From assembly GCF_020630935.1 (NCBI RefSeq), contig NZ_JAHDIG010000012.1, forward strand, positions 1-39,451: a stretch of DNA of 39,451 bases, written 5' to 3'. Positions 1 through 39,451 of this stretch are shown here, one piece after another; the stretch's first letter is position 1; each line of letters opens with the position of its first letter. Under the pieces are notes generated by a model. It did no database searches, was not told the origin of the DNA, and saw only the letters and a program-made list of their open reading frames with translations. The DNA comes from Bernardetia sp. (GTDB taxonomy: Bacteria > Bacteroidota > Bacteroidia > Cytophagales > Bernardetiaceae). The translations under genes were made by a program, and so were the position numbers.

Positions 1-5
1 AAAAA

Positions 6-52
6 TAGCCTATTCAGATTATTTTAAATAAAAATGCAATCTGAATAGGCTA
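6..52 (-). terminator. Rho-independent terminator of the LRR/T9SS gene
   Basis: A perfect 15-bp stem (6-20 pairs with 38-52) with a 17-nt loop. On the minus strand it is followed by a T run (the A run at 1-5). It lies 27 nt beyond the stop codon of the minus-strand gene ending at 79, so it is that gene's terminator. Confidence 0.85.
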
Positions 53-78
53 AAAGTAATTTTAAACAAGCTCTAACA

Positions 79-2697
79 TTATTCTGACAAAACGAACTTA
101 CGCAAAGCAGCTCCGTCTAATGTTTCTATTTTAAGTTGATACATTCCTCCAGTGAGCTTTTGTCCATAAATTTTATAGCGAGTAGAAGAAACTTGCTCTA
201 TTTTTATATCAATTTCTCTGCCTATGCCATCTATCAGCGTAAACCTTGGAGTTCCGTTTGGATAGCTTGTTCCAAAATCTAAGAAGAAAATACCATTATT
301 GGGGTTTGGAAAGAGAGAAAGTCCACGAAGCTCTATTGGCTCATCAATACCAGTAACTGGATTATTAAAGATAATACTTTCAGAAACCGAACTACATCCT
401 GTTTCTGAACGAACTAAAAGACTGTATTCTCCACTTTCAGTAGGAGTGAACGTTTCTTCGGTTGCTCCATCTATAATTTCTCCATCCTTTAGCCATTGGT
501 AGGTTACAGGTTCTGTACTGGTTATCGAACTTGTAAAAGTTGTATTATCAATCAGTTCTATGAATAATTCGGGTTGGGGTAGTGTCGTGATTTCTATTTC
601 ATTAGAACGAGCCGTACACCCATCTGCTGTTACTATTTCGGCTGTGTAAACTCCAGCTTGTGTTACGGTGTAATTTATCTGATTTGCAAAAGCTAGAATT
701 ACTCCATCTTTTCTCCAACGAATTTGAGGACTACCAGCAAATCTAGCATCAATTTCTAAGCGAAGCCCAAAAGGCTGTTCTTCACAAAATACCGTTTGTT
801 GTGGCTCTGCTATCGTAAAACCTAAGTTATCAGCACATTCCACATTTAATGTGATACTTCTTCTTTGTAGCGTAAGGTTGGGTAAACTAGGGTTATTAAC
901 TGTTGCCAAATAAATTCCTATATCGGTTGTTCCAACTCTGTTTATTGTAAGAGTTTGAGCAGAAGAAACAATTTGTCCATCTTTTGTCCATTGGTATTCA
1001 TTTCCATTTCCTTGAGTTTCTACTGAAAAAGAAACAGAATTATTTATAGTAGCTAAAATATCTAGTTCCTCATTTATAGGAGCTTGTGGAGCATAATCAA
1101 AAGTTTGGAAATTTTGGTTAGCATAAGGCAATAAATCATCAAATTCTAGGCTATTTTCTGCCACACGAAGTACAGATAGGTTAGCGAGTTGTAACAAATT
1201 TGTAGTAGGCAGGGAAGAGAGTTGATTACTATTTACTTCAAAAGTTGTTAGAGCAGCAAGGTTACTCATCGCAGTCGGAAGGGTTGCTATTAGATTACGA
1301 TTAGCATAAAGTTCTCTTAGTTTTATGAGATTTGTTATTGAGTTTGGAAATTCTGAAAGTTCATTATCACTAACATTTAAGACTAATAGTTCACTCAAAT
1401 TTCCTAAAGTGGTAGGCAGAGAAGCAAAATTATTATCATTTAGATATAAGTTTTGCAAACTAGCCATATTTCCAATCTGATTGGGAAGCTCGCTAAGATT
1501 GTTTCTTGAAAGCCAAAGAGCTTGTAAGTTGGTAAGTTCTCCGAAAGAAGCAGGGACACTTCCTTCAAAATTATTTTTATCTAAATCTAAATAAGTTAGT
1601 TCTGAAAGTTTGCCTATCGTAGAAGGAATTTCTCCATCTAGTTGGTTGTCAAAAAAGCTAAGATAACGAAGTTCTGAAAACAGCTCTGCATCAAAAACAT
1701 CAGGTAATTCTCCTACTAAGTTTCTTCGTGAAAGGTCTAATTCTCTTACTTTATTTCCTTGTAACGTAACGCCTTCCCAAGTGGAAACAGGGCTGTTTAA
1801 GTCCCAAGAATTTACCCAGTTTTCGCCTCCTGTTTCTTCATAAATTTGTACTAAAGCAAGCGAGTCGAAAGGATTGACAAATCCCTCTACATTTAGATTA
1901 ATAATACGACGTTCTAAAGTCAGTAAAGTAGCTTGTGAGTTGGTAATTCTACAAAAATATTCTCCTGCATCAGAAGGAAGTACACTTGTGAGTTCTAGTG
2001 TGGGAGCAGTTTCTCCACTTAAAATAACATTATCTTTAAACCATTGATAGTTGTTAAAATCTCCTGCTGCTTCAGAAGTAAAAGTTATAGATTCTCCTTG
2101 TGTAATGGTAGTGTCTAGGCGAGAATAAATTTTTGCTTGTGGGGAATACGTAAAAATTGGAATTGTATTTACAAAATCTTCTGCCGATTCAAATCCTAAT
2201 CTGTTATTTCCAATATTGATTTGAAAATCTGGTTCATTTATCCTAGAAAAACGACGCACTGAAATAGGCATTGTACCTGTAAGGTTGTTACTATTTAGGT
2301 TTACTGAAAGAACAGAACCATAAGCTATCTCAACACCTGCCCAAGTAGTAACAGGTTGTGTCAAATCCCAAGAGTTTAGCCAACCATTGCCTCCCATGTT
2401 GTTGTACATGTCCACCAAAATAAGTGAATCATTTCGTCCAATATAGTAGGGTTCGTTCCCAACGGTCATATAAATATATCCCATCTGACCAGTGGTAGTA
2501 CCATTTCCAATTTGAGAGGAAACGATAGGTTCTCCTATAACGCCAAAGTTTTGAAAACTTCCAGTACTTGTTTTTCCTCCACCTCCAGAGACTACACTTG
2601 CACGTTGGGTGGGAGTAGTTTGTGAATAGGAAGAAATATGTACACACAGAGATAAAAAAGTGAGGAAAAAAATCCTAAAAAGAGTAGATGTGTTCAT
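79..2697 (-). CDS. Secreted leucine-rich-repeat/Ig-like protein with T9SS C-terminal sorting domain
   Basis: Predicted secreted or surface-attached protein of 872 residues; it probably binds a ligand or matrix rather than catalysing a reaction (inference). In order: signal peptide (about 1-26, ending SSYSQ), a Gly-rich N-terminal region, an LRR N-terminal-like segment around 90-140, an Ig-like domain (YQWFKDN near 217), a second such segment (near 278), an LRR block of about eight repeats (about 319-520), and Ig-like domains around YQWTKDG (569), IRWRKDG (660) and YQWLKDG (734). A type A T9SS sorting domain begins at LSLFPNPNNG (about 795) and ends with a Lys-Phe-Val-Leu strand. The sorting domain implies export through the type IX system with cleavage of the C-terminal domain. 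It stands alone, with its own terminator. The exact ligand is unknown. Confidence 0.9.
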   Translation of the reverse strand: MNTSTLFRIFFLTFLSLCVHISSYSQTTPTQRASVVSGGGGKTSTGSFQNFGVIGEPIVSSQIGNGTTTGQMGYIYMTVGNEPYYIGRNDSLILVDMYNNMGGNGWLNSWDLTQPVTTWAGVEIAYGSVLSVNLNSNNLTGTMPISVRRFSRINEPDFQINIGNNRLGFESAEDFVNTIPIFTYSPQAKIYSRLDTTITQGESITFTSEAAGDFNNYQWFKDNVILSGETAPTLELTSVLPSDAGEYFCRITNSQATLLTLERRIINLNVEGFVNPFDSLALVQIYEETGGENWVNSWDLNSPVSTWEGVTLQGNKVRELDLSRRNLVGELPDVFDAELFSELRYLSFFDNQLDGEIPSTIGKLSELTYLDLDKNNFEGSVPASFGELTNLQALWLSRNNLSELPNQIGNMASLQNLYLNDNNFASLPTTLGNLSELLVLNVSDNELSEFPNSITNLIKLRELYANRNLIATLPTAMSNLAALTTFEVNSNQLSSLPTTNLLQLANLSVLRVAENSLEFDDLLPYANQNFQTFDYAPQAPINEELDILATINNSVSFSVETQGNGNEYQWTKDGQIVSSAQTLTINRVGTTDIGIYLATVNNPSLPNLTLQRRSITLNVECADNLGFTIAEPQQTVFCEEQPFGLRLEIDARFAGSPQIRWRKDGVILAFANQINYTVTQAGVYTAEIVTADGCTARSNEIEITTLPQPELFIELIDNTTFTSSITSTEPVTYQWLKDGEIIDGATEETFTPTESGEYSLLVRSETGCSSVSESIIFNNPVTGIDEPIELRGLSLFPNPNNGIFFLDFGTSYPNGTPRFTLIDGIGREIDIKIEQVSSTRYKIYGQKLTGGMYQLKIETLDGAALRKFVLSE

Positions 2698-3128
2698 AAA
2701 AATTTTATACAGATAGTTGGTGTAAAAAGAGCAAGTAATAAAATATAGTATATTCTAACAACGTACAACGATATATATTGGTTTCTTTGCTAAATTAATT
2801 AAAATTGAGCAGTATTTTAAATGTATTGATGAAAGTTGTTACTTAAATAGAAAGATAATTAGAACAAAACTACTTGTATCATAAAAAAATAACAGCTGAA
2901 TATATACCAGTTGATTAATACAAGCAAAAAATAGTACTACAAAATTTTGCTACAAACACATAATGAGTGAGCTTGAATAAAAATAGCAAAAATTTATTTA
3001 TCTCTATTATTACTTACTATCGTCTTCTTTTGATTTGGTTTTCTTATACAAATCAGAAGCTCTTTTTTCTAAGTTATATGTATTATTAACGTTTTTAGGA
3101 ACTTTTTGTTTTGCTAGTAAAACAAAAA
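2698..3128. other. Intergenic region, 431 bp
   Basis: Very AT-rich region between the MBOAT gene and the LRR gene, both on the minus strand, so it should hold the promoter of the LRR gene. I found no exact TAnnTTTG element and no terminator-grade hairpin. A 70-codon frame (3010-3222) overlaps the 3' end of the MBOAT gene and is not convincing. Confidence 0.5.
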
Positions 3129-4685
3129 TTAAAACTGAAAATAAATAAAGGGTTGTACGCCTTCTGCCTGCACTTGTAAAATAATTTGAATCACCACTAG
3201 ATAACAAATTGCCTTTGCCCAAAAGGGAAGAGTTGCAAAATAATGTCCTAGATTGTTGTATGATAGTTTTGAGCTAAAATGCAGAAACAATCCTACAAGA
3301 AGCATCACTACAAACAACGGACGTGTTTCCCAAAAAGGAAGAGCATAATCAAAATCTGTGGCAGTAATTATTTTTTGAACAGAAAACCACGCTTTTTCGA
3401 AACTCTCTGCTCTGAAAAATATCCATAAGAAGGCGACAAAGTGGAAAGTAATGAGCCAACCCAAACTATTTTTGATGAAATTGATTAGCGTATCAGAAAC
3501 GGAAAAGGCTGTTTTTTTGAGAAATCCAATCTTTTTAAAGTTATCTTTTTCTGCATTGTTCTTTTTGAAGTCGGTTACGAAAGTAAGATAGATTTTATGA
3601 ATAACTAACCCAATTCCGTGCATTCCTCCCCAAAAGACAAATTTCCAATCTGCACCGTGCCAAAAGCCTCCAATGAGCATGGTTGCCATAAGAGCCAAAT
3701 ACATTCTCAAAATTCCGTGTCTGTTTCCCCCTAATGGAATGTAAATATAATCTCGTAGCCACGTAGAAAGAGAAATATGCCAACGTCTCCAAAACTCTGT
3801 AATCGAAGTAGCCAAATACGGACGGTCAAAATTTAGGCAAAGTTCATAACCCATCAGCATTGCCAAACCGATTGCCATATCCGAATAGCCTGAAAAATCA
3901 CAATAAATCTGGATAGTATAGCCATACATTGCCAAAAGATGCTCAAAGCCTGTATAACCAGCTTCGTTAGAGTAAATCAAATCTACATATTGAGCAATAT
4001 AATCTGCCAAAACAGCTTTTTTGAAAAGTCCTTTCAAAATCCAAAAAAGTCCCCAACCCATACTTACCGAATCAAACTCTAATTTTTGTCTGATTTGTGG
4101 TAAAAAATCTTTTGCTCTTACAATAGGTCCTGCCACCAGTTGAGGAAAAAAACTAAGATAAAATGCAAAATCAAGTAGATTTCTACAAGCCGAGATTTGT
4201 TTTTTATAAACATCTACGACATAACTGATAGCTTGAAACGTAAAGAAAGAAATACCAATAGGAAGAAAAATGGCTTCTAATTCAATATTTTGAGAAGTGA
4301 TTGCATTCCAGTTTTTAAGAAAGAAGAAAGTATATTTGAAGTAAAAAAGCAGTCCTACGTTTATTAGAATATTTATCCAAAGAACGATTTTTCTATTCAG
4401 CCGAAGCTGAAATGAATCTATCAAAATACCACTCAAATAATTAAAAATTGCTGAAAAAGCCAACAGCACGACAAACCCTCCACTAGATTTGTAGTAGAAG
4501 AAAAAACTAAAGAGAATTACATAACTAATTCTTAGCAAGTCATTTTTATAGAGAAAAATATAACCACCATAAAAAATCAGAAATAGCACCAAAAAAACAC
4601 CACTGTTGAAAAGCAGAGGCGTATTAGGATTATACACTAAAAACTGATTGAAAAGATGATATATCAGTCTTTCAAACTCTATCAT
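3129..4685 (-). CDS. MBOAT family O-acyltransferase (AlgI-like)
   Basis: Polytopic membrane protein of 518 residues that by family transfers acyl (usually acetyl) groups across the inner membrane to a polysaccharide or other envelope acceptor. Visible family blocks: LPIGISFFTFQAISYVVDVY, FFPQLVAGPIVRAKDF, CDFSGYSDMAIGLA, FWRRWHISLSTWLRDYIYIP (His near 300) and GGFWHGADWKFVFWG (the invariant catalytic-type His near 343). Length and the C-terminal PFIYFQF match AlgI/DltB-like proteins, so the gene is complete. AlgI-type enzymes usually work with an SGNH/AlgJ/DltD-like periplasmic partner; none is adjacent, so the acceptor cannot be named. It diverges from the 7TM/SpoIIE gene, with a candidate promoter at 4757-4764. 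Confidence 0.93.
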   Translation of the reverse strand: MIEFERLIYHLFNQFLVYNPNTPLLFNSGVFLVLFLIFYGGYIFLYKNDLLRISYVILFSFFFYYKSSGGFVVLLAFSAIFNYLSGILIDSFQLRLNRKIVLWINILINVGLLFYFKYTFFFLKNWNAITSQNIELEAIFLPIGISFFTFQAISYVVDVYKKQISACRNLLDFAFYLSFFPQLVAGPIVRAKDFLPQIRQKLEFDSVSMGWGLFWILKGLFKKAVLADYIAQYVDLIYSNEAGYTGFEHLLAMYGYTIQIYCDFSGYSDMAIGLAMLMGYELCLNFDRPYLATSITEFWRRWHISLSTWLRDYIYIPLGGNRHGILRMYLALMATMLIGGFWHGADWKFVFWGGMHGIGLVIHKIYLTFVTDFKKNNAEKDNFKKIGFLKKTAFSVSDTLINFIKNSLGWLITFHFVAFLWIFFRAESFEKAWFSVQKIITATDFDYALPFWETRPLFVVMLLVGLFLHFSSKLSYNNLGHYFATLPFWAKAICYLVVIQIILQVQAEGVQPFIYFQF

Positions 4686-4756
4686 ATCTCATTTTTATTC
4701 GTAAATTAGGCTACTGAAAAAGCCTTTATACTTGAATTTATTCATTTTTCGGAATG

Positions 4757-4764
4757 CAAAACTA
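4757..4764 (-). promoter_or_regulatory. -7 element of the MBOAT gene promoter
   Basis: Minus-strand TAGTTTTG matches the Bacteroidota -7 consensus TAnnTTTG. Transcription would start near 4750, about 65 nt before the MBOAT start codon. No good -33 TTG is visible. It falls inside the alternative upstream start of the divergent gene, which favours the downstream start at 4841 for that gene. Confidence 0.45.
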
Positions 4765-4840
4765 TACATTAAAAGAAATATTTCCACATTTATTCCAATT
4801 TTTATCTTGTCAAATATTTTTGAAAAGAAGTTTCAAAATA

Positions 4841-6955
4841 ATGGTAGGTTGTTTTTTCTTGCTTTTTCTTTTTTCTTGTTCAGACAAAAAAGAACTTCCT
4901 ATCGAAGCAGAAAAGGGAGTGATAGACCTTTCTGAAAAAATTATAGAACCAGAAGAAGTCATAGTTTTGAAAGGAGAATGGCAATTTTTTTGGAGTAAAT
5001 GGATTTTGCCTAAAAATATCGATGAGCAAAACGAGTTTCAGTATGTTCCTGTACCAAAAGCATGGAATACCTACAAAGACCCCAAAACAGATGAAGATTA
5101 TCCTACCAATGGCGCAGCCACTTATAGAATCAAAGTAAAATTACCCAAGAATCTCCGTAAAGACTTAGCTATCAAAGTTCCTAAAATATGGACAGCTAGT
5201 AAAGTATTTATCAATAATAAGCCAATTTATGAAGCAGGTACTCTAACCACAAAAGCAGAAGAAGCAAATGATGTTTTTTTGGGAGAATTACTGATGCTAG
5301 AAGAAACTTCTGAATTGGATATTGTAGTGCATGTAGCCAACCCAAGTTTTTTTATAGGAGGCATTCTTGAAAATTTTGAAGTCGGAACATATAAAATGCT
5401 TTTACAAGACAAAGAATTAGAACAAAATTGGAGTGGGGTATGGCTTGGGTTACTATTTTTTATTGCCTTTTATCATTTTATATTATTTGCTTTCCGTCCA
5501 AAACAAAAATCAACATTGTATTTTGGACTTATTACTTTTGCTCTGGCAATGATTCATTTGGTATTTGCAGACCATTATTTTTATGAATATTTGTATTTGC
5601 ATCTAAAAAACACAAGTCTTCAGCCTCGTATTTACTACGGCTCATTTTTCTTACTTTTTCCTACGGCTATCCTTTACTTACAATCGCTTTATCCAAGAGA
5701 ATCTAAACGGTTTATGTTTCCTATTTCTGGTGGTTTGGCTGCTTTTAGTGCATTTTTCTTGTTCTTACCTGTTTCTATTTTCTTGAAAGTTGTGCCACCC
5801 TTGCAAATCATTCAGATGGTAATTGCAATTCTCTTTGGTGTGGTTATTTTAGGAACAGCTATTTATAGAAAACGAGACGAAACCCTTTGGCAAACATTAG
5901 GGATTGCCTTTTTACTCTTGACTGGAATACACGACGGATTAAATACAATCGGTATTTCACTTACAAAATACTTTGATTTGATTCAGTTCGGTTTTGGTGC
6001 TTTTATTCTTTTGCAAATGGGCATTTTAGCAAAACGCTTTTCAAAAGCCTTTAATCGTGTAGAGGATTTAACAATTAATTTGGAACGCAAAGTAAACGAA
6101 AGAACACTTGAAGTAAATGAACGCAATGCAGAGCTTCAACGCCAAAGTGAAGTCTTGGAGGAAAGAAATCAACATATCACAGATTCAATTCGCTATGCTG
6201 CACGTATTCAAGACTCTATTTTGGGAGATAAGAATTTATTGAGTAATCTTTTCAATGATAGTTTTATTTTATTCAAACCTCGTGATATTGTCAGTGGCGA
6301 TTTTTATTGGTTTTCTGATGTAATCATAGAAGGAAAAAAACATTCTATTGCTGTTTGTGCAGACTGCACAGGACATGGCGTACCGGGGGCATTTATGACA
6401 GTTATGGGAAACGACTTGCTTACAGAAATTATAATTAATAAGAAAAATACTGCTCCAGATGAAATTTTAAAACTTCTTGATGAGCAAATAGAAGCCACTT
6501 TTAGAAACCAAAGTACGAGGGATGGAATGGATATGGCAATTATAAATTATTGTCATACGAGCAGAACTTTAAAGTTTGCAGGAGCAAAAAATCCACTGTA
6601 TTTAGTCGAACACGGAACAATCAGAGAGATAAAAGGCTCAAAACACGCTATTGGTGGAGGAAAGTCAAAATATAAAAAACGCACAGAGAAGATTTTTGAA
6701 ACAACTACTTTCATTCTTCCAAATCAAGTTACACTCTACATGGCAAGTGATGGATTTCAAGACCAATTTGGGAAAGCAAGTGAAAGTGATGAGACGAGGA
6801 AGTTTATGAAAAAACGTTTTAGAGAGCTTTTACTTGAAGTAAGCAAAAAACCTATTCAAGACCAAGAAAGATTATTAAATGAAGTTTTAGAAAACTGGAA
6901 GAAAACAGAAAAACAAACCGATGATATTTTAGTCATGGGAATTTATATAGAATAG
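4841..6955 (+). CDS. 7TM (7TMR-DISM-type) lipoprotein receptor with cytoplasmic SpoIIE/PP2C phosphatase
   Basis: Probable sensor that dephosphorylates a protein partner (typically a STAS anti-anti-sigma-type protein) when an external signal binds. An in-frame ATG exists at 4754, but I use 4841 because it places a lipoprotein signal first (FLFSC lipobox, Cys near residue 14). Residues about 25-180 resemble the 7TMR-DISM extracellular beta-sandwich (KGEWQFFWSKW, NGAATYRIKVKLP). Seven hydrophobic segments span about 200-390, followed by a coiled coil (LERKVNERTLEVNERNAEL). The phosphatase domain fills the C-terminal 230 residues, with metal-binding motifs GDFYWFSD (near 486), ADCTGHGVPGAF (506), SDGFQDQFG (636) and TDDILVMG (693), so it looks active. 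No sigma factor or anti-sigma gene is adjacent. The gene ends at the hairpin elements at 6984-7065. Confidence 0.9.
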   Translation: MVGCFFLLFLFSCSDKKELPIEAEKGVIDLSEKIIEPEEVIVLKGEWQFFWSKWILPKNIDEQNEFQYVPVPKAWNTYKDPKTDEDYPTNGAATYRIKVKLPKNLRKDLAIKVPKIWTASKVFINNKPIYEAGTLTTKAEEANDVFLGELLMLEETSELDIVVHVANPSFFIGGILENFEVGTYKMLLQDKELEQNWSGVWLGLLFFIAFYHFILFAFRPKQKSTLYFGLITFALAMIHLVFADHYFYEYLYLHLKNTSLQPRIYYGSFFLLFPTAILYLQSLYPRESKRFMFPISGGLAAFSAFFLFLPVSIFLKVVPPLQIIQMVIAILFGVVILGTAIYRKRDETLWQTLGIAFLLLTGIHDGLNTIGISLTKYFDLIQFGFGAFILLQMGILAKRFSKAFNRVEDLTINLERKVNERTLEVNERNAELQRQSEVLEERNQHITDSIRYAARIQDSILGDKNLLSNLFNDSFILFKPRDIVSGDFYWFSDVIIEGKKHSIAVCADCTGHGVPGAFMTVMGNDLLTEIIINKKNTAPDEILKLLDEQIEATFRNQSTRDGMDMAIINYCHTSRTLKFAGAKNPLYLVEHGTIREIKGSKHAIGGGKSKYKKRTEKIFETTTFILPNQVTLYMASDGFQDQFGKASESDETRKFMKKRFRELLLEVSKKPIQDQERLLNEVLENWKKTEKQTDDILVMGIYIE

Positions 6956-6983
6956 AAACTTGACCTAAAGTATATATTTCAGT

Positions 6984-7027
6984 AACCGTAAACTAGATTT
7001 ATAATCATCGTTTAGGATAATTTTTTT
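6984..7027 (+). repeat. Diverged hairpin-repeat copy A, likely terminator of the 7TM/SpoIIE gene
   Basis: 6984-7017 aligns with the full copy at 38031-38064 (AACCGT-AAC-AG...TCGTT-AGGA) with several substitutions. Pairing is conserved: C to A in one arm (TAAAC) is matched by G to T in the other (GTTTA). It is followed by a T7 run at 7021-7027, so it should terminate transcription of the gene ending at 6955. Confidence 0.6.
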
Positions 7028-7065
7028 CCTCATTGATAGCTGTATTTTGAGCCTCAACGACGGTT
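7027..7065 (-). repeat. Diverged hairpin-repeat copy B
   Basis: The right arm CCTCAACGACGGTT (7052-7065) is identical to the conserved arm of the full copies at 30432 and 38031. The left arm TCCTCATTGA (7027-7036) is diverged but still pairs with it over six of seven positions. It lies head to tail with copy A in the gap between the convergent SpoIIE and glucosaminidase genes. Confidence 0.55.
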
Positions 7066-7090
7066 ATTTTTATTCTTAAACAACTTCTTA

Positions 7091-8185
7091 TCAATAATCT
7101 AACAAATCAAGATTATAACGTCTAATAATTTTTTTCAATAGTTCGCCATAAATAGGTGAAGTTGCATAGCCAACACCACCATACTTGGTAGAGCCAATTT
7201 TATCTGCCCAGTCTTCGTAGTTTTTTCCCTTTGTAAATAATGGAGAATAGCGTTTGCTCTCGTTTAAGAAAATAGAATGCGCTCTGAAAGATTCCCAAGG
7301 CGAAGAATAGTCTGCAAAGCTATCTTTTATAAGGCATTTATAAAGTGTTTTGCCATCTTTCTTAATGATTTTTGAATTTACCACTTTGCTTTTATTGGCT
7401 TTGTATTCGGCTGGCGTATAATATTCAGTAGTTGTGATGGCTTTTGTTTTTCTTTTTTTATCTTTTATTCCAAAGTAATTATTATTGACAATACGTTGTC
7501 CGTAAGCTGTTTCTAATGCCGATTGAGCAAGTTTGATGGAAGCTGGAACGTGATATTTGGCTTGTTCCATAAGAGCTGTTTCAAATTTTTTTAGGTCTTT
7601 TGTGCCTGTAAAGTATGCCATTACGTGAGGTTCTACCTTTGTTTGATTCAAAACAATAGTAATAAAGGCTTCGCTGAGTTTTTGATTCAAGGCAATCATT
7701 TTTTTATCATTGAGTTGGTCTAAACGAGAAACTTGATTTTCTATAAGTGCCTCACTAATGAGTGTATGCTTGACTTTTAAAAAGGCTTTACGCTTATCTT
7801 CTGTTTCTACTTTCGAAGGAGAACTGCTTTTAGAAAGGTGTTTGTAGCCATAACCTACCACATCGTCATACTCCACTTCATCATTTTCTTCAACTTCTTC
7901 TTGATTTCCTTTAGTCAGTCCTTCTCCTTCAAAATACTCTTTGTTGGTGTTTTCAGCTATTGATGCTACATGAACCGTTGTATTTTCTTTTTTCTCACTC
8001 ATCAGTAGAGAAATTTGTAAGATAGCAACGATGCTAAAAATTCCGATGAGCGCAAAAATAAGTCTGTTATTGAGTTGAATAACAAAAGTAAGGACATTAT
8101 TTTCTTTCTTAAATGGAATTCGAAGCGTAAAAGATTTTGAATATACAGGGCGAGTTGCCCATTTTTTAAAAGGTGCTGGTAACAT
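7091..8185 (-). CDS. Membrane-anchored glucosaminidase (peptidoglycan hydrolase)
   Basis: Cell-wall hydrolase of the mannosyl-glycoprotein endo-beta-N-acetylglucosaminidase/FlgJ-LytG-like family, cutting glycan strands in the periplasm. A basic N-terminus of about 40 residues precedes one membrane helix (about 42-62, IFALIGIFSIVAILQ), then an acidic linker (about 86-105) and the catalytic domain from about 205 to the end. The conserved block IKLAQSALETAYGQ near 215-228 contains the expected catalytic Glu; NNYFGIK and the SPWESFRAHS segment are further family marks. The single N-terminal helix suggests a type II membrane topology. It is convergent with the SpoIIE gene and divergent from the giant gene at 8486. 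Confidence 0.88.
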   Translation of the reverse strand: MLPAPFKKWATRPVYSKSFTLRIPFKKENNVLTFVIQLNNRLIFALIGIFSIVAILQISLLMSEKKENTTVHVASIAENTNKEYFEGEGLTKGNQEEVEENDEVEYDDVVGYGYKHLSKSSSPSKVETEDKRKAFLKVKHTLISEALIENQVSRLDQLNDKKMIALNQKLSEAFITIVLNQTKVEPHVMAYFTGTKDLKKFETALMEQAKYHVPASIKLAQSALETAYGQRIVNNNYFGIKDKKRKTKAITTTEYYTPAEYKANKSKVVNSKIIKKDGKTLYKCLIKDSFADYSSPWESFRAHSIFLNESKRYSPLFTKGKNYEDWADKIGSTKYGGVGYATSPIYGELLKKIIRRYNLDLLDY

Positions 8186-8485
8186 TTTGTATGCTATTGT
8201 TTATTAAATTATTGACTATATCTGATAATAAAATATCACTTATACTTTATGATTTTACTAACTTTTTAAACGACAATTTCGCTTTTTCTGTCTGTAAAAT
8301 TAACGAAAAGAAGTCAGTTTTGCGTTCCCTAACTAAACAAGAAAATTTATTGATAATGGAAATTTTATATTTTTTATTTTTAACAAAAAAAGCGTTTTCT
8401 CTTTTTCTACAAACTATTTTTTTCTAAAAAAAATCCGTATTTTTCATATTCTTGCTCAACTCATAATACTATAAATCCAAATATA
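8186..8485. other. Divergent promoter region, 300 bp
   Basis: AT-rich spacer between the glucosaminidase (-) and the giant secreted protein (+). TATTTTTC at about 8431-8438 is one base from the TAnnTTTG -7 consensus and could serve the plus-strand gene. An 84-codon frame overlapping here is low-complexity Phe/Leu-rich and I do not call it a gene. Confidence 0.4.
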
Positions 8486-11400
8486 ATGCGAGTTTTAAAA
8501 AAGTTACGACCACAAAACCTATCTAAAAATACGATGGTAAAGCCAATTAGTTGGCTTATTTTCTTACTATTTATATCTACTACTTTTCAAATACAGGCAC
8601 AAAGGCATTTTAACGATGAAAAAAAATTCGTTGAAGATATGCGTCAGATAATTGAAAGAAAATCTCAACCTCAAACAATAGAAATAGCAGATGGAGTGGC
8701 TTCTCTTTGGGATGGAGAGCTTTCAGAAGAGCAAAAGAAATTATTGTTTAAGGTAGCTAAAAATATGTATAGAAAAAACTACCCTACTAATCCTACTTCG
8801 GAAGATTTTTATGCTTGTATTTTTTATGGAAAACAAAATGGCAGACTGACAGACGAACTACTGACCTCGTTTTTGCAAGTTTCTGATACTACTGTTTCTG
8901 AAACATCTGTTGGAGTAGCAACTAATTTTTATAGGATTACACGTCTTTATTTGACAGAAAATATGCTCTACAAATATAAAACCAGTGGAGTTGTTGTAGA
9001 AGGAAATCAGAATTTTTCTTTTGGATATGGAAGGGAAGCTGCTGCCCCACAAGATGCAGTTGAGCTTCCAGAAGATATTAATGACATTATAGAAAGTCAA
9101 ACAGATACAGGGCAAGCCACTGAAGAAAAAAAAGAGACAGCAGAAGATTTAGGTTGGGGAGATGATTCAGGAACAGATGATAATGGATGGTCAAATGATG
9201 GATGGGATACAGGCTGGGTAGAGGAAAATGCAGGAGACGATGTACAAGTAGGAGACGGATGGGGAAGTCCAGACGAGTGGAGTAGTGGGGGAGACTGGGG
9301 AAATGCTACTGAAACAGCCAATAATGATGAACCAGAGAGTTATAATCCGATTGTTAAGCCTAACATAATGAGCAGTTTTGTGCAGCCTATTGCTGAAAAA
9401 CTAGAATTAGCAGGTCCTTATATGCAGTTAGATGATATTACTTTTACCATCCGAACGCCAAATGACACTGTTCAAATTCAGAATACTACTGGACAAGTAG
9501 TCTTTGCTCAAGGGGCATTTACAGGAGAAGGAGGACGTTTCGACTGGGGTGTTTTACCAGATGTATATGGAGAGTTTAGCAAATTTAGTTTCACTGTCAA
9601 AAAACCTGAAATAAAAGCAGAAGAGTTTAAATTATATTATGGTAGTTATGTAGATTCTGCTGTAATTGGACAATTTGACTACTTTGCAGCTCGTACAAAC
9701 AACAAACCAAATCCATTATATCCAAGGTTTACCTCTTATAATAATAATATAGAAGTAAAAGGATTTTTGAAAGACATTATTTATGAAGGAGGATTTTCCT
9801 TGATAGGTAAAAAAATAGTTTCAAAATCGCTTGGAGGAGGAGCAGCCTCTATAAGATTAGAACAAGAAGGAAAAACTCGCTTTAAGTCCACTTCAAGGCA
9901 AGATTATGTCTTTAGCGAACACGCTGTTACCAACCGACTTTCTCAGCTGATTATTTACACAGGCGAAAAAGATTCAATAGTCCATCAAGGAGTAAAACTT
10001 CGTTATGACGATGACAGTTTACAACTATTAGCTCGTAGAGACAAAAAACTCTTTAAATATGCTCCCTTTATAGACTCTTACCACGATGTGAGTATATCAG
10101 CTGACTATGTGAACTGGGATTTGAAGTCAGATACAATGAATATTTATAGCTTGGCTGGGCGTGGTGCTGTAATGGCTGCTTATGAGGCTGCAAGTCGCAA
10201 TGTATCTAAGAGGGATTCTATTATGAAGCAAATAGATTTTGTTACCGTTACTTCGAATGCCTATTTCAATGAGGCCGAATTACGTGCTGTTCAAGGGATG
10301 TATCCATTTAACCCTTTAGTTATGGCATGGGCATATATTTCAAGGCGCAAGCCATTTTCTCTTTCCTTTACAAGTGCAGATTTGGCAAATCATTTCAAAC
10401 AAAAACCTGTGCACGTAAAAAGTTCTATGCGTGATATGGCTGGAGCTGGCTTTGTTGAGTATGATGAGGCTGCCGACTGGGTAACGCTTACGCCAAAGGG
10501 ATTGCTTTATGCAAGAGCTAACCTTCCTATCAATAATCGCTTGCGTTCAGATTATGACCAAATACGACTTTCTTCATTGGGGACAAATAGCGATAATATT
10601 ACTTATTATTTTGAAAACAACGAACTAAAAGTCAGAGGTGTGGAAGAAGTAACTTATAGTAATGCTCAAGTAGATTCTGTAAACTATTATGCTGTAAAGG
10701 CAAAACCTGTTGATAAGCAAGTTATCATAAAAGAAAACAGAAACATGACAGTCAATGGACAGGTTGCAGCTAAAAACTTTATCTTTAATGGGGAAGGATT
10801 TGAGTTTGATTATAAAGATTTTAAATTTGATATGGCAAAAATTGACTCTATGCAGTTTTTTGTAGAAGGAGATACTATGCCAAATAGTTTTAAAGATGTA
10901 GCAGGGACATTTTCTATCAATCTTCCTAATAATAAAGCAGGAATCTATGACAGAAGAAGGTTTAGCGATTCGGAACGTTATCCACTTTTCAATACTACTT
11001 CTGGTGGAACAGTTCGTTTTGGAGGTAATGAAGTAATGAATGGAGCGTATAACGACTCAACAGTACGCTTCGATGTAGATAACTTTACACTAGATAGTTT
11101 ATCAAAAAGAAAACCTGAAGATTTGCGTTTTGGAGGAACATTCAATACTCCAATTTTTGAGAAATTTAAAGAACCCATACGAGTAATGCCAGATAAGTCT
11201 TTAGGTTTTACACACAATGTATTAGATGGGCAACATCCTGATGGAATGCCTTTGTATGGTGGAAAAGGAAAACTTCTGACAGGGCAAGTCGTGGTCAGTA
11301 ACAGTGGTATTCGTGCTGGTAATGAACGCTATATTCAAGATATTGAGGAGAATCCAAAAAATGTAAAAACAGATGAAACAAAGAGCGAAAAACCTATTGA

Positions 11401-13684
11401 TAACGAGCCTGCCAAGATGACGTACCTAGCAGCCGAGCTAAGTTCGAATGATTTTATATTCTTTGCAGATTCTGTAACAACAAAAGGAGCTTATGCAGCA
11501 AAACAAGCATCTTCACAAGGTAAAATCAATGCTGTTACGATAGATGATGCAATGTTTCCACAAGTGGAATTAGAAAATTATCAGATGCAATGGCTTCCTA
11601 AACAAGACAGTATGATGCTTACCACAACAGATACGCCATTCAGAATGTATAAAGGAGAGGGAGGAACACTAAAAGAGGCAAACTATACTGGAACTCTAGC
11701 ACTTACTCCATTAGGACTGAAAGGTTATGGACAGGTAGAAACGCAAGATGCTATCATCGAATCTAAATTATTTGCTTTCGAAACCACTCGTGTTTTTGGG
11801 CGTGAATCAGATTTTCAAATTAAATCATTGTCAAACGATTCTATTCCAGCCGTTGCTGCTAATAATGTAAAATTTGAATATGATATTTTGGCATCGCCTC
11901 GTACAGCTACCATTACATCAGAAGTTGTGGGAGAGAAAGTATTTGATTTTCCTAGTTTGCAGTATAAGACCTCTTTAGCTACAGGCTATTGGAATGCAGA
12001 TGCAAAGACAGTAGCTTTCCGATTGGATGAAACAGCAGATGTAAACCAACAATATTTCGTTTCAACTGCTCCAGAGCAAGACAGTTTGAATTTTAGAGCT
12101 GCATTTGCTAACTATCACATTCCTAGTGGAAACCTAACGATTGGAGGAGTTCCTTATATTTTGGTACTAGATACAGAAATCTATCCAAGAGAAGGAAATG
12201 TTACGATTCGTCAGAATGCTAAGATGGATAAATTGGAAGATGCCGAACTTATAGTTAATAATATCAATAAATACCATAAACTCACAGAAGGTACGATTGA
12301 TATTGTTTCTAGGAATGAATATCAAGGCGAAGCTGTATTGAACTACGACAACGGAACAGATAAGATACAATATTTAAGACTGAATAATTACGGAAAACAG
12401 CTCATTACAGAAAATGATTTGCCAGATTCTTTACGAAAAACAGCAATAGCTGAAAAACTTATCGGCACAGAAGGTACAGTATCAGTTACAAGCATCGTTG
12501 AAAATGATGATGTAATTGATGACACTGACTTTATCTATTCAGAAGGTAAACAGTTTAGAGGCGAAGTAACACTCAAAGCATGGCTTTCCGAATTAGAATT
12601 TAACGGACAGGCACGTCTTGTAATAGATGGAGTTCCACAAACAGGTTGGTTTCCTTTAGTGAGTGCTGCCTATGTAGATTCAAAATCTAAGAAAGCACAG
12701 AAAATTGCTGCAGCAGGTGCATCCGAACTTATCAAAGACCAAAAAATTGGTGGACAACCAGCCTTTACAGGTATTTATTTAGGAGAAGAAGGACTTTTTG
12801 TCCCTGTGATGCAAGAAGATATTCCGAAGGCAGACCCTATTTTCTTGGGAGAAGGTCAAGTAAAAGTAAAACCAGAAGAAAAATCAATTTTGATTATCTC
12901 TGAACAAAGAGCTAAATCTTCTGAAATAGAGGATGGAAATTCATTCAAAGCCAGTAAGACTCTAGGTACAGCAGAGTTTGATGGTAAATTGATGATGTTC
13001 AATAGTAATCAGAGAGCGCAAGTAGATGTTTCTGGTGTAGGAAAAGCTAACTTCCAAGAGAGCAAATATACCGTAGATGCAATGGTAAGCATTAATATAG
13101 AATCAAAAGGAAATGCGCTTTCATTTATGCGAGACGATTTGAATGCCTTTGTAGAGGAAAATAGAGAACGTTTAAGTCTAAAGCCTACTGTAAATAAATC
13201 AAAAAATACACTTCTCAAAATAGCAGGGCAAGCAGGTGCAAAAGAAGCTCAAAATTTCCAAAAAAGGTTTGCTCCAAATGATTATGGAATAGCAGATGTT
13301 ATTGATAAAACCATTGTGCTTTCAGATGTAACAATGAACTGGTCGCCAGACGAACAAACTTTTTATAGTGTTGGAGACATTGGGTTGGCTGCTATTCTGA
13401 AAGAGGAAATAGATGTAAATACGACAGGGTACTTAGAAATTCCACAAACAGGAAACAGAGATGAGTTTACACTCTATTTTGAGCTTGACCCAGACCAATG
13501 GTATTATTTCCAGTTTGATGGACGTACGCTCAAAACGCTTTCCTCAAGTGAAGAATATAACACACTAATTACAGACCCTAAAGGAAAAGATAAGTTTGAT
13601 TTAGCAGACCAAGCTGATGTAGATGAGTTTATGGCTCGTTTTAGAGGTGTTTATCCAACTACTCCAGCTATTCCTGTAAAGTAA
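8486..13684 (+). CDS. Giant secreted protein of unknown function (1732 residues)
   Basis: I do not recognise the family. A hydrophobic signal segment (WLIFLLFISTTFQIQAQ) follows either ATG 8486 or the in-frame ATG 8534; both give a plausible signal peptide, and 8486 adds a basic N-region. Residues about 215-285 form a Trp/Gly/Asp/Ser-rich acidic linker with many GW and WG steps (for example DDNGWSNDGWDTGW). The rest alternates charged and hydrophobic residues as in extended beta structure. Residues about 640-690 (HVKSSMRDMAGAGFVEYDEA) resemble a small winged-helix fold, which would be unusual in an exported protein. There is no T9SS sorting domain, so it may be periplasmic or outer-membrane associated. 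It stands alone and ends at a bidirectional terminator. The reading frame is intact over 5.2 kb. Confidence 0.85.
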   Translation: MRVLKKLRPQNLSKNTMVKPISWLIFLLFISTTFQIQAQRHFNDEKKFVEDMRQIIERKSQPQTIEIADGVASLWDGELSEEQKKLLFKVAKNMYRKNYPTNPTSEDFYACIFYGKQNGRLTDELLTSFLQVSDTTVSETSVGVATNFYRITRLYLTENMLYKYKTSGVVVEGNQNFSFGYGREAAAPQDAVELPEDINDIIESQTDTGQATEEKKETAEDLGWGDDSGTDDNGWSNDGWDTGWVEENAGDDVQVGDGWGSPDEWSSGGDWGNATETANNDEPESYNPIVKPNIMSSFVQPIAEKLELAGPYMQLDDITFTIRTPNDTVQIQNTTGQVVFAQGAFTGEGGRFDWGVLPDVYGEFSKFSFTVKKPEIKAEEFKLYYGSYVDSAVIGQFDYFAARTNNKPNPLYPRFTSYNNNIEVKGFLKDIIYEGGFSLIGKKIVSKSLGGGAASIRLEQEGKTRFKSTSRQDYVFSEHAVTNRLSQLIIYTGEKDSIVHQGVKLRYDDDSLQLLARRDKKLFKYAPFIDSYHDVSISADYVNWDLKSDTMNIYSLAGRGAVMAAYEAASRNVSKRDSIMKQIDFVTVTSNAYFNEAELRAVQGMYPFNPLVMAWAYISRRKPFSLSFTSADLANHFKQKPVHVKSSMRDMAGAGFVEYDEAADWVTLTPKGLLYARANLPINNRLRSDYDQIRLSSLGTNSDNITYYFENNELKVRGVEEVTYSNAQVDSVNYYAVKAKPVDKQVIIKENRNMTVNGQVAAKNFIFNGEGFEFDYKDFKFDMAKIDSMQFFVEGDTMPNSFKDVAGTFSINLPNNKAGIYDRRRFSDSERYPLFNTTSGGTVRFGGNEVMNGAYNDSTVRFDVDNFTLDSLSKRKPEDLRFGGTFNTPIFEKFKEPIRVMPDKSLGFTHNVLDGQHPDGMPLYGGKGKLLTGQVVVSNSGIRAGNERYIQDIEENPKNVKTDETKSEKPIDNEPAKMTYLAAELSSNDFIFFADSVTTKGAYAAKQASSQGKINAVTIDDAMFPQVELENYQMQWLPKQDSMMLTTTDTPFRMYKGEGGTLKEANYTGTLALTPLGLKGYGQVETQDAIIESKLFAFETTRVFGRESDFQIKSLSNDSIPAVAANNVKFEYDILASPRTATITSEVVGEKVFDFPSLQYKTSLATGYWNADAKTVAFRLDETADVNQQYFVSTAPEQDSLNFRAAFANYHIPSGNLTIGGVPYILVLDTEIYPREGNVTIRQNAKMDKLEDAELIVNNINKYHKLTEGTIDIVSRNEYQGEAVLNYDNGTDKIQYLRLNNYGKQLITENDLPDSLRKTAIAEKLIGTEGTVSVTSIVENDDVIDDTDFIYSEGKQFRGEVTLKAWLSELEFNGQARLVIDGVPQTGWFPLVSAAYVDSKSKKAQKIAAAGASELIKDQKIGGQPAFTGIYLGEEGLFVPVMQEDIPKADPIFLGEGQVKVKPEEKSILIISEQRAKSSEIEDGNSFKASKTLGTAEFDGKLMMFNSNQRAQVDVSGVGKANFQESKYTVDAMVSINIESKGNALSFMRDDLNAFVEENRERLSLKPTVNKSKNTLLKIAGQAGAKEAQNFQKRFAPNDYGIADVIDKTIVLSDVTMNWSPDEQTFYSVGDIGLAAILKEEIDVNTTGYLEIPQTGNRDEFTLYFELDPDQWYYFQFDGRTLKTLSSSEEYNTLITDPKGKDKFDLADQADVDEFMARFRGVYPTTPAIPVK

Positions 13685-13707
13685 CAATCAAGTAATTAAA
13701 TAAAAAG

Positions 13708-13740
13708 AAAAAGCTCATTTGCCAAGTAAATGAGCTTTTT
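13708..13740. terminator. Bidirectional terminator between the giant gene and dgkA
   Basis: Eight-bp GC-containing stem (GCTCATTT 13713-13720 with AAATGAGC 13728-13735), 7-nt loop, flanked by A and T runs on both sides. It serves the plus gene ending at 13684 and the minus gene ending at 13741. Confidence 0.85.
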
Positions 13741-14121
13741 TTATAAATTCATATTTTTCAATACAAAAAATATCCTCTCCCCAAAAATAATTATTCCTAC
13801 CACCAAGGCATATATAGCAGCAACTAACACAGCACCAGCAGCTAAATCTTTTATCTGCCCTGCTGTTTCATTTCTCTCTGGGCTAACCAAATCTACTAAT
13901 TTTTCTAAGGCTGTATTCAAAATTTCGCTTATCCAAACCAATGCAATAGCAGATAAAATAAACAACCATTCAGTAGAAGATATTTGAAAAGCAAAGCTGA
14001 AGGTTGTCGCTAAAATAGCACTAGGAATATGGATAAAGGCATTGTAGTCTTTGAGCATTATCCTAAGTCCATCAAAAGCGTGTTTCGTGCTACGAATTTG
14101 TTTCTTAAAATACGAAATCAT
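13741..14121 (-). CDS. dgkA: Diacylglycerol/undecaprenol kinase family protein
   Basis: Small integral membrane lipid kinase (126 residues) that phosphorylates diacylglycerol or undecaprenol in the inner membrane; which one cannot be told from sequence. Family signature EILNTALEKLVDLV...ERNETAGQIKDLAAGAVLVAA (about 65-101) contains the conserved catalytic Glu, the Asn and the Lys-Asp pair. Three hydrophobic segments are visible, as in DgkA. It lies 89 nt downstream of rnhB on the same strand and could be co-transcribed with it. The bidirectional terminator overlaps its stop codon. Confidence 0.92.
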   Translation of the reverse strand: MISYFKKQIRSTKHAFDGLRIMLKDYNAFIHIPSAILATTFSFAFQISSTEWLFILSAIALVWISEILNTALEKLVDLVSPERNETAGQIKDLAAGAVLVAAIYALVVGIIIFGERIFFVLKNMNL

Positions 14122-14210
14122 AGAATGACGGATTTAATCAATTCAAATTTTTATCATTAAATGACTAAAGTTCAAAACAATTATTTAAAAATGTAATTTC
14201 CCACTAACCA

Positions 14211-14822
14211 CTATTTTTGAAACCTTAAATCTAACTGTACACTACTATTGAATGTTTTTCTATGATATTCTGTTAATCCGTACTTTGCAATGCCTAATTT
14301 GTGTTTTTTTGTAGGATAACCGACATTAGTTTCCCATCCATAATGAGGATATTTTTCTGCTAATTCTATCATAAAATTATCCCTATAATTTTTAGCCAAA
14401 ATAGAAGCTGCTGCAATAGACAAATACTTAGAATCACCTTTTATAACGCACTGATAAGGAATTTTCAAATCTGTTTTGAATCTATTTCCATCAACAATTA
14501 AAAAATCTGGAGTGGGTTGGAGTTGAATAATAGCTCGCTGCATCGCTAAAAAAGAAGCATTCAAAATATTAATTTTATCTATTTCTGCAGGGCTTGCCTC
14601 TGCAATAGCAAAAGAAATAGCATTTTCCCTAATTTCTATATCTAACTCTTCTCTATCTTTTTTTGATAGTTTTTTTGAGTCATTTAAGAAAGCATTCTTA
14701 TAATCCTTTGGGAAAATAACGGCTGCTGCCACAACACTTCCTGCCAAACATCCACGACCTACTTCATCGACACCAGCTTCGAAGTCAAAATCTGAAAAAT
14801 GAGAAGAGAGAGAGTACTGCAT
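14211..14822 (-). CDS. rnhB: Ribonuclease HII
   Basis: Cytoplasmic nuclease that cuts RNA in RNA-DNA hybrids and removes single ribonucleotides from DNA. The 203-residue length is typical. The signature GVDEVGRGCLAGSVVAAAV holds the catalytic pair Asp19-Glu20; the further acidic residues lie in FLIVDGNRF (near 109) and YLSIAAASILAKNYRD. Its start lies 124 nt from the divergent hisC start at 14947. No frameshift or missing motif. Confidence 0.96.
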   Translation of the reverse strand: MQYSLSSHFSDFDFEAGVDEVGRGCLAGSVVAAAVIFPKDYKNAFLNDSKKLSKKDREELDIEIRENAISFAIAEASPAEIDKINILNASFLAMQRAIIQLQPTPDFLIVDGNRFKTDLKIPYQCVIKGDSKYLSIAAASILAKNYRDNFMIELAEKYPHYGWETNVGYPTKKHKLGIAKYGLTEYHRKTFNSSVQLDLRFQK

Positions 14823-14841
14823 AATTGTTAAGTGTAAAGTA

Positions 14842-14873
14842 TTGGCTTTTACTGATGAAATAGATTAAATTTG
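14842..14873 (+). promoter_or_regulatory. Promoter of hisC
   Basis: The most complete promoter in the window: TTG at 14842-14844 (-33), 21 nt, then TAAATTTG at 14866-14873, an exact TAnnTTTG -7 element. Transcription would start near 14880, placing the hairpin-like copy C in the leader. Confidence 0.55.
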
Positions 14874-14884
14874 TAAGAGATAAA

Positions 14885-14917
14885 CCTAAACGCTGGCTTA
14901 AAACCTCGCTTACGGTT
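14885..14917 (-). repeat. Diverged hairpin-repeat copy C in the hisC leader
   Basis: The right arm ACCTCGCTTACGGTT (14903-14917) matches ACCTCGTTGACGGTT of the full copy at 30432 except for two bases; the left arm CCTAAACGCTGG is more diverged, and pairing is weaker than in other copies. It sits just downstream of the inferred transcription start. Confidence 0.4.
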
Positions 14918-14985
14918 GAAATTAGATAGACATAATTTATAACATAATGAACCAAGATATAATTAGTCAAGATAAAACAGAAAAA

Positions 14986-16131
14986 ATGAGCTTTGACTTA
15001 CAAAAACTTATTCGTCCGAACATACTGACATTAAAAGCCTATTCTTCAGCAAGAGACGAATACAAAAAAAGTGATATAGACGCTACAAAAATAGATGAAA
15101 AATTTGAATCTGCTGCACCTATTTTTTTAGATGCCAACGAAAATGCGTTGGGTTCGCCTCTTTCAAATATGGTTCAAGTAGATTATAACCGTTATCCAGA
15201 CCCACATCAAAGAGATATAAAAACGCAGCTTGCAAGGCTAAAAAATGTAGAAGAAAATCAAATTTTTGTAGGCAATGGAAGCGATGAAGCGATTGATTTG
15301 TTGTTCAGAATTTTTTGTACTCCTAATAAAGACAATATCATCATTTGTCCTCCTACGTATGGAATGTATGCTGTAAGTGCTACAATAAATGATGTTGAGA
15401 TTAGAAAAACTCTCCTTACAAAAGATTTTCAACTAGACTTAGAAGGAATAAAAAAACAAATAGATGAAAATACAAAACTTATTTTTGTTTGTAGCCCAAA
15501 TAACCCAACAGGAAATTTAATCAATAAAGAAGATATTAGGACGCTATGTAGTTCTTTTAATGGAATTGTGGTAGTAGATGAGGCATATATAGACTTTGCA
15601 GAAAATGCAAAAGAAGTCAGTTTTACCAATGATTTAGCAGAGTTTTCAAATCTTGTAGTACTACAAACTCTCTCTAAGGCTTGGGGAATGGCTGGTGTGC
15701 GTTTAGGGATGGCATTTGCTTCTGCCGAAATTATGGAATATTACAGACGAACTAAGCCACCTTATAATGTCAATATGCTGACACAAAAGATAGTTTCGAA
15801 GGCTCTGAATCTTTCTCAACAAGTAGAACAAGCGATTGCAGTTTTGAATTTTGAACGCCAAAAATTGATAGAACAACTGCGAAATAGAGAAAAATTTCAT
15901 TTCATTGAGAAAGTATATGATTCTAGCACAAACTTTATTTTGGTAAAGCTGAAAAATACAGATAAAGTAGAAGAAGTATATAATTTTTTGATTCGACACA
16001 ACGAAATTGTGGTAAGAAATCGCTCCAAAGAACCACTCTGTGAAGGTTGTTTGAGAATCACTATCGGAACGCCAGAAGAAAATGAACTACTTCTCAAAAC
16101 ATTAGAAAGATATGTTTCTGTGGAGAAATAA
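14986..16131 (+). CDS. hisC: Histidinol-phosphate aminotransferase
   Basis: PLP enzyme that makes L-histidinol phosphate from imidazole-acetol phosphate with glutamate. I use the in-frame ATG 14986 rather than 14947, because homologues typically begin at the MSFDLQKLIRPNILTLKAYS block; the upstream 13 residues look non-conserved. Visible motifs: DANENALGSP, NRYPDPHQ, GNGSDEAIDLL, SPNNPTGNLI, VVDEAYIDFA and SKAWGMAGVRLG, whose Lys (about residue 230) binds PLP, and the C-terminal LRITIGTPEEN. The gene is not in a his operon here; the family also acts on aromatic amino acids, so the physiological substrate is not certain. Its 3' end overlaps the next gene by 20 nt. Confidence 0.92.
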   Translation: MSFDLQKLIRPNILTLKAYSSARDEYKKSDIDATKIDEKFESAAPIFLDANENALGSPLSNMVQVDYNRYPDPHQRDIKTQLARLKNVEENQIFVGNGSDEAIDLLFRIFCTPNKDNIIICPPTYGMYAVSATINDVEIRKTLLTKDFQLDLEGIKKQIDENTKLIFVCSPNNPTGNLINKEDIRTLCSSFNGIVVVDEAYIDFAENAKEVSFTNDLAEFSNLVVLQTLSKAWGMAGVRLGMAFASAEIMEYYRRTKPPYNVNMLTQKIVSKALNLSQQVEQAIAVLNFERQKLIEQLRNREKFHFIEKVYDSSTNFILVKLKNTDKVEEVYNFLIRHNEIVVRNRSKEPLCEGCLRITIGTPEENELLLKTLERYVSVEK

Positions 16132-17041
16132 TTTTATTCAAAATACAGTTTTAGTTTTCTTTATTCTGTGTGGTTTATTATATACTTCGTTAGGTTTTTC
16201 TCAAACCAATATTTCAGACACGACTACACAGAATAAAAAATGGCTTATTCCAACCCTAGCAGCTACCACCTACACAGGAGGAATGGTGTTTTTGTATCAG
16301 ACATGGTACAAAAATGAAAATCAAACTTCATTTCATTTTTTTAATGACAACAAGCAGTGGAATCAGTTAGACAAATTTGGGCATACTTATACTTCTTATC
16401 AGTTAGGTAAAGTAGGATATTATGCTTCTAAAAAAATGGGCTACTCTGAAAAAACATCGCTTTGGACTTCTACGGCTGGTTTTTGGTTGATGCTGCCCAT
16501 TGAAATATTTGATGGTTTTTCTCCTACGTATGGAGCAAGTTATGGCGATTTGATAGCTAATGGAACAGGCGCTTTATTATTTCTTTCTCAACAAATAGCT
16601 TTCAAAGAACAGCGTGTTTTGATGAAATTTTCTTTTTCTCCTACGTCTTATTCTGATTTACGTCCAAATATTTTAGGAGAGAATTTGTCCACTGAAATCA
16701 TAAAAGACTACAATGGACAAATTTATTGGCTTTCTTCTAGCCCTTTTGTATGGAAAAGTAAAGCAAAAAAAACGACTTCTAAATTTCCAAAATGGCTGGT
16801 TCTGTCTATAGGATATGGAGCTGAAAATATGCTCTATGGAAGTGAAGTTCAAAATAATGAAAATGGCTACCAAAGTTCAAGAACGTTTTATATCTCCTTA
16901 GACATTGACTGGAATCAAATCAAAACGAATCGTAAAGGACTGAAAATTCTTTTTGGGGCTTTGAATGGAATCAAAATACCATTTCCTGCACTACACTATA
17001 ATACTGAAAGAGGATTTGGAATAGATGGTATAGCTTTTTAA
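16112..17041 (+). CDS. DUF2279-like envelope protein
   Basis: Protein of 309 residues with an N-terminal signal or anchor segment (VLVFFILCGLLYTSLGFSQ). The block QLDKFGHTYTSYQLG...GYYASKKMG and the later PIEIFDGFSPTYGASYGDLIANGTGA match the DUF2279 (YfiM-like) pattern. The conserved His, Asp and Gly residues and the small hydrophobic segments suggest an outer-membrane or periplasmic protein; function unknown. The start codon lies inside hisC (20-nt overlap), implying translational coupling. Its stop lies 2 nt from the stop of the convergent gene at 17044, leaving no room for a terminator. Confidence 0.75.
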   Translation: MFLWRNNFIQNTVLVFFILCGLLYTSLGFSQTNISDTTTQNKKWLIPTLAATTYTGGMVFLYQTWYKNENQTSFHFFNDNKQWNQLDKFGHTYTSYQLGKVGYYASKKMGYSEKTSLWTSTAGFWLMLPIEIFDGFSPTYGASYGDLIANGTGALLFLSQQIAFKEQRVLMKFSFSPTSYSDLRPNILGENLSTEIIKDYNGQIYWLSSSPFVWKSKAKKTTSKFPKWLVLSIGYGAENMLYGSEVQNNENGYQSSRTFYISLDIDWNQIKTNRKGLKILFGALNGIKIPFPALHYNTERGFGIDGIAF

Positions 17042-17043
17042 GA

Positions 17044-17490
17044 CTATTCTCCTTGTTGCTTTATCCATTCAATGGCTTTTTCTAATGTTCCGAAAGGAAT
17101 TACATGAACACTACCTTTTTGTTTTACCAAAATTTCATCAGCAGAAAGCTGCATAAACAAATCAGTAGGTAGAACATAGCCAAAATAAGTCAAACCAGCC
17201 TTTAATGCACGAGGAAACCAATCTTTATCAATCCAATCTTGGTCTTCTTCTGTATAGGTTTGACGATAGGTCAAATCAACGATTAACTTATTTGTGTTTT
17301 TTTCTTCCAAAAACGATATTATTTTATTTAAGAAGGTTCTTAACTCATCTTCATAAACAAAGCCAATGCTACGAGTAATGATACAATGGGCTTCTTCGTT
17401 GTAATAAATGCGTAAGGCATTTTCTGTGCTAACATCAACGTCATACAACAGTTCATTTTCCGATGTCGGTAGGTGTTGGGGTAAACTCAT
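17044..17490 (-). CDS. STAS/SpoIIAA-like protein, function unknown
   Basis: Soluble protein of 148 residues. The pattern of a short strand (NALRIYYNEEAHCIITRS), a helix (DELRTFLNKIISFLEE), a strand ending in a conserved-type Asp (TNKLIVDLTYR) and a C-terminal helix (TLEKAIEWIKQQ) resembles SpoIIAA-like/STAS folds in Bacteroidota. I see no clear phosphorylatable Ser in the usual Asp-Ser context, so a role in partner switching with the 7TM/SpoIIE phosphatase in this window is only a guess. Convergent with the DUF2279-like gene; 151 nt downstream of the S24 repressor gene, from which a terminator separates it. Confidence 0.6.
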   Translation of the reverse strand: MSLPQHLPTSENELLYDVDVSTENALRIYYNEEAHCIITRSIGFVYEDELRTFLNKIISFLEEKNTNKLIVDLTYRQTYTEEDQDWIDKDWFPRALKAGLTYFGYVLPTDLFMQLSADEILVKQKGSVHVIPFGTLEKAIEWIKQQGE

Positions 17491-17580
17491 GAGTAAAATA
17501 TTTTTGGGGAATAACAGACAAATAATTTTTATTTTGAAAGTAAATAAAAATAATCAAATCTTGAAAGATGAAGCGCAAAA

Positions 17581-17609
17581 AAAAGCACAATTCAAAAAAT
17601 TGTGCTTTT
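17581..17609 (-). terminator. Terminator of the XRE/S24 repressor gene
   Basis: Perfect 8-bp stem GCACAATT (17585-17592)/AATTGTGC (17598-17605), 5-nt loop, flanked by A and T runs so it works on the minus strand, 33 nt past the stop at 17642. Confidence 0.8.
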
Positions 17610-17641
17610 ATAAATATTACTGTTATGTTTAGATAATTTCT

Positions 17642-18421
17642 TTATTGTTTTGTTGTAAATTCTTGAAAACGATCTTCCAAACGCTGCACAGCAGTACGCA
17701 AACCATCTAAATCTGATTGAGGAAGTGTTTTTCCAATATAAGCTACAAAACGCCATACTTCTCCTACTTCTGCAATCTCCAACTCATAAGGGTCATATTG
17801 TGGGTTAGTAGATTTTAAAAGTAGTGTCCCTTTTTCTTCAATTTTATTAAATACTTTTTTAAGAACAATACCTTCATTTCTCAGTACAACAACACACACT
17901 TGTCCGTCTTTTACTTCGTGCCAGTCTGTTACGTATTCTCCAATGACAATAGTTCCAGATTGTAATGGCAGCATCGAATCTCCTGTAATTTCGAAAGCTC
18001 TGTATGTTCTGTCTTTTGGTAAGAATGGAAGACGATATTTTGGCAAATCTTTTAAATATTGAACATCAGTGTAGCCTTTTGTATAACCTGCAGCAGCTTT
18101 TTCAGGCACCATTTCAATATTTTCATTATTGTTTTCATCTACTGTTATGGCAAGCACACGCAAAGAATCTGCAGCTACATAACGAGCCAATCGTTTACTA
18201 GGTGTATCTTGGCTTTCTTCCTCTAAGTTTTTAGTTACTAAGCTATCTATCTGAACCTCAAATATTTGAGCTAGTCGTTGTAGTGTTTGGAGGCGAGGTT
18301 CTGCTCTTCCTTCTTCATAAGAAGAATATGCGCCACGAGAAATTGAGGCTTCATCTGCCAATACTTGCTGACTTTTCTTAGATTTACGGCGTAGATAGCG
18401 AAGATTTTGATTTAAAAACAT
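17642..18421 (-). CDS. XRE-type repressor with S24/LexA-like C-terminal domain
   Basis: DNA-binding regulator of 259 residues. The N-terminal helix-turn-helix (about 8-60, SQQVLADEASISRGAYSSYE) is of the Cro/CI type. The C-terminal half is an S24 peptidase-like domain: ITGDSMLPL supplies the nucleophilic Ser (about 151) and GIVLKKVF the Lys (about 188). An Ala-Gly pair in EKAAAGYTKGY (about 110-120) is in the right place for LexA/CI-style self-cleavage, so all catalytic parts are present. Such proteins respond to DNA damage or other stress in phages and hosts; no prophage genes are nearby, so this is a chromosomal regulator. A candidate promoter lies at 18537-18544. Confidence 0.88.
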   Translation of the reverse strand: MFLNQNLRYLRRKSKKSQQVLADEASISRGAYSSYEEGRAEPRLQTLQRLAQIFEVQIDSLVTKNLEEESQDTPSKRLARYVAADSLRVLAITVDENNNENIEMVPEKAAAGYTKGYTDVQYLKDLPKYRLPFLPKDRTYRAFEITGDSMLPLQSGTIVIGEYVTDWHEVKDGQVCVVVLRNEGIVLKKVFNKIEEKGTLLLKSTNPQYDPYELEIAEVGEVWRFVAYIGKTLPQSDLDGLRTAVQRLEDRFQEFTTKQ

Positions 18422-18536
18422 AACAGTAAGGATTAATTGTTTGATAACAGTATTTTTGTAAATTCTTATTTGCTATAAATCATATAAAAATGATAATTGA
18501 TTTTTAGCATTATCTAATAAAAGTAACTAGATTTAT

Positions 18537-18544
18537 CAAAAATA
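18537..18544 (-). promoter_or_regulatory. Candidate -7 element of the XRE/S24 gene
   Basis: Minus-strand TATTTTTG fits TAnnTTTG. An inverted repeat just upstream (AAAATATTT 18547-18555, AAATATTTT 18566-18574) could be an operator for this autoregulated class, but in such AT-rich DNA both may be chance. Confidence 0.3.
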
Positions 18545-18676
18545 CCAAAATATTTTGAAATATGTAAATATTTTAGCCAAAATAATGCTAAATATATTTG
18601 TTTTTTCTCTTTTTTTGAGAAAAAACTCTTTCCAAGTCCGTATAATTTAAAGAAATAGCCTTCAAATAAAGTTATT

Positions 18677-19402
18677 ATGAGTAAAAAATTAGAATTATCA
18701 TTTTTAGAGAGTAAAGACGGTTCGCATACTCTTCTTCGCCACGACCTCAATGAAACTTATCATTCTCACAACGGAGCAATTCAAGAATCTCTATGGGTTT
18801 TTATAGATAGAGGGTTAAAATACTTGAAGGAAAACGGATATGAAACTATCAAAGTATTAGAAATTGGCTTTGGAACAGGCTTAAATGCAATATTGGCGTA
18901 CGAATTTGCACAGAAAAATAATATTAAGATAGAATATGTTTCCTTAGAACCTTTTCCTGTGCCACTAGAAATTGCTGAAAAACTCAACTACACAGATTTT
19001 TTAGAGGAAGAGAGTAAAGAAATATTTGGTCAAATTCACAGATTAAGTTGGGAAGAAAAACACGAAGTTTCAAGCTATTTTTCAATACAAAAAATAGAAA
19101 ATACACTAGAGAATTTTAAAAATAATTCTGATTTTCAAAGTGAAATTACAGGGGAAGAAGAATTTGATTGTATTTTTTATGATGCTTTTGCACCTAGCAA
19201 ACAAGCAGAAGTGTGGCAACTTTCTAATCTTGAAAAAACTTTTAATATGACAAAAGAAAAAGGGATTTTGGTTACGTATTGCGCTCAAGGGCAGTTTAAA
19301 AGAGATTTAAAAACAGCAGGTTGGAGCATAGAAACCTTAGATGGCGCACCACCAAAAAGAGAAATGGTAAGAGCAATGAAATCAGTAACCAGTAGTCAGT
19401 AA
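18677..19402 (+). CDS. mnmD: tRNA 5-methylaminomethyl-2-thiouridine methyltransferase, MnmD (MnmC N-domain only)
   Basis: SAM-dependent enzyme that methylates the aminomethyl group at wobble U34 of tRNAs, the last step of mnm5s2U. At 241 residues it is the free-standing methyltransferase form without the FAD oxidase domain. Motifs: LEIGFGTGLNA (61-71) binds SAM; FYDAFAPSKQAEVW (about 167-180) is the DUF752/MnmC block; GAPPKREMVRA near the end is also conserved. The last residues SVTSSQ and the stop codon lie within a repeated element (19382-19406), so the tail is repeat-derived. Followed by kdsB on the same strand after 118 nt of extragenic repeat. Confidence 0.9.
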   Translation: MSKKLELSFLESKDGSHTLLRHDLNETYHSHNGAIQESLWVFIDRGLKYLKENGYETIKVLEIGFGTGLNAILAYEFAQKNNIKIEYVSLEPFPVPLEIAEKLNYTDFLEEESKEIFGQIHRLSWEEKHEVSSYFSIQKIENTLENFKNNSDFQSEITGEEEFDCIFYDAFAPSKQAEVWQLSNLEKTFNMTKEKGILVTYCAQGQFKRDLKTAGWSIETLDGAPPKREMVRAMKSVTSSQ

Positions 19403-19519
19403 CCAGTTTTTGTATTGTATTTAATTGACTTTGTCGTTTTTCAATTAGTTTCGCTGATTGCTTTGTAATTTTTAATTGGCTTCGCCTATTATTCCATAAT
19501 TTATAATTCGTAATTGACT
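19382..19519. repeat. AT-rich extragenic repeats between mnmD and kdsB
   Basis: Two repeat types. First, AGTAACCAGTAGTCAGTAACCAG (19384-19406) contains a near-tandem AGTAACCAG; its reverse complement matches the start of the fadA leader repeat (ACTGGTTACTGA...ACT near 36803). Second, 19410-19519 has repeating AATTG-CTT-G-C steps ending in TTCGTAATTGA, the inverse of the sequence just after kdsB (20270-20301). Confidence 0.55.
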
Positions 19520-19520
19520 T

Positions 19521-20279
19521 ATGAAAATTATTGCTATTATTCCTGCTCGTTATGCTTCTAGTCGTTTTCCTGCTAAAGTTTTGGCTGATATTAATGGAAA
19601 ACCTATGATTCAGAGAGTATTCGAACAAGCTAAAAAATCCTCTAAATTAGACGAGGTGTTTATTGCCACAGACAATCAAATTGTTTTTGATAAAGTCAAA
19701 ACTTTCACGTCAAATGTCTTGATGACAAAAGACACACATATTTCGGGTACAGACCGAATTGCAGAAGCTGCACTGTTGTTGGAAGAAAAAAATGCTGAGT
19801 TTGATTTTATTATCAACATTCAAGGCGATGAGCCTTTCATTCATCCAGAACAGATAGATGGTTTAGCAGATATTTTGCTAAAAAATAAAGATACACAGCT
19901 TGCTACTTTAGTTAGCGAGATAAAAGAGAGCGAAACACTTTTTGATGTGAACGTAGTAAAGGCTATTTTTGATATAAACTATAAGGCAATTTATTTTAGT
20001 AGGAATCCAATTCCTTTTGTTAGAAACACAGAAAAAGAAAACTGGCTTTCTGAAAATACATTTTATAGGCATATTGGAATGTATGCATATCAGAAGGATG
20101 TTTTACAACAAATTACAAAACTTAGTCCGTCAAAATTAGAACTTGCCGAATCGTTAGAACAGCTACGTTGGATAGAAAATGGATTTGAAATACAAGTCGC
20201 TATTACTCCTTATGAGAGTATAGGAATAGATACGCCACAAGATTTGGTTAATTATGACCTGCGAAAGCAGCGAAGCTAA
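19521..20279 (+). CDS. kdsB: CMP-Kdo synthetase (3-deoxy-manno-octulosonate cytidylyltransferase)
   Basis: Activates Kdo with CTP for lipid A-core assembly in the cytoplasm. The 252-residue length and all main motifs fit: IAIIPARYASSRFPAKVL (nucleotide binding, residues 3-20), ATDNQIV, GTDRIAEA, NIQGDEPFI (metal/CTP binding), PIPFVR and the C-terminal GIDTPQDL. The last codons (KQRS) and stop fall in an extragenic repeat. The gene is bracketed by inverted copies of this AT-rich repeat. It indicates an LPS-bearing outer membrane. Confidence 0.95.
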   Translation: MKIIAIIPARYASSRFPAKVLADINGKPMIQRVFEQAKKSSKLDEVFIATDNQIVFDKVKTFTSNVLMTKDTHISGTDRIAEAALLLEEKNAEFDFIINIQGDEPFIHPEQIDGLADILLKNKDTQLATLVSEIKESETLFDVNVVKAIFDINYKAIYFSRNPIPFVRNTEKENWLSENTFYRHIGMYAYQKDVLQQITKLSPSKLELAESLEQLRWIENGFEIQVAITPYESIGIDTPQDLVNYDLRKQRS

Positions 20280-20301
20280 TTACGAATTAAAAATTACGAA
20301 T
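20268..20301. repeat. Extragenic AT-rich repeat at the kdsB stop
   Basis: GCAGCGAAGCTAATTACGAA followed by TTAAAAATTACGAA. GCGAAGC-AATTA and AATTACGAATTA recur inverted at 19470-19519, upstream of kdsB. The repeat supplies the kdsB stop codon. Confidence 0.5.
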
Positions 20302-20374
20302 ATACTTGTGTTAGTGACTTTTAACAAAAATAGAGTAAAAAATAATTTTCCTCCAACTGCTTAAATATTTATCG

Positions 20375-20382
20375 TATTTTTG
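20375..20382 (+). promoter_or_regulatory. -7 element of the fabG promoter
   Basis: TATTTTTG matches TAnnTTTG exactly and lies 39 nt before the fabG ATG, giving a short leader. No clear -33 TTG. Confidence 0.45.
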
Positions 20383-20421
20383 AAAATCAAAACTTAATCA
20401 TTCATCATTTAAAACAAACTT

Positions 20422-21168
20422 ATGGGATTACTTTCAGGGAAAAATGTACTGATTACAGGTGCATCTCGTGGAATTGGAAGAGCAATGGCAGAACGCTTTG
20501 CAGAAGAGGGCGCAAATGTAGGCTTTACTTATCTTTCTAGTGTAGAAAAAGGTGAGGCTTTGCAAAAAGAATTATCTGAAAAAGGAACAACTATCAAAGG
20601 CTATCGTTCGGATGCTTCTGATTTTAAAGCTGCCGAAGAGTTAGTAAATAACTTTACAAAAGATTTTGGTTCGTTAGACGTGCTTGTCAATAATGCAGGG
20701 ATTACGAGAGACAATCTTTTAATGAGAATGAGCGAAGAGCAGTGGGATGAGGTGTTAAAAGTGAATTTGAAATCTGTTTTTAATCTTGTAAAAGCCTCTA
20801 CACGTACATTTTTAAAGCAAAAACAAGGCTCAATCATCAATGTAACTTCTGTAGTAGGAATAAAAGGTAATGCAGGACAAGCAAACTATGCTGCTTCGAA
20901 GGCTGGAATTATTGGTTTTACCAAATCTATTGCTTTAGAATTAGGCTCAAGAAATATTCGTTGTAATGCTATCGCTCCTGGTTTTATAGAAACTGAAATG
21001 ACAGAGCAACTAGATGAAAAAATGGTAGCTGAATGGAAAAGTGCTATTCCATTGCGTCGTGCAGGTTCTTCAAAAGAAGTGGCAGATGTTACAGTATTCT
21101 TAGCTTCTGATTATTCAAAATATGTTACTGGACAAGTATTGCAAGTAGATGGTGGAATGCTGACCTAA
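20422..21168 (+). CDS. fabG: 3-oxoacyl-[acyl-carrier-protein] reductase
   Basis: NADPH-dependent reductase of the fatty-acid elongation cycle, SDR fold, 248 residues. Cofactor motif [14 protein letters not shown] (13-26), [14 protein letters not shown] typical of FabG, catalytic Ser in NVTSVVG (about 142), and YAASKAG (Tyr about 155, Lys about 159). The C-terminal [12 protein letters not shown] is standard. These FabG-specific blocks favour it over other SDRs. It has its own promoter element and ends at a strong bidirectional terminator shared with the porP-like gene. Confidence 0.94.
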
Positions 21169-21191
21169 TAAGAAGAATTATGAAATAAACT

Positions 21192-21246
21192 AAAATGAGC
21201 AGTTTTACCAATTATATTTTATTGTAAAACTGCTCATTTTCTTTTT
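21192..21246. terminator. Bidirectional terminator between fabG and the porP-like gene
   Basis: A perfect 17-bp stem (21192-21208 with 21224-21240) and 15-nt loop, with A/T runs on both sides. It serves both convergent genes. Confidence 0.9.
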
Positions 21247-21257
21247 TTATTTTAACC

Positions 21258-22298
21258 TTAACGATAGCGTGCGCCACGATAACGAGGTTCAGAGAATGGA
21301 TTCGGACACTGAACATCATCTTTTCCTCCAAAACTAAACACTAATGAAATTTCGTGAGAGTTTGCTTTTCCAGCAGCTACTTCTGAAATAGACCAATCAT
21401 AGCTATATGCTAATGCCCATCCTCCAAATTTTACACCAAGCATAGCAATTACAGCATCATGTTTAGGGAAATTATTTGCTGACTGCTCAAGAGGAAAACC
21501 TCTGTACCAAAGTCCATACAAGAGTGGTTCGTACTCTCCGTTTACACCAAGACTAAGTTGTTGGAAAGAACCTTGCTTTTTATACATAAAGCTAGGAGTA
21601 ATACTTTTGTTACGAGTGTCATAACGATTAGCAAAATCTATTTTATACCCTCCGTGAACAGAAAATTTGATAGGCAAACGATTGTTGTCTCCAATAAAAC
21701 TATCTGAAGGACTATTGATGTGATTTGCTGAAAGACCTAGCCAAAAATTTTGTCCAAAAAGCACTGCACCTGTCGAAATATCTACATACCCTAGTGTATT
21801 ACGAGCAAAACTTTCTCCAGTTGGAGTACCTAAAAATCCTCTATCGCTAAATTGGTCTGGAAAGGTAAGTCCAATAAAACCAGCATTCTTTTGTACATAA
21901 CCTACTTGAAGTGCAGGTTGAACTGTTATTCTATCACTCAGAGGAATCATATACGCATAGATAAGCGAAACATCTGTGCTTTTGTAGGGAGTAACTCCTG
22001 TGCTTTGCTCATCTACCTTCGCAAATACTCCAATAGAAGAACGGATATTAGAAAAATAGTAGTCAAAGCCTCCTGCATACGTAACATAATTTACATCAAG
22101 GCTTGGCCACTGGTTACGATAATTAAGAGTCATTCTTCCCCCTTGGTGCATTCCTGCAAAGGCTGGGTTTAAATAAAGAGGTGCATTGTGAAATTGCGAA
22201 AATTGTAAATCTTGAGCAGAAAGGTTGTGAGAAAATCCAAAGCAAAATACTAATATAGCGATGCTCCAAAGGGATTTTCTGAGTAAAAATATATTCAT
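21258..22298 (-). CDS. PorP/SprF family type IX secretion membrane protein
   Basis: Outer-membrane beta-barrel associated with T9SS function and surface adhesins or gliding. I use ATG 22298 (the frame opens at 22352) because it starts a good signal peptide ending NLSAQ. The family N-terminus QDLQFSQFHNAPLYLNPAFAG is clear, followed by GGRMTLNYRNQWPSL and repeated amphipathic strands, ending in HEISLVFSFGG and a short Cys-Pro plus Arg-rich tail (PRYRGARYR). These proteins are commonly encoded beside large T9SS surface proteins, as here (next gene upstream on the same strand). Confidence 0.92.
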   Translation of the reverse strand: MNIFLLRKSLWSIAILVFCFGFSHNLSAQDLQFSQFHNAPLYLNPAFAGMHQGGRMTLNYRNQWPSLDVNYVTYAGGFDYYFSNIRSSIGVFAKVDEQSTGVTPYKSTDVSLIYAYMIPLSDRITVQPALQVGYVQKNAGFIGLTFPDQFSDRGFLGTPTGESFARNTLGYVDISTGAVLFGQNFWLGLSANHINSPSDSFIGDNNRLPIKFSVHGGYKIDFANRYDTRNKSITPSFMYKKQGSFQQLSLGVNGEYEPLLYGLWYRGFPLEQSANNFPKHDAVIAMLGVKFGGWALAYSYDWSISEVAAGKANSHEISLVFSFGGKDDVQCPNPFSEPRYRGARYR

Positions 22299-22438
22299 TG
22301 TTATGATATTGAATTTTTGTAGCTGGTAACAAAAGAGTAGAAAAACACACAATTAATCTACTTAATTAAACGTATGATAGTGCAAGGTAGCACTTTTTAT
22401 GTTTATTATAAAAAAATAACGCTTCTAAAAAGTTAAAA

Positions 22439-22567
22439 CTATATTTTATGAGACTTATATATCCACAAAACCAAATGAATTAGAGGAAATTGAATAATAA
22501 TCCTAATACTTGCTATCATTTTTAAACCAATAGCAGGATAATCTTTTGTATAATCCCAAATATGCAT
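22439..22567 (-). pseudogene. Short frame resembling the C-terminus of a membrane protein (possible remnant or small gene)
   Basis: Reading from ATG 22567 to TAG 22439 gives 42 residues beginning MHIWDYTKDYPAIGLKMIAS, followed by a hydrophobic segment (IIIQFPLIHLVLWIY) and ending KSHKI. The frame is open upstream too (VEFYDFEIAFLP), and is even in frame with the T9SS gene ending at 22682, but that stretch contains the terminator of that gene. The composition (Trp, His, Asp, Pro, one helix) looks more like protein than chance AT-rich sequence. I do not recognise a family. Confidence 0.3.
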
Positions 22568-22621
22568 AGGTAGAAAGGCTATCTCAAAATCATAAAATTC
22601 AACCCTTCTATTCTCTAATGT

Positions 22622-22657
22622 AAAAAAGCATTGATTAAAAATATCAATGCTTTTTTT
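22622..22657 (-). terminator. Terminator of the large T9SS surface-protein gene
   Basis: Stem GCATTGAT/ATCAATGC extended by an A6/T7 pair, 7-nt loop. On the minus strand it is followed by a T run, 25 nt after the stop at 22682. Confidence 0.8.
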
Positions 22658-22681
22658 GAGGTTTTTAAGAGGATTGTTTTT

Positions 22682-25600
22682 CTATTTCTTTAATACTACT
22701 TTTTTATAGAAAATACCTTTTTGTGATGTTATTTTTACAAAATAAATTCCGTTACTCAGATTTTCTAAATCAAGTGTGATTGTATCAGAATTTTTAATGA
22801 ATTTTGTTTGTAATTCCATTCCAAGTGCATTTACTAATGTTATTTCACTAGCATTTAGGGCAGATTTTAGTTCTATATTTAAAATTGAACTTGTAGGATT
22901 TGGAAAGACTTTGATATAGTTGTTTTGGATGAAATCATCATTTGAAAGAACAATATCTATCGTAATTGGGTCAGATGTGATAGAAGTTTCTCCATCAGAA
23001 ATAACAACTGTGTAAACTCCATTCGTATCTGTTAAATCACTTAGATTTAGCGTTGGAGCAGTTTGTCCTTCTATCAAAACACCATCTTTGTACCATTGAT
23101 AAGTAACTTTTCCATTTGGAACAGAAAGAGTACTTACTGCCTCATCAAAGTTAATAGTAAATGCACTATTTGAGTTTGTAGAAGTAACTGTAATTGTATC
23201 TTGTTTTGCTTCTCCACAAACAGCGACTCTCCAAATAAGTTTTGTTGGGAAAGCAAGCAAGCCAGTAATCCGACTGTTGTTTTTAGAAGCATCTTCTAAT
23301 TCTCCAAAACCAGAAAGTAGCGTCCAGTTTCCAAATGCTTGCGTTTCTTCTGCTGCCAAAGTAGCTGTAGAATTTGACGTTTCAATATCGTCTCCTGCAT
23401 TAGCATTGATTTGAAAGTCTGGATTTGAACAGTTGAACACTCCTAAATCTAAATTGTCATTTCTAAGTGGCAGAATAGCAACTTTATTAGAAATCGTATT
23501 GGTAATGATAGGCGAGTTAAAGTCAAAATAGATAGCCGCTCTATTGTTGATAACCGTTCCGATAGGATTGTTAGCCATTTGTTTTATCTTAAACTTGATA
23601 AATCCGTGAGATTCTGGCTCGTTGGTATTACTATCAGGTAAATTGATGTTGTTAAACTCAAAACGCAGCACACGAGTTTCTTCATCTCCATCAATAAAAA
23701 ACTCATAGTCGTGAGAAACCATTCCTAAACGAATCGACTCAATATCTAAATATTCTGAAAGTGTATCCAAAACTACAATATTTACAGCTTCGATAGTTCC
23801 TGTATTTTGAAAACGAATCGTATAATCTAATTCTGTCGTTTTTTCAATCAGATTTTCTTCTGTCAAACCAAAAGGAACAACTTGTTTGTCGTTAGGGTCG
23901 TAGCTATCTAAAATCTCTGAACAGGTAGTTTCCATACGCTCACCTCCATCGTTTTGAGGTAAAGCAATTCCAAATTCTTCTACAGGAGCAACACTCACGA
24001 CAGGATTTGGGTCTTCGGCTTTCGTTTTATATGCAATAACCACTTGACAGCCTTCCACAAATGCAGAAATAGGTTCATGGTCTTGAGGAAAAACTTCCAT
24101 TCTTACCGTCATTCCATTGGTAAAGACTTCTAGTTCAGTTTCTCCATTGGCAGGAATTAAAATATTTCCTTCTCTAAAGATTTGAGAGTTGGCATACAGA
24201 CGATATGGAATAGAATCGGTAGAGGTGTTTGTCAAGTTTTTGATAGTGTAGCGAGCAATTCCACCACCAACACAACGCCCAGTAATTTCATAGTTATTTT
24301 CATTATCTGTCCACTCTTCGCACGAGTTAGCAGGCGAAATAGTAGCTTTTACACACTGCGTAAGTCCACGAATTTCCTCAATCCCACAAATGACAGAATC
24401 TTGAAAGACAATTTTCCCTGTGCTTCCAGCAGACAAAGAATTAACATCAAAGAAATAGCTATTTCCTTCTTGTCTTGTCCAAGTAGGAGAGCTAGAAACT
24501 GGAAAAATATAGTCTGGATATTCTACTTTTATTTCTACGTTTTGGGCATCTACAAAACCTTTATTTCGATATTCTACAGTCGTGCTACTCATAAAGCACC
24601 TACGGCGACGTTGATTGGTTATATCAATAGTAAGGTAGTTACAGGGTCTAATTTTGTAGCCAAAGTTTAGATTTTGAGGTTCTGTAATTTCCCCATCTCT
24701 ATATGTTACTTGTTTTGATGTGCCACAATTATCATATATGTAATTGCTTATAAAAGAGTTGTTGTCTATAAGTTGAGAGCTTAGCGTAAAATTACCTTCT
24801 TCTGCAAAACTAAGGGAATAGTTACCTGATTTATCTGAAAGTCCTATTTTTCCGTCATTTCTTTTAATCAAGACGGAAGGAAGATCGTAATCTGCACCAT
24901 CAAACACACAATTATTATTCGTTTCTGCAAATGTTTTTCCACCGAAAGAAGGAAAACGGAAATTTTCGTCACTCATAGTTGCTATAAAAGCAGTACTTTC
25001 GTCACGGTCAACTCTAGGCATTGGTACTCCTCCAATAACAGCACCTAATGTATAAAGGTCGTTAAAATAAATATTTCCTTTATTATCAGACCTTAGTTTT
25101 GATGGAATATTCCTTCTAAATGAATCGTGCCAGTTGTTAGCACTGTTAGTGCTATCATATTCATGCCTATCATATAACGTACTCCACTGAAATTGATTGT
25201 TTGATATTTTAACTGCGAAATAATATACATAGCTTTTACGAAAACTTGGTGATACTTCCAATTCATATCTTTTATCTAGATGAATTATTCCCCCAGTAGA
25301 TAGAGTAGGAGTGTACCTAAGAGTGAAAAAAAAATCTCCCTTCGCATTAGATAATATATTAGATGCAAGTTTTGCAGGAGACGCTATAATAGAAATGTCT
25401 TGGTTTGGGTCAATCAGTTCTCCCCTACTATTTACTTTTGACTGGTATATGTAAGAAGTACCATCCCTCAGATGGGTACCTGTAAGAGATATATTATCAT
25501 TGTCATCTAACGATAGTTCACCGTGAAAATAGCGATAATTATAGTGATCAGGCTCTTGATGAATCATATTCCCTCCTGTGCTATCGTAACTTATAAAGTA

Positions 25601-26555
25601 CCTATCATTATCTCCGTCAATCAATTCTCCTGTATTAAAACGAGCAACTCCGTCTATTGTAATAATTCCAAATATTTCTTTCTTATCATTTATCATAACA
25701 TTTTCACGTCTGATATTAAAATAATCTGGGATTTCGTCGTCAAACTGGTTTATAATGCTTCTATGAAAAAGAAAATTACCATCATTATCAAATCTTAGTA
25801 ATAATATTGCTACATCTCTTTCATGCTCGTCTATTTCAGCACCATTAATATGTTTTATTTGAATAGTATCACTATCTACAATAGTTTTTATACTATTGTT
25901 AGGTTTTACCTCAGAAGTAATTAATATATCGCCTTTTTTGTTTACTGAAAGAAGACTACCTCTATAGGGATTGGAATAGTGGTGAGATCTTCCTCGTGCT
26001 GGATGATTGTTCGCTCGCCAAGACTTATGCCATAGAACTGAACCATTAGGAGTTAGTTTTATAAGTAAGTTGTTAACATCTTCATAATCTTCGTTTTCCC
26101 ACCTTATGTATCTACTTCTACCACCTCTACGCCAATTCCAAGGACCACTTCTGCTAATTACTGTATAAACGTTATCAAACTTATCTATTTTAATATCTAG
26201 ATCGATTGTTATTGTTTCGTAGGGAAGAATATTAATTTCAGTAAAAGTATCTACAAACCCTTTACTAATCCAGAGTAGATCGTTACTAGGAGATACTTTC
26301 GCTACAAATATGTTATACTGGGCAAACTGACCATATCTTAGGTCAATATGCTGTCCATCTATGTATAAGCTATCAGGAGATGCGTCCGTGAGACCATGAA
26401 GAGAACCAGCAACTAAAGTGTTGCCCTCCGAGTCGATTTCTAATGCTGTAATTTTTGCGTAACGTAGTTCTATTTGTGATATTTTGCCCAAAAGAAAAAA
26501 TACAAAAGCAACAAGAAAAAACAAGTAGTATCCAAACCGTAAAAATCTTTTTCAT
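22682..26555 (-). CDS. Large multidomain T9SS-sorted surface protein, with a frameshift after the signal peptide
   Basis: About 1290 residues. The N-terminal half has SBBP/propeller-like repeats (YAKITALEIDSEGNTLVAG). Then an SdrD B-like domain (about 530-600, GKTFAETNNNCVFDG), DUF11-like repeats (DPNDKQVVPFG, TIRFQNTGT), an Ig-like domain (YQWYKDG) and a type A sorting domain (IKVFPNPTSS to the end). The main frame lacks an ATG: its first usable codon is TTG 26524. A separate frame starting at ATG 26555 encodes an excellent signal peptide (MKKIFTVWILLVFSC... ending FSFGQ). A one-base difference around 26490 would join them, for example one A fewer in the AAAA run. As written, the protein would lose its signal peptide. 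A promoter element at 26599-26606 supports the 26555 start. Sequence error or a true inactivating mutation are both possible. Confidence 0.85.
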
Positions 26556-26598
26556 CAAGTATAAAATTTATGAATTAAAACAAGTATCAATCAATATA

Positions 26599-26606
26599 CA
26601 AAGGTA
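26599..26606 (-). promoter_or_regulatory. -7 element of the large T9SS surface-protein gene
   Basis: Minus-strand TACCTTTG matches TAnnTTTG and lies about 43 nt upstream of the ATG at 26555, supporting that ATG as the genuine start. Confidence 0.45.
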
Positions 26607-26638
26607 ATGTTCAGTAGTGATAAAATAAAATAATTGTA

Positions 26639-29600
26639 TCAAAAAAGTGCAGTGATCTGTATTCTTCCAATGTGAATAGCTGGTGTTTCTTCCGACTTTC
26701 TGCCCTCATACACCACGCTTAGTTGTAAGCCATTGAAGAGTTTTTGTTGGAGATTCAAATCCCACGTTATGTTTTGTCCTGCACGGAGAGCTTCCAAAAG
26801 TTCGTAACTGACAGGCGTATTGTTTTCTCCCTCAAAGTCAATATTCAAGTAGCGAAAACGTACATTAACCACCCTATCGCCTACTTTTGAGTAGCGCAAA
26901 TCACTTCTAAACTCATTTATCTGTGCATTTTCTTCTCCGAATGTATTTTGCTTTTGCTCAAAACGGTAGGCTGTTGTGAGTCGGAACGAGGTAGTGGGCT
27001 GCCACGCAATTTCAGCTTGTGGACGCAAAAGATTGAGGTTGTAGGTTCGGTTTTCTAAAAAATCAGAAGCATTGCTGCGTGTGCCAAGCATTATATTGGT
27101 TTTGGTAGCAATCGTTTTGGAAAGGCTTAGGCGAAAAACAGTTTCGAATTCTTCTATGTCTCGGCTTTCGAAGCCTCCTGCCAAAAGGTTTTTTTGTCTT
27201 GTATTGGTGTAGCGAAACTCTCCTCCCCATTTAGGATTGGTTCTGTTCAAAAACAAGACGTTTCGAAGCGCACTCTGCTCGCTCAGTACATTTTCTGGGT
27301 TATGTTCTGCAAAAGGCAAGAATCTTTTTTCAAAATTGCTTTCTGTGGTTTTGACCGTATTTTGAACTGAAAAAACAAGTGAAAATAGTTGTAAGGTTTT
27401 TTTGATAAATTTAGCTTTTTTACATTTTCTAGGAGGTGTAAGTGTGAGTTTGTAAATAAAATCAGTAGAAAATGCTGTCAAGTAAGTATTTGTAGGTGTA
27501 AAAACTTTGATAAAATTTCGCTCATCTGGATTGATAGCTTCGTAAAACTCTCCTAGTTGCTGAATGCCGTCTTCGTTGTCGTCTCGCCACGTATGTGTTC
27601 CCTGTGTTCCATCTACGCCAATAAAAGTAAATTCTCGTGCTGGTTCTCGCCCTGTAACCGTAGAATAGGTCAACTCTTGCCTCATCGCATGCTCAAAAAA
27701 ATCACTTCGCCAGTCTAGCCGTCCCATTAGCGTTTCGGTGTCTTCCAAGTTGAGCGTATCTATAAAATCTCTGTCGTATTCTAGTTTTCTGTATGTGGCA
27801 TTGAGTGCAATTTTCTGATTCGACTTTTTTCGTTCTATATTAAAACTCGTTTCGGCTTGTGCTGTCTGTGAGTTGGTAAAAGACTGAATAATTCCGTTTT
27901 TGGGTAGAAAATCCTCTCTAAAAGCATATTCAATCTTATAATTTGCTTTCTTGCTGCTATCTCCTTGAAACAAATAAAAACGGTGCTGCTCAAAATTCAT
28001 CAAAGACGAGGTAACCGAATCATTCAAACTAAACTGCTGTTTATCTACTGAATAATTATAAGCTGGAACGATATAATTATTTCTATACTGCAAATCGGCA
28101 TTGTAGCGAACCCAAGATACATTTTGAGGAGTTTCTAAAATAGCTACTTGGCTGTTTGGGATTGCTGAAGCGACCGAATTTTGAAAACTAGAGTTTCCTG
28201 TAAGCTGTGAAAACGAACCTGCCGACGTATTGGAAAAAGCTAAACTATTTTCTCCATTCAGATAAAAACCATTAGTAGAAAGCTGAAATTTCCCTAGTTT
28301 TTTATTAAAAATAAGCTGATGTTGCTGTCCTATGATGGCATTTTCTCGGTTTCGATAAGTAAAATTATATTCAAATTTGTTGTTTACGTTTTGTTCAATA
28401 GTTGTGAAGGCTTGCAAAATTTGGTCTTGTCCTCGTGGTGTACTGCCGTAAAAAGTAGGAAGTGTCCAGTCTCTATCAAATTCAATGTTTCTAAAACGGT
28501 CTATGGGTTCAAAGTTTTCGTTATCTAGTTCATAATCTATTCCATAACTCAGCTTATAATCTTTCTGAAAGACGAAATTTTTAAATGGTTTATCTTTCGT
28601 CTGAAATCCTACAAAAAAAGCATTTCCTTCATCATCTTGACTATCCAGTTCTGAAAAAAGGTTTACATCTCGCTTTGAAAAAGCTCCTTCTGCAAAAATA
28701 TGACTGTATTTATTGGGGGAAAAACTAACACCTGCATTAGTCAATCGTTTGGAATTGGGAGCAGGCAGCTGACGGATAGGCGCAAAATTTCCTTGATTAA
28801 TGCCTACAAAAATGTATTCTCGTCCGTTGGCTACGGCTTCGCCTAAATTATAATCACCTCTGTTTTGTCCGACTTCGGTAAAGGAAACAGTGTAAAATGT
28901 CTGATTTTCGTCGTTTTGTGTAGCTCTTTGAAAAATTTGATAGAATGAATTATCAATCAGCGTATCTTTTCGAATGTATAAAATTTGATTGACTGAAAAA
29001 TCTTCTACCTCTTCTGCACTTTCCACCACAGCAAGCGAAAGGCTATCACCAATATTTTCTAAAAGCCGTTGTCGTTCTTCCGAAATTTCAAAATTGATGG
29101 GTTGATTTTCATTGTCGCCTTCTCGGTAATTTTCTATAAAGACGTTCCACGACGATTTTTTGAGTTTATTTGGGTTTTGACTCTTGTTTCTTGTATTTTT
29201 ATTTCTTGAGGTAAAATTTACACTTGCACCCACATTGGAAATCGTACGATTATAAAACTGATTTGTATATTCAAATTCTACTCTGACACGAGAAAACTGT
29301 GTGATGATAATGTGAGGATTAAAGGTAATTTCGGCTGTATTATAATCAATAATGTAATCATAATTAAAACCACGCTGCAAAAGTTGCCCATCTAAAAAAA
29401 CCTTTTCCGAACCTGCTTGAATAATCACAAAACGTTCATTGTTTGCTCCCACAAGTCTGTACGCTCCCTGTACTCCCTCCTGCACAGGAAGCTGATAACT
29501 CTGAAACTGTCCTTTAGCTGCTGCCAAACCTATCTTTTGCTGTGTTGAAAAGGTAGAATCTCTCCCAAAATTAGTTTGTAACATTCCTCCTAAAACATTT

Positions 29601-30409
29601 TTATAAAAACGCATAAAATGAGGTTGTTCTTTTCCAATTCCTTGTCTTAAAACTACGTCTCCTGCCGTTAGGGTAGCGTTTTTGTGGCGAAGCTGTATCT
29701 GTATTCTATCAAACTGTTGAAGCTGCTGTGTATTTCCTTCGGGCTGAAAAGGTACATTTTGGTCAGATATAATGGCTGTGAGTTCTATTTCGTCTGTGAG
29801 TTTGCCTTCAAGTTGTAGGTTTAGATTAGAATTTACAAAAACATCTTGGCGATTGCCCACCGAAACGCCACGAGTAATACTTCCTGCCTTTTGCAAATTA
29901 GAGCTAAAAAGTTCTTGACGTTCTTCCAAAATGATGTTGTTTTTTTCTTCTTTTCTATCCACTGTATCAATGAAATTTTGCATTTTTGCTTGTTCATAAT
30001 CCTCTTGTGAACGCTTGAATGTCCAGTTTTTTATCTTGAAGGGAATAGTCTGATAACTGATTTTGATAGAATCTAATTTTATCCCTTTTGGAATAGAATC
30101 AAACAAAACAACCTGTTTTTCAAAGTCGTAGTTGGCTGTAATATTTATATCTCTAGTAGGAACAGAGGCAACGATAGGTTTTATTTCTAAGACTTCAATA
30201 GAAATAGGAGGAAGCGAATCAACTTGTTTTGTCCAAAAGGCTGTATATGTAGTTGCTTGGTTGGTGGAGACATCAATAACAGCGAGCCAAGTCGTTTTTT
30301 GAGAAAATGAATTTAGGGAATCTGTTTCTACCTCGTCTTTGTTTTGTTGTGCAAAAACGATTGTTGTGGAAATAAGTATGAAAAAGATGGGAAAAAAGAG
30401 GAGGCGCAT
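26639..30409 (-). CDS. Outer-membrane beta-barrel protein with a SprA-like signature
   Basis: Exported protein of 1256 residues with a signal peptide (LLFFPIFFILISTTIVFAQ). Near residues 180-250 it has GSITRGVSVGNRQDVFVNS, ISDQNVPFQPEGNTQQLQ and LTAGDVVLRQG, a pattern seen in SprA and related Bacteroidota outer-membrane proteins. It is half the length of SprA (the T9SS translocon, about 2400 residues), so it is not SprA itself. The C-terminal half alternates polar and aromatic residues as in membrane strands and ends IHIGRIQITALF, a typical barrel end. No TonB box or plug is evident. Hairpin copy D lies 22 nt upstream of its start codon. Function unknown; outer-membrane location is inferred. 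Confidence 0.8.
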   Translation of the reverse strand: MRLLFFPIFFILISTTIVFAQQNKDEVETDSLNSFSQKTTWLAVIDVSTNQATTYTAFWTKQVDSLPPISIEVLEIKPIVASVPTRDINITANYDFEKQVVLFDSIPKGIKLDSIKISYQTIPFKIKNWTFKRSQEDYEQAKMQNFIDTVDRKEEKNNIILEERQELFSSNLQKAGSITRGVSVGNRQDVFVNSNLNLQLEGKLTDEIELTAIISDQNVPFQPEGNTQQLQQFDRIQIQLRHKNATLTAGDVVLRQGIGKEQPHFMRFYKNVLGGMLQTNFGRDSTFSTQQKIGLAAAKGQFQSYQLPVQEGVQGAYRLVGANNERFVIIQAGSEKVFLDGQLLQRGFNYDYIIDYNTAEITFNPHIIITQFSRVRVEFEYTNQFYNRTISNVGASVNFTSRNKNTRNKSQNPNKLKKSSWNVFIENYREGDNENQPINFEISEERQRLLENIGDSLSLAVVESAEEVEDFSVNQILYIRKDTLIDNSFYQIFQRATQNDENQTFYTVSFTEVGQNRGDYNLGEAVANGREYIFVGINQGNFAPIRQLPAPNSKRLTNAGVSFSPNKYSHIFAEGAFSKRDVNLFSELDSQDDEGNAFFVGFQTKDKPFKNFVFQKDYKLSYGIDYELDNENFEPIDRFRNIEFDRDWTLPTFYGSTPRGQDQILQAFTTIEQNVNNKFEYNFTYRNRENAIIGQQHQLIFNKKLGKFQLSTNGFYLNGENSLAFSNTSAGSFSQLTGNSSFQNSVASAIPNSQVAILETPQNVSWVRYNADLQYRNNYIVPAYNYSVDKQQFSLNDSVTSSLMNFEQHRFYLFQGDSSKKANYKIEYAFREDFLPKNGIIQSFTNSQTAQAETSFNIERKKSNQKIALNATYRKLEYDRDFIDTLNLEDTETLMGRLDWRSDFFEHAMRQELTYSTVTGREPAREFTFIGVDGTQGTHTWRDDNEDGIQQLGEFYEAINPDERNFIKVFTPTNTYLTAFSTDFIYKLTLTPPRKCKKAKFIKKTLQLFSLVFSVQNTVKTTESNFEKRFLPFAEHNPENVLSEQSALRNVLFLNRTNPKWGGEFRYTNTRQKNLLAGGFESRDIEEFETVFRLSLSKTIATKTNIMLGTRSNASDFLENRTYNLNLLRPQAEIAWQPTTSFRLTTAYRFEQKQNTFGEENAQINEFRSDLRYSKVGDRVVNVRFRYLNIDFEGENNTPVSYELLEALRAGQNITWDLNLQQKLFNGLQLSVVYEGRKSEETPAIHIGRIQITALF

Positions 30410-30431
30410 TTTTTCATTGCTAATATCGCTA

Positions 30432-30464
30432 TCCTCAACGACGGTCTTGACCTCGTTGACGGTT
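30432..30464 (-). repeat. Hairpin-repeat copy D (full length)
   Basis: Reverse complement reads AACCGTCAACGAGGTC, AAG, ACCGTCGTTGAGGA; the two blocks are identical to copy E at 38031-38064. The arms pair as CC(G)TCAACGAGG with CCG(TCGTTGA)GG: seven contiguous pairs plus two flanking CC/GG pairs separated by single bulged G residues. It sits in the 5' region of the minus-strand outer-membrane gene. Confidence 0.85.
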
Positions 30465-30597
30465 AAAAAATAAAATAAATCTACTAAAATTTTCTTTCTA
30501 CCAAGTTATAAAAAATTATAACAACTCATTTGCCTTTTGTTTTTTTAGTAAATTTCAATTTTAGATTTTTTACTTATCAAACCTTCATACAAAACGA

Positions 30598-33189
30598 ATG
30601 AAATTAAAACTATTCCCTATTTTATCTTTATTTCTACTCTTTTCTTCCATTTCAGTTTTTGCTCAAAATCCTTCAAAAATTGAAAATTATTATTTTGAGA
30701 CTTTAAAAAAACAAAATCAAGACATAAAGTTTAACCCTGCTATCCCAACACCTAAACAGGTTTTGGGTTTTGAAATTGGCGACTGGCACGTTTCACACGA
30801 CAAACTCCTCTTTTATCTTCATACGATTGCTCAAGTATCAAATAGAGTGAGCATTGATACGATTGGTTTTACGCACGAACAGCGTCCTCTTATTCAATTA
30901 ATTATAACAAATCCTACAAATCAAAATAATTTAGAAGAGATTAGGAAAAAACATGTAGAGCTAACCAATCCAAATGCATCTGTAAGCACAGAAAATCTAC
31001 CTGTGGTGGTGTGGCAAGGATACAGTATTCACGGAAATGAAGCGAGTGGAAGCAATGCAGCACTTTTGTATGCCTATTATTTGGCTGCTGCTCAAGGAGA
31101 AAAAATTGAAAGCCAACTCAAAAATGCTATTATTATTCTTGACCCAAGTTTTAACCCAGACGGACTCAACCGTTTTGCCAGTTGGGTAAATATGCACAAA
31201 AGCCAGTCATTTGTAACTGACCCCAACCGGAGAGAAACTAATGAACCTTTTCCACGAGGACGAACAAATCATTATTGGTTTGATTTGAATAGAGACTGGT
31301 TGCCTGTACAGCAGCCTGAAAGTAAGGCAAGATTGAAGCGTTTTCACCAGTGGAAACCAAATATTTTGACAGACCATCACGAAATGGGAACAAACAGTAC
31401 ATTTTTCTTTCAACCAGGTGTGCCACAGCGCACAAACCCAATTACGCCACAAAAAAATCAAGAACTGACAGGTGAAATTGGAAAATTTCACGCTAATTTT
31501 TTAGATAATATTGGCTCGCTGTATTATACACAGCAAAGTTTTGATGATTTTTATTATGGAAAAGGCTCAACTTATCCAGATGTAAATGGCTCGGTAGGTA
31601 TTCTTTTTGAGCAAGCCAGCGCAAGAGGACATGCACAAGAGAGTCAAAATGGTGTGCTGACATTTGAATTTGCTATTAGAAATCAGCTCACTACTTCGCT
31701 TTCGACACTAGAAGCTGCTGTAAATCTTAGGAAAGAACTTTTAGACTATCAACAAAATTTCTATAAAACGGCTGCCGATTTTGCTCAAAATTCTGCTGAA
31801 AAAGGCTATTTGATTGGAGGAAAAAATGATATTCCACGTTTAGAGGCTCTTTTAAAGATTCTGGAAACACATCAGATTGATTTCTATCTTACCAAAAATG
31901 AAGTCCAAGAAAATCAAGGTAGAAATTCGGTTACTTTTTCAAATAAAAATGCTGTAGTCGTACCTATCAATCAAGCACAAGGTAGAATTGTAAAAGCTCT
32001 TTTCGATACGCCAAAAACCTTTAAAGACAGTATTTTTTATGATGTTTCGGCGTGGACATTTACTTATTCTTTTGGATTAGAACAAAAACGACTTTCTCAA
32101 AGTGAAGTTTCTAGCTTACAAGGAGAGAAAATAGCAGCATCTTATTTTTCCAAGAAATTCAAAGAAGAGAGTGCAGAAATTCAGAGAAGTGAAATAGGGT
32201 ATTTAATAGATTGGAAAAATTATTATGCACCAAAATTAGTAAATCAGTTGTTAGAAAATAGTCTGAATGTCAAAGTGAATGAAGAAGTATTTTCTTATCA
32301 AATAAATAACAAAATCGTAGAGTTTGATAGAGGAACTATTTTTGTTAAAGCACCAAACAATGAAAATGAAGCAGCTCAATTATTAGAAACACTAAAATCA
32401 GCAAAACAAAACCATTCTATTAAAATCACATCTTTAAAAACAGGTTTAACAGATGAAGGAATAGATTTGGGAAGTCCAAGTTTTCAGACGTTGAAGTTGC
32501 CTAAAGTTTTGATTGTAGTAGGCGAAGGAGTAGATTCGTATGAGGCTGGTGAAATGTGGCATTTATTGGATTTACGTTATGACATGAAAGTTTCACTTAT
32601 AGAAGCAAGTGATTTATCAAGAATTGATTTGCAGAATTATACGACTATTATTTTACCAAGTGGTTATCCTAGAGGACTAAACACGAATACTCTTGCAGAT
32701 TTTACACAGAATGGAGGAAAGCTGATTGCAGTCGGTTCGTCTATCAATTTTTTGAAGGGGAGTCAGTATTTCAATTTATCCCAAAAAGAAGGTAGTAGTT
32801 CAGAAATAAGACAACGTCTAAAATACGAAAATCAAAGTAACGACCGAGGAGCAAATTATATTGGTGGACTTATTTTGGAAGGAGAACTAGACCTTTCCAA
32901 TCCGATTGCTTTTGGTTACGAATCTGAAACGATTCGTGTTTTTAAGGATAATAGAATATTTTTAGAATATACAGAGAATCCGTATTCTATGCCTCTTGTT
33001 TATTCGCCAAATGCTGTTGTGAGTGGATATTCATCAAAGTCAAACAAAGAAAAGGTGCAAAATAGTGTTTCTATTATTTCAAAAAATGTAGGAAGAGGGA
33101 AATTTGTAGCTTTTGCAGATAATCCCAACTTTAGAGCATTTTGGTACGGAACAAATCGTTTATTTATCAACGCTATCTTTTTTCAATAA
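30598..33189 (+). CDS. Secreted M14 family zinc carboxypeptidase
   Basis: Exported metallopeptidase of 863 residues; signal peptide ends SVFAQ. Zinc ligands: HGNEAS (His145, Glu148) and the later His in LTDHHEMG (about 260); the substrate-binding FDLNRDW lies between them, and LTFEFAIRNQ (near 355) supplies the probable catalytic Glu. The C-terminal third (about 630-740, LPKVLIVVGEGVDSYEAGEMW, TTIILPSGYPRG) resembles a class I glutamine amidotransferase-like fold seen behind M14 domains in this phylum. There is no T9SS sorting domain, so it is probably periplasmic or released. It probably trims peptides for nutrition. Monocistronic, with a strong terminator. Confidence 0.9.
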   Translation: MKLKLFPILSLFLLFSSISVFAQNPSKIENYYFETLKKQNQDIKFNPAIPTPKQVLGFEIGDWHVSHDKLLFYLHTIAQVSNRVSIDTIGFTHEQRPLIQLIITNPTNQNNLEEIRKKHVELTNPNASVSTENLPVVVWQGYSIHGNEASGSNAALLYAYYLAAAQGEKIESQLKNAIIILDPSFNPDGLNRFASWVNMHKSQSFVTDPNRRETNEPFPRGRTNHYWFDLNRDWLPVQQPESKARLKRFHQWKPNILTDHHEMGTNSTFFFQPGVPQRTNPITPQKNQELTGEIGKFHANFLDNIGSLYYTQQSFDDFYYGKGSTYPDVNGSVGILFEQASARGHAQESQNGVLTFEFAIRNQLTTSLSTLEAAVNLRKELLDYQQNFYKTAADFAQNSAEKGYLIGGKNDIPRLEALLKILETHQIDFYLTKNEVQENQGRNSVTFSNKNAVVVPINQAQGRIVKALFDTPKTFKDSIFYDVSAWTFTYSFGLEQKRLSQSEVSSLQGEKIAASYFSKKFKEESAEIQRSEIGYLIDWKNYYAPKLVNQLLENSLNVKVNEEVFSYQINNKIVEFDRGTIFVKAPNNENEAAQLLETLKSAKQNHSIKITSLKTGLTDEGIDLGSPSFQTLKLPKVLIVVGEGVDSYEAGEMWHLLDLRYDMKVSLIEASDLSRIDLQNYTTIILPSGYPRGLNTNTLADFTQNGGKLIAVGSSINFLKGSQYFNLSQKEGSSSEIRQRLKYENQSNDRGANYIGGLILEGELDLSNPIAFGYESETIRVFKDNRIFLEYTENPYSMPLVYSPNAVVSGYSSKSNKEKVQNSVSIISKNVGRGKFVAFADNPNFRAFWYGTNRLFINAIFFQ

Positions 33190-33204
33190 CATCTAAGTTA
33201 CATC

Positions 33205-33253
33205 TCAAACTTCCCATAGCACATAGATTTTATGGTGGGAAGTTTGAATTTTT
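33205..33253 (+). terminator. Terminator of the M14 peptidase gene
   Basis: Perfect 12-bp stem TCAAACTTCCCA (33205-33216)/TGGGAAGTTTGA (33236-33247), 19-nt loop, then a T5 run. Confidence 0.88.
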
Positions 33254-33428
33254 GTTTTATCTAGCCAAAATGAGAAAGTTTTTAGCTTAATCAATAAATT
33301 TTAAAATAGAATAGCGAGCTATTGGATGAAAATAACGCAAATACAAGCTGAAATTTACTGTTTGTAGCTCAAAGAAATAGCTTTAAACAAGCTCTTAATT
33401 GATATAGCATAAAAATTTTCTTAAAAAA

Positions 33429-33442
33429 TTATGCACGCATAA
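33429..33442. promoter_or_regulatory. Palindrome, candidate MarR operator
   Basis: TTATGCACGCATAA is a perfect 6+6 inverted repeat with a 2-nt centre. It ends 11 nt before the -7 element at 33454, covering where the -33 element should be, as expected for a repressor operator. Confidence 0.4.
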
Positions 33443-33453
33443 CATTTTTTATG

Positions 33454-33461
33454 TACCTTTG
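33454..33461 (+). promoter_or_regulatory. -7 element upstream of the marR-type gene
   Basis: TACCTTTG is an exact TAnnTTTG match, giving a leader of about 110 nt. A second match, TAATTTTG at 33520-33527, would give a shorter leader; which is used cannot be told. Confidence 0.45.
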
Positions 33462-33579
33462 TTTATAGCCTTATACTTCGAAATTACCAAATAATAAACG
33501 GAATAAGAAATAGAAAAAGTAATTTTGATAATACGAAAACAAATTTCTCAATATATATCAGAAAAATAGTTTAATAGCA

Positions 33580-34155
33580 ATGAATAATAATGGCACTCAA
33601 GAACAAAGAAAAGAAGTAGAGAAAAACATTGAAGATAAAATAGACCAATCATTACGAAAAAAAAGACGTTCTGTCGATTTTGCTATCAAAGCTTCTTGGC
33701 TGGCTATTGCAAAAATGTATAATATGATAGGTGCAGAACACGGAATTACACACTCTACTGGATTTGTTTTGTTGAACATAGACCAAGAAAACGGCTCTCC
33801 TGCAACCAAAATAGCTCCGCTTATGGGAATGGAAGCTCGCTCACTGACACGTATTTTGAAGTCAATGGAAGAAGAAGGGCTTATTGTTCGTCAGAGTGAT
33901 ACCGAAGATAGAAGGAAAGTAATGATTTGCCTAACAAAAGAAGGAAAGCTAAGAAGAGAAGCAGCTAGGCAATCTGTAAAGACATTTAATAAGCAAATTT
34001 TTGACAAACTTTCTCCAGAGAAAATGGAACATTTTTTTGAGGTTATAGAACATATCAATAGAACAGCAGAAAGAAATTTATCACAAAAAAATGACTTTGT
34101 ACAGAATGTACGTCAAAAAGTAGAAGAAGCACAGAAAGATAACTTTCAAAAATAA
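33580..34155 (+). CDS. MarR family transcriptional regulator
   Basis: Winged-helix regulator of 191 residues. Helix-rich N-terminus (about 30-60), then the DNA-binding region: SPATKIAPLMGMEARSLTRI (recognition helix, about 70-90), LKSMEEEGLIVRQSDTEDRRKV with the wing arginines (DRRK) near 110, and CLTKEGKLRREAA. A long C-terminal helix suits dimerisation. It lies 92 nt upstream of fadN on the same strand, so it most likely controls fatty-acid degradation, perhaps sensing acyl-CoA (inference), and a palindrome at its own promoter suggests autoregulation. The N-terminus has a charged extension of about 25 residues beyond typical MarR proteins. Confidence 0.9.
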   Translation: MNNNGTQEQRKEVEKNIEDKIDQSLRKKRRSVDFAIKASWLAIAKMYNMIGAEHGITHSTGFVLLNIDQENGSPATKIAPLMGMEARSLTRILKSMEEEGLIVRQSDTEDRRKVMICLTKEGKLRREAARQSVKTFNKQIFDKLSPEKMEHFFEVIEHINRTAERNLSQKNDFVQNVRQKVEEAQKDNFQK

Positions 34156-34171
34156 AACGTAACTTAGAACT

Positions 34172-34192
34172 TAAGAGAAAACTCTTATGGTT
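34172..34192 (+). terminator. Weak terminator-like hairpin between the marR-type gene and fadN
   Basis: TAAGAG/CTCTTA 6-bp stem with a GAAAAC-type loop region, then TGG and T5. Weak; partial read-through into fadN is likely. Confidence 0.35.
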
Positions 34193-34247
34193 TTTAGTAA
34201 AAAAGATAACTTTTTAGATTTTAATTTAACTCCAAAACTATATTTTT

Positions 34248-36680
34248 ATGACTACAGCTCAAGCTCCTGCTAGTGTAGAGAACAGCAAAAGCGCAAAAAA
34301 AACAGCAGAACGTCACATCCGTAAGGTGGCAATTTTAGGTTCTGGTGTAATGGGTTCTCGTATTGCAGCTCATTTCGCTAACATCGGTTGTGAAGTTGTC
34401 TTATTAGACATCATTCCATTAGAAGCTCCAAAAGACGAAAAGCAAGAAAAAAGTCTTCTTTGGAGAAACAGTTTGGTAAACAAGTTCCTCGTAGAAGCTA
34501 CTAAATCTAAGCCTGCGCCTTTTTATAGCACTAGCTTTGCCAGCCGTATCAAAACAGGAAACCTTACTGATAATTTAGATTGGATTGCTGATTGTGATTT
34601 AATCTTAGAAGCTGTCATTGAAAGACTTGATATAAAACAACAACTTTTTGAAAGAGTAGAGCAGTATCGTAGAGAAGATGCTATCATCGCTTCAAATACT
34701 TCTGGTATTCCAATGCACATGCTCATCGAAGGCAGAAGCCAAGGCTTTAAAGAGCATTTTTGTGGAATGCACTTCTTCAACCCTCCTCGTTATATGCGTT
34801 TGTTGGAGATTATTCCTTGTGAGCATACAAAACCAGAAATTGTAGATTTCTTATTACACTACGGCGACCTTTATTTAGGTAAAGAAACAGTTCTTTGTAA
34901 AGATACTCCAGCATTTATCGCTAACCGTGTAGGTGTTTTTGCAATTATGTCTGGTCTTCACGCTGTTGAAAAGTATGGTCTGACAGTAGGTGAAGTAGAT
35001 AGACTTACAGGTCCAATTATCGGACGTGCAAAATCGGCTACTTTCCGTACCCTTGACGTAGTTGGATTAGATACAACTATCAAAGTAGCGCAAGGTGTAG
35101 CGCAAAACGTTCCAAACGACGAGCAAAAACACATGTTTGAGCTTCCAAACATTGTTAAAGAACTTGATAAACGCAAATGGTACGGAGATAAAACCAAACA
35201 AGGTTATTTCAAGAAAACAAAAGACGAAAAAGGCAAAACTGTAATCCTTGAGTTAGATTTAGTTAATTACGAATACAAGCCAACAGAAAAGCCAAATATT
35301 AAAGTATATGGCAAAGCAAAAGATGAGGATGATTTGAGCAAGCGTTTTGCAATCTTCTTAAATGATGATTCAAAATATGGAGAGTTTTTCCGTACTACTT
35401 TCTATGATGTTTTTGCTTACGTTTCTAACCGTATTCCAGAAATTGCAGACCACGTTTATCAGATAGATGACGCTGTTTCAGCTGGTTTTGGTTGGGAAAT
35501 GGGACCTTTCGCTACTTGGGATGCACTTGGTGTACAAGATACGATTGCCAAAATGGAAGAAGCTGGCTATAAAGTAGCTGACTGGGTAAAAGGAGTAGAT
35601 TCGTTCTTCAAAACAGAAAACGGTCAGAGAAAATATTACGATATTGAATCTAAATCGTACAAGACAGTTCCAGGAACTGAAGAATTTATTGTTTTAGATG
35701 CAATCCGTGGAACAAATAAGGTTTGGGGCAACGACGGAACAACTATCTTTGATTTGGGAGATGGAGTTTTAGGACTTGAGTTCCATACAAAAATGAATGC
35801 TATCGGTAGTGAAGTAATTGAAGGTATCAATACAGCTATTTCTTTAGCAGAAAAAGATTATACAAGTTTAGTAATTGGTAATGATTCACCAAACTTCTCA
35901 GCAGGTGCAAACTTGGCTATGCTTTATATGTATGCGTTGGAGCAAGAATTTGACGAAATTGAAATGATGATTCGTCAGTTCCAAAATACAATGATGAGAG
36001 CAAAATATTCTGCCATCCCTGTTGTAGCTGCTACATCTGGCTTAGCTCTTGGTGGTGGTTGTGAGCTTTGTTTACACGCAGACCACGTACAAGCACATAC
36101 AGAAACATATATGGGATTGGTTGAAGTTGGTGTAGGTCTTATTCCAGCAGGTGGAGGAACAAAAGAAATGATTCGTCGTACTGCTAACTCTTACGCTGGT
36201 GGCGATCCTAAGGTAAATCGTTTACAAGAAATTTTCTTGAATATTGCGACAGCTAAAGTAGCTACTTCAGCACAAGAGGCTTTAGAAATGGGATTCCTTC
36301 GTGGACACGATGACTACACGCTCAACCGTTCAAGACTTTTAGCTGATGCAAAACGCAAGGCAATGGAAATGGTAGCTTCTGGTTATACACAGCCTACACA
36401 ACAACAAGATATCGCAGTAGAAGGACGTACAGCTTTAGCTACCTTTACAGCAGGTGCAGTAGGCATGATGTACGGACACTATGCGTCTGAACACGATATC
36501 AAAATTGCTAAAAAATTAGCTTACGTAATCGCTGGTGGCGACCTTTCAGGACCTGCAAAAGTTTCGGAACAATATCTTTTAGATTTAGAAAGAGAAGCAT
36601 TCTTATCGCTTACAGGTGAGCAAAAAACTTTAGACAGAGTAAATAGCATCTTGTTTAAAGGAAAACCACTTCGTAACTAA
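34248..36680 (+). CDS. fadN: 3-hydroxyacyl-CoA dehydrogenase/enoyl-CoA hydratase, FadN-type
   Basis: Bifunctional beta-oxidation enzyme of 810 residues. Order is dehydrogenase first, hydratase last, as in Bacillus FadN and opposite to FadB/FadJ. NAD motif VAILGSGVMGSRIAAHFA (28-45); 3-hydroxyacyl-CoA block GMHFFNPPRYMRLLEII and DTPAFIANRVGVF; C-terminal dehydrogenase part GFGWEMGPFATWDALG. The hydratase part runs from about 510: SPNFSAGANLAML, GLALGGGCELCLHAD (Glu about 605) and YMGLVEVGVGLIPAGGG (second catalytic Glu). Both active sites look intact. Downstream fadA completes the cycle after 164 nt containing a hairpin and repeats. Confidence 0.93.
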   Translation: MTTAQAPASVENSKSAKKTAERHIRKVAILGSGVMGSRIAAHFANIGCEVVLLDIIPLEAPKDEKQEKSLLWRNSLVNKFLVEATKSKPAPFYSTSFASRIKTGNLTDNLDWIADCDLILEAVIERLDIKQQLFERVEQYRREDAIIASNTSGIPMHMLIEGRSQGFKEHFCGMHFFNPPRYMRLLEIIPCEHTKPEIVDFLLHYGDLYLGKETVLCKDTPAFIANRVGVFAIMSGLHAVEKYGLTVGEVDRLTGPIIGRAKSATFRTLDVVGLDTTIKVAQGVAQNVPNDEQKHMFELPNIVKELDKRKWYGDKTKQGYFKKTKDEKGKTVILELDLVNYEYKPTEKPNIKVYGKAKDEDDLSKRFAIFLNDDSKYGEFFRTTFYDVFAYVSNRIPEIADHVYQIDDAVSAGFGWEMGPFATWDALGVQDTIAKMEEAGYKVADWVKGVDSFFKTENGQRKYYDIESKSYKTVPGTEEFIVLDAIRGTNKVWGNDGTTIFDLGDGVLGLEFHTKMNAIGSEVIEGINTAISLAEKDYTSLVIGNDSPNFSAGANLAMLYMYALEQEFDEIEMMIRQFQNTMMRAKYSAIPVVAATSGLALGGGCELCLHADHVQAHTETYMGLVEVGVGLIPAGGGTKEMIRRTANSYAGGDPKVNRLQEIFLNIATAKVATSAQEALEMGFLRGHDDYTLNRSRLLADAKRKAMEMVASGYTQPTQQQDIAVEGRTALATFTAGAVGMMYGHYASEHDIKIAKKLAYVIAGGDLSGPAKVSEQYLLDLEREAFLSLTGEQKTLDRVNSILFKGKPLRN

Positions 36681-36694
36681 TTGATAATTAAAAA

Positions 36695-36733
36695 TTGAGA
36701 ATGGATAATTAAAAATTCTCAAAACTTTTTTTT
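36695..36733 (+). terminator. Terminator or attenuator between fadN and fadA
   Basis: TTGAGAAT (36695-36702)/ATTCTCAA (36715-36722) 8-bp stem, 12-nt loop, then AAAC and T8. A GATAATTAAAAATT direct repeat (36683 and 36704) is part of the same AT-rich extragenic type as near kdsB. It could lower fadA expression relative to fadN. Confidence 0.55.
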
Positions 36734-36750
36734 AATATATAAAATAACAA

Positions 36751-36841
36751 AGTTATCAGTAACTCTTCTCAACAGTTTTCAACTGTTGGAAACTTGGTTT
36801 TAACTGGTTACTGATGACTGATAACTGATAACTGATAACTG
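36751..36841. repeat. fadA leader repeat: heptamer array and inverted elements
   Basis: ACTGAT(A/G) repeated 4.6 times at 36810-36841, ending 3 nt before the fadA ATG. Upstream AGTTATCAGTAAC (36751-36763) is the near-inverse of the array, and AACAGTT-TTC-AACTGTT (36771-36787) is a perfect hairpin. The array can therefore fold back on the leader. Confidence 0.7.
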
Positions 36842-36844
36842 AAA

Positions 36845-38023
36845 ATGAGTCAAACAGCATATATAGTAACTGGCTTCCGTAGCGCAGTAGGAAAAGCTAA
36901 AAAAGGTGGTTTCAGAAACTACCGTTCAGACGATTTGGCTGCTGATGTAATTAAGCATCTTGTAAAGTCTGTTCCAGAATTAGACCCAACACGTATTGAC
37001 GATGTTATCGTTGGTAATGCCATTCCAGAAGGTGAGCAAGGAATGCAAATGGGTAGAATCGTTTCTCTTCTTTCTCTTCCTCTCAACGTTCCAGGGATGG
37101 TCTTGAACCGTTATTGTGGTTCTGGCTTGGAGGCAATCGGCTTGGCTTCTGCACGTATTCAAGCAGGAACAGCAGATTGTATTATTGCTGGAGGAACAGA
37201 ATCTATGTCTGCTCTTCCAATGATGGGTTACAAACCTGCTCTTAACTGGAATATCGTAAGCGAACACCCAGAATACATGCTTTCTATGGGACTTACAGCA
37301 GAGGAAATTGTACGTGATTACAAAATTACTCGTCAAGACCAAGATGAGTTTTCTGTAAAGTCACACCAAAAAGCATTGAAAGCCATTGAAGAAGGTAAAT
37401 TTAAGAGTCAGATTGTTCCTGTTGAAGTAGAAGAAACTTACTACGAAGACGGACAGAAAAAAACTCGTAAATATGTAGTGGATACAGACGAAGGGCCTCG
37501 TGCAGATACGTCTATGGAAGGTTTACAGCGTTTGCGTCCTGCATTTGCAATGGACGGAACGGTTACAGCAGGTAATTCTTCTCAAACTTCAGACGGAGCA
37601 GCTTTTGTTTTGGTAATGTCTGAAAAAATGGTAGAAGAATTAGGCTTAAAACCACGTTTGAAAATGTTGGCTTACACGTCTGCTGGTGTTGATCCACGTA
37701 TTATGGGAATTGGTCCTGTGGCTGCTGTGCCGAAAGCATTGAAGCAAGCTGGCTTAAAACTAGAAGATATCGACATTATCGAACTCAATGAAGCCTTTGC
37801 AGCACAATCTTTAGCTGTAATCCGTGATTTGAAATTGGATGAAGAAAAAGTAAATCCAAACGGTGGTGCGATTGCTCTAGGACACCCTCTAGGCTGTACA
37901 GGTGCTAAACTTACAGTTCAGCTTATGAACGAAATGGAAGCTCAAGATAAGAAATACGGAATGGTTACTGCTTGTATTGGTGGTGGTCAGGGTATTGCTG
38001 GTATTTTTGAGCGTGTGAATTAA
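36845..38023 (+). CDS. fadA: Acetyl-CoA acyltransferase (3-ketoacyl-CoA thiolase)
   Basis: Last step of beta-oxidation, releasing acetyl-CoA. 392 residues, typical for the family. The acyl-accepting Cys lies in [15 protein letters not shown] (about 91), the His in [16 protein letters not shown] (about 347) and the second Cys in ACIGGGQG (about 377), with NEAFAAQ as the expected conserved block. All catalytic residues are present. Placement after fadN favours a degradative thiolase over biosynthetic acetoacetyl-CoA thiolase. Translation begins directly behind the heptamer array. Confidence 0.94.
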
Positions 38024-38030
38024 TAAAACT

Positions 38031-38064
38031 AACCGTCAACGAGGTCTAAAACCGTCGTTGAGGA
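38031..38064 (+). repeat. Hairpin-repeat copy E (full length), after fadA
   Basis: AACCGTCAACGAGGTC, TAAA, ACCGTCGTTGAGGA, 8 nt after the fadA stop; same blocks as copy D in the opposite orientation. It is followed by T6 (38065-38070), so it can act as a first terminator for fadA. Confidence 0.85.
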
Positions 38065-38076
38065 TTTTTTAAAAAA

Positions 38077-38108
38077 GCTCAAAGACAAAATTGCCTTTGA
38101 GCTTTTTT
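38077..38108 (+). terminator. Second terminator downstream of fadA
   Basis: GCTCAAAG (38077-38084)/CTTTGAGC (38095-38102), 10-nt loop, flanked by A6 and T6. It follows hairpin copy E, so fadA has two tandem hairpins. Confidence 0.8.
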
Positions 38109-38124
38109 ATGTAGTTCACTCTGA

Positions 38125-38280
38125 ATGCTTTTAGACCCAAAGAAACTAAAACATAAAAAATGGGAAAAAGAAAATAAATCTATTAGCACTTTATTAGCTA
38201 AGCGAGGGGAAGAGCAATGTCAAACATATCATAAATGAGATATTGATGAGCGTTTAGTTTTGGAGATGGAGGATTTTTAA
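38125..38280 (+). pseudogene. Possible broken small gene (51 sense codons with one in-frame TGA)
   Basis: From ATG 38125 the frame reads MLLDPKKLKHKKWEKENKSI, continues about 17 residues to TGA (38236-38238), and then carries on in frame as DIDERLVLEMEDF to TAA at 38278. Both parts are charged and helix-like with no AT-driven low complexity, so they look like one protein interrupted by a stop. As written only 37 residues would be made. Unknown family; chance cannot be excluded. Confidence 0.35.
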
Positions 38281-38285
38281 TAAAA

Positions 38286-38312
38286 AAAATGCTTTTAACT
38301 GACAAGCATTTT
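38286..38312 (-). terminator. Terminator of the histidine kinase gene
   Basis: AAAATGCTT (38286-38294)/AAGCATTTT (38304-38312), 9-nt loop; on the minus strand a T run follows. The right arm overlaps the last codons of the gene. Confidence 0.65.
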
Positions 38313-39305
38313 CTTTTTAAAAGAAGGCAAATGAAGACTAAACGTTGTTTTTTCTCTTGTAGATTCTAATAAAATCACAGAACCGTGTAGTTTGTAAGCT
38401 GCTAGTTGAGTGGTATAGAGTTCTGTTCCTGTGGTTTCGTCGATGTTAGCAATTTTGTGAAATAGATTAAAAATCAGATGATAATTAGAGCTTGGAATTT
38501 CTATTCCGTTGTAACTAATAATAATTTCCAAATCTGTAGATTTTTGAAAAATTTGTAGATGAATGTATGATTTTCTATTTGCTTTGTCATCTATATGTTT
38601 GATAGCAAACTCCAAAAGATTTTTGATAATGGTCTTGAATATCTCTATATCTGTGTGAAAAAACACTTTTTCTATTTCTGTTTCTAGGTCAAAATCTATT
38701 TTAGAGTAATTGGATAGAAAACCTAATGCTTTATACATTTTTCTAACTTCTTCTACTACATCAAAGCTAGAAGGCTCTGCCACTTCATTTTTTAAAGCAT
38801 TTATATACAGCAGACTTTCCAAAATATTTCCCATTTCAAAAGAAGTCTTTCCTATTTTTTCTAAATATTCTCTTGCTAAAGGGTCTTTTACTTCTATGTT
38901 TGCTACTTGGCAAAGTCCTAAAAGCCGAGCAATAGGTCCTTTCAAATCGTGCGAAGCTCTATAAACAAATTGGTCTAATTCCGAATGGGTTGCTAAAAGC
39001 TGTGAATAAGCATTTCTAACATCGGAAGTACGCTGACTTATTTTCTTTTTTAACTCTTCATTCTGAATAGCAATCATTCTTTTCGCATTTTCTAGTTCAG
39101 TAGAATGTTTAATTGCTTGTTCGTTTATCAATGATAGTTTGTTGTGCAGTCTATCACTAATTTTTGTCAGAAATTTCATGTCAGATAGTAAATCGGCATA
39201 GTCCAAAGCCAAATGAGCATACGCATTTTTCCACTCTTCAGAGGTTAAGTTTTCATTGAGTAATAATTGAGCCCGTTCAGCAATGCGTTGTTCTTTTTCA
39301 AACAT
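38295..39305 (-). CDS. Histidine-kinase-like protein with degenerate ATPase domain
   Basis: Soluble protein of 336 residues with no membrane segment. A coiled coil (about 60-115) precedes an intact H box (YRASHDLKGPIARLLG, His119). The ATP-binding domain is altered at every box: the N box reads NLLEFAIKH with Phe233 in place of the Mg-binding Asn, the G1 box reads YNGIEI instead of DNGxGI, and the G2 region reads GTELYTT instead of GTGLGL. Length and fold otherwise match HisKA plus HATPase_c. It probably cannot make ATP-dependent phosphate transfers, so it may receive phosphate or act as a scaffold or phosphatase (inference). No response regulator is adjacent. Confidence 0.82.
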   Translation of the reverse strand: MFEKEQRIAERAQLLLNENLTSEEWKNAYAHLALDYADLLSDMKFLTKISDRLHNKLSLINEQAIKHSTELENAKRMIAIQNEELKKKISQRTSDVRNAYSQLLATHSELDQFVYRASHDLKGPIARLLGLCQVANIEVKDPLAREYLEKIGKTSFEMGNILESLLYINALKNEVAEPSSFDVVEEVRKMYKALGFLSNYSKIDFDLETEIEKVFFHTDIEIFKTIIKNLLEFAIKHIDDKANRKSYIHLQIFQKSTDLEIIISYNGIEIPSSNYHLIFNLFHKIANIDETTGTELYTTQLAAYKLHGSVILLESTREKTTFSLHLPSFKKKMLVS

Positions 39306-39451
39306 GTAAGATAGGAGTGAAATAAGTAAGATTATGTAGTGAAGATATTACTATATTAAAAAAGTAGTAGTATAAATTTACAATTTTCAACTTACTTATT
39401 CTAAAAAATGTTTCCTTTTTTTTTATTTAACATCTTATTTTGTAGAAAATT

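Follow-up and report, generated by a model that had tools for sequence, protein, structure and literature searches.

The closest described systems are the REPINs and the RAYT transposases associated with them. In the excerpted text of Bertels and Rainey (2011, PMC3116915) and Nunvar et al. (2010, PMC2817692), these are palindromes dispersed between genes and joined into inverted doublets, with a single enzyme gene that has the same palindromes on both sides and with single copies as likely remnants. The hairpins of the marine Bernardetia (Cytophagales) studied here resemble them in all these respects. Measured against the same text they differ in lacking a GT(A/G)G head, in having a host from the Bacteroidota, in being mostly single copies and in that the enzyme is missing from the window's genome (by the window we mean the whole stretch of 39,451 nt that was analysed).

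Quentin et al. (2018, PMC6006769) divide the TnpA-REP enzymes into subclasses. Two of these, 2.6 and 3, are known to have atypical REPs that lack GTAG, among them structures noted in Bacteroidetes for 2.6; for subclass 2.1 the paper reports no REP-like sequences. The Bernardetia enzyme shares with these subclasses the motifs NHFH (HuH) and YIHKNP (tyrosine). It has an F where most subclasses have W; FQ occurs in part of 2.1. By motif it would fit subclass 2.1 and by phylum 2.4 or 2.6, a placement that reflects our own reading of the motifs and not the Quentin profiles. Unlike subclass 2.1 as reported, this F-type enzyme carries REPIN-like pairs.

The CGTC-tagged REPs (Di Nocera et al. 2013, PMC3733652) are similar in having CGTC near the 5' end, in forming inverted dimers and in lying between genes. 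The excerpted text of that paper defines them by an unpaired CGTC tag, an 8–9-bp stem, a 4–5-nt loop and a CCA tail. We rejected membership under this definition, given that in our hairpins part of CGTC falls inside the stem, loops are mostly 5–12 nt long and the 3' end is GAGGA. CGTC REPs are also, in the same excerpts, reportedly without a dedicated transposase, whereas the Bernardetia hairpins have one. The excerpts further describe GTAG-15 dimers of Anabaena variabilis inside long palindromes, a REP dimer within an outer inverted repeat as we find here, and state that target palindromes without REPs were not found. The outer repeat in Bernardetia differs from these in also holding other hairpin sets and in its 3-bp target duplications.

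Five hairpins in the window

A sequence-only reading of the window had named five dispersed intergenic hairpins, A to E (Table 1). A covariance model (R1), built from 47 rows with A, B, D and E among them and C not, ranks exactly these five 1st to 5th when run over the window with filters off. The next-best matches reach 10.1 bits (E 0.81). The positions hold, except that C begins at 14884 and not at 14885, and each copy does lie between ORFs of the listed set. D and E share two exact blocks in opposite orientations, as described. The repeat was also said to be beyond chance, and chance is indeed excluded by the 12-mer CCGTCAACGAGG, which occurs 33 times in the genome while its reversed control occurs 0 times. 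The controls of the pattern search across genomes likewise count 0.

Table 1. Hairpins and shell features in the window
Feature	Position	Strand	Description
Hairpin A	6984-7017	+	TAAACGA subfamily; left half of the A+B doublet; R1 41.0 bits
Hairpin B	7027-7065	-	long-loop subfamily, loop CTCAAAATACAG; right half of the A+B doublet; R1 38.5 bits
Hairpin C	14884-14917	-	decayed single copy, divergent gap; R1 29.0 bits, window E 1.2e-6
Hairpin D	30432-30464	-	intact single copy; R1 50.6 bits
Hairpin E	38031-38064	+	intact single copy; R1 54.5 bits
Decayed TIR-bounded unit (~130 nt) around A+B	6954-7086	.	B-side TIR intact, A-side decayed; outer A-side edge approximate, set by eye; script recognises the right end only
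Intact outer terminal inverted repeat AAGTTGTTTAAGAAT	7072-7086	-	exact 15-nt match

Three further parts of the earlier description have to be revised. A and B are not separate copies; they are a single decayed double hairpin in the AACC-out arrangement with a gap of 9, and the same heterodimer is found in intact copies of the genome, with the same orientation and nearly the same spacing. As to the paired changes by which A and B were said to keep their pairing, A carries a C-G to A-T change and also has a T/C mismatch, and B has G-T pairs. The change in A is not a sign of decay, as had been thought, but is common to the TAAACGA subfamily, which has intact members. The T run 3' of E, taken before as part of the element's context, belongs to a separate stem (38071-38108). 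The fold of E has z -3.7 and that of D z -2.4 (DNA fold -8.1 kcal/mol), and the own fold of C is weak (z -0.7). The genes to the left and right of D match different places in relatives, hence no empty site can be read there.

Copies, placement and stem pairing

In the window's genome R1 finds 127 copies at E<=0.1, which is a lower bound. A first look had given 1242 candidates, and 150 of them were scored. Each unit is an imperfect palindrome, roughly 30–39 nt long (AACCGTC..GAGG-loop-CCGTC..GAGGA), with one unpaired G per arm and a conserved foot of AA, followed by CC paired with GG. Just 13 of the 127 lie at least half inside an ORF of >=100 aa, where 104.6 would be expected (genes being such ORFs rather than curated annotation). 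The stems covary as well. The search pattern allows two letters at each of five positions per arm, and at these stem positions, left free of pairing, 148 of 150 matches are paired; shuffles reach at most 74. This count covers the 150 matches listed of 207 counted, none of them from G008 or G009. It is the fair test of covariation, in contrast to the stem analysis of the R1 alignment (A1, 47 of 95 listed rows), whose 97.9% is biased upward because only rows with 6 or more of the 7 stem positions paired had been admitted. No known RNA family matches at gathering scores. Many copies, intergenic bias and compensatory changes, the three genome-wide signs that the earlier reading had proposed to look for, are thus all present.

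These are short, abundant, extragenic palindromes, as REPs are. There are 21 adjacent pairs, 14 AACC-out, 7 AACC-in and 0 in the same orientation, so that all 21 consist of two inverted REPs with a short spacer, as REPINs do. Two results count against the REPIN-RAYT reading: only 42 of the 127 units are paired and 85 are single, whereas typical REPINs are mostly doublets, and the unpaired GT(A/G)G tetranucleotide at the foot of the hairpin is absent.

One could also argue that the hairpins are regulatory or RNA-processing elements of the host (terminators or mRNA 3' stabilisers), selected and never mobile. Their stems are conserved through paired changes, E adjoins the stop codon of the ORF ending at 38023, and E is identical over 34 nt in the window's genome (G000) and in G004, where the adjoining gene end is 88.5% identical. 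However, the contexts of the hairpins follow the supply of gaps: among 110 hairpins outside ORFs with an ORF on either side, 67 are in tandem, 23 in convergent and 20 in divergent gaps, compared to 109, 33 and 31 among all gaps >35 nt. E is the one orthologous site at which presence and absence between species were seen. Besides the identical copy in G004, other subtypes occupy it in G001 and G006, and no hairpin is found there in G002, G003 and G005 (3 of 7 genomes), yet the separate downstream stem with its T run is found in 6 of 7, hairpin present or not, where the sequence reaches. The element is also absent from 107 sampled genomes of other families, and hairpins flank RAYT genes on both sides. 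On the gap contexts and the comparison at E we rejected terminator function as the main explanation, and a regulatory or RNA-processing element that was never mobile is very improbable.

The RAYT transposase and its distribution

The proposed RAYT-like Y1 transposase does exist, in sister species. The likely cognate gene encodes a HuH/Y1 protein of ~205 aa of the RAYT type (REP-associated tyrosine transposase) and is found in three sister genomes, G006, G002 (86% identical to that of G006) and G004 (80%). In all three, hairpins, mostly as inverted pairs, stand directly before the start and after the stop of the gene, and the surroundings of the three loci do not align except for the RAYT and its hairpins. 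A hairpin lies within 300 nt of 3/3 genes of this clade compared to 1/66 other Y1/RAYT ORFs. This count rests on 69 ORFs >110 aa that carry a HuH-like motif and were retained after comparison with ten of their number. They come from 80 stretches plus L054-L062, fragments and motif-less genes among 122 matches being excluded. An unrelated RAYT (L244) also has a hairpin nearby, which counts against the association.

The enzyme matches NCBIfam REP_Tyr_transpos (E 1.1e-13 to 1.5e-14) and PDB 4er8 TnpArep (E 8e-4 over 33 residues). Against this, it scores below the curated NF047646 cut-off (51–54 vs 80 bits) and has no Pfam family at E<=1. G003 has a decayed RAYT remnant, yet keeps 41 pattern matches; G008 has 13 pattern matches and no RAYT match at E<=1, which counts against the link.

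By pattern search the element occurs in 7/7 genomes of the genus, 2/4 others of the family and 0/107 sampled from other families. The restriction to the family that this suggests is broken by G147, a genome of another family outside that sample. Its RAYT is 64% identical, with three exact matches to the same pattern beside it and seven R1 matches over its two sides, the stem core being changed. The arrangement typical of REPs, flanking a RAYT in inverted orientation, is found in three Bernardetia clade members and in G147. Six RAYTs from outside the genus were compared, chosen as the best-scoring among 88 genomes that gave a match. The scaffold is present at only one, L519; there are other palindromes at L520 and L521, and the remaining three show no shared flank repeats, which counts against the association. 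We also rejected a wide distribution: the broad pattern scan returned at least 120 stretches, and among the 80 listed the matches outside Cytophagales are single or, in a few cases, double, come from unrelated taxa and are read as chance from the record names.

The cognate RAYT was not found in the assembly of the window's genome, where the nearest gene is 54% identical and flanked by another repeat; with 153 contigs and 97.4% completeness a missed gene is possible. The copies thus look like orphans, and this genome seems to have lost the enzyme while keeping more than 100 copies. A RAYT of a different clade might instead mobilise the hairpins in trans, in which case they would not be orphans. 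The genome does hold nine Y1/RAYT-type genes, among them the one that is 54% identical. However, these genes are flanked by other repeats, as far as their flanks were read, and R1 over the nine loci yields a single match, ~520 nt away from the C3 gene with another ORF in between. With 0/9 bracketed by the hairpin and the match at the C3 locus taken as coincidence, we rejected an own-genome RAYT as the direct mobiliser, and consider mobilisation in trans unlikely.

A TIR-bounded shell and the spread of the family

The sequence-only reading had not anticipated a shell, which offers a second likely route of spread. At least nine doublets in the window's genome sit in a miniature element with 15-nt TIRs (GAAGTTGTTTAAGAA) and 3-bp target duplications. 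This shell also carries other hairpins. Complete doublet units measure 127–129 nt, or 148 nt in one variant (L002, L003, L005, L027, L030, L043, L351, L383). With units of 110–210 nt, TIRs, target duplications and no room for a transposase gene, the shells have the features of MITEs. A 3-bp direct repeat is present at 21/30 units, compared to 2.4 in shuffles. The 30 units come from selected loci of this genome, many retrieved by the end repeat itself, and are not a genome count; the shells at L004 and L047, accepted with looser ends, were left out. The flanks of the units at L347 and L362 are nearly identical, and the two may represent a single duplicated stretch. With <=2 mismatches the 15-nt end has 182 matches in the genome and its reversed control 82, so single ends mean little and only two-ended units were used.

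No shell unit was found by the same TIR search in 174 loci, which with one exception come from other genomes of the family and total 593 kb with overlaps included (seven G001 shell loci left out), and 0/31 distinct hairpin doublets there have both ends. A separate probe combined the shell end with CAAGATTCC-type content; its misses in G002, G004, G005 and G006 are uninformative on shells with other content, which the TIR search was meant to cover. Shell ends occur at several contig ends, and one longer stretch that was followed resembles another IS joined to a shell; the shell transposase was not found.

It might be that all copies spread solely as passengers of this TIR element and that the RAYT association is incidental. 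In its favour, 9/21 hairpin pairs sit in complete shells as the same heterodimer, and the shells carry duplications. Yet a shell end lies within 130 nt of only 6/85 single hairpins, the 174 other loci hold no shell unit and no two-ended doublet, and three related RAYT genes are bracketed by hairpins. We therefore give this explanation hardly any weight.

The hairpins and the RAYT are a REP/REPIN-RAYT system in an atypical form without the GTAG tag, and the earlier suggestion that the family is REP-like and might be mobilised by a transposase located elsewhere is supported by copy number, intergenic bias, covariation and the RAYT. Our preferred reading, to which we assign a probability of roughly 0.83, is that these hairpins form an atypical REP family and that their doublets represent REPIN-like non-autonomous mobile elements, with the cognate RAYT in sister species and with capture by a shell. 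If the RAYT works like E. coli TnpA-REP and IS200/IS605, it would recognise a hairpin formed by single-stranded DNA, cleave next to it and insert the hairpin at another intergenic site. The family apparently spread by this small transposase, which would then have been lost in the window's genome. One heterodimer appears to have been taken into a TIR element, whose insertions leave 3-bp target duplications, and may have been copied onward with it, probably by a trans-acting DDE-type transposase. A+B would be a decayed member of this shell group, C, D and E being single hairpins. If the hairpins affect the host, through mRNA ends or DNA structure, this would be a secondary effect.

Our results add a REPIN-like family in Bacteroidota for which a likely cognate enzyme is identified and the GTAG tag is absent, and the motifs of this enzyme fit a subclass reported without REPs. 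This makes it possible to test guide recognition without GTAG. Sister species with and without the RAYT offer a natural comparison for REP persistence after loss of the enzyme, and the TIR shells point to another route by which REPs may spread. It is conceivable, though we hold this tentatively and at somewhat less than even odds, that the TIR element acquires REP hairpins belonging to several unrelated RAYT families and goes on copying them once the cognate RAYT is lost. If this were true, REPs could switch vehicle, and REP families would survive by riding on a second kind of transposon.

A covarying intergenic hairpin family

All five hairpins of the sequence-only reading lie where it had placed them (see the table). 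They were scored with R1, a covariance model of the CCGTC hairpin trained on 47 copies, including A, B, D and E of the window; the next-best matches in the window score 10.1 bits.

Hairpins and other repeats of the window
Feature	Position	Strand	R1 bits	Remark
Hairpin A	6984-7017	+	41.0	
Hairpin B	7027-7065	-	38.5	
Hairpin C	14884-14917	-	29.0	
Hairpin D	30432-30464	-	50.6	
Hairpin E	38031-38064	+	54.5	
GTAACTGGTTACTGAT-type repeat	19381-19408, 36802-36829			another dispersed inverted repeat
Repeat region	36801-36845			matches dozens of sites in relatives
Repeat region, ~158 nt	33242-33400			probably a further repeat family, judging by several 74-81% matches scattered in the congener G003
RAYT remnant	38130-38280			just behind E, decayed, of another clade; two separated parts of the L255 gene region are matched (76 nt at 84%, 77 nt at 78%), the middle being absent

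The genome is a 4.75-Mb draft in 153 contigs, 97.4% complete, and the window opens its contig 12. The genome-wide covariance search proposed by the sequence-only reading yields many copies, not just five: at least 127 matches at E≤0.1, a lower bound because 150 of 1242 candidates were scored. The 12-mer CCGTCAACGAGG occurs exactly 33 times in the genome, against 0 for its reversed control.

The intergenic bias that had been suspected is borne out. When all 127 matches were compared with open reading frames (ORFs) of at least 100 aa, only 13 hairpins lay by at least 50% within an ORF, against 104.6 expected for random placement in the same loci, and several of these 13 sit at ORF ends. We also considered whether the hairpins are a set of terminators. 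The 110 hairpins that lie outside with ORFs on both sides fall into tandem (67), convergent (23) and divergent (20) gaps, in about the same proportions as the gaps available (109, 33 and 31). The spread tracks the supply of gaps and does not resemble that of a terminator set, and we reject termination as their main role.

The unit reads AACC-G-TCAACGA-GG, loop, CC-G-TCGTTGA-GG-A, with 11 core pairs and one unpaired G in each arm. Arm order varies, with either GTTGA or AACGA first, and there is a TAAACGA subfamily. Covariation was assessed with a pattern that leaves five stem positions per arm open to two letters and does not require pairing. Among the 150 matches listed out of 207 counted in seven genomes, all five open positions are paired in 148 (mean 57 and maximum 74 when arms are shuffled), which bears out the compensatory changes claimed from the sequence. 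The letters closing the loop covary too, in 142 of 150 matches, and no shuffle exceeds 121. A second count, on rows pre-filtered for pairing, is concordant (75 double changes, 0 of 500 shuffles).

Distribution and the associated transposase

The host belongs to Bernardetia (family Bernardetiaceae), as do G004 (an uncultured Cytophagales bin), G005 (Flexibacter sp. CG_4_10_14_3) and G006 (Bernardetia sp. MAG-102). Pattern matches occur in all seven genomes of the genus (3 to 44 per genome) and in two of four other family members (13 and 2); in other families of the order the pattern was found in 0 of 107 sampled genomes. Pattern controls gave 0 in every genome sampled. The scaffold also reaches beyond the family, adjoining a RAYT (REP-associated tyrosine transposase) in G147, a genome of another family outside the 107-genome sample.

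At the site of E, behind the stop codon of the gene that precedes it, G004 carries an identical 34-nt hairpin, and G001 and G006 carry hairpins of other subtypes; in G002, G003 and G005 neither R1 nor inspection by eye finds a CCGTC hairpin. In the 6 of 7 genomes where the fetched sequence extends far enough, another stem, this one with a T run, lies downstream, hairpin or not. The pattern is consistent with hairpins inserting ahead of a native terminator; a possible alternative is that they were lost repeatedly. In G003 (L489) a GGGAAAAGG..CCTTTTCC hairpin occupies the slot, as though this place were open to several hairpin families; across the fetched loci the motif was matched 21 times, counting both strands and overlapping loci.

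A RAYT-like Y1 transposase of the kind suspected elsewhere is found, outside the window's genome. In G006, G002 and G004, CCGTC hairpins, mostly as inverted pairs, stand directly before the start and behind the stop of a ~205-aa RAYT (86% identity to G006 for G002, 80% for G004) whose clade has a support of 95/94. A hairpin lies within 300 nt of 3/3 RAYTs of this clade vs 1/66 other Y1/RAYT ORFs; by hand calculation, the probability of all three being among four flagged of 69 is ~8e-5. Over 11.5-13 kb the three loci have only the RAYT and hairpins in common, and because they otherwise share nothing the block seems, on sequence comparison, to have moved. The G147 RAYT (64% identity) is preceded by two R1 matches and followed by five (22.6-33.9 bits), some with a stem core of GGC/GCC instead of AAC/GTT; behind it, tandem hairpin pairs with a period of 62-64 nt form a BIME-like array (L519). 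R1 found no match around another five RAYTs from outside the genus, with identities of 52-54%: two have other palindromes on each side, and the remaining three showed no repeat common to both flanks, the gene start of two being set too far inside for upstream reading.

The clade RAYT carries the motifs NHFH and YIHKNP, scores 51-54 bits against NCBIfam REP_Tyr_transpos (below the cut-off of 80) and matches PDB 4er8 (TnpArep) at E 8e-4 over 33 residues; a Pfam search gave nothing at E≤1.

The window's genome holds nine Y1/RAYT-type genes (L031-L034, L054-L062). As far as their flanks were read, these hold short repeats of other kinds, which differ between the genes and of which several are clear hairpins. 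R1 finds one CCGTC hairpin at these loci, ~520 nt off one gene and past a neighbouring ORF. The best match that this genome offers to the clade's RAYT, at 54% identity, belongs to another clade and has a different flanking repeat. G003, with 41 pattern matches, keeps only a decayed N-terminal remnant, and a close match is absent from G001 and G005; G001 has 37 RAYT-profile matches at E≤1, fragments counted. We conclude that the hairpins in the window's genome are orphans, as far as a draft assembly can tell.

Doublets and their shell

Forty-two of the 127 matches form 21 adjacent pairs, all inverted: 14 with AACC outward (gap 3-9 nt), 7 with AACC inward (gap 8-20) and none in the same orientation. 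A and B are one outward pair, and belong to the 13 of 14 that are a single heterodimer of a short-loop TAAACGA unit and a long-loop CTCAAAATRCAG-like unit. Inward and outward pairs also occur in other Bernardetia genomes, at different spacings and without the shell treated next.

Most outward doublets in the window's genome sit in a longer unit, the shell, ended by AAGTTGTTTAAGAAT and its complement. At up to two mismatches the end repeat has 182 genome matches vs 82 for the reversed control; because the repeat alone is weak evidence, only two-ended units were used. A 3-bp direct repeat, separated from the ends by one base, flanks 21 of 30 such units in the fetched loci; shuffling gives a mean of 2.4. 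By simple motif tests, these 30 enclose a CCGTC doublet (9), the CAAGATTCCATCTTG/CAGCATATGCTG hairpin set (16), or a hairpin resembling in motif that beside the RAYT of contig C17 (4) or C34 (1). Complete shells surround 9 of 21 hairpin pairs, A+B retain one recognisable end, and an end lies within 130 nt of 6 of 85 single hairpins. Seven loci of G001, found with a CAAGATTCC-type probe, have shells of that content. The same search of another 174 loci, of which all except one belong to other genomes of the family, turned up no two-ended unit, and both ends were present in 0 of the 31 distinct doublets there. The simplest reading is that a doublet was captured once and then copied as a miniature element.

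In several copies (L376, L380, L381 and L391, on contigs C133, C11, C102 and C124), IS-like sequence adjoins the shell at one and the same position in the CAAGATTCCATC hairpin, as if an IS targeted it; an open frame begins in L381.

An apparently orphaned REP family

A text search of the literature, in which papers naming the genus were judged by title and abstract opening, gave nothing on REPs of Bernardetia; Flexibacter litoralis is named in PMC4666352, where the feature concerned is another one, A/T-rich triplex motifs. The nesting of a REP dimer has precedent, since dimers within outer palindromes are described for Anabaena variabilis (PMC3733652). The parts of the REP literature consulted describe no shell that combines several kinds of hairpin content with target duplications. 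The kind is known; judged by these searches, the variant is new.

We propose that the RAYT would recognise the single-stranded hairpin, cut and join it, that the enzyme was probably lost in the window's lineage, and that a doublet may have been captured in a shell moved by a putative DDE-type enzyme. The hairpins form a genuine REP/REPIN family, atypical in form and associated with RAYTs, which seems to be orphaned in this genome and partly re-mobilised within a miniature element.
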